Below the pieces are notes generated by a model. That model searched no databases, was not told the DNA's origin, and saw nothing but the letters and a program-made list of their open reading frames with translations. Shown here one piece after another: positions 1-64,000 of a DNA stretch of 64,000 nucleotides; the stretch's first letter is position 1, and every line of letters starts with the position of its first letter. Source of the stretch: a virus; the IMG/VR virus record IMGVR_UViG_3300035704_000396, positions 1-64,000 of that record; one strand, written 5' to 3'. A program made the position numbers and the translations under genes.

Positions 1-210
1 CTACTTGTTTGTGGAGCGGGTCACCCGGTCGGCGCGCCGGGCGGCGAGGATGACGATAGCGGCGGCGATGCCGCCCACGGCGATCAGTTCGGCGCCCAGC
101 AGGATCGGGCTGCCGCCCGCGGTCCAGTCGGCCACCAGCAGGTACGCGCCGACGATGTAGTCCCAGACGGTGGCCAGGGCTTCGGGGAGGGTGGAAAGCA
201 CGCCGAGCAT
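1..210 (-). CDS. Small membrane protein, function unknown
   Basis: A 69-residue protein with one clear hydrophobic segment at about residues 36-57 and an amphipathic stretch before it, ending in a basic tail (RSTNK). The start ATG at 210 follows a weak purine-rich GAGAATGAG. It is the leftmost of a run of short minus-strand genes that each have their own leader. The stop codon lies at bases 1-3 of the window. No family recognised; a membrane location is the only inference. Confidence 0.6.
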   Translation of the reverse strand: MLGVLSTLPEALATVWDYIVGAYLLVADWTAGGSPILLGAELIAVGGIAAAIVILAARRADRVTRSTNK

Positions 211-354
211 CGCTCATTCTCACATTCTTTGGTGGTGGTTTTTGGTACTAACACAATTCTATCCAAATAGCGGTGCCCGCACCATTGTTGGTGCGGGCAC
301 GGGCGCTATTTGTTTGTGGAGCGGGCCACACGGGCCAGGCGGGTGCCTGGGGCG
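211..354 (-). promoter_or_regulatory. Promoter and leader block of the gene at 1-210
   Basis: Reading leftwards it holds a TGTGG-N6-CCACA dyad (315-333), a hairpin (273-300, listed separately), a TAGAAT -10-like hexamer (256-261) and the C-rich leader motif (complement of 231-238), whose 3' end is 20 nt before the ATG. Dyad, -10 and leader recur at the neighbouring genes. Confidence 0.5.
273..300 (-). terminator. Hairpin terminator, 12-bp perfect stem
   Basis: GTGCCCGCACCA pairs perfectly with TGGTGCGGGCAC around a 4-nt loop. It lies just downstream of the gene ending at 355 on the minus strand. No U-tract, as is usual in actinobacteria. Confidence 0.65.
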
Positions 355-780
355 TCAGGTCCGGGGGCTGACCAGGTCGGTCACCCGGTTGGCGTTGATC
401 GTGTAGACCAAGGCCCGGCTGTCGAGGCCGCCCATCGAGCAGGCGACCTCCAGTGCCCCGTCGTCGTAGCGCCTGGTCACCACGCCGGCCTGGTCGCCGT
501 ATTCGGGGTCGTGCATGACCACCTGGGCGCCGCGTTGCGGTGCGGACCCGGTGGCCGGCGCGGTGGTGGCCTGCACGGCGTGCACAGCCTGCATGGCCTG
601 CGCCCGACGGTCGTTGCACCCTTCGTGGCTGGTGCAGGCGGCGCGGCTGCCGGCCCTGCCGTGCCAGATGCTGGTGGTGTCCGGGTCCTGGCCGCTGGTG
701 CTGGCGCGCACCATCATCGCGGCCCTGGCTGCCAGCACCTCGCGGCCGGCCAGGTCTGGAGCGATCCGGTCGTGGCTCAT
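355..780 (-). CDS. Hypothetical protein, 141 aa
   Basis: Unrecognised soluble protein, start ATG 780 with a good GAGGAAG ribosome site 6 nt upstream. Its C-terminal half (about residues 85-140) reads like a small beta-rich domain; the middle is Ala/Gln/Thr-rich and contains a Cys pair. It is a single-gene unit: leader motif and -10 upstream, hairpin downstream. Confidence 0.6.
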   Translation of the reverse strand: MSHDRIAPDLAGREVLAARAAMMVRASTSGQDPDTTSIWHGRAGSRAACTSHEGCNDRRAQAMQAVHAVQATTAPATGSAPQRGAQVVMHDPEYGDQAGVVTRRYDDGALEVACSMGGLDSRALVYTINANRVTDLVSPRT

Positions 781-879
781 CGCTGCTTCCTCGCAGTTTC
801 TGTGGTGGTGGGATTGTGTCGCTATTTCAATTCTAGCTAAATGACCGTGCCCGCACCATGAATGGTGCGGGCACGGGCG
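781..879 (-). promoter_or_regulatory. Promoter and leader block of the gene at 355-780
   Basis: Contains the leader motif (complement of 804-812), 23 nt before the ATG, and a TAGAAT hexamer (830-835). A dyad copy TGTGGAGCGACTCACACGG (889-907) sits just upstream, inside the 3' end of the next gene. Confidence 0.5.
845..876 (-). terminator. Hairpin terminator, 15-bp perfect stem
   Basis: Arms 845-859 and 862-876 are perfectly complementary with a 2-nt loop. It lies 4 bp past the stop codon of the HAD-like gene and shares its stem sequence with the hairpin at 273-300. Confidence 0.65.
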
Positions 880-1464
880 CTATTTGTTTGTGGAGCGACT
901 CACACGGATTCGGTCGTCGCGGTGGCCTCCTGGTGCAGCTGGGGCGACGCTGGCCCAGGCCCGGATGAACGCCAGGTGGTCGGCGAGCAGGCCGTGGTGT
1001 TCGTTCACGTTGACCAGCAGGGTGCTGTGCCCCTGTGCGGTGCGCTGCGCGGCCCATAGGCCGTCTCGGGCCTGGAACTGGTCGTCCAGCCACACCAGAG
1101 GCCGTCCGGCCGCCCCCACGGCCGCTGCGGGCTGCTTCCAGTGCACCCCGTTGGTGTGCTCGCCGACCGGGCCGACGTCGATCACCGGCAGCACGGGCAA
1201 CCCGATAGACGGCCCGATCCAGACGTTCGCCTCGTGGTTCCAGCTGGTCAACCAGACCAGGTCAGCCGCGAGGTCGGCGGCCAGCTCCAGCAGTGTCGCG
1301 CCGTGGCCGGGGTGTAGCCACACGTTCAACGGCCGGCGCGGATGGGCCCACGGGGTGCCGACCGGATGGGTCGCCACCCGCCGGTAGCCAGCCGCCTTCT
1401 TCGAGGGCTGACCGTATGGCGCCAGCACCCCGTCGACGTCGAGCGCGATCACCAACCTGGACAT
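880..1464 (-). CDS. HAD-superfamily phosphatase-like protein
   Basis: 194 aa. The N-terminus carries HAD motif I: D9 and D11 in ALDVDGV. Motif II is the Thr/Ser of LTSWN (about 73-74), a Lys near 110 can serve as motif III, and motif IV is WLDDQ (127-128). Such short cap-less HAD proteins are common in actinomycetes and their phages; known members hydrolyse small phosphoesters, but the substrate here is unknown. ATG 1464 has a GGGAGAAGG ribosome site. The last residues (RSTNK) are encoded by a copy of the repeated TGTGG dyad, shared with the tail of the gene at 1-210. Confidence 0.8.
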   Translation of the reverse strand: MSRLVIALDVDGVLAPYGQPSKKAAGYRRVATHPVGTPWAHPRRPLNVWLHPGHGATLLELAADLAADLVWLTSWNHEANVWIGPSIGLPVLPVIDVGPVGEHTNGVHWKQPAAAVGAAGRPLVWLDDQFQARDGLWAAQRTAQGHSTLLVNVNEHHGLLADHLAFIRAWASVAPAAPGGHRDDRIRVSRSTNK

Positions 1465-1542
1465 GGAGCCTTCTCCCTTCGGTGGTGGGGGTATGAGAGT
1501 GGGTGGCCGGCCCGCACCCTGTTGGGTGCGGGGCCGGGCGGG
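1465..1542 (-). promoter_or_regulatory. Leader motif and terminator between two cassettes
   Basis: Leader motif (complement of 1481-1489) 16 nt before ATG 1464. The hairpin CCCGCACCC-TGTT-GGGTGCGGG (1511-1532) is the likely terminator of the next gene upstream. I see no clear -10. Confidence 0.5.
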
Positions 1543-1920
1543 TCAGTGGGTCTGGGTGACCACGGTGGCTTCCAACAGGCTCCATGCCTGGTAGCGGCGG
1601 TCCATGGCCCGGTCGTAGGCGGCGGCCAGGCCGGTGATCGGGTTGGCCTCCCACACCTGCTCGCCGTCGTGGATCACGTCGTGGTCGCGGCGGATCTGCC
1701 TGGTGATCGCGGCCGCCGCCTTCTTCACCGCGACGTCGGCCTGCAGCACGGCCAGCACCTGGCGCACGATGGCCGGGTCGACCTCGCCCAGCTCGTAGCC
1801 GGGCACCTCCAGTCCCAGCTTGCGCAGGTAGCTGACCGCGGCCAGCAACTCATCCAGGGCCAGCTCGTTGACGGCCAGCGGCTCAGGGGTCGCACCGGTG
1901 ATGTCGGCGGTGGCGCTCAT
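1543..1920 (-). CDS. Hypothetical all-helical protein, 125 aa
   Basis: Predominantly helical, rich in Ala, Leu and charged residues, with no recognised domain. I chose ATG 1920 (MSAT...) because the next gene also begins MSATT and the purine-rich GAGAGA lies 6 nt before it; an in-frame ATG at 1935 is possible. This gene and the next two (2151-2549, 2754-3059) resemble each other in size, helical content and start, and may be diverged duplicates. Confidence 0.6.
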   Translation of the reverse strand: MSATADITGATPEPLAVNELALDELLAAVSYLRKLGLEVPGYELGEVDPAIVRQVLAVLQADVAVKKAAAAITRQIRRDHDVIHDGEQVWEANPITGLAAAYDRAMDRRYQAWSLLEATVVTQTH

Positions 1921-1942
1921 GGCTGTCTCTCGCATTCTTTGG

Positions 1943-2045
1943 TGGTGGGGTTTCGTGGAACTACCATTAGTCTATTCTGCGGGACCGCTAATAACCATTC
2001 AGGATCGAGGAAGTCACGCTATTGTTTTGTGGAGCGGGCCACACA
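1943..2045. repeat. Direct repeat of a promoter-leader block, copy 1
   Basis: About 100 bp matching 2574-2676 at roughly 80% identity by eye. It contains the leader motif (1941-1949), TAGACT -10 (complement of 1969-1974), a TTATTA hexamer 14 nt upstream of it, and a TGTGG dyad (2028-2045). It is the promoter of the gene at 1543-1920. Confidence 0.75.
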
Positions 2046-2097
2046 ATTCGCGGGGGCGCTGGGCGGCTCTGGGATCCCTGTCGCCTCGGATACGCCG

Positions 2098-2126
2098 CCG
2101 GCCCGCATCTGGTGGATGCGGGCCGG
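2098..2126 (-). terminator. Hairpin terminator, 12-bp stem
   Basis: CCGGCCCGCATC pairs with GATGCGGGCCGG around a 5-nt loop, 25 bp past the stop of the gene at 2151-2549. Confidence 0.6.
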
Positions 2127-2150
2127 GGTGGGGTGTGGGGGTTCAGGGGG

Positions 2151-2549
2151 TTACTGGCCGGCTGCTGGGGTGAGGCTGGCGCGGAATCCGGTGGCCAGGA
2201 CGGTCAGCTGGTCGAACAGCCACTCGCGGCGCATGATGGCCGTGTCGAAGTCGGGGGCGGTGCGCTGCAGCTCGCCGAGGCTGTTGAGGTGCTGGTGGTG
2301 GGCCATGCTGGCAACCGACCGTTCGATCCGGCCGATCAGCGTCTGGGCCAGGTTGGCGATCTCGGTCTCAACCGACACGATGTCGTCCACCGTCTTGATC
2401 AGCGAGCGGACCGCCCCGTTGGTGCGCCACCGGTTGTCGAACAGCTGCTGGTAGGTGATCGGCAGCTTCACCTGGGCCAGCACCTCGTCCCGCACGTCGA
2501 GGGCGGTGGGAGCGGTGGGAGCGGCGGCGGTGGTCGTGGTGGCGCTCAT
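2151..2549 (-). CDS. Hypothetical all-helical protein, 132 aa
   Basis: Starts MSATTTTAAAPTAPTALD and continues as a long helical protein with regularly spaced hydrophobics (possible coiled coil about residues 55-95). ATG 2549 is preceded by GAGAACGAC. No family recognised. Single-gene unit with repeated promoter upstream and hairpin downstream. Confidence 0.6.
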   Translation of the reverse strand: MSATTTTAAAPTAPTALDVRDEVLAQVKLPITYQQLFDNRWRTNGAVRSLIKTVDDIVSVETEIANLAQTLIGRIERSVASMAHHQHLNSLGELQRTAPDFDTAIMRREWLFDQLTVLATGFRASLTPAAGQ

Positions 2550-2573
2550 GTCGTTCTCGCATTCTCTGAATGG

Positions 2574-2676
2574 TGGTGGGGTTTCGTGGAACTACCATTA
2601 GTCTATTCTGCGAATCCGCTGATAACCATTCGGAATCGAGGGAATCGCGCTATTTGACTGTGGATCGGGTCACACG
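2574..2676. repeat. Direct repeat of a promoter-leader block, copy 2
   Basis: Second copy of the block at 1943-2045. It has the leader motif (2572-2580), TAGACT (complement of 2600-2605), TTATCA 14 nt upstream, and a dyad TGTGGATCGGGTCACACG (2659-2676). It drives the gene at 2151-2549. Confidence 0.75.
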
Positions 2677-2708
2677 TGGAACACCCCGCTCGGACCGCGA
2701 ACGCACAT

Positions 2709-2742
2709 GCCGGCGCCACCCGAGGGTTGGGGCGGCGCCGGC
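2709..2742 (-). terminator. Hairpin terminator
   Basis: GCCGGCGCC (2709-2717) pairs with GGCGCCGGC (2734-2742), with an inner ACCC/GGGT pairing. It lies just past the stop of the gene at 2754-3059. Confidence 0.5.
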
Positions 2743-2753
2743 GGCAGCTGGGA

Positions 2754-3059
2754 TCAGTTGCTGTCGGGCCGGTGCAGCTCCCGCTCCGCGGCCCGGAACC
2801 TGGCCAGCGCGAGGTGCAGGTCACCGGCCGCGCTGTCCACCCCGGTGGCGGCGGCCAGGGTGTTGTCGGCGTCGTGCTGTTCGATGGCGACCAACCCGGC
2901 TGCCACCCGCTGGCTGGCCTGGCGCACCGCGATCCGCGCGTCGCGCAGGATCCGTGCGCTGGTGTGCAGCATCGGCACGTCTTCGGCGGTGGCGGTGATG
3001 TGGTAGGCGGCCAGAATGTCGGCAACCTCGGCGTCGGTGATGGGGGCGGTGGTGGTCAT
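2754..3059 (-). CDS. Hypothetical all-helical protein, 101 aa
   Basis: Starts MTTTAPITDAEVADILAAY; helical throughout, ending in a charged helix. The start at 3059 was chosen over longer options because it sits 22 nt past a leader-motif copy, as for its neighbours. No recognised domain. Confidence 0.6.
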   Translation of the reverse strand: MTTTAPITDAEVADILAAYHITATAEDVPMLHTSARILRDARIAVRQASQRVAAGLVAIEQHDADNTLAAATGVDSAAGDLHLALARFRAAERELHRPDSN

Positions 3060-3277
3060 GGTGGGGCTCGCATCCTGCTGTGGTGGTGGGACTGCTGTGG
3101 TGGTGGGAGTGGTGGTGTGGTGCAATACCATCAGCCTATCCACAGTGGACACGCCTGGCCAGTGAATACAGCCCCGGAACGCCCGGATTGACTGTGGAGC
3201 GGACCACACGGCCGCCGGCTCGACCACAATCACCCCGCCCCTCGAGCTCAATCCGCTGCGCTCGCGCCGGCTCGACC
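3060..3277 (-). promoter_or_regulatory. Promoter region with two leader motifs and operator dyads
   Basis: Two leader-motif copies in tandem (complement of 3082-3090 and 3099-3107), a TAGGCT -10 (complement of 3133-3138) overlapped by the palindromic TCCACAGTGGA, and a dyad TGTGGAGCGGACCACACG at 3193-3210. The TCCAC-N-GTGGA element recurs near another -10 at 52343-52355. Confidence 0.5.
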
Positions 3278-3589
3278 TCAGTCACCGGTCGCCGGCTGCG
3301 CTGTGGGTTCGTCGGCGTTGTCATCCGGCACGCTCACGGGCCAGCGCTGTTCGATTTCGTCGGCGATGGCGCGCAGCAGTCTGGCCAGCGGCAGGCCCCA
3401 GTCGCCCGCGACTACCTCGTCGCCGCTGGCCGTGAGCGTGCCGACGTCCTGTGCGGACAGCGTGCGGCCGTCGCCGTCTTGGGCGTGCAGGTGCACGGTG
3501 ATGCTCAGTCCGCCCGGTTCGCCGTTGTCCATGTCGGCGGGCTCGACGACGTCGTCTGGGCCACGTGTTCCGTCTGCTGGTTGGTCCAT
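3278..3589 (-). CDS. Hypothetical acidic protein, 103 aa
   Basis: Acidic, with a central part reading as a beta-hairpin plus helix (VHLHAQDGDGRTLSAQDV, then LARLLRAIADEIEQRW). ATG 3589 has AAGGACAGG upstream. No family recognised. First gene after the virion operon; the 121 bp to the next gene contain nothing I can name. Confidence 0.55.
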   Translation of the reverse strand: MDQPADGTRGPDDVVEPADMDNGEPGGLSITVHLHAQDGDGRTLSAQDVGTLTASGDEVVAGDWGLPLARLLRAIADEIEQRWPVSVPDDNADEPTAQPATGD

Positions 3590-3710
3590 GTCCTGTCCTT
3601 GTCGGATGTGCGGGAACTTGGCGGGGTGGTCGGCCCGCCATGCAGGCGCCGGCGGCCTGGCGCGGGTGGTCAGCCCCTGTTGGGAGTGTCGCTGTCGGTC
3701 GGCCGGGTGG

Positions 3711-4142
3711 TCAGGCCGCGAGGGTGGTCACCGGCCAGGGCACGGTGTCTCGCATCGAGGACGTCAGGAACGGGTTGGGTGGGATGCCTCGGACCTGCTT
3801 GGCGAATATCGGTGTGGAGCTGCCGTGTGGCGTCCACACCAGGTATTTCCCGTTGCGGGGCCGGATCGGGCCTCGGCCGGCGTACACGCCGGTGCCCTGG
3901 TGCACGTAGATGGCTTGTGGCGCCGAGGCGTAGAGGCGGCCGCGGACCACCAGGCCGCCCGAGGTGACGGTGAATCCGATGGAGGCACTCAGTTCGCCGG
4001 TGTCGACGGGGGCGCGGGTGCGGGCCAGGCTGGCGGCGCGCTGGCAGTAGTTGGTGACCCGTCGGGTCACCGGGCCGGCCGGTGACCCGAGCAGCCACCG
4101 AATGTTGGGCAGGTTGAGCCTGACCCTGGTGAATCCGATCAT
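3711..4142 (-). CDS. HK97-gp10-like tail-completion/minor virion protein
   Basis: 143 aa. The central pattern, RAPVDTGELSASIGF followed by a beta-rich stretch and HQGTGVYAGRGPIRP, then an aromatic/basic segment and PPNPFLTSSM, is the layout of HK97 gp10-type proteins that join the head-tail connector to the tail tube. ATG 4142 overlaps the upstream stop by 4 bp (ATGA) and has GGAGA upstream. It lies last in the operon after the lysis genes, an odd position because gp10 genes usually sit between connector and tail tube. Confidence 0.7.
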   Translation of the reverse strand: MIGFTRVRLNLPNIRWLLGSPAGPVTRRVTNYCQRAASLARTRAPVDTGELSASIGFTVTSGGLVVRGRLYASAPQAIYVHQGTGVYAGRGPIRPRNGKYLVWTPHGSSTPIFAKQVRGIPPNPFLTSSMRDTVPWPVTTLAA

Positions 4143-4396
4143 GGCAGTCTCCGGGGCGGTTGGTCGCGGTGTTCCAGCGGTGTCCAGCGGGGCACGGTGG
4201 CCAACTGGTCGGCCAGGTGTGGGCCCAGTTCGGTGTCGCCGCCGGCGGCATAGTGTTCTGCCAGGTCGACCATGGTTTGCACGGCGTCGCGGTGCGAGGG
4301 GTGGCTGGTCTCGTCGGCGGTCGGCCGGAACCCGAACGGCGGGCGGGTGATGGTCCATTGCCCGTCGCGTTTGGTGATCCTCGGCTTCCCGCGCAC
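4139..4396 (-). CDS. Hypothetical protein, 85 aa
   Basis: I chose the GTG at 4396, which has AGGAG 7 nt upstream and falls just after the preceding gene's stop; the longer frame would overlap that gene. Begins VRGKPRITKRDGQWTITRPP, then a helical C-terminus (DAVQTMVDLAEHYAAGG). The short Lys/Trp/Thr beta segment at the start is typical of small phage proteins. Function unknown. Confidence 0.6.
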   Translation of the reverse strand: MRGKPRITKRDGQWTITRPPFGFRPTADETSHPSHRDAVQTMVDLAEHYAAGGDTELGPHLADQLATVPRWTPLEHRDQPPRRLP

Positions 4397-4406
4397 CCGG
4401 CCGCTC

Positions 4407-4664
4407 CTATCGGCTGTCGCCGTCGCGGGCGACGGTGTGCGGGTGGTGGCGGCCGGTGTAGGGGTCGCGGACCACGACGGCGCCGGCGTAGTGGCGGCCG
4501 CAGCCGAACCATCTGGGCCGGCGCAGCTCAACCGCCAGGCACAGGCACAGTGTCAGGATGATGCCGAGGGCGGCCAGGGCGAGCTGGTGGCGGCCCAGCA
4601 GGCCGATCAGCATCAGGCTGGTGGCCACGGCCATGACCGTCACCACGGCGAGGCGGCCAGCCAT
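4407..4664 (-). CDS. Small membrane protein with two predicted spans
   Basis: 85 aa, hydrophobic segments at about residues 5-25 and 27-46, then a basic Cys/His-containing tail (RRPRWFGCGRHYAG). ATG 4664 overlaps the upstream stop as TGATG, so it is translationally coupled. Size and position in the lysis region fit an accessory holin or spanin-like role, but no signature proves it. Confidence 0.6.
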   Translation of the reverse strand: MAGRLAVVTVMAVATSLMLIGLLGRHQLALAALGIILTLCLCLAVELRRPRWFGCGRHYAGAVVVRDPYTGRHHPHTVARDGDSR

Positions 4665-5053
4665 CAGGTGGCTTCCGGCCAGTGCCAGGTGCCGCCGGCG
4701 TGGCCGACCTGGTCAAGCTGTGCGGTGGCGACGAAGGCGCCGCTGTCGGTGACGATGTGCAGGGTGAGGCCGGTGTCGTCGAAATGCTGGGCCACGGTGC
4801 GGGTGCCGTCGCCGTTGTCGGTGACCTGGTCGTCGATCCAGGCGCCCACGACGACGATGTCGGCGGGCCGGCAGGTCGAGGGATATTGCTGGGTGCCGTC
4901 GGGTCGCACCGGGCTGCCCATGGATTCGTAGTGGACGCGGTCGCCGACGGTCGGGGTGGGCAGGACCGGGTCGGTGGTGTCGCCGGGGTCGACTGCCGGT
5001 GTCGGGTCGACTGCCGGTGTCGGGTCGACCACCGGGGGCTCGGCGGGTGGCAT
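4664..5053 (-). CDS. Hypothetical Pro/Asp-rich virion-region protein, 129 aa
   Basis: N-terminal 35 residues are a Pro/Val/Asp linker with a duplicated VDPTPA unit encoded by two perfect 18-bp repeats (4987-5022). The rest is a small beta-rich domain. ATG 5053 has AGGAG 11 nt upstream. No family recognised. Confidence 0.6.
   Translation of the reverse strand: MPPAEPPVVDPTPAVDPTPAVDPGDTTDPVLPTPTVGDRVHYESMGSPVRPDGTQQYPSTCRPADIVVVGAWIDDQVTDNGDGTRTVAQHFDDTGLTLHIVTDSGAFVATAQLDQVGHAGGTWHWPEAT
4987..5022. repeat. Two tandem 18-bp repeats inside a coding region
   Basis: Unit GGTCGACTGCCGGTGTCG occurs twice without a gap, adding six residues to the Pro-rich linker; a site prone to slippage. Confidence 0.8.
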
Positions 5054-5057
5054 GGGG

Positions 5058-5486
5058 TTACGTGCTCCTTTTCAGGCGGGTCGGATCGGCCAGCGGGTGC
5101 GCGCCGGTGGACCGGCCGGCTCGGCGCAGCTCGTACACCGATTCCAGGTTGACCCGGAAGGCCAGGCTGATCAGCGGTGCCAGGGCGGCGACGGCGACGC
5201 CGATCTGGTCGGCGGGCAGGTGCAGGCGGAACGCGGCCGCCGCGGTGGCGATGGTGGTGGCCGCGCCGGCGAGCACGGATACCGCGACCGGTCGGGCCCG
5301 GATCGCCGTGTAGATGGAGGCCGCCGCGGCGAACGCGGTGACCAGGGCCGCGGTGCGCACGTCGCCCAGGTGCAGCACGTCACCGACCAACGCGGCCGCG
5401 CCGCCGTTGACCAGCCACGCGGTGGCGGCCGGTTCGGTGGCCAGCCATCGCCGCAGCGCGGCCCAGAAGCGTTGCAGCCAGCTCAC
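5058..5486 (-). CDS. Holin-like membrane protein
   Basis: 142 aa with hydrophobic segments at about residues 21-38, 45-62, 67-88 and 95-110, a basic amphipathic N-terminus (WLQRFWAALRRWL) and a basic C-terminal tail. It lies directly downstream of the lysin-like gene, overlapping it by 4 bp. Size, topology and pairing with a lysin fit a phage holin, which would release endolysin through the membrane. Holins share little sequence, so this rests on context. Confidence 0.6.
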   Translation of the reverse strand: MSWLQRFWAALRRWLATEPAATAWLVNGGAAALVGDVLHLGDVRTAALVTAFAAAASIYTAIRARPVAVSVLAGAATTIATAAAAFRLHLPADQIGVAVAALAPLISLAFRVNLESVYELRRAGRSTGAHPLADPTRLKRST

Positions 5487-6490
5487 ATGCCACCATCCGG
5501 CCTGTCGTCGGTGTCGGTGTCGTCGGGGGCGGCGTGCCGGCCGCCGACCGGTCCGAGGTTGACATCGCGCAGCAGCGTGCGGCCCACGGCGTGGCGGACC
5601 TCGGCGGGCTGGTCGGCCAACGCCGCGTGGATCGGCGAGATGATCAGGCCCAGGTGGTCCGGGGACAGGGTGTGGCCGGCTTCGGCTTGCTGGCGGCCGG
5701 TTTCCAGCGCACCCAACAGGTCGGCGGATGCTTCGGGGAGGGCGCCGGCCTGGGCGGCCAGTAGCGCTTTGATCGCGTTGACCGTGCTGGCCGTGTTGAG
5801 CAGGTCCAGCGCCATCGGCCCGGCGGTGTTGACCCCGCCGACGCCGCGTTGGTAGTCGCGCAGCACGAACCCGACGGTGTCCGGTTTGGGGTTGGGTGGG
5901 ATGGGGGCGGCCAGCATCTGTTCAGGGGTCATGTCGTCCTCCGGTGGTGTGGGCGGTGCGGGCGGTGCGGGGTCGACGCCGGGCCAGTGGGCGGACACGG
6001 CGGACGTGTCGTAGCGGTCGTTGGAGGCGTACTGCTTGGCCACGGACACGAACGTGCCGTGGGTGAGAAGCCCCGGTTTGCCGTCGTATTCGGCGATCCA
6101 GTAGTGCGGCTGCGCGACTTTCGCCTTGGCGAACGCGGCGATCACGTCGGGCCAGGTGGACAGGTTGCAGTACACGGTGGGGTCGGCGCCGCCACCCCGG
6201 CGCATGGCCACCCAGCCCGGCGCCTGCGCCGGGGTGGCGTCGCCGCGTTCGACGTCCAGGACGTGGCCGTCGTTGGTCGCGGCCTTCTTGACGATCCGGA
6301 CCAGCCGGGTCGACCCCGGGAACAGCTTCCAGTCCGCTGTGGACCAGGGCGCCAGGTGGATCTTGTCGGCGTAGCCGGCCACCAACGCCGGCGCCGGGCT
6401 GCGCGGGATCAGGGACGCGGTGACCGCGTCGAACATGGTGCGCAGGGCGGCACTGCCCGCTGGTGGCACCAGTTCGGTGGTCGCGTTCAT
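5483..6490 (-). CDS. Endolysin-like protein with GH25-type hydrolase domain
   Basis: 335 aa. Residues about 38-170 match the GH25-like domain of actinophage lysins: AGYADK at the first strand, a basic strand, then DGHVLDVERGDATPAQAPGW, which carries the acidic Asp-x-Glu pair, then YCNLSTWPDVIAAF and HYWIAEYDG. These enzymes cleave the glycan backbone of peptidoglycan. The C-terminal half (about 190-335) is Pro-linked, helical and without a recognised binding domain. ATG 6490 overlaps the upstream gene by 4 bp and a holin-like gene follows. A structural, tail-tip lysin role is also possible. Confidence 0.75.
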   Translation of the reverse strand: MNATTELVPPAGSAALRTMFDAVTASLIPRSPAPALVAGYADKIHLAPWSTADWKLFPGSTRLVRIVKKAATNDGHVLDVERGDATPAQAPGWVAMRRGGGADPTVYCNLSTWPDVIAAFAKAKVAQPHYWIAEYDGKPGLLTHGTFVSVAKQYASNDRYDTSAVSAHWPGVDPAPPAPPTPPEDDMTPEQMLAAPIPPNPKPDTVGFVLRDYQRGVGGVNTAGPMALDLLNTASTVNAIKALLAAQAGALPEASADLLGALETGRQQAEAGHTLSPDHLGLIISPIHAALADQPAEVRHAVGRTLLRDVNLGPVGGRHAAPDDTDTDDRPDGGM

Positions 6491-6819
6491 GCGGGCACCC
6501 ACTTTCCGTCGCGGATCCAGCCGTGGCTGGGGCAGTGCCGGCAGGCCAAGCTGGGGGTGATGGTCAGATGCGTCTCGTCGCCGGGTCCGCCGGCGACCAG
6601 CTGGTGACGGGCCACCCATTCCGGCCGCTTGCCGGGCACCGCCGGGGCCGCCACCCAGGCGATGTAGCCGCCGCAGTACTTGGCGGTGGGCGTGGCGTGC
6701 GGGCCCGGCGGGTGGTGTTCGATCAGGCCGACCACGCGGCCGTCCTGTTCGGTCCAGACGAACGAGTGGCCATCGCCCAGGTCGTGTTCGTGGTCGCGGG
6801 CCAGGTAGGTGGTCGGCAT
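6487..6819 (-). CDS. DUF6527-like small protein
   Basis: 110 aa with a His-rich N-terminus, a central aromatic/Gly part and a C-terminal CxxCPSHGWIRDGKW, which resembles the ending of DUF6527-type phage proteins (short beta-rich, metal-ligand tail). Function of that group is unknown. It lies between the papain-like protease and the lysin. Confidence 0.5.
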   Translation of the reverse strand: MPTTYLARDHEHDLGDGHSFVWTEQDGRVVGLIEHHPPGPHATPTAKYCGGYIAWVAAPAVPGKRPEWVARHQLVAGGPGDETHLTITPSLACRHCPSHGWIRDGKWVPA

Positions 6820-6834
6820 GTCAGGCCGCCCTGC

Positions 6835-7575
6835 TCACATCACCGGTTGGACGACGTCCCCGCCCAGATGCAGCAGCAGGTCGACCTGGTCCCAGGTGAA
6901 CGTGGCCGATCCGCCCACCGCCCAGGCGTCGCCCCACGAGTTGTCCATCTTCACCTTGCGGTTGGCCACGTCGATCGCCGAGCACACGAACTGGTGGCCC
7001 CCGGCCAGGCCGGAGTCCTGGTCGACGTCCATCGACCCGTCCGAGTTGGGGGTGAACATGGATTGGAACCAGGGCACCCCGAACGACACCGGGCCGGCGA
7101 CCAGCAGTTGCAGCATCGTGTTCAGGTCGGTGGTGTGCTGCCAGGAGGTGATCCACCCGTTGCGCTGCAACGCCATCATCGACCACGGCCCGGACGATCC
7201 GGTGTCGGTGGGCGGGTAGTGGCCGGGGATCTGCGAGTCGTCGATGCGGGTTTCGAGTTCGTACAGCGAGACGCAGGCCGGTTCGGTGAAGTTCCATCCG
7301 GTTCGGTGGTAGGGCTCGGTCATCAGCACGCCCAGCGCGCCGTTGGCGGTGCAGGAGCCGATCTTGCCCTGGTTCCAGATGGTGGTGAGCCGTTGGTGGG
7401 CGGCGTCGGCCAGTTCGGCGTCGCCGTCGCGTTGGGCGGCCAGTTCGGGCAGCAGCAGCTGGTGCATCTGGTGGCGGCCCAGCCGGAACGGGTTGGTCGG
7501 ATCTTCCAGCAGCACCCGGAACAGCGGGTTGCGCGGCGCCTCGGTGGCCTGCTCGGTCGTGTCGGTGGACATCAT
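6835..7575 (-). CDS. Papain-like (C1 family) cysteine protease
   Basis: 246 aa with all C1 catalytic residues in order: Gln69 and Cys75 in NQGKIGSCTANGA, His194 in AGGHQFVCSAID and Asn212 in MDNSWGDAW. It is shorter than classical papain proenzymes and has no obvious signal peptide or propeptide; residues 1-55 could act as a short pro-segment. Set among tail, lysis and lysin genes, likely roles are processing a virion protein or cutting peptide cross-links at entry or exit. Start ATG 7575 (or 7572) lies downstream of AGGAAGGG. Confidence 0.85.
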   Translation of the reverse strand: MMSTDTTEQATEAPRNPLFRVLLEDPTNPFRLGRHQMHQLLLPELAAQRDGDAELADAAHQRLTTIWNQGKIGSCTANGALGVLMTEPYHRTGWNFTEPACVSLYELETRIDDSQIPGHYPPTDTGSSGPWSMMALQRNGWITSWQHTTDLNTMLQLLVAGPVSFGVPWFQSMFTPNSDGSMDVDQDSGLAGGHQFVCSAIDVANRKVKMDNSWGDAWAVGGSATFTWDQVDLLLHLGGDVVQPVM

Positions 7576-7600
7576 TGCTGGTGGGGCCCTTCCTGTCGGG

Positions 7601-8206
7601 TTACTGGCAGACGGTGCGCGGTGGCGCCGGGTAGGGGTGTTCGGCCTGCTGTCGTTTCAGCGCGGCCCGTTTGGCCTGGTACTGGGCGATGGCCCGTTGG
7701 AAGTCGCCGGCGCCGACCTGCCCGCCGTGCAGTGCCGCGCCGACCGCGGTGACCAGTTGGTCCAGGGCGTCCTGCGCGGTGGCCGAGGCCGTGGAGCGGG
7801 CGTCGATGGCGTCGGCCAGCCGGTTGCTGTAGCTGGACTGGCAGTGGGTGAGCCGCTGGGTGGCCTGGCCTTCGACGACGCCTTGGGCGACGGTGGCGAT
7901 GGCCAGCAGCAGCACCACGATCGCGGTCATCCGCTGGCTGGTGACACGGTCCAGGCGGCGGGCCCAGCGCCGGGCCCGCCGCTCTGGCTGCGGCGGCGGC
8001 GATGCTGGCGGCTGGTCGGGCGTGGATGGCATGTCAGGGCCTCCGCTGGCGTGCCCGGGTCGGTCCGGTGTGGTCGGCGGTTCGGGTTGGACGGCCTGGG
8101 CGATGTGGCGGACGTCGCGGGCGGTGCGGCCCACCACCAGGCCGCCGACGAACCCGGCGCCGGCCCAACCGGCCGACTGGACCAGGTAGGCGATCGGGGC
8201 GGTCAT
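7601..8206 (-). CDS. Membrane protein with cytoplasmic loop, lysis region
   Basis: 201 aa with an N-terminal hydrophobic segment (about 5-27), a Pro-rich basic linker, a second span (about 96-113) and a helical C-terminal domain with two Cys. Start 8206 overlaps the upstream stop (ATGA). No family recognised; a spanin- or tail-associated membrane role is possible. Confidence 0.55.
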   Translation of the reverse strand: MTAPIAYLVQSAGWAGAGFVGGLVVGRTARDVRHIAQAVQPEPPTTPDRPGHASGGPDMPSTPDQPPASPPPQPERRARRWARRLDRVTSQRMTAIVVLLLAIATVAQGVVEGQATQRLTHCQSSYSNRLADAIDARSTASATAQDALDQLVTAVGAALHGGQVGAGDFQRAIAQYQAKRAALKRQQAEHPYPAPPRTVCQ

Positions 8207-8592
8207 CACCGCTCCCCCACGTCATCGGCGGTCTCCTGGCCGGGTCGAGCGCCGGGCCGATCGCCCGGTGGGTGTTCGGGTGGGTGTTGGCTGTGGTTGC
8301 GGGTGGGCGGGTCGCTGCTGCGCCGGTGCGGATGGCGCTCCGGGCCGTATGCCTCCGCCGGTTCGTCCGGCTCGTCCTGGTCGCCGGCGATGAGCCGTCC
8401 AAGTCGCCGGCGCGCGTCCTTCAATCCGTCCTCGCGCTTTCCCACTGCGAAGACGGCACCCACCGCCAGCGCGAAGACCGCGTTGATGCTGGGGTCGTGC
8501 CGGCTGGGGTCGATGAAGCCGATCACGACGTTGCCGGCCCATACCGCCGCGATGAGCAACGTCAGCGCGATCATCAGCGGTCGCGGCAGCAT
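8206..8592 (-). CDS. Two-span membrane protein, holin candidate
   Basis: 128 aa; spans at about 7-27 and 35-52 separated by a short loop (FIDPSRHDPS), then a basic helix and a disordered His/Pro-rich tail. Two close spans and a charged tail are typical of class II holins, and it is one of three such proteins in this block. Confidence 0.55.
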   Translation of the reverse strand: MLPRPLMIALTLLIAAVWAGNVVIGFIDPSRHDPSINAVFALAVGAVFAVGKREDGLKDARRRLGRLIAGDQDEPDEPAEAYGPERHPHRRSSDPPTRNHSQHPPEHPPGDRPGARPGQETADDVGER

Positions 8593-8598
8593 GGCCGG

Positions 8599-8898
8599 TC
8601 ACCGCCGCCGTCTGCGGTGGGCGACCACGACGGCGACCAGACCGAACGCGATTCCCGTGCTGTTGAGCCACAACCGGTAGGTCACCGGCGCGCCGACGTG
8701 TGTCCATTCTGTGCCGATGGCACTGGCACACAGCAACGCCAGCGCCAGGTAGCCCAGCCGCAGCTGCGGTGTCGTGTCCTCCGGGTCGATGAGTCTTGCC
8801 CCAGCCCCGGCCGCCAACATGCAGCCACCCAGCACGCAGAACACACGCAGCACGTCGGCGAAGGCAAGCCACGGGGTGGCGAACGGGGTGTGGGTCAC
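8599..8898 (-). CDS. Three-span small membrane protein
   Basis: 99 aa; hydrophobic segments at about 10-34, 46-63 and 77-94, ending in a run of Arg. GTG 8898 is preceded by GGGAGGAACCC, a strong ribosome site. First gene after a strong hairpin, so it probably starts a separate lysis transcript. Confidence 0.6.
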   Translation of the reverse strand: MTHTPFATPWLAFADVLRVFCVLGGCMLAAGAGARLIDPEDTTPQLRLGYLALALLCASAIGTEWTHVGAPVTYRLWLNSTGIAFGLVAVVVAHRRRRR

Positions 8899-8942
8899 CG
8901 GGTTCCTCCCGGATCGGGACGGGGCACAGGCGGGTGTCGACG

Positions 8943-8976
8943 GCTGCCCAGGCCGGGGATGGCCGGCCTGGGCAGC
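8943..8976 (-). terminator. Strong hairpin between connector and lysis genes
   Basis: GCTGCCCAGGCCGG (8943-8956) pairs perfectly with 8963-8976 around a 6-nt loop. It lies in the 105-bp gap after the connector-type gene ending at 9004 and could separate or attenuate lysis expression. A CCCACCACC string (complement of about 8979-8989) lies just upstream of it. Confidence 0.65.
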
Positions 8977-9003
8977 GTCCTGGTGGTGGGCGGTTGTGCA
9001 CGG

Positions 9004-9870
9004 TCACCGGCCCACCCCCGCCGGCGGCGGGCCGGCCCGGCCGCTCGAAGCGGGGGTGGGCACGGTGACCGTGGCGGTGGTGGTCGCCGAGTGGTCGCCG
9101 ATGTCGGTGAGGGTCACCGTGTAGGTGCCGGCCGCGGTGTAGGTGTGCTGCACCGGCAGCGGCACGACGGCCGTGTCCACCATGTTGGTGTCGCCCCAGT
9201 GCAGTGCGGCGCCGTAGGCGCCGAACCCGGCCGGGGTGACGGTGACCGTCATCGGGTCGCTGGTGGAGGGTTGCACCGTCAGGCTCAGCTGCAGCGGGCA
9301 GCAGTTGCCCCGCACCAGTTGCGCGGTCAGCACGGTGGCGGCGCAGCCGCCGTCCGGGCCGTCGTGGTGCAGGCTGACGATCTGCCAGTTGACGCCCTGT
9401 TGGCCCAGCGGGCCGCACAGAAACGCCCGGTGCAGCGCCATCGCGTCCTGCACCATGCCGAAGGCGTACCCGTCGACGGTGGCGACGTCCGGCGCGGCGG
9501 CGGTCGGGTCCAGGGTGGGGGCACAGCGGTGCACCCCCAACTCCACGGTCAACAACAATTCGCCGGTGTTGCAGTTGCTGGGCACCCGGTTCAGACCGGA
9601 CACCCCCAGCTCTGTGGTGGCATTGGTCATCCGCAGCCACGCCGAGCCCTGCCCGGCCGGCTGGGACGGGTCGTCCTCGCAGGTGCAGTCGCACCAGTCG
9701 GCCGGCATCGGGGTGTTGCCGGCGTAGATGACGAACACGCACACCGGCCGCTGGCTGATGCCCAGCTGGGCGGCGGCGGACAGCCGCAGCTGTTCCAGCA
9801 CGGGCCACAGCACCGGTTCGGTGTCGGCCATGGTGGGGGCGTCGGCCTGGTCGGGCGGGCCGGCGGTCAT
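9004..9870 (-). CDS. Neck/connector-type virion protein with C-terminal PKD-like domain
   Basis: 288 aa. The N-terminal part (about 1-205) has many Cys and short beta segments and resembles neck/connector proteins found beside this type of capsid gene in actinophages. The C-terminal part (about 207-275) reads as a PKD-like fold: an ALHWGD strand followed by VQHTYTAAGTYTVTLTD, ending in a Pro-rich tail. PKD domains are surface-exposed and often bind glycans or proteins. ATG 9870 overlaps the upstream gene by 4 bp. Confidence 0.65.
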   Translation of the reverse strand: MTAGPPDQADAPTMADTEPVLWPVLEQLRLSAAAQLGISQRPVCVFVIYAGNTPMPADWCDCTCEDDPSQPAGQGSAWLRMTNATTELGVSGLNRVPSNCNTGELLLTVELGVHRCAPTLDPTAAAPDVATVDGYAFGMVQDAMALHRAFLCGPLGQQGVNWQIVSLHHDGPDGGCAATVLTAQLVRGNCCPLQLSLTVQPSTSDPMTVTVTPAGFGAYGAALHWGDTNMVDTAVVPLPVQHTYTAAGTYTVTLTDIGDHSATTTATVTVPTPASSGRAGPPPAGVGR

Positions 9871-10856
9871 GGTGTGCTGTCCGGGGTGTAGACGCCGGTG
9901 GTGGCCACCGACACCGGGCCGGGCAGGTCCGGGGAGTAGACGGCGGCCGGCGAGCGGTGCCGGTAGGGGTTGGCCGCCACCACCCACAGGTCCACCTCGG
10001 TGATCCCCGTCCGCCCCTCGTCCAGGAAGGACTGCGGGTCGATCTGGTAGGACACGCCCTGCCGTTGGATTTCGGTGACCCGCGCGGTGATCCGGCAGGC
10101 GGCGCCGGTGCACGCGGCGACCAGTTCGGCGGCGAAGATGGCGGCGGCGCGGCGGCCGCCGGTGGGCACCGGGTGGCCCCGCCAGAAGCTGATGCCGAAC
10201 GTGCCCTCCTGCGACAGGGGCCGGTCCAGGTGTTGGCTGACCGGCCAGCGGCCGCCGTCGGTGCGGCCCAGCCGGTCGCCGTTGCCCAGCCACAGCAGCG
10301 TTTCGTCGACGGCCAGGCCGTCGACGGTGACGGTGATGCCGCAGCGGGGCATCCCGTCGGGGGCGGGCGGCGTGTCGGGTGGCTGCCAGAACACCGGGCC
10401 GGGCAGCGGCACCTGGGCGACCGGGCCGCAGCCGCACAGGTCCGGGTCGGGGTGGTGGCAGCCGATGCGCAGCCACGATTGGCCGCCGGGTAGCGCCGGG
10501 TTGAGGTCCAGGCCCGGCCGCCGGCCGTGGAACAGCCGCGGCGGCCGGCAGGGCCGCACCGTTTCCCGGCACAGCCCGTAGCGGCCGGCGGTCAGGCGCC
10601 ACAGGATCTCGGAGGCGGTTTCGGCGGCGGCGCATTGCACCGCGTTCCAGGTGGCCGGGTCGGCGGGCAGCTGCGAACAGCTGGCGTCCAACGGCCAGGT
10701 CCGGCACGGCCCGCCGGCGGCCGGGTCCAGCGCCCAGGTGCCGTCGGGTTGCAGATCCGGCCTGTTCGGCGCCGGGGTGTCGGTGCGCACCGACCCGGGC
10801 GGGGTGGTGGGCGTCGACGGGGTCCAGCCGGGTCGCCGCCCGGTGGGCCGGGTCAT
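9867..10856 (-). CDS. Head-to-tail adaptor-like virion protein
   Basis: 329 aa, Cys/Trp/Pro-rich. Landmarks include WPLDASCSQLP, then a helix with SEILWRLTAGRYGLCRETVRPC, the pattern of actinophage head-tail adaptor proteins that follow the major capsid gene, and a C-terminal part beginning IQRQGVSYQIDPQSFL. Overlaps both neighbours by 4 bp. It would attach the tail below the portal; the portal gene itself is not in this window. Confidence 0.65.
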   Translation of the reverse strand: MTRPTGRRPGWTPSTPTTPPGSVRTDTPAPNRPDLQPDGTWALDPAAGGPCRTWPLDASCSQLPADPATWNAVQCAAAETASEILWRLTAGRYGLCRETVRPCRPPRLFHGRRPGLDLNPALPGGQSWLRIGCHHPDPDLCGCGPVAQVPLPGPVFWQPPDTPPAPDGMPRCGITVTVDGLAVDETLLWLGNGDRLGRTDGGRWPVSQHLDRPLSQEGTFGISFWRGHPVPTGGRRAAAIFAAELVAACTGAACRITARVTEIQRQGVSYQIDPQSFLDEGRTGITEVDLWVVAANPYRHRSPAAVYSPDLPGPVSVATTGVYTPDSTP

Positions 10857-12034
10857 CCGGTGCGGCGCCGGCCGCCGCCCTTGCCGCCGGTGTCGCCGCC
10901 CGGTTTGGCACCGCCGCTCGGGCCGGCCGGGCTGGCCTCGGAGCTGCTGTCGGCGGCCGTGTCGGCGGCCGTGTCCGGTTGTTCCAGGCCGGACGCGGCC
11001 GGGGTGAACGTGGTGGACACCGGCGTCGCCCCGTTGCCCGGGGTGAACGTGATGGTCTGTTCGATGCCGGCCTGGTCGGCGGCGTAGGCGTGGCTGGCGA
11101 CGCCGACGGTGGCGGCCAGCATCGCCGCGATCGTGCCGTCACCCCAGTCGACGGTGCCCGCATTGCCCACCAGGGCGAAGTTGGACACGGTCAGGGTGGC
11201 CGAGAGGGTGTCGCCGACGGTGGGTGCGGCCGCGAGCTGCGGCGCGGTCGCGCTGGGGTTCCACAGCGGCCGGCCGCCGCAGGTGGTCACGGGCGGGGCG
11301 ACGGTGACCAGTTCGCCGTGGAAGTGGTCCGGGTCCGAGGAGACCAGGTCGATGGCCGGCCAGTCGAAGCCGGGGTCGATCGGGTCCAGCAGCGGCGCGG
11401 GCATGCCGTCGATGTCGCGGGTCACGTTGTAGGGGCCGTGTCCCCACAGGCTGCCCGGCTTGGTCTTGCCTTTGAGCTTGAAGCTCATCGGATTGTTTTC
11501 CACGGTCAGGCTGTCCATGCCCAGGGCGATGCAGTAGGGCAGCAGGAAGTAGCCGCACACCTGGAAGGTGGGGTCGTTGGGGTCGCCGGTCAGGCACGCC
11601 TGCCCGGCGCCGGGCCCGGTCACCTTGGGCCACAGTTCCAGGGCGTAGCCCAACGTGTTGGACACCTGCTGGCCGATGCGGAACCCGGTGGCGGTGCGCC
11701 GGGAGGCGTCGGTGACCGTCTTCCAGGTCCGGTTGAGCATCACGTACAGCGCCGGATCCACCTGGCAGAACTCGAAGTTCAACGCGATGTACTTCACGTT
11801 GTCCGGGCCGCGGTCGTTGATGCACAGCTCACCGGCGGCGTTCTTGGCGCTGTAGTCGTCGCCGTCCTCCACCTCCGGTGCCAGCTCCACCGACACGAAC
11901 CCCGACGACACCACCTGGCTGTTGGGGCCGTATACGGGTCGCCCGCAGGCGTCGACCAGGGTGGCGCGCATCCGGCTGGCGCCGATGTAACCGGCACACA
12001 GGGCGGCGGGCACGGGCAGCGTGGGAGCGGTCAT
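10853..12034 (-). CDS. Major tail-tube-like protein with C-terminal PKD-like domain
   Basis: 393 aa. The N-terminal two-thirds (about 1-265) look like a tail-tube protein: an early CGRPVYGPNSQVVSSGFVSV segment, YIALNFEFCQVDPALY, and repeated beta strands. Residues about 268-355 form a PKD-like module (TVDWGDGTIA, then strands), followed by a disordered Ala/Gly/Asp tail. A tube protein with a C-terminal immunoglobulin-like decoration is a known design. ATG 12034 overlaps the upstream stop (TGATG). Confidence 0.65.
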   Translation of the reverse strand: MTAPTLPVPAALCAGYIGASRMRATLVDACGRPVYGPNSQVVSSGFVSVELAPEVEDGDDYSAKNAAGELCINDRGPDNVKYIALNFEFCQVDPALYVMLNRTWKTVTDASRRTATGFRIGQQVSNTLGYALELWPKVTGPGAGQACLTGDPNDPTFQVCGYFLLPYCIALGMDSLTVENNPMSFKLKGKTKPGSLWGHGPYNVTRDIDGMPAPLLDPIDPGFDWPAIDLVSSDPDHFHGELVTVAPPVTTCGGRPLWNPSATAPQLAAAPTVGDTLSATLTVSNFALVGNAGTVDWGDGTIAAMLAATVGVASHAYAADQAGIEQTITFTPGNGATPVSTTFTPAASGLEQPDTAADTAADSSSEASPAGPSGGAKPGGDTGGKGGGRRRTG

Positions 12035-12981
12035 CAGATCTCCTCGGCCGGGTCGGTGGCGCCGATGTGGCCGGGGGGGGCGCCCCGACCGGCGACATCG
12101 GCTGTGATGGGGGTTTGGTTCAGGGCGGCCACGAACCCGGGCCGTGTCAGCGTGGTTTTGGCGGCCGCGGTGCCGCCGGCCCAGTCGGCGACGTAGAGCC
12201 GCTCGGACAGCAGGGAACCCAGGTTCTGGCTGCGGTCGAACGCGCCGCTGGCCCATTCGCCCGGTTCGATGATCGGTCCACGGCGGACGGTGACCTGGCC
12301 GGTGGCGTACAGCCATAGCGCGCCGTCGTCGGGGTCGGTGACCGAGGTGGGCGGCGTGGCCGGGTAGCCGGCGCCGAACACCCACGTCGACCCGAGCAGG
12401 GTGGAGGCGGTGGGGCCGGCGACGAACACCTGCCGCTGCTCGCGCAGCCGGGGCGCTGACCACAGCGGGGCGTGCAGCACACCCACGCAGCCGGTGTCGG
12501 CCAGCCACTGTTCGAGTTGGCCGACCGCGTCGACCAGCTCCAGGGCGGCGCCGCCGGCCACCACGTCGGCGGCGGCCAGGTTGGGCTGGTTGCCCAGCAA
12601 CCCGGTGAACACCACCTGTTCGACCGCGGTTTCCTCGCCGGCGGTGAACCGCTGCCGCAGCTGGCGGCGGGCCACCAGTGGGTCGCGGCCCAGGACACAC
12701 CGGTCGGCCGCATACACCGCGAACGGGGTGCCGGTGACCGTGCTGGTGGTCTGCTGCGCCAGTTTCTGGCCGTCGGGCAGACCGTCGGGCACGGTCGGTT
12801 CACACGAGGCCGGCCAGGGCGCCACCGCCGCCGAGGTGACCGCCTCGTATTCGACGCCCAGCAGGGCGTGCGGTTCGACGTTTTCCAGCAGCGCGGCGGC
12901 GACGAACAGGCCGAACCGGTGCGGGCCGGCAGCAGGTGGGCTGTCGACCAGCATCCGGGGCGCCGCCACCGGCACGGACAT
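12034..12981 (-). CDS. Virion protein next to the capsid gene, function unknown
   Basis: 315 aa. It has the look of the conserved gene found directly after this capsid family in actinophages: early RMLVD and LFVAAALLENVEPHALLGVEYE, a central GTPFAVYAADRCVLG and a helix RRQLRQRFTAGEETAVEQV. Probably a capsid-associated or decoration protein. ATG 12981 has only a weak ribosome site (AAGGCG). Confidence 0.6.
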   Translation of the reverse strand: MSVPVAAPRMLVDSPPAAGPHRFGLFVAAALLENVEPHALLGVEYEAVTSAAVAPWPASCEPTVPDGLPDGQKLAQQTTSTVTGTPFAVYAADRCVLGRDPLVARRQLRQRFTAGEETAVEQVVFTGLLGNQPNLAAADVVAGGAALELVDAVGQLEQWLADTGCVGVLHAPLWSAPRLREQRQVFVAGPTASTLLGSTWVFGAGYPATPPTSVTDPDDGALWLYATGQVTVRRGPIIEPGEWASGAFDRSQNLGSLLSERLYVADWAGGTAAAKTTLTRPGFVAALNQTPITADVAGRGAPPGHIGATDPAEEI

Positions 12982-12993
12982 CGGCGTGGCGCC

Positions 12994-15297
12994 TTACTTG
13001 CCGCGGCGGTTGGTCGGCCTGGTCGTGGCCGCCTTGGCCGGCCCGCCGCCGTCACCGTCGCCGCCGTCGTTGCCCGTCTGCGCGTCGGCGTCCGCGGCGG
13101 CGTCGCCGCTGTCGACGCGGTCGCCGGTGGCCGGGTCGTCGGCCGGGGTGGGTGACACGACGATGTTGCGCGTGGAATCGGCTGTCTCACCGGTGTTGCC
13201 GCTGCTGATGTTGACCAGGCCGGCGGTGGGCGGCGGGCAGATGTCGCGGGCCGGGCCGACCGCGCCGTTGGTGCACAGGTCGGTCAACTGCACGAGGAAC
13301 GTCCGGTTGCACCGGTTGATCAACATCCAGGCGTCTTCGGTGAACGAGCTGCTGTACTTGTTCTCCTGCAGCAGCTGCGCGTCGTACTGCACGCCCAGGG
13401 TGAGCACGTTGCCCTGCGAGAGCACCCACGATCCTGCCGGGTAGGCCATGATGTTGACGGTGGTGGGCCATCCGGCGGGCGGCATGATCCGCCCACCCAC
13501 GGCGGCGCCGTCACCCAGTTCCTGCCAGTCACGCACCCACTGCACCCGCGAGCTGTACTGGGCGAACAGGGCGGCGACCTCGGCGTCGGCCACCGCGCCG
13601 AAGGGCCTGTTCCGCTTGAGCTCCAGGTCCCGCTTGACGAAGTCCTTGAACCACTCCGGAAGCACGACCTCCAACGTGGCGTTGGGCGCCATCTTGTAGC
13701 GGTTGCGGAACCACACGAGCAGCAGCCGCAGCCGGTCCACCGCCTCCACTGCCACCGACCCGGTCGCCGTGTCCGCTCCCGACACCGAGAACGCCGGCAG
13801 CACATCGGAGTTGGCCCCGATGTAGGCCAGGTAGGTCGAGTTCATGAAGTGGTTGTGGTGCACCAGCACGTCGGAGGCGAACCGTTCCTGGCCTTCCGGG
13901 AACGTGCGGTCGCGCAGGATGTCCGACTCGATGGACAGGTAGGCCAGGCTGGCGCGGACTTCCCGCCACGTCACACACGGCCCGGTGATCGACATCTTGA
14001 CGTTGCCCAGGCCGTCCCCGGGCGGGGTGTCGTCCGCGGCGTGGTGGAAGTAGGTCGGGTTGTCCAGGCCCGCGCCGGGGCTGGCCGGCGCGGCCGGGTA
14101 GGTGATGGCGGTGCCGTGCCAGCCGTTGCGGGTGGCGTCGGCGGACTGGTCGGGGTATTGCGTCCACTGTGGAAACCGGATGCCGCCGCGGGCGGGCATG
14201 CCGGTGGTGGGCAGGTCCAGCATGCCGTCGTCGGTGGCCATCGGCGGACACAACGTGTAGTCCGTCTCCGAGGGGGTGCACCACACGTCGTTGATGGTCG
14301 AGGGCGCCGTGTCGGCCGCGGTCAACGCGCGCTGCACGGCCGCCACCAGCGACCCGCCGGGCAGCCGCCGCTCGTCGGCCACGTCGTCCAGGGTGCGGAT
14401 GTCCCGGTTGTCGCCCATCAGCCGCCGATCCTCGGCGAAATGCCGGGTGATGCGGGCGACGTTGGCTTTGATCGGCGCCGACGCGGCCTGCCCGACGGGC
14501 AGCGCGGCGAACCGGGCGCAGGCGGCCTCGCCCAGCTCCCGCACCGTCAACTGCTGCCCGAACGTGAAATCGGTGTTCTCGGCCGATGCGGTGATCGAGT
14601 AGGACCGGGTGATCCGTGCCGGCGCCGGGTCGGCGGGCGGCGCACCCCGGCCGGACGCGACCGCGGCGGCGGTCGGGGTGCGCCGCGGCACAGGCGGCGG
14701 GGGCGCCGAGGCGGCCACCGGCAGCACGTCAGTGGCCGGCTCGGCGGTCTGTGGTGGGTCCACGGTCGGGGCGGCGGGGGCATCGCCGCCCCGAGCCGTG
14801 GACTGCGAACCTGGTGCCGGCTCGGCGCGCTGCGCGGCTGCGCCGGCCCCACCAGGTCCCTCGGCCGGGTGTGGGGTCGCCTCGGGAAGCCCGTCGGGAG
14901 CCACCTGGCCGGCTTCCCTGGCGCCCTGACCGCCGGGCTGTTGGCCCTCGCCGGCCGGGTCCTGGACGGGTTCGGCCGGCGACTGGACGCGGTCTGCCAG
15001 GGCCGAGACCCGCTGGTCCCTCTCCACCCGTTCCTGATCCCGCTCCAGCTTCAGCCGGCGCACTGCCTCCGTGACGTCGGCGAGTGCCTCCAGCGTGTCC
15101 GCGTCGGCGGGGCGGTAGTCGCCGTCGGCGTAGAGCTCGTTGAACCGCTCGACGGCGCCACCGTCCAGTTCGGCCAGGTCCACGTCGGGACCGGCCGCCT
15201 CGACCAGCGCTGTGTAGACGGCTGCGACCCGCTGTTCACCGGGCGGCGGCGCGTCCTTGGCGGTGGCAATGCCGAGCAGCTTCTTGAGCAGATCCAC
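12994..15297 (-). CDS. HK97-type major capsid protein with long N-terminal region
   Basis: 767 aa from GTG 15297, which has GGGAGG upstream. Residues about 1-230 are charged and Pro/Ala-rich with a coiled-coil stretch (LEALADVTEAVRRLKLE), the layout of a fused scaffolding (delta) domain that the capsid protease removes. The core (about 235-700) contains NDVWCTPSETDYTLCPPM and MPARGGIRFPQW, landmarks of an actinophage capsid family, then typical E-loop and A-domain segments. The C-terminus is an acidic then basic tail. It follows the MuF/protease gene, as expected for an HK97-type head module. Confidence 0.85.
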   Translation of the reverse strand: MDLLKKLLGIATAKDAPPPGEQRVAAVYTALVEAAGPDVDLAELDGGAVERFNELYADGDYRPADADTLEALADVTEAVRRLKLERDQERVERDQRVSALADRVQSPAEPVQDPAGEGQQPGGQGAREAGQVAPDGLPEATPHPAEGPGGAGAAAQRAEPAPGSQSTARGGDAPAAPTVDPPQTAEPATDVLPVAASAPPPPVPRRTPTAAAVASGRGAPPADPAPARITRSYSITASAENTDFTFGQQLTVRELGEAACARFAALPVGQAASAPIKANVARITRHFAEDRRLMGDNRDIRTLDDVADERRLPGGSLVAAVQRALTAADTAPSTINDVWCTPSETDYTLCPPMATDDGMLDLPTTGMPARGGIRFPQWTQYPDQSADATRNGWHGTAITYPAAPASPGAGLDNPTYFHHAADDTPPGDGLGNVKMSITGPCVTWREVRASLAYLSIESDILRDRTFPEGQERFASDVLVHHNHFMNSTYLAYIGANSDVLPAFSVSGADTATGSVAVEAVDRLRLLLVWFRNRYKMAPNATLEVVLPEWFKDFVKRDLELKRNRPFGAVADAEVAALFAQYSSRVQWVRDWQELGDGAAVGGRIMPPAGWPTTVNIMAYPAGSWVLSQGNVLTLGVQYDAQLLQENKYSSSFTEDAWMLINRCNRTFLVQLTDLCTNGAVGPARDICPPPTAGLVNISSGNTGETADSTRNIVVSPTPADDPATGDRVDSGDAAADADAQTGNDGGDGDGGGPAKAATTRPTNRRGK

Positions 15298-15464
15298 CGT
15301 GGGCCTCCCAGACGCACACAGGAACGAGTGTGTGCATCCGGTCACGGTCGCCAGGCGATGCGAAAAGGCTGTCACCGACCCGCTGCGGGGTTGGGTTGCC
15401 TCGTCGCGGAGGATAGCCGCGACCCCCGCACCGGGCGAATCACCCCAGGTCTGACGCGCCGGGT

Positions 15465-15734
15465 TCACCCATCCGGGGGGTCGTCCACAGTAGCCGCCCC
15501 GTAGGCAGCCTCGGCGGCGGTGTCGACGTCGGCGTGGTCGTGCGAGCCCGGCTCGTGCAGCACGCCGCCGCCGTAGGCGTGGGCCTGGCGGGCCTTCCAC
15601 TCCTGGTCGAACTCGGCTTGGACGCCGTTGGGGTAGACCACTTTCCACGGTGCCCGGTTGGGGGGCACCGCTGCCGTGGCCGCCGGTGCCCGGCCAAAGT
15701 TGGTCGTGGTGAAACTGCCGCCGCAGCACGCCAT
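15465..15734 (-). CDS. Hypothetical head-region protein, 89 aa
   Basis: Begins MACCGGSFTT; includes WKVVYPNGVQAEFDQEW, a short beta segment seen in small proteins between protease and capsid genes in actinophages, then an acidic tail. ATG 15734 has GTGAGGAC upstream and sits 5 bp after the MuF/protease stop. The 167 bp before the capsid start hold only the capsid ribosome site. Confidence 0.6.
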   Translation of the reverse strand: MACCGGSFTTTNFGRAPAATAAVPPNRAPWKVVYPNGVQAEFDQEWKARQAHAYGGGVLHEPGSHDHADVDTAAEAAYGAATVDDPPDG

Positions 15735-15738
15735 GTCC

Positions 15739-18489
15739 TCACGCTCCCTGTCGGACCCGGTTGGCGGCCGCGGCGATCGCGGCCTGGTTGGTCAGCACCC
15801 GCCGCCGCGCGGCCCGCACCCGACCGTCAGCGGCCTGCGCGGCCTGCATCTGCCGATACAACGTCCACCCGTCCAACGCGCCCCCACCGGCCGCGGTGAC
15901 GTCGCCGGCGCCGGGTTCGACGTCGGGCACCACGATCCCGGCGGCCACCAGGGCGACGATCACCCCGTCGTCGGTGATGTCCGCCTCGACGGTCGGGTCG
16001 GCCAGCATCACCTGGTCGCCGGCGGCGGCCGCCAACGCGAACACGCTGTCCGGGCCCAGGTCGAACGCCGGCGCGGTGACCGCGCACGAGGCGATCAGCT
16101 CACCTTCCCGCCAGTCCCCGGACTGCGAGTAAACGTCCAAAATGGACACCTGGAACGGGGCCACTCCGGGTCGCAACGCTCCTGCCGCCCAGATGCCGTA
16201 GGCGTCTTCGCCGACCCGCACATTCGCACCGACGAACCTGGGGTCGTCGTAGTGGGCCTGCGCGGCGGTCATGGTGACCCCACCGCGGGTGGAGGCGTGC
16301 CCGCCGGTGGCGATCGGCCCGGTCAACAGGCGTGGCCCTTCCACGGTGCGCACCGGATGCCGGTGGAAGCGCGGGTAGGAGCCGCCGTGCCGGCAGCGCG
16401 GCGGCGGGATCTTGTACACCTCGTGCAGCGCGTCCCACCGGGCGATGTGCCCGAACACGCGGCCCTCGTCGGTGACGTGCAACTTGGTCGGCCCGGACAG
16501 CTGCGGGTTGTCGAACCAGGCGGCCGCCGGCAGGTCGGGCACGTTGGCCGCGACCTGCTCGGCCCACGACAGCCGGTCCCCGGCGGCTGCGGCGACCGCG
16601 CGGGGCGTGGTGCGCGTCCGGGTGCGGCCTTTGCCGCCGCTGGTCTTGGCCCAGGGCGGGGTGCGGCGCATCTTCGTGTAGTAGGCGCCGATCTTGGCTT
16701 GCACGCCGGCCTTGTCCGAGTCGGGCATGTCGGTCTGGGACAGCCGGGCCGCGGCCGCCGACACACCGGCGGGCACCGCGACCAGTTCGCCGTCGACGAC
16801 GGTGGCGAACGGCAGCGAGAAGTCGCCCTGTTTCGGGCCGTCCGGGCCGGCCGCCGACCGCTGGAAGAACGCGCGCCCGTACTTGGCCCAGTCCAGGGTG
16901 CCCGACGGTCGGGTCGCCCACTTCTTCACCTTGGCGACCGCGTCGTCGCGGCTCCACCGGGTGGCCTGGTCGGCCAGGCGCAGCCGGGTCGCGCCGGACG
17001 TGGCCGCGGTGACCTGGGTGTCGTCTGGCTCGTCGACCGGTGGGCCCTCGACCGACTCGCCGTCGACCGGCTGGCTTTCGACGTCTGCCTGGTCGACGTC
17101 CGGGCCTTCGACGTCAGGCTGCTCACCGGTCGGCTCCGGTGCCGCGCCAGGCTGGTCGCCGGGGTCGACCTGTGCCGGGCGGCTGGCCGGGTCGGCGTCG
17201 GCCGGGTCGCCATCCGGCTGGCCGGCAGCAGTGACCGGGTCGGGTCCGTCGGCCGACTGCGCGGTCGGCGGTGCCGGCGGCTCGCCTCCCGGTTCCGGCG
17301 CCGGATCCGCCGGCGGCGCGCCGGCCGGATCAACGGCGGGCGCGGTATCCGGGTCGGTGGCCGGCGCCGACGCCGGCCCCGGTGGCGTCGGCGCCGACGT
17401 CTGTGTGCTGGCGGGGCCGGCCGCGGCCACCGTGGTGCCAGCGGTCGCAGCCTTGGACACGGTTGGTCCCATGGTCATGCTCCTCGAATGGGCGGTGGAC
17501 GGTGCGCTGGACAGTGCAGTGAACGCCGCGGTGGACGCCGCACTGGACGGTGCGCTGGACGCTGCGGTGGCCGTCGCGCTGACGCCGATGCCGTCCACCC
17601 AGTCCAGGACGCACCGGCACATGATCACCTGATCGGGTGCGCCGGCCGGGTCGTGTGGATAGCGCATCGACGAGCCGCCCACGTCGAAGCTCTCGTCGGC
17701 GCCGACCACCGTGCCGTCGACGTCCATGTGGGTGGGCCGGGTGCGCCTGTCCCCCACGGCCACCCACTGCTTGTAGAGGGTGTCGCCGTAGGTGCGGACC
17801 CGGGCCATCCCGGCGGCGTAGGTGCCGGCGTTGCGGGCGGCCAGCGACTCGTTGCGGGCGATCATCACCGTGCGTCCGGCCCACCGGGCCAGGGTCAGCA
17901 CGTTGGCCACCCGCTCGCGCAGCAGCGCCAACGGTTCGCGGGTGCTCACCGACAGGACCATCTGGGCGACTACCGCGTCGTAGACGTCGTCGGGCCAGGA
18001 CGCGTCGTTGAGGCGGGCGGCGGCGTCGGCCAGGTGCTCGGCCAGGAAGTCGTCGGCGGACAGCTCGTCGGCCTGCTGCTGCGAGAGCGTGTCGTCCCAG
18101 CCCTCCCGCCACACGGTGCCGGTGGCCGACACCACGCCGACCACGGCGGCCTGCCACACCGAGCGGTGTGGCCAGGCGTCCAGGTTGGGTGGCAGGTCGG
18201 CGGCGGCCGCGTCGGCCACGACCTGGGCCAGCTGTGCGGCGACGTCGGTGTCCCGGTCCAGCAGCGCCGCCCGTGCGGCGTGCAGGAACCGGCGCAACGC
18301 CTGCTCGACTTTCGGCTGCAGCAGCTGCTCGGCGCGCAGGACCGCCAGGTGTCCGCGCATCGCGGCCGGTAGCCACGGCTCGCGTCCAGTCGGCAAGGCA
18401 CACCACCACCGAGGGTCGTGTGCCCGGTCATGGCCACCAGCCGGCACCAAGTCTGTGCTGTCGGTGTGCAGGGTATCGCCGCAGGCCAT
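15739..18489 (-). CDS. Fusion of MuF-like head protein and capsid maturation protease
   Basis: 916 aa in one frame. Residues 1-300 are MuF/SPP1-gp7-like: a helical region with RTVMIARNESLAARNAGT, then WVAVGDRRTRPTHMDVDG and YPHDPAGAPDQVIMCRC, the signature C-terminal block. Residues about 305-495 are a disordered Ala/Pro/Asp linker. Residues about 500-916 match actinophage capsid maturation proteases (LHVTDEGRVFGHIARWD, then a Cys/His-Gly-Gly segment and a GPIATGGHAS block). The protease would process the capsid precursor and MuF-type proteins enter the prohead. An internal ATG at 17472 has a perfect GAGGAG 7 nt upstream, so a shorter protease may also be made. Confidence 0.85.
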   Translation of the reverse strand: MACGDTLHTDSTDLVPAGGHDRAHDPRWWCALPTGREPWLPAAMRGHLAVLRAEQLLQPKVEQALRRFLHAARAALLDRDTDVAAQLAQVVADAAAADLPPNLDAWPHRSVWQAAVVGVVSATGTVWREGWDDTLSQQQADELSADDFLAEHLADAAARLNDASWPDDVYDAVVAQMVLSVSTREPLALLRERVANVLTLARWAGRTVMIARNESLAARNAGTYAAGMARVRTYGDTLYKQWVAVGDRRTRPTHMDVDGTVVGADESFDVGGSSMRYPHDPAGAPDQVIMCRCVLDWVDGIGVSATATAASSAPSSAASTAAFTALSSAPSTAHSRSMTMGPTVSKAATAGTTVAAAGPASTQTSAPTPPGPASAPATDPDTAPAVDPAGAPPADPAPEPGGEPPAPPTAQSADGPDPVTAAGQPDGDPADADPASRPAQVDPGDQPGAAPEPTGEQPDVEGPDVDQADVESQPVDGESVEGPPVDEPDDTQVTAATSGATRLRLADQATRWSRDDAVAKVKKWATRPSGTLDWAKYGRAFFQRSAAGPDGPKQGDFSLPFATVVDGELVAVPAGVSAAAARLSQTDMPDSDKAGVQAKIGAYYTKMRRTPPWAKTSGGKGRTRTRTTPRAVAAAAGDRLSWAEQVAANVPDLPAAAWFDNPQLSGPTKLHVTDEGRVFGHIARWDALHEVYKIPPPRCRHGGSYPRFHRHPVRTVEGPRLLTGPIATGGHASTRGGVTMTAAQAHYDDPRFVGANVRVGEDAYGIWAAGALRPGVAPFQVSILDVYSQSGDWREGELIASCAVTAPAFDLGPDSVFALAAAAGDQVMLADPTVEADITDDGVIVALVAAGIVVPDVEPGAGDVTAAGGGALDGWTLYRQMQAAQAADGRVRAARRRVLTNQAAIAAAANRVRQGA
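17472..17485 (-). promoter_or_regulatory. Internal ribosome site and start within the fusion gene
   Basis: GAGGAG (complement of 17480-17485) stands 7 nt before an in-frame ATG (17472), in the linker between the MuF-like and protease parts. The spacing is better than that of many gene starts here, suggesting separate synthesis of the protease. Confidence 0.5.
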
Positions 18490-18504
18490 GGTCGGCGGTG
18501 CGGC

Positions 18505-18915
18505 TCAGGCGGCGGGTCGGCCCAGACAGCCCGATGCGTCGATCATCCTGGCCAGCACGCTGCGGCTGTGGTCCTTGCCCGCGCACACGGCGGTGCGCAG
18601 GTAGCATTCCAACGCTTCGCGCACGCACTGCGCGGTTTGCGCGTCGTGCGGCGCGGTCCGGTCGTAGAAGTCCAGGGCGTGGTCGAGCAGGGCGTCGATG
18701 TCCATGCCGGCCGCGGAGATCACCGTGTGCCGCTGGAAGCGGTCGACCGAGCGCAGCGGCCCGGCGTGGTGGCGGGCGGCGCGGCCCACCTTGTGCATCA
18801 GCCTGCCGCCGACGATCTCCAGGGCGTGCAGCGCGGCCAGTTCGGCGTAGGACACGACCCATTCGCGGTAGTCGTCGCCGGCGCGGTCGGGGGTGTGGTG
18901 GTGGGACGTGGTCAT
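18505..18915 (-). CDS. Hypothetical helical head-region protein, 136 aa
   Basis: Mostly helical, starting MTTSHHHTPDRAGDDYREW; includes LAALHALEIVGGRLMHKVGRAAR. ATG 18915 has GGAGAAC upstream. Directly precedes the MuF fusion. No family recognised. Confidence 0.6.
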   Translation of the reverse strand: MTTSHHHTPDRAGDDYREWVVSYAELAALHALEIVGGRLMHKVGRAARHHAGPLRSVDRFQRHTVISAAGMDIDALLDHALDFYDRTAPHDAQTAQCVREALECYLRTAVCAGKDHSRSVLARMIDASGCLGRPAA

Positions 18916-18931
18916 CGGGGTTGTTCTCCGG

Positions 18932-19312
18932 TCAGTCTGGGTCGGCGGCGGGGTTTTCGTGTTCGGCCAGCCAGCCCAGCACGTAGGCGGCGGCCAGGAT
19001 CAGGACGGGGATGCGGTACCAGGGCGAACACCCGAACACGCGTCCTAACAAGACGACCACCGCGCACCACCAGAACCCGACGCACCAGTCGCAGGTCAGC
19101 AGCGAATGCAGCCACTGCCGGATGCCGGCGGCCCAGCGCCGGGTCGGCGGCGGCACGTTCGCCTTCGCGGCCAGGGCTCGCCGTTGCGGCCGGCTGTAGA
19201 GCACCCAGGTCAGCACCACCCGCCGGGCCGGTGCGGTGATCGTGTCGGTGATGGTCAGCCGGGTCAGTCTCGCGGCCGCGAGGGCAACCACCACCAGTAG
19301 AAACAGTTTCAT
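18932..19312 (-). CDS. DUF1360-family membrane protein
   Basis: 126 aa with spans at about 2-15, 74-92 and 98-115. The central LLTCDWCVGFWW matches the LxCxxCxGFW signature of DUF1360 proteins, small membrane proteins common in actinophages and Gram-positive genomes, function unknown. First gene of the virion operon. Confidence 0.75.
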   Translation of the reverse strand: MKLFLLVVVALAAARLTRLTITDTITAPARRVVLTWVLYSRPQRRALAAKANVPPPTRRWAAGIRQWLHSLLTCDWCVGFWWCAVVVLLGRVFGCSPWYRIPVLILAAAYVLGWLAEHENPAADPD

Positions 19313-19446
19313 GGGCCGCGACCCTACGTGCCCGATCGTGTACTCGCTGGTGGTGTGTGTCGCGGCCCGCCAAGACCACTCACCGTGGTGAATTATGTAA
19401 CGCGCGGTACGCGAATCAGTACGCAGGCGACACGCCAGGGCTCGTT
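19313..19446 (-). promoter_or_regulatory. Putative promoter of the virion operon
   Basis: Reading leftwards: a direct repeat GCGTAC-N6-GCGTAC (about 19405-19425), an AT-rich TTACATAATTC that can supply a -10, then the palindrome TCACC-GT-GGTGA, and the start at 19312. No C-rich leader motif is present, unlike most other transcription units. Confidence 0.4.
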
Positions 19447-20241
19447 CTAGCCGGCTTGAGTGTCCAACTGGTCATATTCGCGGCGTAGCCGCTCGCCCAG
19501 CGTGCACCCGTCCCGCACCACCGGATCAGGTGACGCCGTAGCGCCGAGCAGGAACACCGCATACCCGATCGCGGCCGCGAACCCCCGCGTCGGCACCGCC
19601 CCCATCCCCTCACCCACCGCGTCGATCGCCTCCACCAGGCCAGCCTGCCGCGACGGCGCCACCAACCCGACCAGCTGGTCGCGGTGATCCACCAACATGT
19701 CCGCCACCACCAGCAGCTCGGTCCGCCGCGCCACCAGCCACTGCCCGACCGCCCCGGCCGCCGGCGCCGGCACCGGCCGGCCCCGCTCCCGCAGCACCAC
19801 CCGCCGGTTGTGGATAGCCTGGCTGGTCGGAAACCCCAACGGCCCGCCGTAGCTGGCCGGCCGCGCCCCGGCCGCCACCCCCATGTCCAACACCCATAGC
19901 GACCGGGCCTCGTACCGGGCCTGCGCCTGCTGCCGCGCCCACTCCACCAACACCGCCACATGCGGCAGTTCCGCCTGGCGCACCGCAGGCTCCACCGACA
20001 CCGCCGGATCCGCCACGTAGGACAGCACCGCGTCCACGTCGTCGCCGTCGACCACGTGCGCCGGCCACCACACCGACAGCCGCGGATCCCCCGCCTCGGC
20101 CCGCACCGCCCGGATCCCGGCCACCGCCGCCACCACGTCATCCCACCCGTAGACGCAGGTCAGCTCGGCGCGGCGCCGCCGCACCCGGCCCGTCCCGGGC
20201 CTGCCGCCGCCGGCCCGCCGACCTGTCGACCGTGCCGCCAC
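19447..20241 (-). CDS. Hypothetical protein, 264 aa, behind a perfect operator
   Basis: Soluble, mixed alpha/beta, with GWDDVVAAVAGIRAVRAE near the N-terminus and two long helical regions later. GTG 20241 was chosen because AGGAGG lies 10 nt upstream and the preceding 23-bp palindrome would otherwise be coding. No family recognised. Autoregulation is an inference from the operator. Confidence 0.55.
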   Translation of the reverse strand: MAARSTGRRAGGGRPGTGRVRRRRAELTCVYGWDDVVAAVAGIRAVRAEAGDPRLSVWWPAHVVDGDDVDAVLSYVADPAVSVEPAVRQAELPHVAVLVEWARQQAQARYEARSLWVLDMGVAAGARPASYGGPLGFPTSQAIHNRRVVLRERGRPVPAPAAGAVGQWLVARRTELLVVADMLVDHRDQLVGLVAPSRQAGLVEAIDAVGEGMGAVPTRGFAAAIGYAVFLLGATASPDPVVRDGCTLGERLRREYDQLDTQAG

Positions 20242-20257
20242 CGCACACCACCCTCCT

Positions 20258-20280
20258 GCCGTACATAGCCTATGTACGGC
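20258..20280. promoter_or_regulatory. Perfect 23-bp operator palindrome
   Basis: GCCGTACATAG-C-CTATGTACGGC: 11-bp perfect arms around one base, directly upstream of the ribosome site of the gene at 19447-20241. It resembles dimeric repressor sites of plasmid regulators; the cognate protein is not identified. Confidence 0.65.
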
Positions 20281-20386
20281 AGGGCTGGGACCGGGCCGAC
20301 ATGCCGGTGAAGGCTCGACTTCGGTCGTCACTGAACGCACAGTGCTAGTCACCCGACCGCCGGGCGTGGCCAGCAGCCCCCCCCGA

Positions 20387-21364
20387 CTATGCCTCGACCA
20401 GCAGTTTCCTGACCTCGGCGAGCACGGCCGGCGGCAATCCGGCGCGCAGCGCGTCCACCACCTGCTCCGGGCCGCTGTGCCGGCGGATGGTGACCGGCTT
20501 GACCGTGTGCAGCTCGTCATCGGGCACGTCGACGTCCCGGTCCGCGTCCAGGCGACCGGGCGTGTAGGGCGTGCCCAACTCCAGCAACCGCCGCTGCTGG
20601 TCGTGGTCCAGCCTGGCCACCGGCAGCGCCTTCTCCACCGTCAACGTCTGGTCGCTGACCATGCCGCGGAACTCGTCGATCAGCTCCAGCAGCTGCAGCC
20701 GCTGGTTGACCTGGGTGTGGGACATGCCCAGCCGCCGGGCCAGCTCCCGCCTGGACAGGCTGCCGTCCTGCAGAATCGCCGCCATCTCGGCGCCCTCGCG
20801 GACCGCGTCAAACGGCTTGCGCTGGTAGTTCTCGATGATCGGCGCTTCCCGGGAGGCACGCCGCCCGGCCAGCTTGTCGTTGCGGTGGATCGGCAACCCG
20901 GCCAGGTCGGCGAAGACGGCGCCCGCCAGTCGCCGGTTGCCCATGACGACCACCCACTGCACGCCCTCGTCGAACGAGTCGGCGTGCTCGGGGTGATGCT
21001 CCAGCCAGGCCGTCACCGACGTGACGGTCACCGGCTGCAGCACGCCGTAGGTGGTCACCGATTCGACGAACGCCGCCAGCTCAGGGTCTTGCGCCGGGTC
21101 GTATTCGCCGGCCCACCGCGGGTTGTCCGGCCGGTGCGCCAGGTGCTCCAACAGGGCCCACGTGGCGTGCTCGGCCAGCCGGTCGGCCGCCTGCGGGGCT
21201 ACCGGCTGTTCCGCTGGCCGGGCCGGCGCGCTGAGGACCCTCTGGATGATGGCGTCGCCGTCGCTGTGCTGGCTGGACGGCAGTGGCGGCAGCACCGCGG
21301 TCTGCGCAGGCGCCTTCTGGTCGGGACGTGGTCGGCTCCCGGTTGGACGTTTCGGCGGCGGCAT
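20387..21364 (-). CDS. parB: ParB-type partition/DNA-binding protein
   Basis: 325 aa. A disordered basic/Pro-rich N-terminus, then a ParB-like NTPase-type domain (about 75-190; GEYDPAQDPELAAFVESV, GVLQPVTV, VVVMGNRRLAGA), then a helix-turn-helix (about 195-230; SLSRRELARRLGMSHTQVNQRL). ATG 21364 overlaps the parA stop as TGATG, the usual parAB coupling. It would bind the palindromes upstream of parA and load onto DNA for segregation. The 105 bp beyond the stop hold no gene I can support. Confidence 0.85.
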   Translation of the reverse strand: MPPPKRPTGSRPRPDQKAPAQTAVLPPLPSSQHSDGDAIIQRVLSAPARPAEQPVAPQAADRLAEHATWALLEHLAHRPDNPRWAGEYDPAQDPELAAFVESVTTYGVLQPVTVTSVTAWLEHHPEHADSFDEGVQWVVVMGNRRLAGAVFADLAGLPIHRNDKLAGRRASREAPIIENYQRKPFDAVREGAEMAAILQDGSLSRRELARRLGMSHTQVNQRLQLLELIDEFRGMVSDQTLTVEKALPVARLDHDQQRRLLELGTPYTPGRLDADRDVDVPDDELHTVKPVTIRRHSGPEQVVDALRAGLPPAVLAEVRKLLVEA

Positions 21365-22128
21365 CAGACGGCCGCCTCTGCGCCGGACACACCGGTGGAC
21401 ACAGCGCCGTTGTGCGCGGCCGGTGCCGCGTTGAACCCGGCGTTGGCCAGGATCTCCTCGGCCAGCTGCTGGTATTCGCCGACGTCCTCGGGGATGGTGC
21501 ACACGAACTCGTCGTAGGCGACCGCGCGGGTGATCTCGGTGTCCAGCACGTCCAGGCCCAGCGCATAGGGAACGTCCGGGTCGTAGTTGCCTTCCGGGTC
21601 ACGCAGATCGGTCGACAGCTCGGTCCGCGCCTTCTTGGCCTTGCCCAACCCGGGCTGCGGGCATCGGGTGAGCAGCACCGAGATCCGCAGCGTGCTGCCC
21701 GACGAGATCACCGCCTGGGCGTGCCGCACGGTCTCGACGATCCGCCGCAGCTCACCCCGCATCGGTCCGACCGGGCTGATCAGCCAGTCCGCGTACATGC
21801 AGCCGTGCAGGAAGGCTTCCGGCTGCTCCCCGCCGGTGTCGATGATGACCACCTGTGCCCCGGTCTGGGTTTCGGCCCGGCTCGCGAAGTCGTACAGCGG
21901 CCCGTCGTGGTCGTGCCAAATGGCCAGCTGGAACGGCACCGTGTAACCGACCCGTTGCGCCTCCTGTACCCAGTCGGTGGCCCCTCGGGTGCGGGTGTCA
22001 GCGCAGATCACCAGCACCGTGATGTCGCGGCGGGCCAGCGCGATCGCCAGCAGGATCGCTGACGTCGTCTTACCGGGACCGCCTTTCAGTGTCGCCACCA
22101 GCAGGCGCAGGACCCTCGTGTCCGTCAT
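21364..22128 (-). CDS. parA: ParA-type partition ATPase
   Basis: 254 aa with a deviant Walker A motif LKGGPGKTTS (Lys15, Lys20) near the N-terminus, QVVIIDTGGE as Walker B region, and the compact length of type Ib plasmid ParAs without an N-terminal DNA-binding domain. ParA ATPases move ParB-bound DNA over the nucleoid. ATG 22128 has GGAGGAACGGCC upstream. Three parS-like sites lie 77-190 bp upstream of the start. Confidence 0.9.
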   Translation of the reverse strand: MTDTRVLRLLVATLKGGPGKTTSAILLAIALARRDITVLVICADTRTRGATDWVQEAQRVGYTVPFQLAIWHDHDGPLYDFASRAETQTGAQVVIIDTGGEQPEAFLHGCMYADWLISPVGPMRGELRRIVETVRHAQAVISSGSTLRISVLLTRCPQPGLGKAKKARTELSTDLRDPEGNYDPDVPYALGLDVLDTEITRAVAYDEFVCTIPEDVGEYQQLAEEILANAGFNAAPAAHNGAVSTGVSGAEAAV

Positions 22129-22205
22129 GGCCGTTCCTCCGACTTCCCTCACACGCCGACGTCCCCCGGTCAGGGTCCCTGGCCCTCCTGCCCGGCGGCA
22201 CCCGT

Positions 22206-22230
22206 CCGCTGGAAAGAGCCTTTCCAGCGG
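22206..22230. repeat. parS-like palindrome 1
   Basis: CCGCTGGAAAG-AGC-CTTTCCAGCGG, 11-bp perfect arms. First of three copies upstream of parA; centre to centre spacing to the next is about 40 bp (near four helical turns). Confidence 0.8.
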
Positions 22231-22249
22231 GGCGCCGGGACGACGCGGG

Positions 22250-22266
22250 TGGAAAGACTCTTTCCA
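22250..22266. repeat. parS-like palindrome 2
   Basis: TGGAAAG-ACT-CTTTCCA. The left arm lacks the outer CGC present in copies 1 and 3. Confidence 0.8.
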
Positions 22267-22292
22267 GCGCCATGCCGGCGCGGTCGGGCGCA

Positions 22293-22315
22293 CGCTGGAA
22301 AGACCCTTTCCAGCG
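22293..22315. repeat. parS-like palindrome 3
   Basis: CGCTGGAAAG-ACC-CTTTCCAGCG, 10-bp perfect arms, about 46 bp from copy 2. The three together form the probable centromere and parAB operator. Confidence 0.8.
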
Positions 22316-22604
22316 GCTACCGGCACACCTTGGTCGGAGCGTCACGATAGCCGATCGGCCCAGTTGCGACTGTGCAACGCGGGTGCGTCGACGGCACGAT
22401 TCGGCTACATCGAGCCCCGCGGCGTCGCCGCCGACCGGTTGAACGCATGCAGGTCGCCAAACGATCAACCCATCGGGTACCCTTGGCGACGCCACCGTTC
22501 CGTGCCTTCTGGGCGCGAACATTTTCTCGCTTTGGTGGTGGGAAAACAGGCAACCGGGCCCCCGACCTCTGGTCGGGGGCCCGGCTTGATGTCCAGCCGA
22601 CGGT
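22316..22604 (-). promoter_or_regulatory. Leader region upstream of the partition locus
   Basis: Reading leftwards: a terminator (22554-22584), the leader motif CCCACCACC (complement of 22534-22542) and an ATG at 22522 with GCGAGAA before it. The frame from that ATG runs through the parS sites and has poor third-position GC, so I do not call a gene; it may be a leader or a short peptide. Confidence 0.4.
22554..22584 (-). terminator. Terminator of the XRE/DUF6879 operon
   Basis: CCGGGCCCCCGACC (22554-22567) pairs perfectly with 22571-22584 around TCT. It follows the stop of the XRE gene at 22605. Confidence 0.75.
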
Positions 22605-23450
22605 TCAGCTGTTGCGGCGCATCGCCTTGCCGATCTGGGTCACCAGCTTGATGGCCTTGGCGCCGGTCACGGCGTTGCGCTGGTACAGCTTGAACAACTC
22701 CCGATACTGGTCCACCTTGGCCGGCTCGTTCACCCGGACCTCACCGGTGAGCAGTTCGACCAGCACCTCCGACTCGTCGGACTCGGGCATGTCGTACAGG
22801 GTGAACTCGTGCCGCCACACCTCCCGCATGGCGGTGTTGGTGGGCAGGACGCCCAGGTTCACAGCAGGCAGTCTGGCCAGCGCGGCAAGCCGGTCCAGCT
22901 GTTCGGCCATCAGATCCGGGCTGCCGAACGGCTGTTCGAGCACCGACTGTGTGATGACCACGTCCAGGTGCCGGCCGGTGAGGGTCAGCATCTCTTGTCG
23001 GCGCAGCCTGCCGGTGACGGCGTCCGGGATCTGGCTGGCGGCGACGCCCAACACCTGGCCCATGAGGTGTTGGACGTAGCGGGAGGTTTGCAGCGGGCCG
23101 GGGATCAGGCTGTTCTGGTAGAGCGCCACCGAGGTCGCCTCGGCTTCCAGATCCTCGTAGCGGCGTTGGTGGCGATCCCAGCCGACCTGCTGCAGTTCGG
23201 TCCACTCGGTGATGTCCGTGCCGGCCTGTTCGGCGAGGTACAGGATCCGTTCCCGCTTGTCGGCCGGCGGCCGCAGTACGTCGAGCCAGGCGCGGACCTC
23301 GTCGAGGTCGGGGGTGCGCCTTCCGGCCTCGGTCCTGCTCACCCGTGCCTGGTTGGTGCTCAACCGGCGCGCGAGTTCGTCCTGGAGCAGGCCGGCGTCC
23401 AGCCGTGCCTGTTTCAGGCTCTGGGCGAGCAGATCACGAGGCGTTCGCAC
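22605..23450 (-). CDS. XRE-family regulator with DUF5753 domain
   Basis: 281 aa from GTG 23450, GGAG 5 nt upstream. Helix-turn-helix at about 8-65 (LLQDELARRLSTNQARVSRTEAG), then a DUF5753 domain (about 95-265; ATSVALYQNSLIPGPLQTSRY and TAMREVWRHEFTLYD are typical). This architecture is an actinomycete hallmark, usually paired with a small DUF397 or DUF6879-type partner encoded alongside; here a DUF6879-like gene lies 8 bp upstream. The ligand of DUF5753 is unknown. Confidence 0.9.
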   Translation of the reverse strand: MRTPRDLLAQSLKQARLDAGLLQDELARRLSTNQARVSRTEAGRRTPDLDEVRAWLDVLRPPADKRERILYLAEQAGTDITEWTELQQVGWDRHQRRYEDLEAEATSVALYQNSLIPGPLQTSRYVQHLMGQVLGVAASQIPDAVTGRLRRQEMLTLTGRHLDVVITQSVLEQPFGSPDLMAEQLDRLAALARLPAVNLGVLPTNTAMREVWRHEFTLYDMPESDESEVLVELLTGEVRVNEPAKVDQYRELFKLYQRNAVTGAKAIKLVTQIGKAMRRNS

Positions 23451-23458
23451 TGGTTCTC

Positions 23459-24004
23459 CTATCCGATGGGCATCCGGGCCGGCATCTTCACCGGCCGTCG
23501 GGGTGCGGGAATGTTGTCGTCGATGTGGAAGTCGGCCAGCGGCACGGCAGACGCGACGATGGCGTCGCGGAGCTGCTGGTAGGGCGTCGGGTCGTCGACC
23601 AGGTCGGCGCCCAGGAACGCGCCGGCGGCGTCGTAGTTCATCAGCCATACCTCGCGGCCGTCGAACATCCAGAAGTCCGGGGCGTCTGCCCAGCTGGCGT
23701 CCAGCAGGCGGCGGTCGACCAGGCGGACGTCTTCGCCGGCGGCGGTGTTGCCGGCGTAGGCCGCCAGTTCGAAGCGGGTGTAGCCGGTCACCGGGAAGCC
23801 GACCAGCCGCACCCGGCCCATGGACGCGCCGCGGGCGGTGGCGGCGCGGATGGTGTCGCCCCATTCCGTGGACGGCGTGACCAGCCCGGTGCGCAGGTAT
23901 TCGTCGATGTGGGCCGCTTCGCCGGGCACGTCGAACACGTCGCGCGCTTCCAGCCGCCACGCGGAGTGCTCGAAGGTGGCGAACCGCTCGCCCAGCCCGT
24001 TCAT
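23459..24004 (-). CDS. DUF6879-like protein, partner of the XRE regulator
   Basis: 181 aa. GERFATFEHSAWRLEARDVFDV at the start, RLVGFPVTGYTRFELAAY in the middle and FWMFDGREVWLMNYDAAGAFLGADLVDD near the end match the DUF6879 pattern, a family encoded next to XRE/DUF5753 regulators in actinomycetes. Overlaps the upstream gene by 4 bp. Confidence 0.8.
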   Translation of the reverse strand: MNGLGERFATFEHSAWRLEARDVFDVPGEAAHIDEYLRTGLVTPSTEWGDTIRAATARGASMGRVRLVGFPVTGYTRFELAAYAGNTAAGEDVRLVDRRLLDASWADAPDFWMFDGREVWLMNYDAAGAFLGADLVDDPTPYQQLRDAIVASAVPLADFHIDDNIPAPRRPVKMPARMPIG

Positions 24005-24243
24005 ACCGGCGCCACCGTCAGCGTGGCCAGGTAGTCGGCGACCAGCTGGTCGAAGACGTTCGGGGGGATGCGCACCAGGGTCTCGCCGGCGGGGACGGTG
24101 TAGCCGGGCGGCAGTTCGACGGCCGCCGGGTCGACGACGTAACCCTGCACGAGGACGTCGCCGCCGCTGGCCAGCACGGTCGGGCAGTTGCCGCCGCTGC
24201 AGCTGGCGCTGTGGGCGAGGACTCGCGCGGTGGGGGGGTTCAT
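24001..24243 (-). CDS. Small protein of the XRE/DUF6879 module, 80 aa
   Basis: ATG 24243 has AAGGAG 8 nt upstream. Contains SASCSGGNCPTVLASGGDVLVQGYVVD and a C-terminal helix, a pattern of small proteins found upstream of DUF6879 genes in actinomycetes. Function unknown. First gene of the three-gene operon. Confidence 0.7.
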   Translation of the reverse strand: MNPPTARVLAHSASCSGGNCPTVLASGGDVLVQGYVVDPAAVELPPGYTVPAGETLVRIPPNVFDQLVADYLATLTVAPV

Positions 24244-24484
24244 CAGCGTGTCTCCTTCCAGTCCTGCATATACCGCATATGCGCTGATGCTAGCCGTGCG
24301 GCTGCCCGGCCAGACCCCCCGCGAACTGTTGTCGCAGGTCAACGAGCCTTCGTCAGGACCAGTGTTGCATATTCACGTATATTCACGCTACCGTCTCGTG
24401 CACGGGCGTGCACGAGACGTCACCACGGATCGGGCCCGCCCCACCCACCACCAAGCAGGAATCCGCCGAGGCACAGGAGGATCG
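24244..24484. promoter_or_regulatory. Divergent promoter region of regulator and transfer operons
   Basis: Leftward side: GCATAT-ACCG-CATATGC (about 24267-24283). Rightward side: a direct repeat of ATATTCACG (about 24369-24387), a possible TTGCAT/TACCGT promoter pair with 18-nt spacing, the perfect palindrome at 24392-24419, then the leader motif (24444-24452) and AGGAGG before ATG 24485. Confidence 0.55.
24392..24419. promoter_or_regulatory. Operator palindrome at the transfer promoter
   Basis: CGTCTCGTGCAC-GGGC-GTGCACGAGACG, 12-bp perfect arms, overlapping the putative -10. A dimeric repressor bound here would shut off transfer genes, as KorA/TraR-type repressors do on other actinomycete plasmids; no such regulator is identified here. 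Confidence 0.7.
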
Positions 24485-24940
24485 ATGGGCCGCACACGCA
24501 GCCGCAACCGCCGCCGTCGCCAAGTCCTGGCACAGCAGGTGTTCCACCTGGAACTGCTGCTGGCGACCGAGCCGGACCAGCCGAGCCGGCGCCAGCCGGG
24601 CAGGCGCCGGTTGCGGCTGCAACTGCGCCGGGCCCGCAACGAGTACGCCGGCCTGGTGATCGGCACCACCGTGTCCCCGAACCTGCGCCGGTCGCCGCCC
24701 GCGGTGGACGTCCACCAACAGCGGTGGCAGCGGCCGACCGCTGTCCCACCAGGCCGCTGCCAGGGTCGCTGCTGCCGGGTTCCCCTCGACGCCGTCGACC
24801 AGTACCTGCTGCTGGTGCCAGCGCCGCGCGCCCGGCCTGCCATCGCCGCGGACCTGGGCGCCCTGTCCCCGAACCTGCGCCGGCCGGTGCCCACGGCTCC
24901 CGGCCCGGCCGGCGCCACGTGCCTGGGCGGTGCCCGGTGA
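24485..24940 (+). CDS. Basic hypothetical protein, first gene of the transfer operon
   Basis: 151 aa, very Arg-rich N-terminus (GRTRSRNRRRRQ) and an imperfect internal duplication around SPNLRR (about residues 63 and 128). ATG 24485 has AGGAGG four bases upstream. The stop overlaps the WhiB start. May bind nucleic acid; not recognised. Confidence 0.55.
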   Translation: MGRTRSRNRRRRQVLAQQVFHLELLLATEPDQPSRRQPGRRRLRLQLRRARNEYAGLVIGTTVSPNLRRSPPAVDVHQQRWQRPTAVPPGRCQGRCCRVPLDAVDQYLLLVPAPRARPAIAADLGALSPNLRRPVPTAPGPAGATCLGGAR

Positions 24941-25557
24941 CCGCCGACACCACTGGTCAGACCGGCCACCCGGGCAGCAGCGCGGCGGCGAGCGTGCGCC
25001 GGCGCGCCACCCGGTTCGAAGACGCCGTCGGCGCGGCCGCCACCCCGGGCGACCAGGTGGCCGAGGCGAGCCGGGCCCTGCGGGCGCTTCTACCCAAGTC
25101 CCATCCCCTCACCGCGGCCTTCCTGGCCGGCCAGTTCGTCGAACTGGTCCGGGTGGCGATGCAGGCCGTACAGGCCGAGGCCGCCGGGCAGCGCCTGGCC
25201 GTCCCCCCGCCCACCAGCGCCCGGCGGCGTGGCCGCCGGGCCGCCGGGTGCGCCGCGCCCGGTGTGCGCGGTGTCGTCGCCCTCCTGACTTCCCCGCAGG
25301 ATGGCGACGACTGGCGCCAGTCCGGCCTGTGCGGCCAGGCCGACCCCGAGGTGTTCCACCCCGAACGCGGCGGATCGGCCCGGCAGGCCAAGGCCACCTG
25401 CCACCGCTGCCCGGTGCAGGACCCGTGCCTGGAATGGGCGCTGGACCACCACGAACACGGCGGCATCTGGGGCGGCCTGTCCGACCGGGAACGGCACGAG
25501 CTGGTCAAGACCCGCAAGGCCCGCCCGGACCAGGACGCCTCCGAACTGGCCAGCTAG
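24937..25557 (+). CDS. WhiB-like iron-sulfur transcription factor
   Basis: 206 aa from GTG 24937 (GTGA overlap). The WhiB domain is at about 120-190: Cys132, Cys155, Cys158 and Cys164 in C-x22-C-x2-C-x5-C spacing, GIWGG turn at 177-180 and a basic tail. Such proteins hold a [4Fe-4S] cluster and act with the sigma factor. The 115-residue N-terminal extension is unusual and partly helical. Plasmid- and phage-borne WhiB copies often regulate the element or host septation. Confidence 0.9.
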   Translation: MTADTTGQTGHPGSSAAASVRRRATRFEDAVGAAATPGDQVAEASRALRALLPKSHPLTAAFLAGQFVELVRVAMQAVQAEAAGQRLAVPPPTSARRRGRRAAGCAAPGVRGVVALLTSPQDGDDWRQSGLCGQADPEVFHPERGGSARQAKATCHRCPVQDPCLEWALDHHEHGGIWGGLSDRERHELVKTRKARPDQDASELAS

Positions 25558-25584
25558 CCCATCCGCAAGGGAGACATCGAGATC

Positions 25585-26793
25585 ATGAGGCCCAACCCGC
25601 CCGTGGCCCAGCCGGTCGACCTGGCCGACCTCTGGACGTCCACCGCCAGCCCGGTGCTGGTCCTGGTCGTGCTGGGGGCGCTGCTGGCTGTTGTGCTGCT
25701 CGCCGCGGCCGGCGCGCGCCTCGTTCGACGGCTGCCCGCCGGCACGCCGTGGTGGTACTACGGCGGCGCCCTGGGTGGCCTGTCGGTCTCCCTGGACACG
25801 TCGTGGCGGTTCTTCGGGGACAGGCTCGGCGTGGTCGGCGCCGAGCGGGTCGTCATGTTCTCCGTCGTCGAACTCGCGCTGATCGCCTGCGCGTTGGGCA
25901 TGCGGGCCAACGTCCGCCACCTCCACCCGGAGACCGGCAAGCCCGGTTCGCCCGGTGCGCCGCGCACCGTGGCCTGGGTGCTGTGCGGCCTGTCCGGCTA
26001 CGCCGCCGTGGTGCTGTCCGGGCCCATCGACGGCATCGCCCGGGTCGCCTTGGGCCCGATCTTGAGCTTGGTCATGCTCCACCTGGCGCTGGGCATCGAG
26101 ATCCGCCACCGCGCCGGCGCCCAGACCGGCGTCTGGGCGCGGGTCGCCAGTGAACTGCGGGAGCGGTTCCTGTCCCGGCTGGGGCTGGCCGATGACAACC
26201 GGGACGCGGTCACCAGGACCCGTGAGCGGGCGGTGACCCGCGCGGCGCGACTGGCGCTGGCCGAGCATGCGCTGTGCCGTTCGGCGCGGCTGGCGCGGGC
26301 GTTGCGGGCCGCACGGGTAGCGCACGAGCCGCTGCTGCGTGACCGCTTGCTGGCCGAGTTGGCGGTGCAACGGTCGGCCGCGCAACTAGCGACGCTGCCG
26401 CTGCGTTCACCGTGGCAACCGCTAGCGGTCACCAGCGCTACCGACGCCGACACGGGCGGTGACGCGCAGCCGCTACCCGACCGCACCGGCAGCGCCGCTG
26501 CCGATGGTGGCGTGGTAGCGCGGCCGCTGCGGGTAGCGCCAGCGCCGGTAGCGCGCTTGGCCACCACGCAGCGCCGCCGGCCGGGGCAACTGGCCGGCGT
26601 GTCCAGGGCAGCCGGTGACAAGACAGCACTCATGCGGCAGGTGTTCGACCAGCACGTCGAGGCCGGCACCGTTGGCCAGCTCACCGGCACTGCACTGGCC
26701 AAGGCGGCCGGCGCGAACCCCAGCTACGGCCGGGCCAGGCTCGCCGAGTGGACCAGCCAGCTGGCTGGCCAGCAGACGCAGGCCGCCCGATGA
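25585..26793 (+). CDS. DUF2637/Spd-like membrane protein with C-terminal wing-helix-like region
   Basis: 402 aa. Spans at about 22-45, 50-70, 90-112 and 130-165 resemble the DUF2637 (SpdB-type) proteins of actinomycete conjugative plasmids, linked to intramycelial plasmid spread. After a long Arg/Ala-rich cytoplasmic part, the C-terminus (about 345-400; LTGTALAKAAGANPSYGRARLAEW) looks like a helix-turn-helix. From codon 240 on it contains repeated GTA-GCG and CTA codons belonging to a heptamer cluster (see the repeat at 26316-26983). Confidence 0.7.
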   Translation: MRPNPPVAQPVDLADLWTSTASPVLVLVVLGALLAVVLLAAAGARLVRRLPAGTPWWYYGGALGGLSVSLDTSWRFFGDRLGVVGAERVVMFSVVELALIACALGMRANVRHLHPETGKPGSPGAPRTVAWVLCGLSGYAAVVLSGPIDGIARVALGPILSLVMLHLALGIEIRHRAGAQTGVWARVASELRERFLSRLGLADDNRDAVTRTRERAVTRAARLALAEHALCRSARLARALRAARVAHEPLLRDRLLAELAVQRSAAQLATLPLRSPWQPLAVTSATDADTGGDAQPLPDRTGSAAADGGVVARPLRVAPAPVARLATTQRRRPGQLAGVSRAAGDKTALMRQVFDQHVEAGTVGQLTGTALAKAAGANPSYGRARLAEWTSQLAGQQTQAAR

Positions 26794-26983
26794 CCTCCAC
26801 CAACCGGACCGGCGCCGGGTGGCGCGCTGGTCGCGCCGCCACCCCAGCGGTAGCGCTGCCGCCGCGTCGGGCACGAGCGCTTGCCGGCCGGTGTCGCGCT
26901 ACCGCTACCCCGCTGCCGCTGGCGCGGGTGGCGGGGGCAGCGCCTGGACCGTCAGCCGCTACCGCGCCACCGCTACCGCTACC
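26316..26983. repeat. Cluster of GGTAGCG heptamers in both orientations
   Basis: Twelve copies of GGTAGCG or its complement within 670 bp: plus at 26316, 26514, 26532, 26547, 26849; minus at 26436, 26471, 26897, 26903, 26957, 26971, 26977. Many force rare GTA, CTA or GCT codons, so the signal is at the DNA level. Possible binding array for the transfer ATPase (clt/TRS-like) or a regulator. Confidence 0.6.
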
Positions 26984-27044
26984 GCTGCCTGTGGCGGCGC
27001 GGCCGGAAGCGGTGGCGCGGCGGGATGTCGGGGTGTCGACATGA
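26790..27044 (+). CDS. Small Ala/Pro/Arg-rich protein, possibly not real
   Basis: 84 aa; start and stop overlap both neighbours by ATGA, which supports translation, but the sequence is low-complexity and largely dictated by the heptamer repeats. May be a coupling spacer rather than a functional protein. Confidence 0.35.
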   Translation: MTSTNRTGAGWRAGRAATPAVALPPRRARALAGRCRATATPLPLARVAGAAPGPSAATAPPLPLPLPVAARPEAVARRDVGVST

Positions 27045-27304
27045 CCGCCGGGCAGCCCCGTCGCCGCACGCGCCGCGAAGCCCGTCCGGTCTACCGGGCC
27101 AAGGCGCTGCAGAACCGCATGGACGGCGCATCCAACGGGCGGGCGAAAGTCGCGGCCGCGTGCGATCACCTGCGGTCCGTGCTCGCCGACCCGCATCTAC
27201 CGGCCGAACTGGCCGATGAGGCGGCCGACCGCACGGTCACATTCCTGGTCGCCATGGCCACCGAGATGGAGAAGGCCGCAGCCTCAACGAAAGGGAGGAA
27301 GTGA
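27041..27304 (+). CDS. Small basic helical protein of the transfer operon, 87 aa
   Basis: Basic N-terminus (PRRRTRREARPVYRAKALQNRM) followed by helices (KVAAACDHLRSVLAD and ELADEAADRTVTFLVAMATEMEKAA). ATG 27041 overlaps the previous stop. Size and charge fit a plasmid-borne DNA-associated accessory protein. Not recognised. Confidence 0.6.
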   Translation: MTAGQPRRRTRREARPVYRAKALQNRMDGASNGRAKVAAACDHLRSVLADPHLPAELADEAADRTVTFLVAMATEMEKAAASTKGRK

Positions 27305-27306
27305 TC

Positions 27307-27732
27307 ATGCCTGACACTCGGACGGACCAGCCCGCCGTCACGGACAGTCAACCCACACCCGCACCCCACACTGCGGGTTTTGATCAACCCGAGGACCCGG
27401 GTGGGGGGCCAACGCGCACACGTGCACATGTGCGCGCGAGGCTAGCGCAGATCCCCCCGGTACCGCCGATCCTCCGCGCCCTGTTCGTCAGTGACGCTCC
27501 GTCACCGTTGCGTGAGGTGTTTCCCCGCTGCAAGGCGCGCGTGGACTACGCCGTGCACGGCGAATGGTGCTCCCCGGAGGCCACCTTCTTGCGGCTGCTG
27601 ATGCTGGTGTTCACCGTGCTGATCGGCTGCCCGATCGCGATCGCCATCGACTTCCTCGACTGGGCCACATTCCCCGCCGGCCGCTGCGCGGCGTTCGCCC
27701 TGTTCATCGTTCTGATCGTCGCCCTGGCCTGA
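27307..27732 (+). CDS. Two-span membrane protein of the transfer operon
   Basis: 141 aa. N-terminal 60 residues disordered, then spans at about 94-117 and 122-141. ATG 27307 was preferred to GTG 27301 because GGGAGG stands 8 nt before it. Similar small membrane proteins (Spd/KilB-like) flank TraB genes on actinomycete plasmids. Confidence 0.6.
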   Translation: MPDTRTDQPAVTDSQPTPAPHTAGFDQPEDPGGGPTRTRAHVRARLAQIPPVPPILRALFVSDAPSPLREVFPRCKARVDYAVHGEWCSPEATFLRLLMLVFTVLIGCPIAIAIDFLDWATFPAGRCAAFALFIVLIVALA

Positions 27733-27747
27733 AAGGAGGCCCATCCC

Positions 27748-28314
27748 ATGTCCATTCACGACCTGCGCGCCATCCTCGTCACCACGGGCGGCGGGATCGC
27801 CATCATCGGCGTCGCCCTGCTGCTGCGCCGGATCGCCCGAGACCACTTCTGGCTGCACGCCGTGGTCATGCTCATCGGCGCCAGCTTCGCCGTGCCCGAA
27901 CTGTCCTCGCTGCTCGGTCTGGCCCTGGACTTCGGCAAATGGCTGCTGCTGAAGTTCGCCGGGTGGCTGTCCACCAAAGGCCACGCCTGGTCGGTGGTCG
28001 GCACGTTCTTCCACGTGGTCGGCGACGGCCTGACCGTGATCTTCGCGTTGATCCTGGTCGTGTGGCTGCTGTGGCACCTGTTCCCGCGCCTGCACACCCT
28101 TCGCGGCGGTGGCGGCGGCAGGACGCGGGTCGGTGGGGGAGCGACCACCGGCATGCCCTACGGCGTCCCCGGCGCCGGCGGTGGCCTGGCCGGGCGACTG
28201 TCCGGCCTGCACGCCGTCGAGCGCTACACCATGTGGCTGGCGTTCTTCACGCCCGCCGCCGTGGTGCTGGCCACGCCCCTGTCGCACCTGGTGCGCATCC
28301 ACGGGGGGGCGTGA
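27748..28314 (+). CDS. Polytopic membrane protein of the transfer operon
   Basis: 188 aa with spans at about 8-26, 36-62, 85-110 and 160-180, and a Gly-rich cytoplasmic loop (about 118-150). AAGGAGG stands before ATG 27748. Likely part of the membrane channel around the TraB-type ATPase; family not named. Confidence 0.6.
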   Translation: MSIHDLRAILVTTGGGIAIIGVALLLRRIARDHFWLHAVVMLIGASFAVPELSSLLGLALDFGKWLLLKFAGWLSTKGHAWSVVGTFFHVVGDGLTVIFALILVVWLLWHLFPRLHTLRGGGGGRTRVGGGATTGMPYGVPGAGGGLAGRLSGLHAVERYTMWLAFFTPAAVVLATPLSHLVRIHGGA

Positions 28315-28320
28315 CCTGCC

Positions 28321-29841
28321 GTGGAAATCGTGCTGGTGTGCCTGGCGGTCGGCTACATCTTCGCCTACCGCCTGCCCTTGACCGCCTACTGCGCGGTCAC
28401 CGGCAAGACCACCCCGTGGGTGGCGGCCAAACAAGCCAGGATCGCCGAGACCCACGGCACCGACGTGGGCAGTAGCTACGGCTCGTCCCACAACCCGCGC
28501 TCGCTGCGTGGCTTCTTCGCCTCGTGGTGGGGTGACCTGTGGGAGGACATGCATGCCTGGCGGGCCGAACGGCGGGCCGGGCAGCCCGAGCGGCGTGCCG
28601 AACGGGAGGCCCGCCGGCGTAACGGTGAGTCCAGGATGGCCGGCGTGCGCGGCGGGTGGCAGCGTCTCCGGGACTGGCTGCGGTCGCTGCGCCGCGCCGG
28701 CCGGGGCGACCGGTCGGGCTGGCTACCGCAATGGTTGCCGTTGGTCGACCGGCCGGACAGCCCCGAAGGTGAGCATGCCGTGGTGCCCGAGGCACCCGAG
28801 GTGGCCTTGGCCGACACCGACGAGGCGCTCGCCTGGGCCTTGAACGACACGGACACCTACGACCCCGACGCCCGCGTGCTGGTCGACCGCGCCAAGGCCG
28901 ACCTGGGTGTCCCGGTGCCGGCCAGCCCGCCGCCGGACCGGGCCGCCGGCCCTGCGCCGGCGTCGCCGGCTCCTAGCGGCACCGAGCCGGCAGCCAACGG
29001 CAACAACAGCGGGAACCCGGCTCCGCCCCGACCGGCCGAGCCGATGTCCTGTGCCTGGCTGGATCCCATCAAGGTGGGAGACGACATCGTCGTCGGCACG
29101 TGCAGCATCCCGGCTGCGCCAGATAAATACCTGTGCGACTACCACCTGAGGCTCATCGACGCGGTCAGAACCCACACCGGCTGCCGGTGGGAGATCGGCG
29201 TGAAACCGCCGTGCCCCAACCCGATCGACCCACACGACGGGATGTTCTGCACCGAGCATGTCAACGCACTCCACCGCCGGTACCTGGCCAGCCTCGACCC
29301 GGCGCCCGCCGACGTCCCCAAGGACGACGTCCCCAAGGACAGCCCAAGCGAGGCATCCGCCGAGCCCACGCCGGCGGTCGACTCCGGTGCGCCGGCCGTA
29401 CCCCCGGCCACCCCGCAGGCACCACCGTCAGGCCGTCCGCACCTGACTGTGGTGCCCAACCCAGACCCCCCGGCACTCCCGTCGGGGCGCAGTGAAGGAG
29501 TTCCACCGATGGCAGACACCAAGACGGCGCCGGGTTTGACCGCCGAGGAGGCGGCCAGCGTCCAGGCCCTGGACCTCAACGCCGACGACATGCTGGGCAG
29601 CATGTCCAACCAGTGGCCCAGCTACATCGAGACGGTCGAGAACAACGTCGTGGCGGCCGGCCTGGCCGGCAACAAGGCCGTCAAGACAGCGATTGCTTCG
29701 TTCGACGAGGCCGTCGGGGCCGCGCGTGCCGCCGCGCAGGCGCTGAAGACCGCCCTGAAGCCGCAGGTCGATCTGGCCAACAACGTGTCCGAGACCGAGG
29801 ACCACGGCACCAACATGAAGGCGTACGAGAACACCGAGTGA
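28321..29841 (+). CDS. Large transfer-operon protein with Cys-rich domain and internal start
   Basis: 506 aa from GTG 28321. One N-terminal span (about 2-22), a long basic region (60-150), disordered linkers, and a Cys/His-rich domain at about 240-320 (CAWLDP, GTCS, YLCDYH, GCRW, PPCPNP, FCTEH) that could bind zinc. The last 110 residues, starting at the internal ATG 29509, are helical. Because that ATG has GAAGGAG 8 nt upstream, two products are likely. No family recognised. Confidence 0.6.
   Translation: MEIVLVCLAVGYIFAYRLPLTAYCAVTGKTTPWVAAKQARIAETHGTDVGSSYGSSHNPRSLRGFFASWWGDLWEDMHAWRAERRAGQPERRAEREARRRNGESRMAGVRGGWQRLRDWLRSLRRAGRGDRSGWLPQWLPLVDRPDSPEGEHAVVPEAPEVALADTDEALAWALNDTDTYDPDARVLVDRAKADLGVPVPASPPPDRAAGPAPASPAPSGTEPAANGNNSGNPAPPRPAEPMSCAWLDPIKVGDDIVVGTCSIPAAPDKYLCDYHLRLIDAVRTHTGCRWEIGVKPPCPNPIDPHDGMFCTEHVNALHRRYLASLDPAPADVPKDDVPKDSPSEASAEPTPAVDSGAPAVPPATPQAPPSGRPHLTVVPNPDPPALPSGRSEGVPPMADTKTAPGLTAEEAASVQALDLNADDMLGSMSNQWPSYIETVENNVVAAGLAGNKAVKTAIASFDEAVGAARAAAQALKTALKPQVDLANNVSETEDHGTNMKAYENTE
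29509..29841 (+). CDS. Probable nested product, 110-aa helical protein
   Basis: Same frame as the 506-aa protein. ATG 29509 has an ideal GAAGGAG-N8 ribosome site. The product begins MADTKTAPGLTAEEAASVQ and is fully helical (SYIETVENNVVAAGLAGNKAV, then FDEAVGAARAAAQALKTALK), size and helicity like WXG100-type proteins, but without WXG. Either an internal start or the original gene to which the upstream frame became fused. Confidence 0.5.
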   Translation: MADTKTAPGLTAEEAASVQALDLNADDMLGSMSNQWPSYIETVENNVVAAGLAGNKAVKTAIASFDEAVGAARAAAQALKTALKPQVDLANNVSETEDHGTNMKAYENTE

Positions 29842-29863
29842 CCCGGCTTCGGCCGTTCCCGGG

Positions 29864-29892
29864 CGGGCCAGCGCCACACCAGCGCTGGCCCG
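29864..29892 (+). terminator. Hairpin between transfer genes
   Basis: CGGGCCAGCGC pairs with GCGCTGGCCCG around CACACCA. It ends the upstream transcript just before the leader motif of the FtsK/TraB gene. Confidence 0.5.
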
Positions 29893-29940
29893 GCCCGGAA
29901 TCAGCCGAAACCCACCACCAGGCTTGGAAGGGAGGCCCGC

Positions 29941-32142
29941 GTGACCGACATCGACACCGATCCCGCCGCCGACACCGGCTCTGAGTTTGAAGTCGAGTGG
30001 CCGCCGTACTCGGGCGTACCCGCGTTCGACCCGGACGCCGACGAGTTCGCAGTGGACCCACCGGGGGAGAAGCCGTGGCGGGAGCACGTCGTCCGGCAGG
30101 CCATGCCGATCTCGGTGGCGGCGCTGCTGTGGGCGGCCGCCGAATCCGCCTACCTGGCACCGGAGACGTGGCCGGTGGGCGCTCCGGTCGCGGCCGGCGT
30201 GTATTTCGTAGCCGCCATCGGTATGTGGTCGGCGTGGGCGCGTAACAACCCGGCCAACCGGAAAGCGCGCCGCCGGTGGGCCTGCACTGTCATCGGCGCC
30301 GGCGGGGGGTGGCTGCTGTGGGCCGCGTCGTTCGGTGCCGGCCACGTTGCCACGATGTTGCTGGCCGTCGGTGGGGGTGCGCTGGCGCTGCCCTTCTGGG
30401 TGCGCAACGCCCTGTGGACCAACCCGCGGCGACCGGCCGAGCGTGAGCCTGAGCCGGTCGAGGACGACACATATGGGGACGAGGCGGTAGTCCCGGAGAC
30501 CCCCGCCGTTGAGGTGGCGGCACCGGAACTGGACACCAATCAGCTGCTGTGGCAGCAGATGGTCGGCAGCCGTGACGGCCTGCTGCCCGGATCGGCGCTG
30601 CTGGATCCGAAGTGCTCGGAGATGTTCGACGAGTATCTGGCCCAGCTGGACAACCGCAAACACACCTCGGAGTCGGCGTTCGCCGTGCGCCGCCGGATCG
30701 CCGCGTTGTGGGGCATGCCGCTGGCCTCCGTGTCGGTTCTGCCGCACCCGATGGGTTTCGAGGACAAGGTGCTGGTTCGGTTTTCGCGGACCAACCCGTT
30801 GCAGGCCGCCAAGCCGTACCCGGGGCCGCAGCTGGCCATCGACCTGACCGGCGGCAACATCCGTGCGCTGATCGGCTACCGGGCCGACGGCTCCCCGGTG
30901 TGGTGGACGTTGTTCGAGGCCGGCTGGGGCATGCGCGGGGGCGCCGTGTTCGGCGACACCGGGTCAGGCAAGTCGGTGTTGCTGCGCAGCCTGATCACCT
31001 CGTTCGCCTACACAGGGCTGGTCATGCCGGTGGTGGGCTGCCCGCAGGGCGGCGGCTCGTACCCGATGTGGATCAAACATGCCCCGTGGCCGGCGCCCAG
31101 CGGCGACGAGATCCTCCACCAGGCGCGTGGCCTGCTGGCCGCGCACCGCCGCCGGTCGGCCATCAACAGGCTGCTGCGCCGAGACCTTCACGTCCCGACC
31201 CGCGACGCGCCACTGTTGCCGTGGATCGTGGACGAGCTCCACAAGATGCGGGAGCACCCGGCTCAAGACGAGTTCTACGCGATCGTCGACATCGTGGAGC
31301 GCGAGGGTCGCAAAACCGGCATCCGCATGGTCATCGCCGACCAGGACCCGTCGGTGCCCAACACGTTCAACAACCTCAACTCCATCCGGTCGTCGTTGAT
31401 CGGCGCCGGCGGGCAGTGCGTGATCTTGCGGATCTCCAAGAACGTCGGCGCCCAGTTGCCCGGCGGCCTGGTGGACCCGCGGACCATCCCGACCAAATTC
31501 CCGGACGGCACGCCCACGACTGGCCTGGCCGTTCTGAACGGCGAACCGGAACTGTTCCGGGTGGCCAACCTGCTCGACGCCGACGCGCTTGCCGCGGCCG
31601 CACCCACGTTGGAGCCAGAGCCGGCCATCGTCGGTGTCATGGGCGATCACTACGGCAAGCGGCACACCCGGCGGGCCGAGGAAGACGGGCAGCTGGCCGT
31701 GCAGATCGCCCAGGACGACCCCGAGCTGTATGCGCAGCTGGTAGGGAACGACCCGGTCCTGGCGGCCGCCGCCCAGGCCGCCGCCGAGGCCGCCCGGCAG
31801 GCCGCGTATGCCGCCCAGGCCGAGCAGGTCGAGCAGGTCGACGGCCCGTCCGCCGGTGGTCGGGCGGTGGTGACCCGCGTGCCGGTCCCACCGGTGCCGG
31901 CGATAAGGCGGATCACGTGGACCTGCGAGCAGCGGGTGCTGCAGGTGGTGCGCCGCGGTGTCACCAAGTTCGGCGACATCAAAGCCGAGGCGACCAAGCC
32001 GGACCGCTCCGAATATTCCGAGACGGCGCTGCGCGATGCCATCGCCAGCCTGGCCAAACAGGGCCTGGTCGATGCCAGCCAGTGGGGACGTGTGTTGCCC
32101 GTGGACCCTTCCGGACCGGCTGAGGGGAAGCGGACGGCATGA
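29941..32142 (+). CDS. FtsK/TraB-type conjugative DNA translocase
   Basis: 733 aa from GTG 29941, with GGGAGG upstream and the leader motif at 29911-29919. Membrane spans in about 55-150; a pre-ATPase region (185-290; LLPGSALLDPKC, GMPLASVSVLPHPMGFEDK); Walker A GDTGSGKS (338-345), Walker B LLPWIVDELHK (about 425-434); C-terminal winged helix (about 660-715; ETALRDAIASLAKQGLVDA). This is the layout of actinomycete TraB, which moves double-stranded plasmid DNA between hyphae after its wing binds repeated octamers. It overlaps the lytic transglycosylase gene by 4 bp. Confidence 0.9.
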   Translation: MTDIDTDPAADTGSEFEVEWPPYSGVPAFDPDADEFAVDPPGEKPWREHVVRQAMPISVAALLWAAAESAYLAPETWPVGAPVAAGVYFVAAIGMWSAWARNNPANRKARRRWACTVIGAGGGWLLWAASFGAGHVATMLLAVGGGALALPFWVRNALWTNPRRPAEREPEPVEDDTYGDEAVVPETPAVEVAAPELDTNQLLWQQMVGSRDGLLPGSALLDPKCSEMFDEYLAQLDNRKHTSESAFAVRRRIAALWGMPLASVSVLPHPMGFEDKVLVRFSRTNPLQAAKPYPGPQLAIDLTGGNIRALIGYRADGSPVWWTLFEAGWGMRGGAVFGDTGSGKSVLLRSLITSFAYTGLVMPVVGCPQGGGSYPMWIKHAPWPAPSGDEILHQARGLLAAHRRRSAINRLLRRDLHVPTRDAPLLPWIVDELHKMREHPAQDEFYAIVDIVEREGRKTGIRMVIADQDPSVPNTFNNLNSIRSSLIGAGGQCVILRISKNVGAQLPGGLVDPRTIPTKFPDGTPTTGLAVLNGEPELFRVANLLDADALAAAAPTLEPEPAIVGVMGDHYGKRHTRRAEEDGQLAVQIAQDDPELYAQLVGNDPVLAAAAQAAAEAARQAAYAAQAEQVEQVDGPSAGGRAVVTRVPVPPVPAIRRITWTCEQRVLQVVRRGVTKFGDIKAEATKPDRSEYSETALRDAIASLAKQGLVDASQWGRVLPVDPSGPAEGKRTA

Positions 32143-32882
32143 AGCCTCTCGCCGGTCCCCGCGCGGTTGCGGCTGTGCCACCACCGCCACCGCCGGTCGT
32201 GGCCGCGCCGCACCGACCGGCCGACCCTGGCCGGGTGCACCGGCCGGGCCGGCCCGGGCCGCCCGCTGGCCGGCATGCCACCGGCCGGCATGCCACCACC
32301 GCTCGCCCGGTGCACCCGGCCAGGGTCTCCGCACATCCCGCGCCCCGGCGGCCAGCCCGCTCACGCGCCGGCGGCCGGGCCGGGGGAGCGGGGTCGTCGT
32401 CGCAGTGGCGGCCACCGATGTGGCTGATCATCGTGCTGATCGTCGCCGGGTTCGGCGGCGCCGGCGGTGTCGCGGTCGCTGCCAGCACATTGGGCGCCCC
32501 GCCGGCCGGGCAACCGGCCCCACCGGCCCAGGTGCAGACGTGGATCGCGCAGGCCAACCAGATCCTGCTCGCCCACGGCACCCCCGCCGGCGACCTGGAC
32601 CCGGCCGACCAGTGGCTGATCATCCGGCACGAATCGGGCGGCAACCCCTTGGCCGAGAACCGCTCCGACTCCAACTTCGTGGCCGGCCACCCCTCGAAAG
32701 GGATCATGCAGACCATCGACTCCACGTTCCGGGCCAACGCGTTGCCCGGACATGAGGACATCTGGATGCCGGTCGACAACATCATCGCCGGTTCGTTGTA
32801 TGCGATCCGCCGCTACGGCTCGATCCGGAACGTGCCCGGCGTGGTCGCCGTGCATGAAGGCCGCCCCTACGTCGGCTACTGA
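32139..32882 (+). CDS. Membrane-anchored lytic transglycosylase (SLT-like)
   Basis: 247 aa. Residues 1-90 are Pro/His/Arg-rich and cytoplasmic, span at about 93-114, then an extracellular SLT-like domain: catalytic Glu in IRHESGGNPL (about 164), SKGIMQTIDSTF and DNIIAGSLYAIRRYGSI. It would locally open peptidoglycan for DNA transfer. Translationally coupled to the TraB-type gene (ATGA). Confidence 0.85.
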   Translation: MKPLAGPRAVAAVPPPPPPVVAAPHRPADPGRVHRPGRPGPPAGRHATGRHATTARPVHPARVSAHPAPRRPARSRAGGRAGGAGSSSQWRPPMWLIIVLIVAGFGGAGGVAVAASTLGAPPAGQPAPPAQVQTWIAQANQILLAHGTPAGDLDPADQWLIIRHESGGNPLAENRSDSNFVAGHPSKGIMQTIDSTFRANALPGHEDIWMPVDNIIAGSLYAIRRYGSIRNVPGVVAVHEGRPYVGY

Positions 32883-32932
32883 TCATCCGAGTGTCGGCAG
32901 CCGCTGTTTCCCACCACTAGCAGGGAGTTCCC

Positions 32933-33621
32933 ATGCTCACACGCCACCTGCTCGACGTTCCTGAGTCGTTGCAGATCGCCTGGCCGTACCCGGGCCCGGA
33001 CAACGCCCTCGACCTGTGGAACCGCGGCTACGTCCGCGGCCACATCGGTTACCGGGCCGACGGCTCCCCGGTGTGGTGGACGTTCTACGACGGGTTGAGC
33101 TGGGGCTCCGCCCGGTGGTCAGCGAGCCGGTGTATGGCGACATCGACCCGATCATCCGTCAGGCGCGGGACCTGCTCGCCGAGCACCGACGCCGGCAGGA
33201 CGCGAACAAGCGGCTGCGCCGCAGGCTGCTGACGCCGGACCGTGACACGCCGCTGCTGCTGTGGATCGTCGACGACATCCACCAGATACCCGGCTCCTGG
33301 CGGGACGAGTTCTTCTCGATCGCCGTCACCCTGAACCGGGAGGGTTACAGGACCGGGATCAGCCTGGTCGTCTCCACTGTGGACCCCAGCTTGCCCATGT
33401 CGTTCGGCGGCTCCGCGGACCTGCGGGCGTCGCTGGTCAGGGCGCAGTGCGTGTGGCTGCGCATGGACGTCCGTTCCCACCTGGCCGAGTCCGGTGGTCG
33501 GGTAGACCCGACCACCATCCCGCCCCGGTTCTCCGACGGCATGCCCACGTCCGGCGTGGGTGTGGTGCCGGGCGAGCCGCACCTGTTCCGCGTCGCCTAC
33601 CTGCCCGACGACGGCATGTGA
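32933..33621 (+). pseudogene. Decayed TraB paralogue lacking Walker A
   Basis: From ATG 32933 (leader motif 32910-32918, GGGAG upstream) the frame matches TraB residues about 270-320 (YPGPDNALDLW, then GHIGYRADGSPVWWT). Near 33110 homology jumps to another frame and resumes at PVVSEP, then IIRQARDLLAEHRRR, LLLWIVDDIH and on to LFRVAYLPDDGM. Compared with the intact gene about 30 residues holding Walker A are missing exactly at the frame switch. Either a disabled copy or, less likely, a product made by frameshifting. Confidence 0.75.
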
Positions 33622-33685
33622 CCACCGCCGGCGGCACCCCAGCCTGCGCCGGCGTCTTTCCACCAACTACTCGAGGAGAACCCCC

Positions 33686-34306
33686 ATGCGTGCGATGCCG
33701 CGTGCGACTCGGCAGCGCTGGCAGGAGGCGTCCACCCTGCGCGAGCTCGGGGAGCTGACCGCGCTGTGGCTGGAAGGCAAACTCGACTCCCAGCCCGGAT
33801 ATGTACCCCGCGTCGGCCCGGACAAGGAAACCACCGAACTGGTGGCCGTCCTGGCCCGACTCAACCGGATCGGCTACCTGACCGACAGCTCCCAGCCCGG
33901 TTGGGGACCAGCCCCGGCTACGACGGTGCGATCTGGTGCCAACGCGCCGCGGTGAGCGGCTTCGCCCCCGCCGGCTTGGCCGACGCCATCGCGCAGGCCG
34001 CGACGAAGGTCGGGATGCTGGTCAGCGCCGCCAATGTGCGAGGCGCACGTCGGCTTGGCCGGTTCCGCGATCCCGACGCCATCACCGTCACCACCCGCGC
34101 AGACAGGCCCTACACCGCGTTCGGCGGCAGCCGCACCGCCAGCGACCCTGGCGTTGAGCTACGACGAATGCTGCGACGCCGTGTGCGCCGCGGTGCAGCT
34201 CGCCGTCGTCGATCCCGAATGGGGCGAGCGCGACGCCCTGTGGTCCTTGCTGGACAGCTTCGTCGCCCATGCCGCCCGCCGAACCACGGCGGCGAGGTCA
34301 CGGTGA
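33686..34306 (+). pseudogene. DUF6919-like gene with two frameshifts
   Basis: ATG 33686 has GAGGAG upstream and a degenerate leader motif (TCCACCAAC). Homology runs through three stretches: 33686 to about 33905 (LRELGELTALWLEGKLDSQPG), then another frame to about 34140 (GYDGAIWCQRAAVSGFA), then back to the first frame until 34306 (AVVDPEWGERDALWSLLDSF). The first switch is at GGTTGGGGA. Joined, it makes a DUF6919-like protein of actinomycete type, function unknown. Biological decay or sequencing indels are both possible. Confidence 0.65.
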
Positions 34307-34356
34307 CCGACCCACTGGGTCGGGTGTCATTTCCCACCACCACTGAAGGAGAACCC

Positions 34357-34830
34357 ATGCACGACGTGCAACAGCAGCAGCAGTTGGATCAGGAGGCCCG
34401 GACCACATGGGCCGCGTTGTTGGGCGCCCGGCTCGGCGCGTTGCCGGGGACGGCGTTGTTGGGGCGTCAGGTCCGCGAGGCGTACACGGACTTCACGCTG
34501 GAACTGGTGCCGGGCATGCAGACGGTGGAGACGGTGGCCGCGGCGCGGCAGCTGATCGCCACGGCCTACGGGTGGCCGCTGACCCACGTGGTGGTCCTGC
34601 CGCACCCGCACCCGGCCCGCCAGGCGAGTTGGGCGCTGGTCCGGTTCGTCAGGACCGACTCGCAGCGTGTGGTCGCCCGCCGGCGCCACGGCGGGCTGCG
34701 TGGCCGTGCCGTCCAGGAAGGCGACAGCGGCACCGTGCTGGGCTGTCGCGGCAGCCGGCTGTTCGTCGCGTGGGACCACGCCGGGCAGGCCGTGGAGTCG
34801 CGGGACGACTATGTCGGGACGCTGGCGTGA
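34357..34830 (+). CDS. Stand-alone copy of the TraB pre-ATPase domain
   Basis: 157 aa from ATG 34357, with GAAGGAG and a perfect leader motif (34333-34341). Residues about 22-100 (GALPGTALLGRQV, then TAYGWPLTHVVVLPHPHPAR, ALVRFVRTDS) align with TraB residues about 193-270. No ATPase part follows; the C-terminus is a small Gly/Arg-rich beta region. May modulate TraB oligomers or be a remnant. Overlaps the lipoprotein gene by 4 bp. Confidence 0.65.
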   Translation: MHDVQQQQQLDQEARTTWAALLGARLGALPGTALLGRQVREAYTDFTLELVPGMQTVETVAAARQLIATAYGWPLTHVVVLPHPHPARQASWALVRFVRTDSQRVVARRRHGGLRGRAVQEGDSGTVLGCRGSRLFVAWDHAGQAVESRDDYVGTLA

Positions 34831-35243
34831 GCAGGGCACGGCGGGCAGCCAGTGTGCTGCTGATCGTGCCGCTGCTGGCGGCATGCGCGAACCCGGGCAC
34901 CACAGTGCCCAGGGCGGCCACACCTGGCCACCAGGCCACCGTGTGGGTCGTCTACAAGCACCTCCCGCCGGGCCGCGTGTTGTGCACCACGGAGGCGGCC
35001 AACCTCAACTGGCGTCTGATCGACACGAGGGCTGACGCGGTCACATCAGCGGACGTGATGCGCGGCTTCCCACCTGTGTGCCCGAACGGTCATGTCGCCG
35101 CGTCCGGCCCTGGGTTCGTGGTCTCCACCGGGACCGGCGTGCTGGATGTGCTGTGCAACGTCGACGGCACTGTCCGGGACTCGGATCCTTCCGACGCTGC
35201 CAGCCTCGGGGAGGCGAAGCGGATCTGCGCGCCGTCGACGTGA
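34827..35243 (+). CDS. Lipoprotein, function unknown
   Basis: 138 aa from GTG 34827 (GTGA overlap). Basic start, hydrophobic core and lipobox LLAAC (Cys20) predict lipid anchoring outside the membrane. Mature part has a Thr/Val-rich strand region and two further Cys (FPPVCPNG, VLCNVDG). Surface lipoproteins in this position may act in entry exclusion; that is a guess from context. Confidence 0.7.
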   Translation: MSRARRAASVLLIVPLLAACANPGTTVPRAATPGHQATVWVVYKHLPPGRVLCTTEAANLNWRLIDTRADAVTSADVMRGFPPVCPNGHVAASGPGFVVSTGTGVLDVLCNVDGTVRDSDPSDAASLGEAKRICAPST

Positions 35244-35270
35244 CAGCCGCCCGTTGAACCTGTGCTCGAC

Positions 35271-35306
35271 GAAGCCGGCCCCGTCCAGTTGGACGGGGCC
35301 GGCTTC
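35271..35306. terminator. Strong bidirectional terminator, 17-bp perfect stem
   Basis: Arms 35271-35287 and 35290-35306 are perfectly complementary. It separates the convergent transfer operon (plus) and the minus-strand genes. Confidence 0.85.
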
Positions 35307-35317
35307 ATGTTGTCCGG

Positions 35318-35800
35318 TCAGCTGACGTGTCGTTGTGGCTCGCTGACCGTTCCGAGGGCGGCCCGGTTGCTGACCGCGCCCATGGTGGACACGGGCAGGC
35401 ACAGCGCGTCGCGCAGGATCAGGACCACGAACAGGTTGCGGTCGGCGCCGTGGTCGAACAGCCGGGTCAGCCGGCCGCCGGTGTCGGCGTCGATGTCGGC
35501 GGCGTCCAGGTCGTGCAGCACCAGCAGCAGGCCCCGCCACTGCTGGCCGAACCCGGGGCTTTCCCCGGTGACGTACGTGGCCGCAGCGGTGATCATGTTG
35601 CGGGGGTTGCGGGTCTCGACCCATGCCGCGGCCGGCATGTCGACGGTGTGGCTGGCCAGCCACACGATCCGTTGGCCGGCGCGGCCGTTGTCCACGGTGC
35701 GGCGGACCAGCTCGACGCGGGCCAGGTCGGTGCCGCCGGCGACGCACACGTGCCGCGGGTGGGTGTCCATGTGGTCGAGGGCGGTCAGGGCGTCGTTCAT
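35318..35800 (-). CDS. Hypothetical protein, 160 aa
   Basis: Alpha/beta character with strands and polar ends (HVCVAGGTDLARVELVRRTVD, RIVWLASHTVDMPAAAW, WRGLLLVLHDLDAADID, NLFVVLILRDAL), consistent with a Rossmann-like or truncated P-loop fold lacking a Walker motif. ATG 35800 overlaps the upstream stop. Not recognised. Confidence 0.6.
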   Translation of the reverse strand: MNDALTALDHMDTHPRHVCVAGGTDLARVELVRRTVDNGRAGQRIVWLASHTVDMPAAAWVETRNPRNMITAAATYVTGESPGFGQQWRGLLLVLHDLDAADIDADTGGRLTRLFDHGADRNLFVVLILRDALCLPVSTMGAVSNRAALGTVSEPQRHVS

Positions 35801-36099
35801 GTGGCCACCGCCAGCGCGCCGGCGGCGACGGTCGTGTCGGTGTCGGTGTCGGTGCGGACCAGGAGGACGTCGCCGGCGACGCTGCGCCGCAGCTGGTGGC
35901 CGGCCGGTACGGCGTTGGCGGCCAACCACGCCCATGCCTGGTCGGAGGTGGCCTGGACGCCGGCCTGGTCGCTGTTGGCCATCAGCGGGCCGAGCAGGTT
36001 GATGGCGTGCTGGTCGGCCCAGCCGTTGCGCACGGCCAGGCGGATGACGTCGAGGGCATCGGTGGCCAGGGGTTGCCCGTTCTTTTTCGGTGTGAGCAT
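35797..36099 (-). CDS. Hypothetical protein, 100 aa
   Basis: Starts MLTPKKNGQPLATDALDVIRL; helical first half, beta second half. ATG 36099 follows AAGGGACC and a leader motif (complement of 36113-36121) only 13 nt away. No family recognised. Confidence 0.6.
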   Translation of the reverse strand: MLTPKKNGQPLATDALDVIRLAVRNGWADQHAINLLGPLMANSDQAGVQATSDQAWAWLAANAVPAGHQLRRSVAGDVLLVRTDTDTDTTVAAGALAVAT

Positions 36100-36140
36100 T
36101 TTCGGTCCCTTTGGTGGTGGGTTTGGTGGTGCTTCGCCGG

Positions 36141-37046
36141 TCAGGCTGTGATCAGCCGGCCGGACGTGGTGGTGTTGCAGGCGGCCAGCAGCCGCTGGTA
36201 GCAGCGGTCGCCGTTGCGGGTGAGGCTGAGGGTGCCGCCGGGTTGGTCGCGGGCCAGCCGCTCGTTGCGGGTGACGTCGACTGCCAGCTCCACGATGTCC
36301 GGGTGGTCGCCGGTCCAGTCGGCCAACAGCCGGTGCGGGTCTTCCCAGGGTGCGGCGTCGTGGACGGCGATGACCACGAGGTCGGGGGACAGGCTGGTCA
36401 CGGGGATGTCGGCGCCGGGCCGGCCGGGGTGGGCGGGCAGGCCGAAGTGGCCGTGGCGGCGCAGCAGCAGCGCGAGGTGGCGGCGGCCGCGTGGCCACCG
36501 GCGGGGCGCGCAGCGGGCCTGCTGGCGTACCCGGGCCGCGTCCAGCCACCAGTGGGCGTGGCCCAGGTGGCTGTGGTCGACGCCGGCGCGGTCGAGTCGT
36601 TGCGCCCTGCCGGTCAGGGTGTCGATCAGCCAGGCGCACAGGTCGACGCCGGTGGCGTCGGGGCGGTGGCCGGCCAGCTGCTGGTCCAGCCAGTCCAGTT
36701 CGTCGGCGCGGCCGCGGCGGCCGGCGTGGTGGACGGCGACCCGGCCGGTCCAGAATGTGCGTTCGTCGTGGCCGTCGGGCCAGGGCGGCGCGCCTGGGTG
36801 GGTGTGGTCGACCGGTCTCGGGTCGAGTGGGGCAGCGGCCGCCGCTGCTGCCAGCAGCCGGTCGGCGGCGGCCGTGATCTGGCGGTGTCGTTGCTGCTCG
36901 TCCAGCTGCGGCCAGAACGGGTCGCGGTCGGCCAGCCGCCAGGAGGCGGCGGCCAGGTCGGTGACGGTGTCGGCGGTGTAGCCGTAGCGCGGGCCACACA
37001 CGGTGTCGACTGGGCTGTCGGTAGGGCATGGGGTCGGGGTGTTCAT
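36141..37046 (-). CDS. Hypothetical protein, 301 aa
   Basis: Trp/His/Asp-rich, with ATDTV-type helices and a basic central part (APRRWPRGRRHLALLLRRHGHFGLPAHPGRPG). C-terminal strands VVIAVHDAAPWEDPHRLLADWTGD. ATG 37046 overlaps an upstream stop and has GGGGGAA upstream. No recognised motif. Confidence 0.6.
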   Translation of the reverse strand: MNTPTPCPTDSPVDTVCGPRYGYTADTVTDLAAASWRLADRDPFWPQLDEQQRHRQITAAADRLLAAAAAAAPLDPRPVDHTHPGAPPWPDGHDERTFWTGRVAVHHAGRRGRADELDWLDQQLAGHRPDATGVDLCAWLIDTLTGRAQRLDRAGVDHSHLGHAHWWLDAARVRQQARCAPRRWPRGRRHLALLLRRHGHFGLPAHPGRPGADIPVTSLSPDLVVIAVHDAAPWEDPHRLLADWTGDHPDIVELAVDVTRNERLARDQPGGTLSLTRNGDRCYQRLLAACNTTTSGRLITA

Positions 37047-37324
37047 GCGGGGTTCCCCCGTCGGGGTGGACGGGCGAGGACCAGGCCGGCGTCGCCGAGG
37101 GGTGCAGCGGCGGCCTGGTCCTCGCGGGCCGACGAGCCCCGGCATGGACCCGTCGATGCTGGCGGTGCGGTCCGGGCCTGCGGACGGGAGCCTCGCCTGG
37201 TCGCGGCCCGGACCGGACCGCTCGCCGGGCGGGCCGACGCGGCCCTGCCCGGCGGGTTGTCGCCACCGTCGGGGTGCGGCCCGCAGGTGCCGGCGCCGTG
37301 ACTGCCAGGCAGTCGTGTCGACAC
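37043..37324 (-). CDS. Possible small basic Pro-rich protein, 93 aa
   Basis: GTG 37324 with AAAGGGGG upstream; high third-position GC and an ATGA overlap with the next gene support it. The sequence is low-complexity (Arg, Pro, Gly, Ala) and no family fits. A leader motif lies 42 nt upstream (complement of 37367-37375). Confidence 0.35.
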   Translation of the reverse strand: MSTRLPGSHGAGTCGPHPDGGDNPPGRAASARPASGPVRAATRRGSRPQARTAPPASTGPCRGSSAREDQAAAAPLGDAGLVLARPPRRGNPA

Positions 37325-37489
37325 GGCACCCCCTTTGGGCCGGGGCGGCGGCCCGGGCCTGTCCGTGGTGGTGGGAAAGTGTGCCCGCGCGGGGCGGGGC
37401 ACACGGACGGGCACGATGGTCGCCGCGGTGGCGGCGGTGGGGCCTCGGCTCGATCGGGGGTCCAAACCGAGGCCACACCACCCGTCGGG

Positions 37490-37545
37490 GTCTACCAATA
37501 CCCCGACATAGCCAATACCGTAGCGCGGTGTGGGTATTGGTAGAC
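37490..37545. promoter_or_regulatory. Divergent operator with 14-bp inverted arms
   Basis: GTCTACCAATACCC (37490-37503) and its exact complement (37532-37545) flank 28 bp; flanking bases (ACCCGTC/GACGGGT) extend the symmetry imperfectly. It lies between minus-strand genes and the XRE regulator. The core ACCAATACCC recurs in inverted pairs at 38829-38892. Confidence 0.7.
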
Positions 37546-37646
37546 ACCCCTCCGGACGGGTGATTCACGCCCCGCGCACCGCTACTGCCAGTACATATGT
37601 CGGTGACGGCAGGTGCGCTGTCGTCGAGGAGGATGGGAGCGACCCC

Positions 37647-38525
37647 GTGCAGTTGGTGCTCACCCCGAGCGTGGCCCGCAGGCTGCTGGGCTACAGCCTG
37701 CGCCGCTACCGGCTGATGGCCGGCAAAACCCAGGAGCAAGCCGCGGAGCGGGTCGACATCAAACAGGGCTCGCTGGCCGGTTTCGAGACCGCTCGTGCCG
37801 CGCCCGGCCAGCCGGTGCTGGAGCTGCTGCTGGACTTCTACGGGCGCGGATCGGCGTTCCCGCAGATGGCGGTGGTGCGCCGGATCGCCGCCCAGACCCA
37901 CCGCGACGACCAGCAGCAGGCCGTGCAACGCACCGACCTGGTCGACTTCGACCTGTACCGGGGCCTGGAGTGGTTCGCCCGGCGGATCGAGGCGTACGAA
38001 CCGGCGCTGGTGCACGGCTTGCTGCAGACCGAGGCCACGGCCCGCGCGGTGCTGGAAGACCACGCCCGGCACACCGGCGGCGTGGACGTCGACGCCGCCC
38101 TGCGGGAACGGCTCGACCGACAAGGCGTCCTGTACCGGGACGAATCCGACGATCTACCATCACCGTGTCTGCGGCTCTACATCGAGGCGGACCGGCTGCG
38201 CCGGCCCGTGGTCGACCGGCAGTCGCAGGCCGAGCAGCTTGACCACCTGGCGACGGCGATGGCCCGGACCAACGTGGAGGTCCGGGTCATCCCCGACGAG
38301 GTGGCCATCCACCCGGCCCAGCGGGGCACCGCCACCCTGCTGGACATGGGCGACTGGCAGGTCGGCTACGCCGAGACGTGGCAGACCGCCTCCTACTACG
38401 ACCACCCGGAGGCGATCGGCGCACTGACCCGGATCATGGCCCACCTGCAGGCCGTCAGCCTCGGCCCAGAGGACTCGCTGGCGTACATCGTCAGCACAGC
38501 CAACCAACTACGCGGGGGGAGGTGA
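37647..38525 (+). CDS. XRE-family regulator with DUF5753 domain
   Basis: 292 aa from GTG 37647 with GGGAGC 6 nt upstream; upstream in-frame starts exist but lack ribosome sites. Helix-turn-helix at about 10-65 (YRLMAGKTQEQAAERVDIKQGSLAGFE), then DUF5753 (about 105-285; FARRIEAYEPALVHGLLQTEATARAVL, VEVRVIPDEVAIHPAQ). Followed 4 bp later by a DUF397 gene, the standard actinomycete pair. Probably binds the ACCAATACCC sites. Confidence 0.9.
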   Translation: MQLVLTPSVARRLLGYSLRRYRLMAGKTQEQAAERVDIKQGSLAGFETARAAPGQPVLELLLDFYGRGSAFPQMAVVRRIAAQTHRDDQQQAVQRTDLVDFDLYRGLEWFARRIEAYEPALVHGLLQTEATARAVLEDHARHTGGVDVDAALRERLDRQGVLYRDESDDLPSPCLRLYIEADRLRRPVVDRQSQAEQLDHLATAMARTNVEVRVIPDEVAIHPAQRGTATLLDMGDWQVGYAETWQTASYYDHPEAIGALTRIMAHLQAVSLGPEDSLAYIVSTANQLRGGR

Positions 38526-38529
38526 ACAC

Positions 38530-38721
38530 ATGAGGATCACGTGGAGGACGTCGAGCTACACCTCCGGCGGTGGCCAGTGCGTGGAGATGGGCTGGGACGC
38601 CGGCAAGCTGGCCGTCCGCGACACCAAGCAGGCCGGCGGACACCAGCCGGTGATGCTGGTGACCGGCCCGACCGGCCAGGCATTCCTGGCCGCGGCGAAA
38701 GCCGGTCGACTGGACCGGTAG
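38530..38721 (+). CDS. DUF397 protein, partner of the XRE regulator
   Basis: 63 aa: WRTSSYTSGGGQCVEMGW, then VAVRDTK-like LAVRDTKQ and a short helix (GQAFLAAAKAGRLD), the complete DUF397 layout. ATG 38530 has GGGGGAGG upstream. DUF397 proteins act with the neighbouring XRE/DUF5753 regulator, in some cases as a small antagonist. Confidence 0.9.
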   Translation: MRITWRTSSYTSGGGQCVEMGWDAGKLAVRDTKQAGGHQPVMLVTGPTGQAFLAAAKAGRLDR

Positions 38722-38750
38722 CGGTTGAACGGCGCATCCGCGCTGGTGGT

Positions 38751-38779
38751 GGCCCCGGACCGCCCTGGAGTCCGGGGCC
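38751..38779 (+). terminator. Terminator of the XRE-DUF397 operon
   Basis: GGCCCCGGAC pairs with GTCCGGGGCC around 9 nt, 30 bp past the DUF397 stop and before the convergent replication gene. Confidence 0.65.
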
Positions 38780-38828
38780 GCAGCCATGTCCGTGACCTGG
38801 CCGCCCGGCGCCGGGTCGAGGTACAACC

Positions 38829-38892
38829 AATACCCGCCCTCCATCAATGAGCCGCTGAGACGTCCCGTATCGGTTGGTCGGGGGTATTGGGT
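38829..38892. promoter_or_regulatory. Second inverted pair of the ACCAATACCC element
   Basis: ACCAATACCCGCC (about 38829-38841) and GGGGGTATTGGGT (about 38880-38892) face each other. The same element forms the divergent operator at 37490-37545. Its right half lies inside the 3' end of the replication-type gene. Confidence 0.5.
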
Positions 38893-39935
38893 TCGGGGAC
38901 CCCGGTTCGTCCGCCTGTGGACCTGTCAGGCCCCGAAACCGGCCTCCTGGCGGGCGTGGTGCACCTGCCCCTGGCCCGAGCGGGTGCCTCGGTGAGCGCC
39001 CTGGCCTTGGCCTCGAAGGCCACCAGGGTGGCGGCCCGGCCGTACGCCTGGATGTGGGTCAGCCGCGGAAACTGCTCGGAGATGACCTTCGCCAGGTCGT
39101 CGGCGCTGATCAGCGGGTTGTCGTCGATGGCGGCGCATGCCTGCGTGCCGGCCTTGTCGCGCGCACGTACGCGTAGTGGGTCACCTACAGACTCACCTTC
39201 CGTAGAAACCACCTGAGCAGCGTTAGCGGGTGGTTTCGTTCCAGCCGCGTCAGCGGCTGGGTCCGGGGGGTTCGAGGGGGGCGGGCCCCCCTGGACTGTT
39301 TCAAGGTCCAGTTTCGTAGAGGACTGTTTTGGGGGTCTAACAGTCCCCCCTGCTGGGACTATTAGTCCCCCCTCGTCGGGACTATTAGTCCCCCCTGGGG
39401 CGGGTTGGGCCGCCGGTTCGGCAGGGGGGACTGTTAGACCCCCCTGCGACTCGAACAGGTCCGGCGTCAGGGGCTGTGAGCTGTCGCTTTCCTCTGCCTT
39501 GGGTGGCCGGGAGACGCCCTTGTCGGCGCGCGGCTTGCGTCCCGTGCGGGCCGGCTCGGCCAGTGGCGGACGCATCTGGGCCGTCAACGGCGGGAGGCCC
39601 CGTTCGGCGCGGTCGCGGTTGACCTCGTCGACCTGGCTCGCGGAGTACCAGTCGAACGGGATCATCAGGTCGTAGACCTTCGGCCGGTATCGCTTCGGAA
39701 TGCTCCGGGCCAGCCGCTGATCGCCCAGCTTGATGACCTTGCGGCGCAGCATCGCGGCCAGGCGCCGCTCGATGGTCTTCTCGTCGCATAGCGCGTACTC
39801 GGCCATCGACCGAATCGAGGGATACGCTCCCGTGCCGTCCGAGCGGGCGCGGTGCGCCATCTGCGTGCTGATCGCCCGCTCGTACACGTCGGCCACGGGC
39901 GCCGCCTCGGCCCACGCGATCGCCAGGAAGCTCAT
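38844..39935 (-). CDS. Replication-initiator-like helix-turn-helix protein with internal iterons
   Basis: 363 aa. N-terminal 120 residues carry a winged-helix-type domain (YPSIRSMAEYALCDEKTIERRLAAMLRRKVIKLG, written here as the region about 39-72) of the kind found in phage and plasmid replication proteins. The middle is Pro/Gly-rich and its DNA holds four iterons (39331-39445). The C-terminus has a helical domain (ISADDLAKVISEQFPRLTHI) and a basic tail. An initiator with origin repeats inside its own gene is the lambda O arrangement. ATG 39935 overlaps the upstream stop by 4 bp. Confidence 0.65.
   Translation of the reverse strand: MSFLAIAWAEAAPVADVYERAISTQMAHRARSDGTGAYPSIRSMAEYALCDEKTIERRLAAMLRRKVIKLGDQRLARSIPKRYRPKVYDLMIPFDWYSASQVDEVNRDRAERGLPPLTAQMRPPLAEPARTGRKPRADKGVSRPPKAEESDSSQPLTPDLFESQGGLTVPPAEPAAQPAPGGTNSPDEGGLIVPAGGTVRPPKQSSTKLDLETVQGGPPPSNPPDPAADAAGTKPPANAAQVVSTEGESVGDPLRVRARDKAGTQACAAIDDNPLISADDLAKVISEQFPRLTHIQAYGRAATLVAFEAKARALTEAPARARGRCTTPARRPVSGPDRSTGGRTGVPEPNTPDQPIRDVSAAH
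39331..39396. repeat. Three tandem iterons, about 22-23 bp period
   Basis: GGGGGTCTAACAGTCCCCCC (39331-39350), GGGACTATTAGTCCCCCCT (39355-39373) and the identical unit at 39378-39396. Copies 2 and 3 contain the perfect palindrome GGGACTATTAGTCCC. A fourth, inverted copy lies at 39423-39445. The helical phasing (about two turns) is typical of initiator-binding iterons. Confidence 0.75.
39423..39445. repeat. Inverted fourth iteron
   Basis: Complement of AGGGGGGTCTAACAGTCCC plus four further bases; matches the first iteron at 39331-39350 in opposite orientation. Confidence 0.7.
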
Positions 39936-40645
39936 CGCTCGGCCGCTGTCGTGCGCAGTTCGGCCACGGCTGCCGACACTGCGGCAACCGGGTCGGCCTG
40001 GTCGAAGTCGAACCACTCACCCGTGGTGCGCTGTAGCCCGAACTTACGGTGCAGCGTGCGTTCTAGGCGGATTCCTCCCTCGGTCTGCCACAGCAGCCGC
40101 AGCGTCATACCTGAGCCGGTCTGCAACTGGGCGAGCCTCCGTTCCGGATGCTCAGACACCCCGATCTTGACCAGCCCGCGTTCGCCACCGATGACGTACA
40201 CGAACGTCGACCGCGCCGGTGGTTGCAGACGTAGCGCAGCCTGCGACCGATCATCTGTCCTGGTCAGCACGCCCTGCTTCTCCAGCACGGCCAGCGCGTC
40301 GTTCAGCGCGGTGCCTCCCATGGACTTGCCGTTCACGCCCGGCACCAGGTACATCAACTGGTCGTTGGACAGGTCCGGCACAGTGCCGTCGGGTCCGCAC
40401 AGCGAGGCCAAGATGGCGTAAACCCGGAACGCGGTGTGCGGGATCTCCGGATGCAGTGCGATCCATTGCATGACACGCGCGAAGTGGAAGCCGACGTCGT
40501 CGGCGTCGAGGATCGGGCTGGGCGTGGTCTCATCGACGCTGCCGTCCGCGTCGCCGGCCCCCTCGACGTCACGGTCGGACGTCTGCTCCAGCAGCTCGTC
40601 GTCGACGTCGTGCTCGGCTTGCGCGGCCGATGGATTCTGATCCAC
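39932..40645 (-). CDS. Helix-turn-helix protein with GIY-YIG-like (T5orf172/MUG113) domain
   Basis: 237 aa from GTG 40645, GGGAAGG upstream. Acidic residues 1-50; a winged-helix region (about 65-140; HTAFRVYAILASLCGPDG, DQLMYLVPG); then about 148-235: FVYVIGGERGLVKIGVSEHPERRLAQLQTG, given as region 148-177, followed by RLERTLHRKFGLQRTTGEWFDF. The latter is the T5orf172/MUG113 branch of GIY-YIG, whose first strand here reads VYVI and whose Lys-Ile-Gly follows. Role could be nicking or DNA binding at replication. Upstream of the initiator-like gene and coupled to it. Confidence 0.75.
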   Translation of the reverse strand: MDQNPSAAQAEHDVDDELLEQTSDRDVEGAGDADGSVDETTPSPILDADDVGFHFARVMQWIALHPEIPHTAFRVYAILASLCGPDGTVPDLSNDQLMYLVPGVNGKSMGGTALNDALAVLEKQGVLTRTDDRSQAALRLQPPARSTFVYVIGGERGLVKIGVSEHPERRLAQLQTGSGMTLRLLWQTEGGIRLERTLHRKFGLQRTTGEWFDFDQADPVAAVSAAVAELRTTAAER

Positions 40646-40734
40646 CGGTGGTCCTTCCCGGCCGATCGGGTGACCCGAATCCCGTGTCGTGCCGGGGTGG
40701 CCAATGGAGATTGGCCCGCTCGCCCGGTAGACTG

Positions 40735-40885
40735 GCCGGTGAGTCGGGGACGTGAATCCCCGACGACTGGGTCACCTACGACCTTGTCAGTGGTGTTCGT
40801 AGGTGGCTTGGGAGCCGAAGGACTCTGGTCCTCAAGAAGCGCGCGTCACCGGTTGCGGAGCCGGAGGCGCGCGTTTCCCGTTTCG
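40735..40885 (+). ncRNA. Candidate structured RNA
   Basis: Promoter-like TGGAGA-N17-TAGACT ends near 40732. The following 150 nt fold into successive hairpins: GTCGGGG-N8-CCCCGAC, CACCTACGA paired with TCGTAGGTG, AGGAC/GTCCT, and a GCGCGC stem capped by CCGG/CCGG. No coding frame with good GC3. It is divergent from the replication genes, so a replication-control RNA is possible. The strand is inferred from the promoter only. Confidence 0.35.
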
Positions 40886-40938
40886 ACGACCGTTGTCTGA
40901 CCCGACTCTTGATCGTGCACTCTAGACCGTCGAAGGTC

Positions 40939-40966
40939 GTTGATCACGTCACCCGACGTGATCAAC
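40939..40966. promoter_or_regulatory. 12-bp perfect palindrome near the replication region
   Basis: GTTGATCACGTC-ACCC-GACGTGATCAAC. Could be a repressor operator or an origin element; nothing else identifies it. Confidence 0.55.
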
Positions 40967-41063
40967 CAGTGGGCTCCGACCGTGCACCGCCGAATCTCCA
41001 CGACGCCTACCAGCGGAAACCGGTTCGTGCTGTCGGCGTGGACGGTTTCGTCGGTGCACGCTG

Positions 41064-41594
41064 CTATGCGCGTGTCGTTTCGGGTTGCTCGTCGGCAACA
41101 CCCGGCCCGCCCCGGTCGGCCAGCTGGTTGGCCGCGTCCAGCCCTTCGGCGACGTCGAGCAGCGCCTGCGCGGCCGCCATGTCCTCATCCCGGCCGTGCA
41201 CGTCGCGGTACTCCACGAACAGCTCCACCGCGGCCGCCGGCGACTGCTGCACGTCGCGCAGCAGCTGGCGCACCGTGGCCTGGCGGGCGGTCACCTCGTC
41301 GCACAGTCGCCGGATCCGACCCTCCGGGATTGCCGGCAGGCCGTCCTTCGGGTCGGCCAGCAGGTAGGCCGGGACGGATCCGGTCACCTGCCCGATCTGG
41401 CCGTGGAGCTGGCCCACCACCCGGGCGCCGGCCGCCTCGGCGTCCACGCCCAGCTGGCCGGTCAACGTGCGAAAGCTGGCCACGGCCTGTTCGGCGAACG
41501 TGGCGGCGGCCTGGCGCAGTCCTGCGGCGGCCTGGTCGAGCTGGGCGAGCTGCGCGGCCAGCCGACGGGTCGGCGCCCCTGTCCGTTCGGTCAT
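41064..41594 (-). CDS. Hypothetical helical/coiled-coil protein, 176 aa
   Basis: Residues 10-60 are a long helix with heptad-like hydrophobics (RLAAQLAQLDQAAAGLRQAA); a GSVPAYLLADPKDGLPAIPEGRI turn, then further helices. ATG 41594 with AGGAACACAGG upstream. No family recognised. Confidence 0.6.
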   Translation of the reverse strand: MTERTGAPTRRLAAQLAQLDQAAAGLRQAAATFAEQAVASFRTLTGQLGVDAEAAGARVVGQLHGQIGQVTGSVPAYLLADPKDGLPAIPEGRIRRLCDEVTARQATVRQLLRDVQQSPAAAVELFVEYRDVHGRDEDMAAAQALLDVAEGLDAANQLADRGGPGVADEQPETTRA

Positions 41595-41715
41595 TCCTGT
41601 GTTCCTTCCACCGCTGGCAGGGCTGTTTTCTCGGACGAACCGGGACACGCTGACGTCGGCGGCGCTGGGCCGCTTCGTCCAGCACCCGCCGCCGTTCGGG
41701 CGGCACGGTCGGCTG

Positions 41716-42219
41716 TCATGGCCGTGACCCCACTCGGGTGGGGGCCCACACGGTGACGTGGCCCAGCGGCCAGGGCGGCACCCACGTCGTGTCCGGCAGC
41801 CCGTCCTCCAACGACCGGCTGGTGATGGCCTGCCAGCCGCCGCCCAGTCCCGAGTCACCGGCCAGGCGGGCGCCGCCCATGTCCAGCCGCCACCCGCCCA
41901 GGTGCAGCGGCATCCGTCCGACGATGCCGGTGGCCTGCCCGGCCACCCGCATCAGCACCCCCGGGTCGCACAGCCGGCCGGCCAGCCGAGCCGGTGCGTC
42001 GGCGAGCACGACGAAGCAGTGCCGCCCGGTCAACGCCATCACCGCCCACACCCCGGCCAACTCGTCGTCGCTGACCGTGTCCGGGTCGGCCAGGTCGGGG
42101 CCGCCGGCGACCAGGACGGTGCGGGGCTGCCGCCACCGCAGCGGGTCCGGCATGGCCGCGTCCCGCCCGGGCCGCCACGGCGTCGGCGACCACAGGGCAT
42201 GCCGCTGCCGGCCGCTCAT
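41716..42219 (-). CDS. Hypothetical protein, 167 aa
   Basis: Contains VLVAGGPDLADPDTVSDDELAG, GRHCFVVLADAPARLAGRL and PLHLGGWRLDMGGARL, a pattern faintly like phage Gp37/Gp68-type proteins, but too weak to name. ATG 42219 overlaps the methyltransferase stop by 4 bp. C-terminus Trp/Pro-rich. Confidence 0.55.
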   Translation of the reverse strand: MSGRQRHALWSPTPWRPGRDAAMPDPLRWRQPRTVLVAGGPDLADPDTVSDDELAGVWAVMALTGRHCFVVLADAPARLAGRLCDPGVLMRVAGQATGIVGRMPLHLGGWRLDMGGARLAGDSGLGGGWQAITSRSLEDGLPDTTWVPPWPLGHVTVWAPTRVGSRP

Positions 42220-42740
42220 GTGGCCGCCGTCCAGGCCACCAGCGCGCCGTCCAGCTCGGCGCCGGCCAACAGGTCGGCGTCGCGGCGGCCGTAGGCGACC
42301 AGACAGCTGGGGGCGCCGGCGTTGTCGGCCGCCCTGCTGCCGTCGGACCGGTGGAAGTGCAACCGGCCGGCCAGGAACAGGATCGCGTCGGCGCGGGTCC
42401 ACACGTGTTGGGCGAACCAGGCGGTCTCGGTGCGGGCGAACACCAGCGCGGTGCCAATGCCGTGGTCGGCGAGCTTGGCCAGCCAGGCGCCGACGTCGCG
42501 GCTGTAGGGCGGGTTGAGCCACACCCGGCCCTGCCAGTGCAGGGCCAGGCCGTCGCCGTCGGCGGCGGTGTTGTGCCGGCGGGCGGTGGGCCACGGACGC
42601 GGCGCCGGGGCGGCGCACGGGTCCAGCGTGAACGAGTCCGCCCCACCCAGCGCGGCGAGGATGGCCGGCGGGGTCAGCCACACGTCGCAGGCCGCGCGTG
42701 CCGACTGGTGGCCGCCCATGGCGCAGGCGACGCTGCTCAC
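42216..42740 (-). CDS. Phage-type DNA N6-adenine methyltransferase
   Basis: 174 aa from GTG 42740 with GGAGG 7 nt upstream. DVWLTPPAILAAL and TLDPCAAP form the SAM-binding start, NPPY (76-79, in VWLNPPYSRDV) is the catalytic motif IV, followed by strands TALVFARTETAWF and AILFLAGRLHFHR. Compact, without a separate target-recognition domain, as in phage Dam-like (DNA N-6-adenine-methyltransferase) proteins. Likely protects element DNA from host restriction. Confidence 0.85.
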   Translation of the reverse strand: MSSVACAMGGHQSARAACDVWLTPPAILAALGGADSFTLDPCAAPAPRPWPTARRHNTAADGDGLALHWQGRVWLNPPYSRDVGAWLAKLADHGIGTALVFARTETAWFAQHVWTRADAILFLAGRLHFHRSDGSRAADNAGAPSCLVAYGRRDADLLAGAELDGALVAWTAAT

Positions 42741-42930
42741 TCGGGCACCTCCGACCATTGGTCGTCCGGCGATGCACGCTGGACCAGCATGCCGCCGTGC
42801 CGGGCGGCCTCGGACCGGGCCTCGGCTTCCTCCAGCGGCGCTACCCAGACGCTGTTGGGCCAGCGGCCGTCGAACGTCTTCCAACTGGTGTGGTCGCCGT
42901 ATGCCTCGTACCCAGCGCGTGCGTGGTCAT
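42737..42930 (-). pseudogene. Small gene remnant without a start
   Basis: The frame ending in TGA at 42737 encodes about 55 clearly protein-like residues (YEAYGDHTSWKTFDGRW, then NSVWVAPLEEAEARS and MLVQRASPDD). No start codon lies in frame near its beginning; the ATG at 42930, which has GAGGAA 8 nt upstream, is in another frame and stops after 29 codons. Upstream, the frame reads into ALAALR, like the end of the gene at 44109-44708. A frameshift or a cassette-recombination scar fits. Confidence 0.5.
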
Positions 42931-43247
42931 GTCTGCCGTTCCTCAGTGCCGCAAGCGCGGTCTGGCTGGGTGGCCAGCTCGTCGGCTCGGTAACGCCATG
43001 CCCGCGCCCGGTCGATCAGGTGGGCCATGGTGTGGCCGCGTGCTTCACCGAGGGCATCGGCCAGGGCCACACGCGCCTGCTCCTGTTCGGCCAGCCGCGG
43101 CGACACCACGGCCTCGTCAACGATGCGCGCGATCTCGCCGTAGTCGATGTCCAGCGTGTCAGTGACCGGGTCGATGGTCGTGAACTCGCTCGGACACTCC
43201 TGCAGCGCCTGCGAGATCGCCTCTCGCATCTCGCGTTCGGTTGTCAC
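42927..43247 (-). CDS. Hypothetical helical protein, 106 aa
   Basis: GTG 43247; begins VTTEREMREAISQALQE and includes DYGEIARIVDEAVV and a helix with ARVALADALGEARGH. Helical, acidic then basic. First of a run of small genes with conserved start/stop junctions. No family recognised. Confidence 0.6.
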   Translation of the reverse strand: MTTEREMREAISQALQECPSEFTTIDPVTDTLDIDYGEIARIVDEAVVSPRLAEQEQARVALADALGEARGHTMAHLIDRARAWRYRADELATQPDRACGTEERQT

Positions 43248-43494
43248 CGGACCAGCCCCTCACGATTGAACGCGCGCCTAGCGCGCGACACCGGTCACAG
43301 GCGTCGTTTTCGTCGAACTGCTCACCCATCTCGTCGGCTGGGCATTCGCAGGGCAGTGACATCACCACGTCCCGCAACCGGGTCACGGCGCACATCACGA
43401 TGTGCACCTCGGCGGCTTCATCCTCTGCCGGGTTGCAGGCCGCGATGATGTGGTCAGCCAGTAGCCGGTACGCGGTCTCGTCGTCGGTTGTCAC
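43159..43494 (-). CDS. Small Cys-containing protein, 111 aa, overlapping its neighbour
   Basis: GTG 43494 in the conserved GAGGCTGGCCGGTGA context. Residues 1-75 look real (YRLLADHIIAACNPAEDEAAE, CECPADEMGEQFDENDACDRC, two Cys pairs). The last 30 residues run in an alternate frame over the next gene for 89 bp, unlike the tidy 4-bp junctions nearby, so the C-terminus may be extended by an indel. Confidence 0.55.
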   Translation of the reverse strand: MTTDDETAYRLLADHIIAACNPAEDEAAEVHIVMCAVTRLRDVVMSLPCECPADEMGEQFDENDACDRCRALGARSIVRGWSGDNRTRDARGDLAGAAGVSERVHDHRPGH

Positions 43495-43688
43495 CGGCCA
43501 GCCTCGATGATGTTGTGGACCTGACGCTCCAACCGGGCCGCGTGCCACTGGCGGTGCTTGTCACAGAACCGGCCGTGAGGGGAGCCGTCCTCGCAGCCGA
43601 TCCAGCCGCACTGGTCGCGCTCGCGCTCATCCCGGTAGACCTCATCCGGGGGAAGATTGATCAGCTCAGGTGGACAGAACATGGTCAC
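43491..43688 (-). CDS. Small zinc-binding-like protein, 65 aa
   Basis: GTG 43688 in GAGGCTGGCCGGTGA. Cys/His set CGWIGCEDGSPHGRFCDKH suits one zinc. Ends EAGR because the next junction is the same sequence. Function unknown. Confidence 0.6.
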   Translation of the reverse strand: MTMFCPPELINLPPDEVYRDERERDQCGWIGCEDGSPHGRFCDKHRQWHAARLERQVHNIIEAGR

Positions 43689-43888
43689 CGGCCAGCCTCC
43701 AGTTCCTTCGGGTCCGGCATACCCGGCTCCGTCTCCCACTGCCGGTTCTGGATGTCGGACTGGATGGCGTACAGGGCCGAGCCGACGTCATCCCATGCGC
43801 CTGACGACCCGAACCCGACGTCGACCCAGTCTTCACCGCTGTCGATGGCCTGGATCGTGTACTCGATCCGGAACTCGCGTTCGCTCAC
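43685..43888 (-). CDS. Small acidic protein, 67 aa
   Basis: GTG 43888, same junction. Begins VSEREFRIEYTIQAIDSGEDW; beta strand then helix (SALYAIQSDIQ). Ends ELEAGR. Not recognised. Confidence 0.6.
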   Translation of the reverse strand: MSEREFRIEYTIQAIDSGEDWVDVGFGSSGAWDDVGSALYAIQSDIQNRQWETEPGMPDPKELEAGR

Positions 43889-44112
43889 CGGCCAGCCTCC
43901 CTAATCTGTCCCACACGCCTGTTCCGCATGCGCTGCGGCATGTCCACCAGATGCCGATAAGCAGCGATCGTTGACGCCGCCCACAACAGGTCCTCCCTCG
44001 TTGGCGTGCCGTACCGCAGCCTCCACTCGACCTCGCCGGGGTCGGCAGGATTGGGCCACGCCATGATCGAGTCCGGCTCGCTGGGGTCGATCACGCGAAG
44101 GTGCCCGCTCAC
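43885..44112 (-). CDS. Small protein, 75 aa
   Basis: GTG 44112. Includes EWRLRYGTPTREDLLWAAST, given as a central beta-helix unit, and ends QIREAGR at the shared junction. Not recognised. Confidence 0.6.
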   Translation of the reverse strand: MSGHLRVIDPSEPDSIMAWPNPADPGEVEWRLRYGTPTREDLLWAASTIAAYRHLVDMPQRMRNRRVGQIREAGR

Positions 44113-44708
44113 TGCTGCTTCCCCCTCAGTGCCGCAAGAGCGGCGCGGCGAAGCTCGTGTGCAGGGAAGCGGCACTGCCCGTCTCCTGGCGCGTCGCAGT
44201 CGCACATGGTGTCGTGGATGGCCTTCTCGGTGCGCTCGGCGGCGGCATCATCGGCCGGACTGGCCAGCCGTTCCTGTACGCAGTTGACGACCAAGTATGG
44301 GTCGCTCGTGTCGCGCGGCAGTCCCACAGCCTCAGCGAGATCGGCGATTGCCTGGCGGGCTTCGTCGTCCGGCTGTGCCGCTGGGGCAGCGGCCTGCACC
44401 GTGTACCGAGTGACCCGCAGGCCGTCAGCGAGGATGTCGGCCGCGTCGCGGGCTTCCGGCTCGGTGGCATAGACCCCGCTCACCTCCTCGTCGGCGTCGT
44501 GCGAGCCCACGACGCCGACGACTGGGCCGGCGGTCGGCGCTGCGTCGGCTGCCCCGAAGCGCCAGCCGGCGTCCAGCAGCCCGTCGGCGACCGCGTCGAG
44601 GTAGGCCGGGCCCGGGGTTTGCCACCCGGTCGTGTCGTTCCAGTCGGCGTCGACGCGGGTCAGGTCGGCGATCAGCGCTGCGCGCTGCGACTGCTGGCTG
44701 CTGGTCAT
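44109..44708 (-). CDS. Hypothetical protein, 199 aa
   Basis: ATG 44708 with GGAGGTGCC upstream. Mixed alpha/beta; a small DEEVSGVYATEPEARDAADIL segment resembles stress-type phage accessory proteins; C-terminal Cys cluster (TMCDCDAPGDGQCRFP) before RRAALAALRGKQQ. Not recognised. Confidence 0.6.
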   Translation of the reverse strand: MTSSQQSQRAALIADLTRVDADWNDTTGWQTPGPAYLDAVADGLLDAGWRFGAADAAPTAGPVVGVVGSHDADEEVSGVYATEPEARDAADILADGLRVTRYTVQAAAPAAQPDDEARQAIADLAEAVGLPRDTSDPYLVVNCVQERLASPADDAAAERTEKAIHDTMCDCDAPGDGQCRFPAHELRRAALAALRGKQQ

Positions 44709-45502
44709 TCGGCACCTCCGTGTGCGCCTCGGATCGTGGGTTGCACGAGCTGCTGGTAGCCCTGCTGGTACCAGCCGCACTGGCACAACACCTGGCCGGT
44801 GCCGTCCGGTCGGCGGTGGGTGAGACAGCCGGCGTGGTAGCGGTCGACGGCGGCCAGCAGCGTGGGGTGTGCCTGACCGGCCAGGGCGAGGCTGCCGCTG
44901 GGGGCAGGCCACCCGTTCCACCGGTGCACCACCTCGACCCCCAGGTCGGTGAGCACCGCCTGCCAGACGTCCAGTTCACCGCGGCCCAGCCGGGTCAACG
45001 GCAGGCCATGCTCGTCGCCGACGTGGCTGGCCACGTCGACCGCGATCACCGGGTGTCCACCCCATCCGCGCGGGCACAGCACGATCGATCGGTTGTCGAC
45101 CACCATCTGCACTCTCATGCCGTGGTGTTGCAGGATCGCGTCGTCGGGCTGTTGGGTGTCCACCAGCCAGCGCAGGCCGGCGGCCAGCAGTTCACGCGGG
45201 CCGGGCAGTTCCACGGTGACGGTGCGCCGGATGGTGGCGCTGTCCATGATCTGCACGTCGGCGCGGGGGTAGCGGCGGGGCCGGTTGGCCACGACGAACC
45301 GGCCTTTCTCGGTGAGCAGCCGCTGCTCGTCCTCGAGTAGCCGCTGGCGGCGCAGCAGCGCCAGGCAGGCCGGGTTGATCCGGGAGTGTGGGTCGCCGGC
45401 CAGGGCGACCAGCGCTGCCCGCGACGGCGCCGGCAGCGCTTCGAAGGTGCGCTGCGCCTGGTAGGGGCCCATCAGCGGGCGCGGGTTGTCGAAGGTGGTC
45501 AT
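44705..45502 (-). CDS. Hypothetical protein, 265 aa
   Basis: ATG 45502 (GAGG upstream) preferred to ATG 45514. N-terminal part looks like a winged helix (APSRAALVALAGD, ACLALLRRQRLLEDEQRLLTEKGRFV, truncated here), then a beta-rich part and a C-terminal CQCGWYQQGY. May bind DNA; not recognised. Confidence 0.6.
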   Translation of the reverse strand: MTTFDNPRPLMGPYQAQRTFEALPAPSRAALVALAGDPHSRINPACLALLRRQRLLEDEQRLLTEKGRFVVANRPRRYPRADVQIMDSATIRRTVTVELPGPRELLAAGLRWLVDTQQPDDAILQHHGMRVQMVVDNRSIVLCPRGWGGHPVIAVDVASHVGDEHGLPLTRLGRGELDVWQAVLTDLGVEVVHRWNGWPAPSGSLALAGQAHPTLLAAVDRYHAGCLTHRRPDGTGQVLCQCGWYQQGYQQLVQPTIRGAHGGAE

Positions 45503-45510
45503 GGTGTTCC

Positions 45511-46026
45511 TCATCGGGTGTCGCGGACTGTGGCGAACCTGCGGTCGCCTTCACACATCCAGTGGTCGAACCTGTGCCGCATGACGTGCCCGACGATCAG
45601 CAGGTCGTCGAACGCGGGCCCCTGGTTGCGCCAGGTCTGCTGGTGTAGCTCGTCGATCGGTTGCCAGCGGGCGGTGGCGGTGCGCGGTGGGACCGGGGCG
45701 GCGAGCACGGCCCCGTACGCGGCGGTGATCACTTCGCCGTGGGCGCCCCGCGCGGGCACGTCGAAGATCCCGGCGAACCGCAGTTCGGCGGGATGCACGG
45801 TCAGGCCGGTCTGTTCGGCCAGGGCCAGCGATGCCGCGTCGACCGGGTCTCGGCCGCCCAGCAACGCGAAGGGCAGTTCGGGCAGCCCGGCGAACGGGGC
45901 GGCCGGTCGGGTGACCATCAGGACGTGGCAGGCGTGGTCGCGGTTGCCGCGGTGCAGAAGCACCGCGGCCGCCGCCCACTGCAGGGGCGCGTTGAGCGCG
46001 GCCAGCGGGTGTCGGGATGTGCGCAT
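45511..46026 (-). CDS. Nudix-like protein with degenerate Nudix box
   Basis: 171 aa. HVLMVTRPAAPFAG, then GGRDPVDAASLALAEQTGL at the Nudix-box position (57-75), then ARWQPIDELHQ and AFDDLLIVGHVMRHRF match the Nudix/NrtR-type fold. The box lacks the usual REUxEE acidic pair, so hydrolase activity is doubtful; a ligand-binding role is possible. Three leader-motif copies lie at 46027-46071. Confidence 0.6.
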   Translation of the reverse strand: MRTSRHPLAALNAPLQWAAAAVLLHRGNRDHACHVLMVTRPAAPFAGLPELPFALLGGRDPVDAASLALAEQTGLTVHPAELRFAGIFDVPARGAHGEVITAAYGAVLAAPVPPRTATARWQPIDELHQQTWRNQGPAFDDLLIVGHVMRHRFDHWMCEGDRRFATVRDTR

Positions 46027-46080
46027 GGTGGTGGGGAGGTCCGTTCGCTTGGTGGTGGGAATGGTGGTGGGACGGGTCGG

Positions 46081-46596
46081 CTACAGCGGTGGGGCGTCGG
46101 TGGCCCGGCGGCGGGCCGCGTCGAGGGCCCGGTTGCGGGCGGCCCAGCCGGCGCACAGCAGGCCGGGTTGGCCGTCGGCCTGGTAGGGCACGCCGGCGCG
46201 TTGGGTGGGCCGGTAGCAGCCGGGTTCGGCCGGGATCTGGGTACCGGCCGGGTGGCGCCATGCCACGATGCGGCGCAGCCCGTCGTGGCACCAGAACCGT
46301 TCCCCGCTGGCGGCCAGCCCTTCCAGCATGTCGGCGTCGCCGTTGAACCGGGGGTCGCCGGTCTTCTCGAAGCTGTCGGGCCGGTAGGCGCAGTCGCCGC
46401 ACATGCCCTGGCGGGTGACCGGCTGCACGCCGGCGGCCAGCAGCCCGGCGGCCTCCTCGTCGACGGGCTGCTGGTGGGCGCTGTACACGGGTTCCCAGCA
46501 GGTGCACGATCCGGGGCCGTCGAGGACGGCGCCTTCGCAGCATTCGCCGTCGCCGACGGCCGGGAAAGCGGGCGAGTAGTCCAGTTTTATGCACAT
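46081..46596 (-). CDS. Cys-rich phage-type protein, 171 aa
   Basis: ATG 46596 with GAGGAG upstream. Cys pattern ECCEGAVLDGPGSCTCW, MCGDCAYRP and WCHDGL suits one or two metal sites; then RRIVAWRHPAG and a small C-terminal part. Proteins of this look are frequent in actinophage early regions, function unknown. Confidence 0.65.
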   Translation of the reverse strand: MCIKLDYSPAFPAVGDGECCEGAVLDGPGSCTCWEPVYSAHQQPVDEEAAGLLAAGVQPVTRQGMCGDCAYRPDSFEKTGDPRFNGDADMLEGLAASGERFWCHDGLRRIVAWRHPAGTQIPAEPGCYRPTQRAGVPYQADGQPGLLCAGWAARNRALDAARRRATDAPPL

Positions 46597-47216
46597 GCTG
46601 CGCTCCTCTGGTCGTAGTCGGGGTCCGCGCGGCGCAGCGCCGCCACCAGGTCGGGGGACAGCGGGAACGATCCCGGTGGTGTGCGCCGTCGCCGAGGCGG
46701 CCCGGACCGGCCGTGCCGCTGCCGGCTGTAGCAGCTGGTGCACTGCGTGCCCGAGCCTCGGCAGACCACCCGCAATGCGGTGGTGCGGGCGTCCTGGTAC
46801 AGACCCTTGCGGATCATGGTGCGGCCGCAGCCGGTGCACGGCGACTCGTCGGGTCCGCGCACGGCCGGTGCGGCCGGTCCGGGTTTGCCCCGGCATTGCC
46901 GGCCCTGGCAGGACACGCACAGCTGGCCGCCGCCGTGTTTGACCTTGCCCTGGGCGCGGAGCGCCGGGTCCCACAGGTCGGGTCGGATCTTGGTGCGGCC
47001 GCAGCCGGCGCATGGGGTTTCGTCGGGCACCCGTTGCGCCGGTCGGGCCGGCCCGGCGTTGCCGCGTAGGCGGCGGTCGTTGCAGCTCACGCACAGCTGG
47101 CCGGCGCCGTGGCGGACTTTGCCCTGGCCGCGGAGCGCCGGGTCCCACAGGTCGGGTCGGATCTTGGTGCGGCCGCAGCCGGCGCACGGCGTCTGGCCCG
47201 GAATCGGCGTGGCCAT
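46587..47216 (-). CDS. Protein with three tandem zinc-finger repeats
   Basis: 209 aa. Three copies of CxGCGRTxIR...(about 28 residues)...CxSC: Cys 11/14/42/45, 69/72/100/103 and 127/130/159/162. The first two are nearly identical in protein and DNA (66-bp repeats), the third has diverged. A basic tail follows. Probably binds nucleic acid; may act in phage gene control. ATG 47216 overlaps the upstream stop (TGATG). Confidence 0.7.
   Translation of the reverse strand: MATPIPGQTPCAGCGRTKIRPDLWDPALRGQGKVRHGAGQLCVSCNDRRLRGNAGPARPAQRVPDETPCAGCGRTKIRPDLWDPALRAQGKVKHGGGQLCVSCQGRQCRGKPGPAAPAVRGPDESPCTGCGRTMIRKGLYQDARTTALRVVCRGSGTQCTSCYSRQRHGRSGPPRRRRTPPGSFPLSPDLVAALRRADPDYDQRSAACA
46947..47012. repeat. 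66-bp direct repeat, copy A
   Basis: Nearly identical (about 64 of 66) to 47121-47186, encoding the shared core of zinc-finger repeats one and two; recent duplication. Confidence 0.8.
47121..47186. repeat. 66-bp direct repeat, copy B
   Basis: Partner of 46947-47012, 174 bp away. Confidence 0.8.
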
Positions 47217-47617
47217 CACAACCAGTCCGCCCCGGGCCGGGGTCGCTGCGCCGCCTCGGCGTGGTGGTGGCGGCACAGCGGCAGCGGTGAACCGCCGGTC
47301 TGTGGCGATTCCCGCCAGCGCACCGGTCCGTTGCATGCCGGGCCCTGTTTGAGGCACACGATGTTCTGCGCGGCCGCCACCGGATCGGGGTGGCGGCGCA
47401 GGATCGCGGCGGCGAGCGCGTCGGCCTTGTCGGCCGGCACGGTGGGCAGGTGCGCCGCGTCGAGGATGTCCAGGTGCCGCAGCGCCAGGATCAGCGCGGT
47501 GGCGGCGCCGAAGGACAGGCCCAGCTCGACACGGATGTTGTCGATCAACGAGTTCTGGGTGGCGGTCACCAGCCTGGCCGCGTTGGCCAGCGTGGCGCGG
47601 TCACGGTTGTCGGGCAT
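47216..47617 (-). CDS. Hypothetical protein with C-terminal Cys/His tail, 133 aa
   Basis: Helical N-terminal two-thirds (VTATQNSLIDNIRVELGLSF) and CNGPVRW ... LCRHHHAEA near the end. ATG 47617 with weak GAGCGG. Not recognised. Confidence 0.6.
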   Translation of the reverse strand: MPDNRDRATLANAARLVTATQNSLIDNIRVELGLSFGAATALILALRHLDILDAAHLPTVPADKADALAAAILRRHPDPVAAAQNIVCLKQGPACNGPVRWRESPQTGGSPLPLCRHHHAEAAQRPRPGADWL

Positions 47618-47623
47618 CGCCGC

Positions 47624-48292
47624 TCACCCGCCGGCCGGGCAGCGGTCCAGCATGCCGGTCAGCGCGCCGCGTTCGGTGCTGGTGACGGTCAGGTGGTAGG
47701 CGAGTTTCACCGCGACCCAGCGTTGCGCGTACTGGCAGTCGTCGGCGGTGTCGGGCGGTTGGTAGCCAGGGGGTGCCTCGTCGCCTTTGGAGCGGTTGGA
47801 GTGTGCGGTGACGGCGACCAGTTCGCGGTGCACGTCGTTGGCGAAGCTCACCCGCTGGGCGGTGGTCCACGACCGGGCGCCGGTGACCCAGGCGTTGGCC
47901 AGCGGCACGATGTGGTCGATGTCCAGCTGGTGGGGCGAGGTGACGGTGACCCCGTCGTAGAGGGATGTCCACCGGCCGCCGGTGACGGTGCAGCCGTGCC
48001 GGGTGACGCCGGTGCCGTCGGCCAGCAGCACGTCGACGCGGGAGTCGCAGCCGTCGGGTTGGGTGGCCCACCCGTCGCCGAACCGGGTGCGGCTGTAGCC
48101 GGCCATGCTGGCGTCGGGGGCGACGGTCAGCGCGTCCAGTTCGGCCACCGTGGTCGCGGCCGGCGGGTCGGTCTGGGCGTTGGCGCCGTGGTGCCCGGCG
48201 TCGCAGGCCGTGTACAGGATCAGCGCCACAGTGCCGATCAAGCCCAAGGTCCACAGGCCGGGCCGGGCGCGGGTCTTCGTTGGGATGCGCAT
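47624..48292 (-). CDS. Secreted HNH endonuclease-like protein (DUF1524 type)
   Basis: 222 aa. Basic start and hydrophobic segment (about 14-29) as export signal or anchor. The core matches the actinomycete HNH/DUF1524 family: LDIDHIVPLANAW (His of the HNH, about 127), SWTTAQRVSFANDVHRELVAV and SNRSKGD. Such enzymes cut DNA with a metal ion. On a mobile element it could act against competitor or host DNA, or aid entry. Leader motif complement of 48307-48315, 14 nt before ATG. Confidence 0.85.
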   Translation of the reverse strand: MRIPTKTRARPGLWTLGLIGTVALILYTACDAGHHGANAQTDPPAATTVAELDALTVAPDASMAGYSRTRFGDGWATQPDGCDSRVDVLLADGTGVTRHGCTVTGGRWTSLYDGVTVTSPHQLDIDHIVPLANAWVTGARSWTTAQRVSFANDVHRELVAVTAHSNRSKGDEAPPGYQPPDTADDCQYAQRWVAVKLAYHLTVTSTERGALTGMLDRCPAGG

Positions 48293-48337
48293 GGGGTTCC
48301 TCGCGTGGTGGTGGGAGTTGGTGAGCGTGGTGGGATT

Positions 48338-48721
48338 TCAGGTGCGGCCGGGATGGGTGCGGGCCAGCACTCGGATGCCGAGCACGGCCGCGCCGCCCAG
48401 GCCGGCCAGGCCGATGGGAAGCCAGCCCTCGACGATGAGCCCGACGATGGCCAGTGCCGTCAATGCTGCGATCGCGGCGGGCAGGCCGACGCGTTCGACA
48501 CGGCCCAGCGGCCGGGCCAGCGGGGTCAGCTCGTCTTCGTTGGCCTCGACGAGGACGCCGAACTGGTTGGGCTCGTAGGCGGTGCCGTGCTGGTCGACGG
48601 CGACCGCCCAGTCGGCGCCGTCTCGCGGGTTGCGGGCGGCCAGAAACCCGGTGAACCAGGTCTGGTCGGGCCGCTGGCAGTGGACTCGTTCGCCGACGTC
48701 GAACAGGCGGGATGCCGTCAT
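48338..48721 (-). CDS. Membrane-anchored SH3-like small protein
   Basis: 127 aa. Residues 1-65 read as a small beta barrel (FDVGERVHCQRPDQTWFTGFL), followed by two spans (about 78-95 and 97-114) and a basic tail. Not recognised as a named family. Confidence 0.55.
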   Translation of the reverse strand: MTASRLFDVGERVHCQRPDQTWFTGFLAARNPRDGADWAVAVDQHGTAYEPNQFGVLVEANEDELTPLARPLGRVERVGLPAAIAALTALAIVGLIVEGWLPIGLAGLGGAAVLGIRVLARTHPGRT

Positions 48722-48753
48722 CGGGCACCGCCGCCGTTGCGGGTGACAAAAAT

Positions 48754-48784
48754 CGACATATCATGATCCTATCATGATATGTCG
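48754..48784 (-). promoter_or_regulatory. 31-bp palindromic promoter-operator
   Basis: CGACATATCATGA (48754-48766) and its exact complement (48772-48784) flank 5 bp; the TAGGAT -10 of the gene at 48338 lies within (complement of 48766-48771), and CTATCG stands 14 nt upstream. The same CATGATAGGAT core recurs at 58626 and 62174. Confidence 0.65.
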
Positions 48785-48846
48785 GCGATAGCAGGGTGAA
48801 ACTGGACGTCAGGGCAAGGCAACGCCCGAATGTTGGGAGGCTGCCG

Positions 48847-49515
48847 CTACTGCTGGGGGTCGGCGAACGGCGGCCACTGGGACAGCAGCGCCCGGAACGT
48901 GACGACGTCGGCGCGGGCCACCGTGACCGTGCCGTCGGTGGCCGCCTGGAACGCCGCCGCCTCCTGCTCGGTGATGCCCTCCTGTACGGCGCCACCCAGT
49001 TCACCCCGGTAGCCGCCGCGGGCGACGCGTTGCAACCCGCGCTGCGCCGACCGGTAGCCGAACCGCCGGGTCGGCTGACCCGCCAACAGGACGGCCAGTC
49101 CACGCGCCGCCGCGTCCAGCGTGAACTCGTGCGGCGCGTTCAGCTGCACCGCCGAGGCGCCGGTGTCGGTGGTGTGCCGGTTCCACAGCCGTGGCTGCGG
49201 CACGTCAGCCGGCCGTGCGGCGGCCGCGATCGCGGCCAACAGTTCGGCCCGCTGGTCGTCGGGCAGGAAGATCCGCAACTCCGGCAGCAACGTCCGGTAG
49301 CGGGCCACGGCGGCCGGTTCGGCGTCGGCCCGGCGGCGCAGCAGGTGTTCGCGCAGCGCCCGGTTCAACGCTTCGCGTACGGCGTTCTCGCCGCGCCGCA
49401 TCGGCTGGCCGGCGAACGCCAACGCCAACGCGGCCGCGCAGTCGTCCTCGGTCAACAGGTGTTCGGTGAGCACCCGCAACGTCGGCCGGCCGGCCGGCAT
49501 CGGGTTGGATGGCAT
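48847..49515 (-). CDS. Hypothetical protein, 222 aa
   Basis: ATG 49515 with GAGAGGGAGCC upstream; a longer start at 49590 is less likely. Helical, with two similar short units AGQPMRRGENAVREALNRALRE and AGQPTRRFGYRSAQRGLQRV, abridged here, suggesting internal duplication. Ends FRALLSQWPPFAD. Possibly DNA-binding; unnamed. Confidence 0.6.
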   Translation of the reverse strand: MPSNPMPAGRPTLRVLTEHLLTEDDCAAALALAFAGQPMRRGENAVREALNRALREHLLRRRADAEPAAVARYRTLLPELRIFLPDDQRAELLAAIAAAARPADVPQPRLWNRHTTDTGASAVQLNAPHEFTLDAAARGLAVLLAGQPTRRFGYRSAQRGLQRVARGGYRGELGGAVQEGITEQEAAAFQAATDGTVTVARADVVTFRALLSQWPPFADPQQ

Positions 49516-49594
49516 CGCGGGTGGCTCCCTCTCGGCGACTGGCCATGACACTGGCCATGACGTCGGCATGATATCTCTCCGATCACTCACCGGA

Positions 49595-51301
49595 TCATGA
49601 ACTGACGTCGGGGCCGGGCCGCAGGAAACCGTCCTTGGCCAGGGCGGCGACGATCAGGTCGGCGGTGCCGTCCAACTCCATGCCCGGCCACATGTCCTGC
49701 CACACGCCGCGCGCCACCCGCACCGCCGGGTGCAGGTGGCGGGGGATGGACGCCGGGATCGGCATGCCGACCACCGGCGCCCGCCGGTCTGCTCGACCGG
49801 CCTGCTGGTAGGCGGTGCCGCGCGGCACCGACCGGTCCGCCGCCCATTCGGCCAGCCAGGCCAGCCCGCCCACATCCAGCCGGTGGCGGGGTCGGGTCAG
49901 CGCCACGTAGGCCAGGCGCCCGTCGGAGGGTCGGACCGGGCGCCGGTTGCCGCGCTCCCAGCCGGGCGAGGGCAGGTCGTCCCCGCACCGCACCGATGGC
50001 CATTCCAGGCCCTTGGCGCCGTGCACCGTGGACATCACCACGTCGGTCCGCGGCTGCGCGGCAATCGTGTCCACCAGCCGGATCAACCCGTCGGGCTGGT
50101 GTTCGCGTACCAACCCGACCGGCATGGTCAGGTCAGCGGCGCCCTCGTCGTCGCTGTCCACGTAGTCGCACACGGCCTCCCAGTTGGGGAAGGCGAAAAG
50201 GTCCGGGTGGTCCACCGGCAGTCCGTCCATCAACCGCTGCGCGGCCTGGGCGAACTCCCTGATCGGGCCGGCCCCGGCGGCCAGGGCCGGGCGCCGCCCG
50301 GCCTCCAACGCGGCGATCGCGGCGGCGACCGCGCCGGCGTTGGTGCGGCACAGCACCGCGTCGGGTGCCGCCGACCGTCCCACCGCCGAGTCGACGCCGG
50401 GCGTGCCCCGCAGCCGCAGCGGACTGCCCAGCAGGTCCAACGCCAGGTTGGCCTCGTCGGCGATGGCCTGGCCGAAGCGGAACGACTGGGACAGCCACAG
50501 GGTGGGGCCGGGCCAGCGGGTCAACGCGTCCACAGCGCCGCGCCATTCGTAGAGGGCCTGCGCCGAGTCACCGACCGCCACCAGCTGGGCGTGGTCGCGT
50601 TGCGCCATCAGGATCGCCTCGGCCAGCACGTTGGTGTCCTGGGCCTCGTCCAGCAGGATGTAGTCGGTGCGCATCCGGGCCCGGCCGGTGTCCCACCACA
50701 TCCGCATGTACGCATCGTGGCTGACGGTGAGCCGGCCGTTGTCCAGGTCGCAGATGTCGCGCCAGGCCCGGCGGGCCAGCGCGACCACGCCGGCGGCCAG
50801 TTCGGCGTTGCCGGCGGGGGTGAGCATCTTCTGCGGCGCGACGTGCGCGGCGGTGATGTGCGGGTCGATGCCCAGGCACCACTGGTTGACCGCGGCGATG
50901 GCCAGGCCGCCCAGGCGGGCCGCTGACACCGGGATCCCGTCGCAGTGCAGTGAGCTGGTGATGTCGAGGATGGCGGCGACGTCGCGGCCGTACTGGCGGC
51001 GTGGGCCCTTGGTGGTGGCGCCGGGCGGCATGGGCACGCGGTTGCGTTCGGCGTAGAGGCGGCCGATGTGCCATGCCTGGCCGTGCATGGTGGAGCAGCG
51101 CACGGTGGCCGGGAACATGGCCTTGGCCGCCCGCGCGGCCGCCCGGTTGTAGGTCAGCAGGCGGCCGTCGCGGCGGCCGGCCGCGCGGGCGGCGGCGACC
51201 AGCGTGGACGACTTGCCGCAGCCGGCGCCGGCCTGTCCCGACATGTGGCCGCCGGCGCGGAAGGTGTCGACAAAGTCGACCTGTTCGTCGGTCAGCTGCA
51301 C
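49595..51301 (-). CDS. UvrD/Rep-like superfamily 1 helicase
   Basis: 568 aa from GTG 51301 with AGGAGG 7 nt upstream. Motif I GAGCGKSSTLV (Lys30), Ia/Ic-like HGQAW, motif II LLDEAQDTN (about 216), motif III AVGDSAQALYEWRGA, motif V STVHGAKGLEW and motif VI YVALTRPRHR. Shorter than host UvrD and without a 2A/2B-sized insert. It would unwind DNA 3' to 5' in element replication or repair. Confidence 0.9.
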   Translation of the reverse strand: MQLTDEQVDFVDTFRAGGHMSGQAGAGCGKSSTLVAAARAAGRRDGRLLTYNRAAARAAKAMFPATVRCSTMHGQAWHIGRLYAERNRVPMPPGATTKGPRRQYGRDVAAILDITSSLHCDGIPVSAARLGGLAIAAVNQWCLGIDPHITAAHVAPQKMLTPAGNAELAAGVVALARRAWRDICDLDNGRLTVSHDAYMRMWWDTGRARMRTDYILLDEAQDTNVLAEAILMAQRDHAQLVAVGDSAQALYEWRGAVDALTRWPGPTLWLSQSFRFGQAIADEANLALDLLGSPLRLRGTPGVDSAVGRSAAPDAVLCRTNAGAVAAAIAALEAGRRPALAAGAGPIREFAQAAQRLMDGLPVDHPDLFAFPNWEAVCDYVDSDDEGAADLTMPVGLVREHQPDGLIRLVDTIAAQPRTDVVMSTVHGAKGLEWPSVRCGDDLPSPGWERGNRRPVRPSDGRLAYVALTRPRHRLDVGGLAWLAEWAADRSVPRGTAYQQAGRADRRAPVVGMPIPASIPRHLHPAVRVARGVWQDMWPGMELDGTADLIVAALAKDGFLRPGPDVSS

Positions 51302-51402
51302 CCCAACCCCTCCTATCTCCGTCTTATCGCGACGATATCATGACGTGAACATGGCCGGTGACGCCGCGACTGGCCGGTCGCCGCGCCACCGCCTCCGTGC
51401 CG

Positions 51403-52236
51403 TCAGCCGGCCAGCTCGCGCCCTGCCGGCTCGTCGACCCGGTGCTGGCCCAGGTCGGCCCGGTTGGCGCCGCGTCGACCGTCGTGCTCGCCGCTGCCGC
51501 CGCTTTTGACGATGTCGTCTTTCACGTCGTCGCCGTAGGTGGCCTCGGCGGTCTGCTTGGCTCGGGCGGCCCGGTCCACCAGCACCAGTTCGGCGCCGCT
51601 GCCGCTGCCGGTGGCCTGGTCCAGGCCGGCCTGGCGGATCTGGTGCAGCCGCACATGGATGCGGCGGGTGAAGCCCAGGAGCCAGCTGGCCCGGTAGGTG
51701 CCCAGGTCTTCGCGCGGGTTGGCCGGCCGGTCGTGGGCCATCAGCCGGTTGGCCTGCAGCAGCAGCGAGGTGAACAGCATCTCGAACTGCTCGATGTCCG
51801 CGGCGGTGCCCCACAGTCGCAGGCTCAGGCCTTTGACGTAGGACCAGTTGCCGTTGCGCGTGGTGGCGTAGAGGGCCAGCGTGTGCACGGAGCTGAGGGC
51901 GGCGATGTGGCGGGCCAGCTCGCACTTTTCGCGGGCGTAGGGCGCGGCGATGCGGATCGTCTTGCACACCACCTCGGTGTTGGCCGGCGTGGCTGCTCCG
52001 GACAGTGCGAGGGTGGCCGCGTCGATCTGGTATTCGAACAGCAGCCTGGCGGCCTTGTCGCTGTACGCCTCGGCTTCGGCTGCGAACGCGGCGGCATCCT
52101 CGGGTGTGGTGTCTGTGCGGGCGGAGTTGGCGGCGCTGCGCTCGGCGGCGGCCAGCAGTTCGCGGATGCGCCGCAGCACCCGGTCATGCGGGATCTTCTG
52201 GTCGCCGTCGCGGGGTTCGGTGCTGGTGGTGGACAT
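51403..52236 (-). CDS. DUF2786/DUF7168-like protein
   Basis: 277 aa from ATG 52236 (GAGGACC upstream). Residues about 15-65 are a DUF2786 helical segment (RVLRRIRELLAAAER); 80-205 match the following DUF7168-type part (APYAREKCELARHIAAL, SLRLWGTAADIEQFEMLF, RASWLLGFTRRIHVRL). Common in actinomycete mobile elements, function unknown. Shares its second half with the protein at 58010-58579. Confidence 0.8.
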   Translation of the reverse strand: MSTTSTEPRDGDQKIPHDRVLRRIRELLAAAERSAANSARTDTTPEDAAAFAAEAEAYSDKAARLLFEYQIDAATLALSGAATPANTEVVCKTIRIAAPYAREKCELARHIAALSSVHTLALYATTRNGNWSYVKGLSLRLWGTAADIEQFEMLFTSLLLQANRLMAHDRPANPREDLGTYRASWLLGFTRRIHVRLHQIRQAGLDQATGSGSGAELVLVDRAARAKQTAEATYGDDVKDDIVKSGGSGEHDGRRGANRADLGQHRVDEPAGRELAG

Positions 52237-52414
52237 GCGGTCCTCGCTCATCTGGTGGTGGGGCTCCCGGCCCGGGTCGCTCCCACGTGATCCCGGGCGG
52301 AGGGTTGTGGTGAAGTGGAACAAGATCATTCTAGCAATCTGAGTCCACTGTGGACCACAAATGGGCGTGGTTGATCCGCAGGTCACACAACGGTTTCCGC
52401 CGCCACCAACGACC
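52237..52414 (-). promoter_or_regulatory. Promoter region of the DUF2786 gene
   Basis: Leader motif (complement of 52254-52262) 17 nt before ATG 52236; TAGAAT -10 (complement of 52328-52333); palindrome GTCCAC-T-GTGGAC at 52343-52355. Confidence 0.55.
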
Positions 52415-52451
52415 GTGGGCCCCGCCGCCACCAGGGTGGCGGCGGGCCCAC
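52415..52451 (-). terminator. Long terminator hairpin
   Basis: GTGGGCCC-C-GCCGCCACC pairs with GGTGGCGGCGGGCCCAC, one bulged C, 2-nt loop. Just past the gene at 52465. Confidence 0.75.
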
Positions 52452-52464
52452 GGCGACGTGGCCG

Positions 52465-52932
52465 CTACGACTGCCGACCGGGCCGTGCCCGCAGCTGCGC
52501 CAGCATGGCCTCCTTCTCCGCGTCGACCGTGGCCTGGTCGACGTCGACCCACCGGGCCAGCAGCGCGGCGATCGTCTCGTAGTGCTGCACCAGCTCGTCG
52601 TGCCGGTCGTAGCGCGCCAACACCAGGCCCTGTCCGGCCAGCCATTTCAGGAACGCGCCGACCGGCTGGGTGCGGCCGGCGGCCGCGGCCATCTTGGCGT
52701 GCTCCGGGAACGGCGAAGGATCGGGCTGGCCGGCCAGGTCCCGGAACTCGCGGGTGCTGTAGAAGGGCAGCGCGCTCACCGTGGCACCCAACGCGCGCAG
52801 CGGCCCGGCCTCCCGCTCCGCCGCCTGCTCGCTGTACACCGGTCCGGCCACGCACTGTGTCCCGTCGACGTCGGTGATGAGCAGGCCACGCCGGTTGGTG
52901 CCGGCGTCGCCGCGCACCGTGGAACGGCTCAT
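52465..52932 (-). CDS. Hypothetical protein, 155 aa
   Basis: Begins MSRSTVRGDAGTNRRGLLITDVDGTQCVAGP; the DVDGT resembles a HAD motif I, but the later HAD motifs are not seen. Helical afterwards. ATG 52932 overlaps the upstream stop. Confidence 0.55.
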   Translation of the reverse strand: MSRSTVRGDAGTNRRGLLITDVDGTQCVAGPVYSEQAAEREAGPLRALGATVSALPFYSTREFRDLAGQPDPSPFPEHAKMAAAAGRTQPVGAFLKWLAGQGLVLARYDRHDELVQHYETIAALLARWVDVDQATVDAEKEAMLAQLRARPGRQS

Positions 52933-53564
52933 GCGTCACCACCTGCCGTGCCGCGCAGGCGGACCTGCAGCATGGTGACGCGCACCGCGTCGCGCAGCGA
53001 CCGCAGCGCCGACTCGATGGCGTCGCCCAGGTCGAGCAGATCGTGGCCGGGGCCGACCATCTCGATCAGGGAGAGGTCGTCGTCGACGTCCTGGGCGGCG
53101 ACCCACCCGTTGAAGCGGATCTTGGCCACGTTGGCGGCGCCCAACGCGGTACGCACCGCCTCGTCCAGCATGACCATCTCGCCCTGTTCGGCGGCCTGCC
53201 CGGCGGCCTCGGTGACCGCGGTGGCCGCGCACGGGCCGCACCGGCCGCACCCGCTGGTGCGGCATTCCCGGATGGACGCGCCGTACACCCGGTCGCTGAT
53301 CGGCACCCACATCTGGGTGCCCTCCACGGTCTGCTGCTGCCACAGGCCCGGCCTGCCGACCGCTTCCAGGTCGGCCACCCAGTGCGGGTCGGCGTAGGGC
53401 CAGAACGTGAACGGGAACGCGGTGCGGTAGCGGTCGGCCGGCAGCGGCGCGTCATGCTCGGCGATGACCAGGACGTCGGCGCAGATCGCCGAATGCCCGG
53501 TGGCCGGGCAGCCGCAGTGCGGGTTGACCGGCGGCGGTGCGCCACCGACCTCATGGGGTTGCAT
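52929..53564 (-). CDS. Cys-rich hypothetical protein, 211 aa
   Basis: Aromatic N-terminal half (FPFTFWPYADPHWVADLEAVG), a Cys cluster CRTSGCGRCGPC (about 101-112) likely binding zinc, and a helical C-terminus. Its leader motif (53586-53594) lies inside the last codons of the upstream gene. Confidence 0.6.
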   Translation of the reverse strand: MQPHEVGGAPPPVNPHCGCPATGHSAICADVLVIAEHDAPLPADRYRTAFPFTFWPYADPHWVADLEAVGRPGLWQQQTVEGTQMWVPISDRVYGASIRECRTSGCGRCGPCAATAVTEAAGQAAEQGEMVMLDEAVRTALGAANVAKIRFNGWVAAQDVDDDLSLIEMVGPGHDLLDLGDAIESALRSLRDAVRVTMLQVRLRGTAGGDA

Positions 53565-53579
53565 GGCTGGGTGTTCCTC

Positions 53580-54257
53580 TCACTTGGTGGTGGGGTAGTC
53601 GGCCGCCCAGGCGCGCAACCGTGCCCGTGCGTTGGCCGCGATCCGGTCCAACGTCTCGGCGTGCATCGGCACGCCGTGCAGGCGCACGGTCCAGCCACGG
53701 CGCACCCGGGCGGCGTAGATCCGCATCCGCCACGCCTCGTCGGCGGCCCGCAGCATGGTGCGTTGGGCGCTGGTGCGGCGCCGCCGCGTCGGGATCGGCC
53801 AGGGATAGCCGGCGTCCCGGATCATCGCCAGCTTGGCCGGGAACGCGCCGCGTCGGCGAGGCACGGGCACGGGTGCGGCCGGGTGTGGTCGCGGTGCCAG
53901 GATCTTCGGTTGCGGGGCGGCCACCGGCCGTGCAGGCAGCCGTGCAGGCGGTGGTGCCGGCGGTGGTGGTGGCTTGGTCGGGGCGTCGGGCCGCGGTGGC
54001 GCCGGCGTGGCCGACTCCTGGTGCGGCTGCGCCGATGTCGGCCCGACCGGTTCGCGCTCGGGCGGCCCAGCGGGCGCCGGGGCGGTGCACAGCTGGCGGC
54101 ACGACCGGCACATGCCGTCGTCCACGTCGAGGTGACGTATGTCCAACAGCCGCCGGTCCTTCGCGCATACCTGGCACAGGCCCAGCTCGTCGGCCTGGTC
54201 GCCGGCGTGGAGTACCAGCTGCGTGCTGGCCGCCGGTGGGACGTCGTGGCCGGCCAT
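53580..54257 (-). CDS. Hypothetical protein with zinc ribbon and a repeat shared with its neighbour
   Basis: 225 aa. Two CxxC pairs (LCQVCAKD, MCRSCRQLC) around 27-56, a long Pro-rich linker, then a C-terminal domain (about 145-220; KLAMIRDAGYPWPIPTRRRRT, shortened, VRRGWTVRLHGVP) homologous to the C-terminus of the next gene upstream. ATG 54257 overlaps that gene's stop. Confidence 0.6.
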   Translation of the reverse strand: MAGHDVPPAASTQLVLHAGDQADELGLCQVCAKDRRLLDIRHLDVDDGMCRSCRQLCTAPAPAGPPEREPVGPTSAQPHQESATPAPPRPDAPTKPPPPPAPPPARLPARPVAAPQPKILAPRPHPAAPVPVPRRRGAFPAKLAMIRDAGYPWPIPTRRRRTSAQRTMLRAADEAWRMRIYAARVRRGWTVRLHGVPMHAETLDRIAANARARLRAWAADYPTTK

Positions 54258-54727
54258 CAGAGCGGCGGTCGCTGGTCGGCGGGCAGGCCGGCGATGACCG
54301 CCAGGTCCAGTGCGTCCTGGGCGTCGGTCAACCGCTGCTCGGCTTCCGCGACGGTGACCGCCCTGCCGGCTTGGTTGACGCCGAAGGTCAGACCGCGCCG
54401 GACGCGGCGCACCTGGATGCTGGCCTGCCACGTCGCGTTGGTCAGCACCAGCAGCTCGATCTGCTCGGGGGTGCGCTGCTCACGCGGTGGGATCGGCGCG
54501 TAGTAGCCGGCCCGGCGCAGCAGGGACAGCTTGGCCCGGTGCGCGCCCACCGCCCGGCGGTGGGGCTGGTCGCCGTCGCAGGCGTCCCACGGGCACGTCC
54601 CCGCGCCGATCGGCACGCCGGCGATGCGGTGCCATTCGCGGTGCTCGTCGGCCATCGTGGTCGGCGGCGCGGTCCGTTCGGCTTCCTGTTCGTCGTACGC
54701 TTCTTGGCTCACTGCAAGGGGGTACAT
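54257..54727 (-). CDS. Hypothetical protein, paralogous C-terminal domain
   Basis: 156 aa from ATG 54727, AAAGGA upstream, leader motif 12 nt away. Residues about 70-130 (KLSLLRRAGYYAPIPPREQ, RRVRRGLTFGVNQAG) match the end of the neighbouring protein; a short Cys pair TCPWDACDG precedes. Confidence 0.6.
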   Translation of the reverse strand: MYPLAVSQEAYDEQEAERTAPPTTMADEHREWHRIAGVPIGAGTCPWDACDGDQPHRRAVGAHRAKLSLLRRAGYYAPIPPREQRTPEQIELLVLTNATWQASIQVRRVRRGLTFGVNQAGRAVTVAEAEQRLTDAQDALDLAVIAGLPADQRPPL

Positions 54728-54815
54728 CGCTTTTCCTTTGGTGGTGGGAAAATCCGGCGTCACCGCCGGGGTCGTGGGTGCCGGCGTGGCAGGCCCGCCG
54801 GCGGGTCGGTGCTGC

Positions 54816-55568
54816 TCAGTTGCCGTGCACCTGCAGGGCGTTGCGGGTCACCTTGCGGATGTCGGTGCCGTGCAGCCGTAGCGCCTGCTCGACGGTGATG
54901 TCCTCGGCGGTGTCGTGGACGTAGAGGGCGGGCCCGTCCACCCCGGTCCACGACTGGCCACCGCGGACCAGCACGTACTGGTAGAAGCCGCGGCGCCGGC
55001 GCATCTCCACCGGCGCCGCTGAGCTGGCCACCTGGGCGTCCAGGTTGACGATCTGGCCGGCGTCCACCGCCTGCCACCAGGCCGCCAGGTCGAGGAAGTC
55101 CTGGCCGTCGCGGCCGGTGCGGTGCAGGTGCTCGGGCTTGTCGGTGCCGCGCAGCATGAAGCAGGCGTGCCGCATGTCGTCGGCCGCACCGTCGGCCTGC
55201 CATCCGAAGATCAGGACGGTGGTCCGGCCGTCGGACCGGTAGCCGTGGATCGGGCCGGGCAGCGGTATGGGCAGGGCGCCGGCCAGCAGGTCGACCAGCC
55301 CGGCCGGCACCGGGGTGTCCGACTTGTCGAAGTCGATCGTCTCGCCGTGGCCGTCCGGACTGGCCCACGCACCGGTGGCGGCGAACGTGCGCGTGTCGGC
55401 CTCCAGCGGGTCGATGTAGAACGTGCCGTCTTCGGACACCAGTTGCAGCTGCCGGCCGTCGTCGGCCTGCAACCAGGCCACGTCCTCGTCGACTGCGTGC
55501 CGTGCGGTGGCCTGCGCCCACTGCCGGGCGGCCAGCGCGTACAGGGTCTCTGGCTGCGGATCGGTCAT
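54816..55568 (-). CDS. Hypothetical protein, 250 aa, tandem paralogue A
   Basis: Starts MTDPQPETLYALAARQWAQATAR; a central DTPVPAGLVDLLAGALPIPLPG, IHGYRSDGRTTVLIFGW and AAWWQAVDAGQIVNLDAQVASSAAPVE, all shared with the next gene; C-terminal SWTGVDGPALYVHDTAEDITVEQALRLHGTDIR (here shortened). Function unknown. ATG 55568 overlaps the paralogue's stop by 4 bp. Confidence 0.65.
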   Translation of the reverse strand: MTDPQPETLYALAARQWAQATARHAVDEDVAWLQADDGRQLQLVSEDGTFYIDPLEADTRTFAATGAWASPDGHGETIDFDKSDTPVPAGLVDLLAGALPIPLPGPIHGYRSDGRTTVLIFGWQADGAADDMRHACFMLRGTDKPEHLHRTGRDGQDFLDLAAWWQAVDAGQIVNLDAQVASSAAPVEMRRRRGFYQYVLVRGGQSWTGVDGPALYVHDTAEDITVEQALRLHGTDIRKVTRNALQVHGN

Positions 55569-56332
55569 GGCCGTGTCCTTCGAAGCTCGGGAGCGTGGAG
55601 CTGGCGGCGGATGTCGGCGCCCTGCCGCGCCAACGCCTGTTCGACGGTGACGTCGGCCGCGCCCGCGTTGGCGTAGAGGGCGGGGCCCGCCACACCGGTC
55701 CAGGTCTCGGTGCCCCGGCACAGCACGAACTGGCCGCGACCGTTGAGGGTGTGCGCCTCCACCGGCTGGGTGGAGGCGACCAGCTGGGCGTCCAGGATGA
55801 CGATCTGCCGGGCGTCGACCGCCGGCCACCAAGCGGCCATGTCCAGGTAGCGGACGCCGTCACGGATGCTGTAGAGGTGCTCGGGTCGGGCGGCGCCACG
55901 CAGCACGTAGGTGGTGCTGGACAGGCCCTGCCAGTTGCCCTCGGGTTCCCAGATGTAGATCAGCGCGGTGGTCACGCCGTCCTGGCGGTAGCCGTGGATC
56001 TGGTCGGGCCGCGGGACCGGCAGCGCGTTGGTGAGCATCTCGGTCAGGCCGGCCGGCACCGGGGTGTCGGTGCGTTCGCCGCCTACCGAGACACCTTCGG
56101 CGTGCTGGGTGGCCCAGCCGCCGTCGGTGTGCGTGCGGGTGGCGAAGTCGACCGGGTCCACCCAGAACTCGGCGCCGCGCCGGTGGGGGGTCTTGCACAG
56201 CAGCAGTTGCTGGCCGCCGGGGGCCTGCATCCAGGCGACGCAGCCGGCGTGCACGCCGCCGCGTTCGGTGGCCCGCTGCCACTGGCGGGCGGCCAACTCG
56301 TAGAGGGGGCTGGTGGGTGTGGGTTGTGCCAT
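55565..56332 (-). CDS. Hypothetical protein, 255 aa, tandem paralogue B
   Basis: Same layout as the previous gene: LYELAARQWQRATERG, DTPVPAGLTEMLTNALPVPRP, IHGYRQDGVTTALIYIW, AAWWPAVDARQIVILDAQLVAS and ETWTGVAGPALYAN. The pair arose by tandem duplication and has diverged strongly. Leader motif complement of 56350-56358. Confidence 0.65.
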   Translation of the reverse strand: MAQPTPTSPLYELAARQWQRATERGGVHAGCVAWMQAPGGQQLLLCKTPHRRGAEFWVDPVDFATRTHTDGGWATQHAEGVSVGGERTDTPVPAGLTEMLTNALPVPRPDQIHGYRQDGVTTALIYIWEPEGNWQGLSSTTYVLRGAARPEHLYSIRDGVRYLDMAAWWPAVDARQIVILDAQLVASTQPVEAHTLNGRGQFVLCRGTETWTGVAGPALYANAGAADVTVEQALARQGADIRRQLHAPELRRTRP

Positions 56333-56410
56333 GGTCGGTCCTTCGGTTTGGTGGTGGGGGTCGCGGGCCGGCGCCGGCCACCCGAGGTCATGTGGCCGGC
56401 GCCGGGGGTC

Positions 56411-57109
56411 TCAGCAGGCCGCCCGTCCGGGTCGGCCGGGGCCGATGGGAGTGGTGCCGAACTCGGCGCGCTGCACGAAGCGGGGTGCGCGGTCCAGCGG
56501 CAGCCAGAACGCGGCCTTGCCGACCGCGTACCAGCGGGTCTGGCCGTCGTCGCATTCGACGCCGACCAGGTCGCCGATGGCCAGGCTGCGGTTGCCCCGC
56601 GTCGCGTAGGCCAGGGCGCGGTCGTCGGTTTCGGAGCTGCCGCGCCGCCGGCCGATCTCGATCATGTCGAAGGCGTTGTGCAGCGGGTGGCCATCGCCTT
56701 CACGTGTCGCGTAGGTGAACACCTCGCACACCGTGTCGGTGGCCCGGTAGCCGTAGGTCGAGGCGTCGCGGTGGTTGTTGTTGTGGCACACGCGGATGCG
56801 GCGGGGATCCGGGATGCTCGGGTTGGTCAGCGCGGCGATGGCGGCGCGGAGCCCGCGTTCCACGGCGTCGACGCGGGTCTGGAAGCGGCGCGGCGCGGCG
56901 TCCACAACGATGCCCTCGGCGGTGGGCAGCGGCGCCGTCCCGCCTTCGCGCACCGTCTGCAGGTCGCGGCGCGCCGTCCACAACTGGCGGGCCTGGTCGA
57001 GCAGGTCCCGCTCGAACGTCAACAGCTGGTCGTCGTTGAGGATGGCGTAGCCGGCGTCGCGGACGATGCCGCGCAGGTCGTCGAAGGTCGGGTCGGGTGT
57101 GTCGGTCAT
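56411..57109 (-). CDS. Hypothetical protein, 232 aa
   Basis: N-terminal helices (FDDLRGIVRDAGYAILNDDQLLTFERDLLDQAR, abridged), then a beta-rich part with ATDTVCEVFTYATREGDGHPL and ASSETDDRALAYATRGNRSL, ending in WYAVGKAAFWLPLDRAP. ATG 57109 overlaps the upstream stop. Not recognised. Confidence 0.6.
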   Translation of the reverse strand: MTDTPDPTFDDLRGIVRDAGYAILNDDQLLTFERDLLDQARQLWTARRDLQTVREGGTAPLPTAEGIVVDAAPRRFQTRVDAVERGLRAAIAALTNPSIPDPRRIRVCHNNNHRDASTYGYRATDTVCEVFTYATREGDGHPLHNAFDMIEIGRRRGSSETDDRALAYATRGNRSLAIGDLVGVECDDGQTRWYAVGKAAFWLPLDRAPRFVQRAEFGTTPIGPGRPGRAAC

Positions 57110-57516
57110 CGCGCCAACAGCTCCGCCCAGGTGGTGTCCTCGGCCATGCAGTCGCACAGGAACGTGTCGTGGGCGGGCCGGTCGGCGGCGGGGGTGGCGT
57201 AGAAGCTGTTGGCGTAGGTCGCGGCGAACCGGTGGGCCGCCAGTTCGTTGAACCGGTCGCGGCCCCACCGGTAGGCGGCCTCGTGCAGGTCGCTGTGCGC
57301 GGAGCGTTGCGCGTCGGACAGGTCGTTGAAGCAGGTGCCTTCCCGGCCGTGCTGGCAGACCGGCACCACCGCGTAGACGCGGAAGTTGCCGCCGCACACC
57401 GAGCGGATGGTCTGGCCGGCCCGGTAGTCGATGGTGGTGATCTCGACGGTGACCGTACCGGCCAGGGTGCCGGTCAGATGCTGTTTGGTGACCCGGAAGA
57501 ACTGGGTGCTGTCCAT
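57106..57516 (-). CDS. Hypothetical protein, 136 aa
   Basis: Beta strands at the start (LAGTVTVEITTIDYRAGQTIRSV), then helical with HEAAYRWGRDRFNEL and a C-terminal LCDCMAED. ATG 57516, AGCGAGG upstream, leader motif 13 nt away. Not recognised. Confidence 0.6.
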   Translation of the reverse strand: MDSTQFFRVTKQHLTGTLAGTVTVEITTIDYRAGQTIRSVCGGNFRVYAVVPVCQHGREGTCFNDLSDAQRSAHSDLHEAAYRWGRDRFNELAAHRFAATYANSFYATPAADRPAHDTFLCDCMAEDTTWAELLAR

Positions 57517-57558
57517 CGGTGCCTCGCTTGGTGGTGGGGTGTGGTGGTGGGTGTTGGG

Positions 57559-57978
57559 CTACTGGTCGGCCGTCGGGTCGGCCGGCAGCGTCAGGTGCGG
57601 GTCGTGTGCGGGGCGGCCCTGTTCGATCCGGAACGCCAGGGTGTGGACCAGGACCGGGGCCTGGTGGTGCGGCTCGTCGTAGCAGCGCAGCCGCAGCTGG
57701 TCGCCGATGGCGACGGCGACGACGTGCGGGGCCAGTTGGGGGCGGGCCGCGATGACGGTGGCCTGGCAGACCAGGAACGCCCAGGGGCCGGGCACCTGCG
57801 GGCCGCCCGACTCCTGGCGGGCTTTGCCGTCCGGGCCGATCAGATGCACCGAGAAGTTGCGTTCGCCGCCCTGGAGCCGGCTGTAGAGCCGGATGTACTG
57901 GCCTTCGGGCGTGGCCCATTCGTCGGTGCCGGGGCGCCAGCTGGGGTGCCTGCTCAACGCGAGCTCGTGCGTGGCCAT
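57559..57978 (-). CDS. Hypothetical protein, 139 aa
   Basis: Small beta-rich protein (QYIRLYSRLQGGERNFSVHL, LAPHVVAVAIGDQLRLRCYD). ATG 57978, AGCGAGGAC upstream, leader motif 16 nt away. Not recognised. Confidence 0.6.
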   Translation of the reverse strand: MATHELALSRHPSWRPGTDEWATPEGQYIRLYSRLQGGERNFSVHLIGPDGKARQESGGPQVPGPWAFLVCQATVIAARPQLAPHVVAVAIGDQLRLRCYDEPHHQAPVLVHTLAFRIEQGRPAHDPHLTLPADPTADQ

Positions 57979-58009
57979 CGGGTTGTCCTCGCTTGGTGGT
58001 GGGTGGCGG

Positions 58010-58579
58010 TCAGGCGGCGTCGGCCTGGAGGTCGGCGGTCGGGCCGGTGTTGCCCAGGGCGGTCTGGTAGCCGGTCCAGGCGCCGCTGCCGGTGGAACGC
58101 ATCGGGCGGCCCGCCTCCGGGTCGCACTTGGCGCGTACCGCCGTCTCCACCTGGTGGCGGGTCATGGCCGGGTCGAGCAGGGCCAGGCGGAAACCCAGCA
58201 GGATCGAGGAGCGAAACGTGCCGGTGTCCTCGCCCGTGGGTTCGGCGGTGGTGTCCATGACCCGTTGCACCGTGGCCATGGCGGCGGCGAAGTCGGCGCG
58301 GGCCGCGTCGATGTCCTGGCCGAAGCCGTAGAGGCTCACGTCGATGCCCTTGCTGTAGCGGCCGCCGGACAGCCGGTTGGTGCCCACCGCCATCACGTGG
58401 TGGGTGGCGGCCACCGCGCCCAGCAGTAGCCGCTGCTCCTTGGCGTAGGGGGCCTGCACGGTGGCCGCCAGGGAGGTCAGGTCGGTGCGGGGCCGGTCGG
58501 GGTGCGCGGCCAGCGCGGCGTCCATCATCGCGTGCAGCTGGGCCTTGGCCCGGTCCAGCATGTCGGTCTCGGTACTCAC
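58010..58579 (-). CDS. DUF7168-like protein, paralogue of 51403-52236
   Basis: 189 aa from GTG 58579 with CAGGAGACAGAC. Lacks the DUF2786 segment; shares VQAPYAKEQRLLLGAVAATHH, DVSLYGFGQDIDAARADF and FRSSILLGFRLAL with the second half of the 277-aa protein. Function unknown. Leader motif and TAGGAT promoter upstream. Confidence 0.65.
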   Translation of the reverse strand: MSTETDMLDRAKAQLHAMMDAALAAHPDRPRTDLTSLAATVQAPYAKEQRLLLGAVAATHHVMAVGTNRLSGGRYSKGIDVSLYGFGQDIDAARADFAAAMATVQRVMDTTAEPTGEDTGTFRSSILLGFRLALLDPAMTRHQVETAVRAKCDPEAGRPMRSTGSGAWTGYQTALGNTGPTADLQADAA

Positions 58580-58711
58580 GTCTGTCTCCTGTGGAGTGTG
58601 GTGGTGGGGTGGAACAGATACCATAATCCTATCATGATCACACGCAGATAGACGGCGCTGATTCTACGAGGTTGCGCGGCTGGATGTGATGTGCACCAAC
58701 AAAAGCGCTGG
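58580..58711 (-). promoter_or_regulatory. Promoter with CATGATAGGAT core
   Basis: TAGGAT -10 (complement of 58626-58631) preceded 14 nt upstream by CTATCT; leader motif complement of 58600-58608. Same core as 48766 and 62174. Confidence 0.55.
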
Positions 58712-59539
58712 CTACAGCGTCTTCCACGCCCCGCCGTCGAGGTACTGGATCTCGCCTGCGCCGCAGTCGGGCTGGGACAGGTCGTCCAGGGGTCCGAACT
58801 CGGCCTCGCCGGGGGCGTCGTCGGCCATCAGGAGCCGGCCGGAATGCACCAGCCGCCCAGCCAACGGCACGTCCACCTCGTCGTAGAGGGTCCGCCAGCG
58901 GGTGCCCTGCCCGGCTTCCAGGCGCCGCAGCAGCGGCCCGGCCGCCCGCCGTGGCCCGGTCAGGCCGGCCCGGCTGCCCGGCTGGCCGGGCGGCGTGGTG
59001 TGGTCGGTGTCGCAGACCCAGGCGTAACGCGCCGACGCCCGACAGGAGGACTGCAGGTGCGCGACCAGCGCCCACTTCAGGCGTAGCGCGCCGACGCCGG
59101 CCCGGCCGGCCGGCACCTGGTCGCCCAGCTCGACCACCAGGGCGACGGTGACCGGCTGGCGGCACCGCGGGCATAGCAGCACCGCCTGGCCCTGCTCGGC
59201 GTCGACCGCGTGGCCGTTGCCGGCGGCCAGTTCGGCCGTGCGCACCAGTTCGGCGGCGTCGTCCACCGGCCGCAGCAGCAGGCCGAACGTGACCGGCGTG
59301 GTGGGCCATTCGGCCAGCCGCAGTGGGCTGCCCAGCTTGTCGGCGGTGATCCGACGCTTGCCGCGCCGCATGTCACGCAACTCGGTGACCGTGCACCAGC
59401 CCTGCTGGAAGATCCGGTCGCCGACGATCAGGTCGCCGTAGGTGGCCTGCCACAGGGTCTGGGTGACGGCGCCGTTGTCGCCGACTTCGAGTTCGCCGGG
59501 CATCAGCATGATGGGTTGCTCCGTTGCGTTGGCGGTCAT
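58712..59539 (-). CDS. Hypothetical protein with zinc ribbon, 275 aa
   Basis: N-terminal beta segment (LWQATYGDLIVGDRIFQQGW, MRRGKRRITADKLG), a CPRCRQPV ribbon-like pair near 110, a later Cys-containing region (SCRASARYAWVCDTDH) and an acidic C-terminus. ATG 59539 overlaps the small gene upstream. Not recognised. Confidence 0.6.
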   Translation of the reverse strand: MTANATEQPIMLMPGELEVGDNGAVTQTLWQATYGDLIVGDRIFQQGWCTVTELRDMRRGKRRITADKLGSPLRLAEWPTTPVTFGLLLRPVDDAAELVRTAELAAGNGHAVDAEQGQAVLLCPRCRQPVTVALVVELGDQVPAGRAGVGALRLKWALVAHLQSSCRASARYAWVCDTDHTTPPGQPGSRAGLTGPRRAAGPLLRRLEAGQGTRWRTLYDEVDVPLAGRLVHSGRLLMADDAPGEAEFGPLDDLSQPDCGAGEIQYLDGGAWKTL

Positions 59540-59700
59540 GACCAGCCGCCGGGCTGGTCGCAGACGTCGGGGTTGTCGAAGCGGTGGCACACGCAGTCGG
59601 CGGTGCAGCGGTGTTCGCCGTCCGGGCAGCGGTGGCCGACCTGGTCGGTGTGGCAGCCGGGCACGACACACCGCCCGGCCGACTGGTCAGTGGGTGGCAT
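59536..59700 (-). CDS. Very small Cys-rich protein, 54 aa
   Basis: Seven Cys and four His in 54 residues (Cys 11, 16, 25, 32, 36, 38, 47; CVVPGCHTDQVGHRC, RCTADCVCHRF), fit for two zinc ions. It overlaps the neighbours by 14 and 4 bp in the pattern of this operon. Confidence 0.55.
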   Translation of the reverse strand: MPPTDQSAGRCVVPGCHTDQVGHRCPDGEHRCTADCVCHRFDNPDVCDQPGGWS

Positions 59701-60103
59701 GGAACGTCGAACCCTTGAACGGGCCGGGCGCCCCGTCGTGCACCAGGTAGGCGTAGTGGTACTCGGTGACGGTGGCCGGCTGGTTGGGGTAGGTGTCCTG
59801 GACGCGGGAGGCGCCCAACAGCCGGTCGACGACGTGCTTGTGGACGTGGACGGCGTCGACGCTCACCTGGACGTAGTAGGGGCCGATGTTGGCGGTGTAG
59901 CCGGGTGTGGGCACGTTCGGGTCCGGGTTCCAGTCGGCGCCGTTGCCGTTGGTCAGGCGCACCGGGTAGCTGCCCGGTGCGATCCGGAACAGGTTGTAGT
60001 TGCTGGCGGTCTCCATGTGGCGGGTGTGCTCGGCCGGTTCGGGCACCACCAGCACGTAGCGGGTGGCGGCGAAGTGGACGACACGCTCCTCGAGGGTGTC
60101 CAT
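59687..60103 (-). CDS. Hypothetical protein, 138 aa
   Basis: Beta-rich (ATRYVLVVPEPAEHTRHMETA, YYVQVSVDAVHVHKHVVD, TEYHYAYLVHDG). ATG 60103 with AGGGAGAACC and the leader motif 18 nt away. Not recognised. Confidence 0.6.
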   Translation of the reverse strand: MDTLEERVVHFAATRYVLVVPEPAEHTRHMETASNYNLFRIAPGSYPVRLTNGNGADWNPDPNVPTPGYTANIGPYYVQVSVDAVHVHKHVVDRLLGASRVQDTYPNQPATVTEYHYAYLVHDGAPGPFKGSTFHATH

Positions 60104-60131
60104 GGCGGGTTCTCCCTGGGTGGTGGTGGGG

Positions 60132-60773
60132 TTAGGACCGGCCGCCGCGGTGGGCGGCGACGAGCAGGCCGTCAGCGGCGACGGTGAACCGGGCGGTGTA
60201 GCCGATCTCGCCGTAGCCTTCGTCTTCGCGGGTCAGGTTCACCGTGTACAGGCGGCGGCAGCGGCAGCAGGCGGCCAGGCGGGGAACGTCGGCCAGGGCC
60301 GGCAGTCGCACCGCCCGGTCGCAGCAGGGCAGTTCGGCGAGCACGAACCGGCCGGTGCGACCGTGGGCGTCGGCTTCGGTCCACCGGTCGGCGCTGTCGC
60401 CGACCAGCAGGTCGTCCAGGTCGCCGACGGTGACGGCGGCGGCGATGTGGCGGTAGCGGCGTGGCTGCGGATCCTGGTGGGCCAGCCGGTGGGTGGCGGC
60501 GTCGTCGGTGTCGATGACCACGTCGGTCCGCACCAACACGTGACTGTCGAGCGACACGGTGCGCACCACCCGGTCGAACAGGGAGGTGCGCAGCTGGAAG
60601 TGGACGCGGTCGCTGGTTTCCTGCACGTGCTGGACCACGGCCCATTCGCCCAGGTACGAGGCGAGCATGCCGACCTTCAGGTCGGTGGCCGGAAGGTGGT
60701 CGGACTGGGACGGGCCGCCGTCCGGCCCGGCCTGTTGCAGGCCGGGCACGGCGTCGGCCGGCAGGGTGATCAC
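60132..60773 (-). CDS. Hypothetical Cys-containing protein, 213 aa
   Basis: GTG 60773 overlaps the Spo11-like gene's stop. Central helix-rich part, a Cys cluster ELPCCDRAVRLPALADVPRLAACCRCRR, abridged, and a C-terminal beta part. Not recognised; may be a partner of the upstream protein because the genes are coupled. Confidence 0.55.
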   Translation of the reverse strand: MITLPADAVPGLQQAGPDGGPSQSDHLPATDLKVGMLASYLGEWAVVQHVQETSDRVHFQLRTSLFDRVVRTVSLDSHVLVRTDVVIDTDDAATHRLAHQDPQPRRYRHIAAAVTVGDLDDLLVGDSADRWTEADAHGRTGRFVLAELPCCDRAVRLPALADVPRLAACCRCRRLYTVNLTREDEGYGEIGYTARFTVAADGLLVAAHRGGRS

Positions 60774-61762
60774 GAGTCACCCCGTGCTTCCAGCCAGGCG
60801 ATGACGTCGCCCCAGCGTTCACGCACCGCCACCAGGTCGGACCGCTCGGCCTCCATCGCGTTGGTGGACGCCGCCCACTGGGCCTCGTCCCGGTACTGGG
60901 CGACCGCGTCACGGATCAGCCCGTCCAGCACAGTCGGGTCCAGCGCGTCCAGCTCCCACGACTCGCCGCCGTAGCGGGCGATGTAGCCGGTGGCCCGCGA
61001 ATCGGTCAGCTTCGCCGGGTTGGGCGGCGGCTGGAACTGTTGGATCTGCGCCATGTTCAGCGCGATCCGCACCACCTTGGTGGAGGCGCCGAACAGGGTC
61101 AACCGGTCGGTGACGTCGCGGGTCATGTCCACACCGGACGGGTCGTGGTCGCCGAGGTGGATCACCACTACTTTCTGCCCGCGCCGCTCATAGCCGATGT
61201 GCCGACGTGCCGCAGCCCACAGCTCGGACTGGCTGGTGTAGCCACGGCAGGAGAACCACGGCACGTCCAGCGCTTCAGCGGTCCGGCCGATCACGCCGGT
61301 CAGGGCGTCCTTCTCCACCCAGACCTCCACCCGGTAGGGCTGGTGGGCCCACCGGTCGGTGCGGTACTGGGTGGCGACCGCGTCGATGATCGATTCGGGG
61401 TCACGCCAGTGCGCCAGGTCGCGCAGGTTGCGGGTCCGGTCGACCAGGTGGTCCCAGTCCATGACGCCGGCTAGCCGCGCGTCGTTGACCAACGAGCCCA
61501 GCCACTTGTAGTTGGGGTCGGCGTTCTTCGTCGACGCCGGGTTGGTGTGCTCAGGATCGGCGATCCACTTGCGGCTGTTCTCGTTCCACCAGAACCAGCG
61601 TGCCTCCGGGAAAATGTCCCTAGAAATGAACTGGTAGTAGAGCTGCCGCAGCGTCAGGTCGAAGCCCTGGGCGGCGTAGTCCTGGCAGACCGCGTCAGCC
61701 AGGTCGATGACCGCGCGGCTGCCTGCCGAGAACCGTCTTTCGACGTAGGTGATGCGTGGCAC
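60770..61762 (-). CDS. Spo11/topoisomerase VI A-like protein
   Basis: 330 aa from GTG 61762. The 5Y-CAP-type winged helix carries the catalytic Tyr in TLRQLYYQFISRD (Tyr42/43). The TOPRIM part has EKDALTG (Glu about 148) and HLGDHDPSGVDM (DxD about 202-204). Topo VI A normally works with a GHKL ATPase B subunit, which I do not see here. Stand-alone A-like proteins (Topo mini-A type) are known from mobile elements. It could cut, resolve or recombine element DNA. Confidence 0.85.
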   Translation of the reverse strand: MPRITYVERRFSAGSRAVIDLADAVCQDYAAQGFDLTLRQLYYQFISRDIFPEARWFWWNENSRKWIADPEHTNPASTKNADPNYKWLGSLVNDARLAGVMDWDHLVDRTRNLRDLAHWRDPESIIDAVATQYRTDRWAHQPYRVEVWVEKDALTGVIGRTAEALDVPWFSCRGYTSQSELWAAARRHIGYERRGQKVVVIHLGDHDPSGVDMTRDVTDRLTLFGASTKVVRIALNMAQIQQFQPPPNPAKLTDSRATGYIARYGGESWELDALDPTVLDGLIRDAVAQYRDEAQWAASTNAMEAERSDLVAVRERWGDVIAWLEARGDS

Positions 61763-62130
61763 TAGCCCGCCTTCCTGTCCTGGCCGGCCCGGGTGATGCG
61801 GCGGGCGCGGCGGGGCTGGGGGACGGCGGTGCGGTCGGTGCGGCGCGTGTGCAGCGGCCCGAACACGCCGTTCTCGTCGGGGGCGAACCCGAGGTGCTCG
61901 GCGGTCACCGTGACCAGGGAGGTGCCGGGCATGCCGAACCGGTCGCGGATGAGGGCGGCCAGGCCGGTCAGGGTGGCGCCGGGGCCGGCCAGGGTGCTGG
62001 CGACCAACGCGACCACGTCGGTGGCCCGCTGCGGGTCCAGGGCAGGCCGGTGCGCGTCGACCAGAAGGTCGGCGACCTCGGCGTGCAGGTCGCGGTCATC
62101 GGTGGGCCGCAGCCCACTCACGGTGATCAT
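61762..62130 (-). CDS. Hypothetical helical protein, 122 aa
   Basis: Helices ATDVVALVASTLAGPGATLTGLAALIRDRFGM and a basic tail (RRARRITRAGQDRKAG). ATG 62130 with CCAGGAG upstream; stop overlaps the Spo11-like start. Not recognised. Confidence 0.6.
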   Translation of the reverse strand: MITVSGLRPTDDRDLHAEVADLLVDAHRPALDPQRATDVVALVASTLAGPGATLTGLAALIRDRFGMPGTSLVTVTAEHLGFAPDENGVFGPLHTRRTDRTAVPQPRRARRITRAGQDRKAG

Positions 62131-62385
62131 GGGTTGGCTCCTGGTAGTTGTCAGGTGGTGGTGAACTACCGACATCCTATCATGATCTGTCCGCGATAAG
62201 CAGGAGATAACACGTCGATCGGGCCGTGTTTGCCGACACCAGGACACAGGTCCGGGCCCGATCGTCAGGCCGCTGTACCGGGCCCGGCAGGGCAGTTGTC
62301 ACCGCGCGGTGGGCACCGCGTGCGCGGTCGGCGGGGCCGCCGCACGCTGCGAGGTCGGCGCAGCGGCGGTGTGGCCGGCCGGCGG
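62131..62385 (-). promoter_or_regulatory. Promoter region of the Spo11-like operon
   Basis: Leader motif variant GGTGGTGGT (62154-62162), TAGGAT -10 (complement of 62174-62179), TTATCG 14 nt upstream of it. The remaining 180 bp hold nothing I can name. Confidence 0.5.
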
Positions 62386-62694
62386 TCAGTCGCGTTTGCG
62401 GATCGCCGACTCGGGCAGCAACATGGTCAACTCGGCGGTGTGCTCGCCCTCGCCGCCCACCCGCACCTGCACGGTCACCAAGCCGCACCAGTCGCCGGCC
62501 ATGGTCTGCCACCACTCGAACAGCAGGCCGGGCAGCGGATCCCGCAGGTCCAGGCCGGCCTTGCGAAGCCAGATCGGGGTGTCTTTGCCCCAACGGGTGC
62601 GGGTCGGCCCCCACAGCCGGGCCGGGTCGACCCACACCGGCCGGGGCGAGTCCAGCACCCGCCACGGTTGAAATCGGTCGGCCTCGTCGAACAC
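62386..62694 (-). CDS. Small protein, 102 aa, probably leaderless
   Basis: GTG 62694 has no ribosome site, but TAGGGT lies 7 nt before it, as for a leaderless transcript. Sequence FDEADRFQPWRVLDSPRPVWV then a Trp/Leu-rich part and a beta C-terminus. Not recognised. Confidence 0.6.
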   Translation of the reverse strand: MFDEADRFQPWRVLDSPRPVWVDPARLWGPTRTRWGKDTPIWLRKAGLDLRDPLPGLLFEWWQTMAGDWCGLVTVQVRVGGEGEHTAELTMLLPESAIRKRD

Positions 62695-62821
62695 CCGAAC
62701 TACCCTAGAGTCCGGCGCGGCCCGCGCGGGGCAACGCACAGCCGGCGCCCCCCGGTCCCCACCGGTGCGCGGGCCGACCGCCGCTACCAGCCACGATCGG
62801 GGCACATGTCACCATGTCGGC

Positions 62822-63076
62822 GTGACCACCCCGCTGCCCCCTGGCCGGCTGTTCGTGTGCCCGGCCTGCGACAGCCCTTCCAGCAACCCGGATGACGCCG
62901 CCGACGGCTTCTGCGGCCACTGCCACTGGCAGACCGGCGACCGGGTGCAGGCGTCGCTACGGCCCGACCTGTTCGAGGCGCACGGCCGCCGCCCACCCGA
63001 CACCGAGGCGGCCCGGCTGCTCGCCGCGCAGCTGCCCCACCAGCACACCCGCGGGGAGCACGACGAGCATGGGTAG
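62822..63076 (+). CDS. Zinc-ribbon protein, 84 aa
   Basis: GTG 62822 without ribosome site, probably leaderless. Cys13/16 (CPAC) and Cys31/34 (CGHCHWQTGD) form one zinc ribbon, then a disordered tail. Divergent from the previous gene. Confidence 0.6.
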   Translation: MTTPLPPGRLFVCPACDSPSSNPDDAADGFCGHCHWQTGDRVQASLRPDLFEAHGRRPPDTEAARLLAAQLPHQHTRGEHDEHG

Positions 63077-63254
63077 CTGCCACCGGTGCGACCAGCCGAT
63101 GCCCGACGAGCAGCAACTGGGCGAGCACCTGCGGCTGGCGCACCCCGACCTCGTCGACGACGGGTTCGCCACCTGGCCCGACGGCGACCTGGTCGTCGTC
63201 GACCTGGATCCGACGCCCGCCGAGTTCACCGACCCACCGCAGGGGCCGTCGTGA
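63069..63254 (+). CDS. Small C2H2-type zinc-finger protein, 61 aa
   Basis: Cys4, Cys7, His20 and His25 in CHRCDQPMPDEQQLGEHLRLAH give C-x2-C-x12-H-x4-H, a classic finger; acidic tail. ATG 63069 overlaps the previous gene by 8 bp. Confidence 0.65.
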   Translation: MGSCHRCDQPMPDEQQLGEHLRLAHPDLVDDGFATWPDGDLVVVDLDPTPAEFTDPPQGPS

Positions 63255-63538
63255 GGCCGCCGGTCACCGTGGAGGTGTTGCTGGAGGTGCTGCGTTCTGC
63301 GCTGCGCCATCCCGACGTGTGCCCGGCGACGCCCTGCCGCGGTCACGTCGCAACGTCCAACTGGCGCCACCACTTCACCCCGGTGGTGGTGTTCGACGTC
63401 GCCTATGCCGTGCGCGCCGAAGGGCTCGCGGAGGGCTGCTGGGAACTGCTCGGCCAGGTCGAATACCTGCTGTCGCGGCTGTTGGCCCGCCACGACCAGC
63501 GGCGCGCGGCCCGGCTGGCCGCCCTATGGGCCCGCTGA
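63251..63538 (+). CDS. Hypothetical protein, 95 aa
   Basis: Coupled to the finger gene (GTGA overlap). Helical with PATPCRGHVATSNWRHHFTP and a basic C-terminus. Not recognised. The 245 bp beyond it hold no gene I can support. Confidence 0.55.
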   Translation: MRPPVTVEVLLEVLRSALRHPDVCPATPCRGHVATSNWRHHFTPVVVFDVAYAVRAEGLAEGCWELLGQVEYLLSRLLARHDQRRAARLAALWAR

Positions 63539-63783
63539 CCTGGCCGCGCGCCGGCTGTTAGCCTGGCCGCTCCCTCGAGTTCGCCCGGCCGACGACGGCC
63601 GATGCTCAGGTCCGCCGGCGGCGTCCCCGGGGGCAGGTCGGTCCGGGTGGTCTGCGCATCAACCTGGGAAGCTGTGTGGCCCGTGTTCGGTGGTGACAAA
63701 CGGAGGCCACCGGGCTGACCTTCCCCTGGCCGCGCCGATCTTGTCGACCAGCCGGGGTGACGGTGCCCGCTTACAGTGTCGCC

Positions 63784-64000
63784 GTGCCCACCACCGCGCC
63801 GGCCGAGCTGCTCGCCGAACTGCCGCCGCAGACCCGCCGCTGCCTGGATGTGGCCGCCAACGTCGAACGGATGCTGCACGCCAAGTTCGGCTGGTACGTG
63901 CAGGGCGTGCTGCTCGTGTTCAGCCAGCACCAGAAAGGCGGACCGGTGCACGGCGAGATCCTGCCGCTGACACTGGACCCCAACAGTCGGCAACTGGTCG
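63784..64000 (+). CDS. Partial gene at the window edge
   Basis: GTG 63784; TACAGT lies 6 nt upstream and no ribosome site is seen, so probably leaderless. Seventy-two codons are visible: helical start (LLAELPPQTRRCLDVAANVERMLH, abridged), then strands (GVLLVFSQHQKGGPVHGEI). It continues beyond the window. Confidence 0.55.
   Translation, partial: MPTTAPAELLAELPPQTRRCLDVAANVERMLHAKFGWYVQGVLLVFSQHQKGGPVHGEILPLTLDPNSRQLV

Follow-up and report, generated by a model that had tools for sequence, protein, structure and literature searches.

Our analysis reveals that a short A/C-only tag of 9–10 letters, CCCACCACCA, stands in sense orientation ahead of about 24 gene starts in a 64,000-base window of viral DNA (bases 1–64000 of a virus record in IMG/VR that is 70,650 bases long; 72% G+C). 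We tentatively regard this motif, with a probability of roughly 0.45, as a lineage-specific start-associated leader sequence that would act in the mRNA at translation initiation and would probably be read by a factor. The element resembles a phage-plasmid from a GC-rich actinomycete; its genes in the window include those for ParA/ParB-like proteins, an FtsK/SpoIIIE-like ATPase, a transglycosylase, a UvrD-like helicase, and a Topo mini-A-like protein, together with a large HK97-type head/connector block (phrog_859, 777, 779, 792, and 783, and a phrog_5-like gene). The head genes are syntenic in pSTRVI02 (Streptomyces violaceusniger) and in a linear Micromonospora plasmid, and the phage Quhwah (Microbacterium cluster EC) has the same virion module at 29–50% identity. 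Neither a tape-measure gene nor any other tail gene was found in the record, which may therefore be incomplete, and no Rfam family was found in the window. The gene starts used throughout are our own calls, made by a dynamic programme based on codon usage and SD sequences.

The 9-mer CCCACCACC has 35 matches in the window against 3.14 expected, the largest number in dinucleotide shuffles being 8. Over the whole 70.65-kb record, 27 copies are intergenic, and 22 of them precede a start codon by 10–32 nt, whereas random intergenic placement puts 3.7 ± 1.8 copies at this distance (maximum 11 in 5000 trials), which bears out the claim of an earlier note on this DNA that a leader motif marks the first genes of translation units. 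All except two of these 27 copies are co-oriented with a gene starting at most 60 nt away; by the nearest-gene rule one intergenic copy is antisense, and two intergenic sense copies (8982 and 37367) have no link to a start. About nine further copies lie inside genes of the record, and a start-linked copy also precedes ATG 65171, which belongs to the record but is outside the window. Counted by called starts, CCCACCACC is found upstream of 20, where 0.38 would be expected from its frequency elsewhere, and de novo k-mer counting returns it as the best non-SD word before starts, with a significance of ~1e-27 as against ~1e-5 for the best of the null runs inside genes. When one mismatch to CCCACCACCA is allowed, 24 of 103 upstream windows match versus 5 of 510 in-gene sense windows. 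Positional enrichment, one of the two points on which the earlier note let its claim stand or fall, survives composition, permutation, and placement controls. The sites, with distances to the start codon, are as follows.

231–239, minus strand: motif variant ACCACCACC, 20 nt before ATG 210
804–812, minus strand: motif, 23 nt before ATG 780
1481–1489, minus strand: motif, 16 nt before ATG 1464 (HAD_SAK_2 domain protein)
1941–1949, minus strand: motif, 20 nt before ATG 1920
2572–2580, minus strand: motif, 22 nt before ATG 2549
3082–3107, minus strand: two copies (3082–3090, 3099–3107), the nearer one 22 nt before ATG 3059
8982–8990, minus strand: orphan sense copy with a 14-bp GC hairpin (8943–8976) after it
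22534–22542, minus strand: motif, 11 nt before ATG 22522
24444–24452, plus strand: motif, 32 nt before ATG 24485
29911–29919, plus strand: motif, 21 nt before GTG 29941 (FtsK/SpoIIIE-like ATPase)
32910–32918, plus strand: one-mismatch motif CCCACCACT, 14 nt before ATG 32933
33659, plus strand: weak match only, CCACCAACTA
34333–34341, plus strand: motif, 15 nt before ATG 34357
36113–36121, minus strand: motif, 13 nt before ATG 36099
37367–37375, minus strand: orphan sense copy with no plausible start closer than 40 nt downstream
46027–46071, minus strand: three copies (46027–46035, 46051–46059, 46063–46071) before ATG 46026
48307–48315, minus strand: motif, 14 nt before ATG 48292 (GmrSD_C/HNH-like protein)
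52254–52262, minus strand: motif, 17 nt before ATG 52236 (phrog_421; other words in the G002 and G004 orthologues)
53586–53594, minus strand: motif, 21 nt before ATG 53564, within the 3′-terminal part of the gene before it
54740–54748, minus strand: motif, 12 nt before ATG 54727
56350–56358, minus strand: motif, 17 nt before ATG 56332
57530–57551, minus strand: two copies (57530–57538, 57543–57551) in a 42-nt gap before ATG 57516
57995–58003, minus strand: motif, 16 nt before ATG 57978, in a 31-nt intercistronic gap
58600–58608, minus strand: motif, 20 nt before GTG 58579 (phrog_421 paralogue), with a promoter-like box ATCATGATAGGAT upstream
60122–60130, minus strand: motif, 18 nt before ATG 60103, in a 28-nt gap
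62154–62162, minus strand: motif variant ACCACCACC, 23 nt before ATG 62130 (the gene that opens the Topo mini-A operon)

Nearly all of the sites listed earlier lie where they had been placed, 11–24 nt before the start (32 nt for 24485); however, those at 231, 62154, and 32910 are one-base variants, that at 33659 is weak, and the copy at 22534 as well as the doubled copies at 46063, 46027, and 57543 had been left out.

At 23 starts the gap between motif and start codon is 11–32 nt (mean 18.4, s.d. 4.8), and start 32933 adds a 24th case with one mismatch. The SD is separate and variable and stands between the motif and the start codon, the motif being directly 5′ of it, in accordance with the ribosome site that had been described downstream of the motif. 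The distance from motif to start (11–32) is looser than SD spacing, which counts against the reading given at the outset. The start codon is ATG at 21 of 23 motif starts versus 45 of 83 other starts (p = 0.0012). Genes that overlap the previous gene carry the motif in 1 of 28 cases and genes that follow gaps of 21–100 nt in 14 of 24, and among the virion genes (3278–20184) there is no genuine start-linked copy, the one before the called start 10790 being probably inside a gene; coupled downstream genes and the virion operon had both been said to lack the motif, and so they do.

An RNA-level start element is favoured by the arrangement of these sites. Copies are placed within intercistronic gaps of 28–45 nt, and one (53586) within the final part of the gene before it, where there is no room for a dedicated promoter, so that none would be needed. 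Where promoter-like boxes are present (ATCATGATAGGAT upstream of 62130 and 58579 in the record of the window, G000, and GATATGATTAC in three cases in the related record G002), the motif is 15–30 nt downstream at a varying distance, and it is therefore probably inside the transcript. It is assumed that the motif would occupy the mRNA leader, directly 5′ of the SD, of genes that need their own translation start, and that it would act at translation initiation. It would probably be bound by a sequence-specific factor (a phage protein, a small RNA, or a modified host component), which may raise or gate 30S loading on the tagged mRNAs. The A/C-only make-up may keep the leader unstructured, and this may be the origin of the motif.

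Relatives were found by alignment of the major head protein in IMG/VR and their whole records were read, some of which may be fragments; as a positive control, the word search used here also finds the SAS and ESAS already known from phage Anaya. In G007 (59 kb; head protein 41% identical), the word of the window was found de novo, with ten exact copies, six of them 14–21 nt before starts and often as GACCCCACCACCAGG. Other words occupy the same slot, in sense orientation and 5′ of the SD, in G002 (91 kb; head protein 67% identical), which has CCAGTTGAG before starts, and in G004 (65 kb), which has CCCGGATGA or CCCGGATG(A) 13–23 nt before starts. These two words are not A/C-only and are statistically weaker, being the best non-SD k-mers at ~1e-7 to 1e-9 versus ~1e-5 in the nulls. 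The more distant G016 has an SD-containing GGAGCAACC, and G035 and G043 have the palindromes TTTAGTNACTAAA and CTAGTAACTAG, respectively; G001, G005, and G008 are records too short for the presence of the motif to be judged. Conservation in relatives, as envisaged by the earlier note, is thus mixed: it holds for the diverged G007, G002 and G004 have other words, and other records show none. Word identity does not track head-protein similarity, G007 being more distant than G002 and yet having the same word, behind which exchange or convergence could lie. No such word was detected in G003, which has the same virion genes, and this too goes against the reading of an element in the leader mRNA.

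With regard to a reader, the proposal of a binding protein encoded by the element has found no support so far: no non-virion protein common to all four motif-bearing records (G000, G002, G004, and G007) was detected, which also weighs against the reading that we favour. The phrog_421 protein is motif-led in three of the four and has a weak relative in Quhwah; no homologue was found in G007. Its candidacy as a KH-type reader was rejected on the basis of two AlphaFold2 models (pLDDT 68 and 75) without a significant fold match: in both, KH matches appear only at E ~0.2 or worse, and there is one helix between the first two strands, with no GXXG there. As a putative reader phrog_421 is only a lead. 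The leader of its orthologues has CCCACCACC in G000, CCAGTTGAG in G002, and CCCGGATG in G004, and an orthologous gene whose leader word differs among three related records provides natural swap pairs for a reporter test, which would ask if the word is recognized at the RNA level and if the element itself encodes the reader.

The best-surviving alternative, which we consider rather unlikely but credible, is a generic unstructured A/C leader that has no reader, in which a G/U-free tract, retained 5′ of the SD by high-GC phages, gives access to the ribosome and one copy has spread in this element by duplication and recombination. In other high-GC viral loci, A/C runs of at least 9 are found before 12.0% of 1,818 starts versus 3.5% in coding sequence, the commonest being CACCACCCC, CCCACCACC, and CCACCACCC, with CCCACCACC before 1.4%; this diffuse preference suggests a possible source of such a word, and part of the signal could therefore be convergent. 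Predicted accessibility by folding is higher at motif starts than at other starts (0.52 versus 0.41, p = 3e-5) and falls from 0.523 to 0.498 (p = 0.018) when random 9-mers are put in place of the motif, and the leaders of 1920 and 2549 have a longer identical stretch in common, which fits duplication. However, the flanks differ between most other copies, the words of relatives in the same slot are not A/C-only, and permuted A/C 9-mers are as accessible as the motif (0.515 versus 0.523, p = 0.15), so that missing structure could explain the letters but not their order. A single permutation is nevertheless used: among the 36 possible 9-mers of seven C and two A, CCCACCACC precedes 20 starts and the overlapping CCCCACCAC 9, whereas every other precedes at most two, and A/C runs at motif-free starts remain at the coding background (3.7%). 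A/C composition as the full explanation was accordingly rejected, no unrelated word of this set being enriched. A host chromosomal signal was likewise rejected, since CCCACCACCANGCGAGGN{2,9}ATG gave just 25 single, isolated matches in 84,980 species genomes. The exact word with an SD gave only chance matches in viral contigs, and no locus with comparable motif density was found among mini-A and UvrD-helicase relatives, the Streptomyces-type loci of which show a diffuse A/C preference only.

It is also unlikely that the motif is a DNA-level operator, that is, an asymmetric site at which a repressor encoded by the element would block initiation or elongation in the manner of cluster A mycobacteriophage stoperators, even though it is, like these, an asymmetric, lineage-specific, intergenic sequence that recurs many times and faces one way with respect to transcription (PMC9283540, PMC5559632), and the element encodes XRE-type regulators (22605–23450 and 37647–38525). 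In D29, taken as the yardstick for stoperator spacing, the distances of 30 stoperator-like sites from starts vary widely, from −12 to ~1,100 nt, whereas the present motif is locked at 10–32 nt; the stoperator consensus GGTGGMTGTCAAG is not enriched in the window (5 matches versus 3.3 expected by chance); and there is no reason why an operator should shun translationally coupled genes or adjoin the SD. Very improbable, in our view, is a boundary or recombination sequence, a short junction repeat aiding the exchange of gene cassettes between related elements: the motif does occur where many small genes, unrelated to one another, adjoin outside the virion operon, and inserted genes in cluster M arrive with conserved repeat copies (PMC7953290), but it would be left unexplained why the motif keeps a fixed distance to the start codon and a fixed side of the SD, why ATG is preferred, and why copies are doubled in one leader. 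Pairing with the host 16S rRNA beyond the anti-SD, which a conserved and exposed GGUGGUGGG in the host 16S would favour, can be practically dismissed, because although actinobacterial 16S rRNA has GGUGG-type stretches, the motif is scarcely more complementary than shuffled motifs to the two actinobacterial 16S genes compared, except for 9–10 nt that match a variable region in one genome, and the words of G002 and G004 show none.

Going beyond the leader element that we favour, we speculate, with considerable doubt, that an initiation code exists, in which each lineage of virion-encoding elements would tag the leaders of independently translated non-structural genes with its own 8–10-nt word, read by a fast-diverging factor that is encoded by the element and directs ribosomes to the mRNAs so tagged, in the way that immunity groups arise from the divergence of repressor/stoperator pairs.

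The present motif is worth comparing with the repeats of actinobacteriophages, in several clusters of which start-associated repeats have been noted since 2011 with their function lacking; it is an unusually clean case, with one short word in about 24 copies outside the SD. Like the SAS of cluster K mycobacteriophages and of Microbacterium cluster EF, it is a short asymmetric repeat in one orientation before many non-structural genes (PMC3203893, PMC7302621), with a preference for ATG and absence from structural genes, and its approximately 24 start-linked sense copies compare with about 10–19 asymmetric, singly oriented copies of SAS. However, SAS is a 13-bp sequence, GGGATAGGAGCCC or GGGAAAGGACCCC, which includes the SD core and lies 3–9 bp from the start (PMC3203893, PMC7302621), whereas the motif is A/C-only, 5′ of a separate SD, and 11–32 nt from the start; with up to two mismatches, the cluster K consensus GGGATAGGAGCCC has 0 matches in the window, in line with the earlier view of a likeness in kind with a different sequence. 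The 18-bp repeat of cluster EC (Quhwah) has the same arrangement, being asymmetric, in one orientation, and in small intergenic regions upstream of the RBS, but at 21–30 bp before starts (PMC7302621); in contrast to the motif, it is TAGACTATAGGTGTAAGC, T/A-containing and promoter-like, in about 12 copies (PMC7302621), and its consensus has no match in the window with up to three mismatches. Cluster A stoperators also form many asymmetric, oriented, lineage-specific sites (PMC9283540), but as repressor-bound DNA sites scattered relative to starts. The inverted repeats of clusters O and EG and the ESAS of cluster K are likewise repeated intergenic elements, many of them near starts (PMC4351075, PMC7302621), but are dyad-symmetric, whereas the motif has no dyad, and it is G035 and G043 that carry such palindromes instead. 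Judged by its sequence, the motif is thus not SAS, a stoperator, or the cluster EC sequence, and it belongs with the SAS-like start-associated repeats of actinobacteriophages, nearest in kind to the cluster K SAS, the cluster EF SAS, and the cluster EC repeat, all three of unknown function (PMC3203893, PMC11373665, PMC7302621).

Promoter-like boxes containing (A)TCATGATA are located upstream of four leftward units in the window:

48754-48784, promoter-like box upstream of a leftward unit
51330-51345, promoter-like box upstream of a leftward unit
about 58620-58640, promoter-like box upstream of a leftward unit
62170-62190, promoter-like box upstream of a leftward unit

Three of the window's boxes take the form ATCATGATAGGAT, and one is a perfect 14-bp inverted repeat; G002, a relative by head protein, carries eight GATATGATTAC boxes at similar positions. 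A strong GC hairpin adjoins a copy of the A/C-only start-associated motif at window 8943-8990, and in G007, a relative by head protein that has the same motif, one such hairpin is flanked by two motif copies (19976-20031; L203/L204).

Head and connector genes occur within window 3278-24243. A single 873-aa protein (15739-18360) combines an N-terminal match to head-morphogenesis families with a C-terminal match to portal/virion-structural families (phrog_859 and others). Neither this region nor the rest of the 70.65-kb record yielded a tape-measure or tail gene, and G002, G007 and another head-protein relative, G004, have in common additional long genes that are tail-gene-like in appearance; the record may be incomplete, or its tail genes may have been lost.

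Different start-associated repeats are found in more distant virion relatives:

G016 (L233-L235), GGAGCAACC with GGATAAA
G035 (L342-L344), ACTAAAC, 45 copies, mostly within TTTAGTNACTAAA
G043 (L354-L356), CTAGTAACTAG with GAGAGAGAG
G036 (L345-L347), GTTACACTA

CACCACC is diffusely enriched before Shine-Dalgarno sequences in four Streptomyces-type (pro)phage loci (L248, L256, L271 and L282), whose UvrD helicase is similar to that of the window. The window also encodes a Topo mini-A/Topo VI-A-like protein (60770-61762; phrog_6247), up to 66% identical to IMG/VR contig proteins, and the mini-A relatives L047, L049, L054 and L094 have a common start-associated word, AACCGAAAGG, which includes the Shine-Dalgarno sequence. 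In the Microbacterium cluster EC phage Quhwah, the 18-bp oriented EC repeat is followed by CAACCGAAAGG, similar to the AACCGAAAGG of these mini-A relatives.

Follow-up and report, generated by a model that had tools for sequence, protein, structure and literature searches.

Three plasmids, pZL12, pCQ4 and Streptomyces atratus unnamed3, already unite a phage capsid module with a TraB-type transfer system on one actinobacterial element. The Streptomyces plasmid-phage pZL12 (NC_013420, 90,435 bp, circular), whose conjugation is cited in PMC3583192, carries ParA, ParB and phage head and tail genes on one extrachromosomal element, together with an FtsK-type transfer gene and an adjoining membrane protein gene. 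pCQ4 of Streptomyces sp. W75 (NC_019307, 84,833 bp, circular) has annotated traA-traB, after which terminase, portal, capsid and tail genes come within about 3 kb. In unnamed3 of S. atratus NBC_00043 (NZ_CP108279, 99,171 bp, circular) the order is DUF2637 - hypothetical - FtsK - terminase - ParB - DUF1360 - portal - MuF - capsid. Among P1-like elements, phage-plasmids that lost phage genes are documented to have become plasmids transferable by conjugation (PMC10879196).

The record under study, IMG/VR IMGVR_UViG_3300035704_000396, is linear and 70,650 bp long; its first 64,000 nt constitute the window, the stretch to which positions refer. Head, partition, transfer and initiator genes lie together in this single record with an even third-position GC of 0.89-0.92 across modules, in agreement with the initial annotation, which had placed them on one molecule. 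That annotation had also called the pairing of capsid and TraB unusual, a view that the precedents above contradict. pZL12 differs from the present element in its capsid lineage, its full terminase and tail, its integrase/recombinase gene and a pump only distantly related to that described below; pCQ4 differs in its capsid family and complete packaging genes. Unnamed3 shares the capsid family, but has an intact portal and terminase, ParB and FtsK of other subfamilies, and no ParA within the stretch read. Plasmids bearing this capsid family measure 59-191 kb.

As in the initial annotation, no integrase was found among the ORFs scanned in the record. Neither a chromosomal flank nor attachment sites, which had been named as evidence that would speak against an independent replicon, came to light, and the linear record has no end repeats or end overlap. 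It is probably incomplete. ORFs at its ends are open across the junction, but so are several frames, which lends little weight to circularity. The presence of plasmid replication and partition genes in one record with phage structural genes would assign the element to the phage-plasmids; judged from its gene content, and with the record possibly incomplete, it appears to be derived from a phage-plasmid rather than to be a functional one.

The head and neck genes (9,004-18,360) are homologous to those of Gordonia Sourvirus phages and keep the order DUF1360 - portal - MuF - hexamer - pentamer - major tail - adaptor, with the portal truncated. All are encoded on the minus strand. The DUF1360 protein g27 (18,932-19,312; phrog_781, 3e-18; 47% to L025; S. 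atratus DUF1360, 2e-10) precedes the portal in relatives. It is followed, beyond the portal site, by the 873-aa MuF head protein or capsid maturation protease g25 (15,739-18,360; PF04233, 9e-13; homolog of Ligma gp9), the 767-aa major capsid (hexamer) protein g23 (12,994-15,297; phrog_777, 1e-81; 40% to L024 over residues 1-687), the capsid pentamer-type protein g22 (12,034-12,981; phrog_779, 2e-50; homolog of Ligma gp12, 'major capsid pentamer protein'), the major tail protein g21 (10,853-12,034; phrog_792, 2e-60; 48% to L025), the head-tail adaptor g20 (9,867-10,790; phrog_783, 2e-59) and the neck or head-associated protein g19 with a C-terminal PKD/Ig-like domain (9,004-9,870; phrog_810, 2e-9; PKD_4, 1e-4). 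Farther along the same strand lie g15, a peptidase-like homolog of pZL12 gp46 from the tail/lysis region (6,835-7,575; phrog_16701, 5e-27; tblastn against pZL12 gp46, 1e-17), and g08, an HK97-gp10-like tail-completion protein (3,711-4,142; colinear L025 homolog, 46%, 108 bits; pSTRVI02 homolog; weak PF04883). The head genes claimed by the initial annotation are thus borne out by the PHROG, MuF and gp10-like matches. The head genes other than the portal have uninterrupted ORFs and a strong codon bias and do not resemble genes in long decay, which counts against the loss of packaging proposed below.

The closest capsid relatives, the IMG/VR loci L025 (G002) and L024 (G001), are 37-40% identical over most of the major capsid protein (MCP) and have colinear head genes; they differ in that no FtsK pump was found in either, L025 having a full 653-aa portal and L024 a terminase about 9 kb from its portal. 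IMG/VR searches with a single capsid or pump protein gave no close relative, and the relatives of both were found afterwards with alignments; two IMG/VR records also pair this capsid family with an FtsK pump. The closest plasmid-borne capsid, likewise with a long MCP (788 aa), is that of S. violaceusniger pSTRVI02 (NC_015952, 191 kb, circular), which has homologs of g03, g08, g20-g23, g25-g27, g36 and g66 but differs in a full-length portal with an intein-like insertion and in that no FtsK pump was found. Gordonia phage Ligma (Sourvirus) shares the head and neck order and the capsid hexamer and pentamer proteins; in contrast, it is a phage of 61.7 kb in which terminase, portal and tape measure are all present and neither tra nor parA is annotated.

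Partition genes adjoin the head module. ParB is encoded by g29 (20,387-21,295, minus strand; HTH_ParB, 1e-8) and ParA by g30 (21,364-22,128, minus strand; CbiA/MipZ), which are 53.5% and 69.6% identical to proteins of Nocardia plasmids, the ParB match being that of N. farcinica pNF2. Three palindromes with the core TGGAAAGNNNCTTTCCA form a parS array at about 22,207-22,316, against a mean of 0.03 in shuffled sequence, whereas canonical chromosomal parS had no occurrence. An identical palindrome lies 36 bp upstream of parA in pNF2 and the 41-kb plasmids of N. farcinica, which differ in carrying a MOBP relaxase and no annotated capsid genes. The homologous proteins and the matching parS beside parA point to a parABS system of the Nocardia-plasmid type; the parAB genes and parS-like sites of the initial annotation are confirmed.

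The transfer block, on the plus strand, is headed by the WhiB-like regulator g35 (24,937-25,557; PF02467, 1.6e-22); in a Kitasatospora plasmid WhiB likewise precedes the tra genes. It continues with g36 (25,603-26,793), a multi-TM DUF2637/Spd-like membrane protein with four hydrophobic segments (Pseudonocardia p1, 51%; pSTRVI02, 1e-20; pZL12 gp73, 8e-4), and with g38-g40 (27,541-29,841), accessory transfer-operon membrane proteins with hydrophobic segments, whose gene order and sizes match those of Kitasatospora tra operons; g39 and g40 had no NCBIfam match. The TraB-type FtsK/HerA DNA translocase g41 (29,941-32,142) has N-terminal TM segments, a Walker A motif (GDTGSGKS) and a Walker B motif (DE), is 30% identical to Kitasatospora and Streptomyces plasmid proteins and is homologous by HMM profile to the annotated TraB of pCQ4 (57 bits). 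These features are those expected of a membrane-anchored FtsK/HerA motor, which g41 is accordingly predicted to be. Top Foldseek matches of its AlphaFold model include an FtsK motor-dsDNA structure and TcpA; because the confidence of the model is low (pLDDT 44), they support the family without proving it. Actinobacterial TraB systems are marked by a C-terminal winged helix for binding clt repeats; the nearest relatives of g41 are annotated as (winged) helix-turn-helix proteins, and the C-terminus of the model is of low confidence.

Downstream are a transglycosylase (SLT), g42 with the longer start (32,139-32,882; PF01464, 2.6e-8; 59% to Nocardia farcinica), and the short partial FtsK-like paralogs g43 and g46, which flank small ORFs (33,115-34,830) and resemble domains of TraB-type proteins. 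A reading of g43 and g46 as a decayed second pump was dropped, since Kitasatospora operons too carry a short FtsK-like gene after traB. CCGCTACCG repeats at 26,956-26,984 are a weak candidate for clt, a site made up of short direct repeats near traB. An FtsK-like match in Rhodococcus plas-2 was rejected as a further TraB case, being a 432-aa AAA ATPase. The FtsK/TraB transfer operon of the initial annotation is upheld by the pump together with its accessory genes.

A replication-initiator-like HTH protein of 363 aa is encoded at 38,844-39,935 (minus strand; 51-53% to a Pseudonocardia p1 protein), and pCQ4 has a homolog. Within the gene, at about 39,331-39,447, lies an iteron array of four GGGACTATTAGTCCC palindromes (8 matches over both strands against a mean of 0.43 in shuffles); the Pseudonocardia plasmid gene has an analogous GGGTCTACTAGACCC array at an equivalent internal position. 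An initiator with an internal origin is suggested by this agreement. The iterons and the initiator homology previously noted both stand, but the gene had been misplaced at 39,932-40,645, an ORF that encodes a GIY-YIG/MUG113 protein.

The portal gene is where the element departs from its relatives. In L025, L063, L060, L033 and L086 the slot before MuF holds a portal gene of 600-658 aa, in L025 an ORF (4,766-6,727) flanked by DUF1360 and MuF. Here the slot holds g26 (18,505-18,915, minus strand), a 136-aa ORF that corresponds to the C-terminal ~110 residues of the portal and begins 17 bp from g27 with an in-frame ATG and an upstream GGAG. This stub was the sole match of a portal HMM built from nine relatives in six frames of the 70.65 kb (E=2.4e-22, 75 bits), and no portal core was found in the same search space. 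A terminase profile gave no match in the 70.65 kb (best E 0.68) but recovered the pCQ4 terminase at 3e-181; the absence is weaker evidence for this clade because the complete, portal-bearing pSTRVI02 also gave no convincing match to the profile. The 70.65 kb likewise holds no tape-measure candidate, because only the MCP, MuF, FtsK and one helicase exceed 510 aa. PHROGs tape-measure matches, for which the output leaves the matched member unnamed, were instead read as probably reflecting the SLT domain of g42. The initial annotation had advised looking for portal, terminase and tape measure beyond the window, and none of them was found in the additional 6.65 kb. The pairing of capsid and TraB-type system on a phage-plasmid is upheld, but with an incomplete virion set in a record that may itself be incomplete.

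The element is probably a par-stabilised TraB-type plasmid that arose from a phage-plasmid and lost packaging. The record would capture much of a replicon of probably low copy number, with a likely host in Nocardia or the Pseudonocardiales. Replication is predicted to start from the iterons within its own initiator gene and segregation to proceed by Nocardia-plasmid-type parABS, and the hexameric TraB/FtsK pump would move double-stranded DNA from cell to cell by active conjugation. An apparently in-frame deletion would have spared just the C-terminal end of the portal, so that the Sourvirus-like head module appears packaging-deficient; particle production would be lost and the unseen remainder would not restore the virion. 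Because the portal gene is reduced to a stub, spread as a plasmid is more likely than spread as a virus, and the movement by particle envisaged initially is unlikely, barring genes off the contig or a misassembled stub.

With a linear and probably incomplete record, terminase and tail genes could sit off the contig. An intact conjugative phage-plasmid of the kind seen in pZL12 or pCQ4, with portal, terminase and tail on the missing part and both particle and mating routes working, is therefore an alternative, though an unlikely one: the lack of end repeats, the presence of these genes in complete relatives and the distance of the terminase from the portal in L024 agree with it, but the portal gene is cut short in its usual place, between DUF1360 and MuF, and the reading would call for a second, relocated portal. 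Considerably less probable is an artefact of metagenome assembly, either in the portal deletion or where plasmid blocks join phage blocks. The record comes from a virus collection and is known here from assembly, not reads; however, its composition is uniform, the start codon and GGAG of the stub are expected of a genuine in-frame deletion, and circular unnamed3 also has ParB close to DUF1360-portal-MuF, which disfavours an origin of capsid and transfer blocks from different molecules. Least probable is a head module kept for non-packaging use, as a portal-less, DNA-free compartment or a satellite-like head borrowing the portal, terminase and tail of a helper phage, which would suit the clean cut in the portal beside intact hexamer, pentamer, MuF, major tail and adaptor ORFs, but a compartment has no need of tail and neck proteins, neither a cargo gene nor a satellite packaging gene was identified, and no second element with this portal deletion was found.

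With pZL12, pCQ4, S. atratus unnamed3, two IMG/VR records and the present element, the union of a phage head module with a dsDNA pump of the TraB type is seen repeatedly in actinobacteria, although the capsids are unrelated and the pumps belong to different subfamilies. As a plasmid that has probably lost packaging, this element looks caught in the midst of a change from virus-like to plasmid-like spread. The transition from phage-plasmid to conjugative plasmid, described for P1-like elements, would thereby become directly testable in actinobacteria.

The source IMG/VR record is 70,650 bp long and classed as linear; the window covers its bases 1-64,000, and the final 6.65 kb were read too. Since the record ends without overlap, the replicon is probably incomplete. 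ORFs (n=109) were called by codon usage, and nearly all of the longer ones were scanned against Pfam and PHROGs, or against NCBIfam. Just past the window, at 68761-69558 of the record (G000:C1; 8761-9558 of its stretch L003), lies a DpdA-like gene (PF23859, 3.7e-58), which suggests 7-deazaguanine modification of the element's DNA.

The head module occupies the stretch between 19.3 and 9.0 kb and reads, along the minus strand, in the order DUF1360/phrog_781, portal remnant, MuF/protease, a small ORF, capsid hexamer, capsid pentamer, major tail protein, adaptor and phrog_810 protein, the last followed by an HK97-gp10-like gene at 3.7 kb. The order is that of Gordonia phage Ligma (genus Sourvirus), and the closest relatives of the entire module are the IMG/VR records L024 and L025, with capsid proteins 37-40% identical over most of their length. 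The capsid, protease and connectors of the initial annotation are thus present, and the head genes other than the portal are intact. The capsid family occurs in 826 phage records and also in 7 PLSDB plasmids. The C-terminal PKD/Ig-like domain of the phrog_810 protein, present in more than eight copies in L024 (13024-17014), has the look of a decoration domain that gets shuffled.

In five relatives (L025, L063, L060, L033 and L086) one portal ORF of 600-658 aa directly precedes MuF and follows DUF1360 wherever the latter is recognized. Here the DUF1360 gene (18,932-19,312) and a 136-aa ORF (18,505-18,915) are only about 17 bp apart. This ORF matches a profile of nine relatives' portals (75 bits, E 2.4e-22) at the portal C-terminus; a six-frame search of all 70.65 kb gave no second match to the profile. 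The stub starts with its own ATG, preceded by GGAG. Removal of the portal core by an in-frame deletion, seen in one assembly, is the simplest reading. The portal of the Streptomyces violaceusniger plasmid pSTRVI02 (L006:13394-15919) contains about 155 extra residues (349-504), Cys first, which are missing from related portals and look like an intein.

Terminase, portal and tape measure, which the initial annotation advised looking for beyond the window, were sought by profiles, ORF sizes and tblastn, and the portal stub was all that was found in 70.65 kb. The terminase profile, which recovered the pCQ4 terminase at 3e-181, had no match in the record (best E 0.68). As a caution, it matched only marginally (E 2e-4) on pSTRVI02 (NC_015952), a 191-kb plasmid that is complete and has full head genes and a full portal, yet lacks a convincing terminase by profile. 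No unassigned ORF of tape-measure size remained. Apart from the portal stub, tblastn with the relatives' packaging, tail and lysis genes returned only a pZL12 gp46-like protein (6.8-7.4 kb) and a weak terminase match (E 0.019), probably a chance hit.

The FtsK/TraB transfer operon is borne out by homology, operon likeness and a profile match to TraB. The motor, g41 (29,941-32,142, plus strand), has membrane segments, Walker A and Walker B, and is about 30% identical to Kitasatospora and Streptomyces plasmid proteins encoded in similar operons of WhiB, membrane proteins, FtsK and a short FtsK-like gene. Its family profile matches the annotated pCQ4 TraB with 57 bits (filters off), and the top PDB matches of a low-confidence AlphaFold model are EccC, FtsK motor domains and the TcpA coupling protein. 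Among the accessory membrane proteins, g36 (25,603-26,793, plus strand) is a DUF2637/Spd-like protein common to Pseudonocardia, mycobacterial and pSTRVI02 plasmids. Actinobacterial dsDNA conjugation needs just one FtsK-like protein (PMC3218068). A clt site was sought and none was established. Two short proteins (33115-33621 and 34357-34830) each resemble a separate domain of a TraB-type pump; Kitasatospora plasmids carry a comparable short FtsK-like gene downstream of traB. Regulator sets flank the transfer region on both sides, DUF5753/HTH_31 with DUF6879 and DUF5753/HTH_31 with DUF397 (22605-24243, 37647-38721). A GmrSD_C/HNH-like gene (47624-48292) is 42% identical to its pSTRVI02 and 44% to its Pseudonocardia p1 counterpart.

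ParA shares 70% identity, and ParB 54%, with the corresponding proteins of Nocardia farcinica plasmids. The palindrome TGGAAAGNNNCTTTCCA occurs in three copies upstream of parA and nowhere else in the window; the N. farcinica plasmids likewise have it ahead of parA, at a distance of 36 bp, which by comparison supports the proposed parS sites. Together with the 59% match of the SLT transglycosylase (32,139-32,882, plus strand), this points to a Nocardia-like host. Of the proposed replication region, the initiator with its iterons holds: the first ~200 residues of an HTH protein (38,844-39,935) share 51-53% identity with a protein encoded on p1 of Pseudonocardia sp. DSM 110487. The ORF at the end of the interval (39,932-40,645), directly upstream, instead encodes a GIY-YIG/MUG113 protein, which in its N-terminal half shares 48% identity with a protein from an Amycolatopsis plasmid. 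The initiator gene contains arrayed 15-bp palindromes, at the same internal place as in the p1 gene but with a different sequence (GGGACTATTAGTCCC in the window, GGGTCTACTAGACCC in p1); this shared position is good evidence for a predicted origin within the gene.

The pairing of capsid and TraB, initially called unusual, has precedents. As in the window, head genes are found on pZL12 alongside ParAB and a gene of FtsK type; in pCQ4 (circular, 84.8 kb) the annotated traA and traB are followed by genes for terminase, portal and capsid and by one of tape-measure size. Streptomyces atratus unnamed3 (circular, 99 kb) carries DUF2637, an FtsK with FtsK-gamma domain, terminase and ParB, along with DUF1360, portal, MuF and a capsid of the window's own family. 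Among 32 IMG/VR capsid records searched, pumps matching the g41-family profile were found in G008 (37 bits) and G031 (55 bits). Because of these five cases, capsid plus TraB-type pump on one element is a recurrent, already described kind.

As read from its sequence, the element carries an initiator gene holding iterons, a parABS system, a motor of TraB type accompanied by accessory membrane proteins, and head genes among which the portal is truncated. It would replicate as a low-copy plasmid and be transferred as dsDNA through cell contact, and appears to have lost DNA packaging. A comparable change of lifestyle, with phage genes lost and conjugation functions gained, is described for P1-like phage-plasmids (PMC10879196). 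To these cases the present element adds one more pairing of pump and capsid, and the portal deletion.
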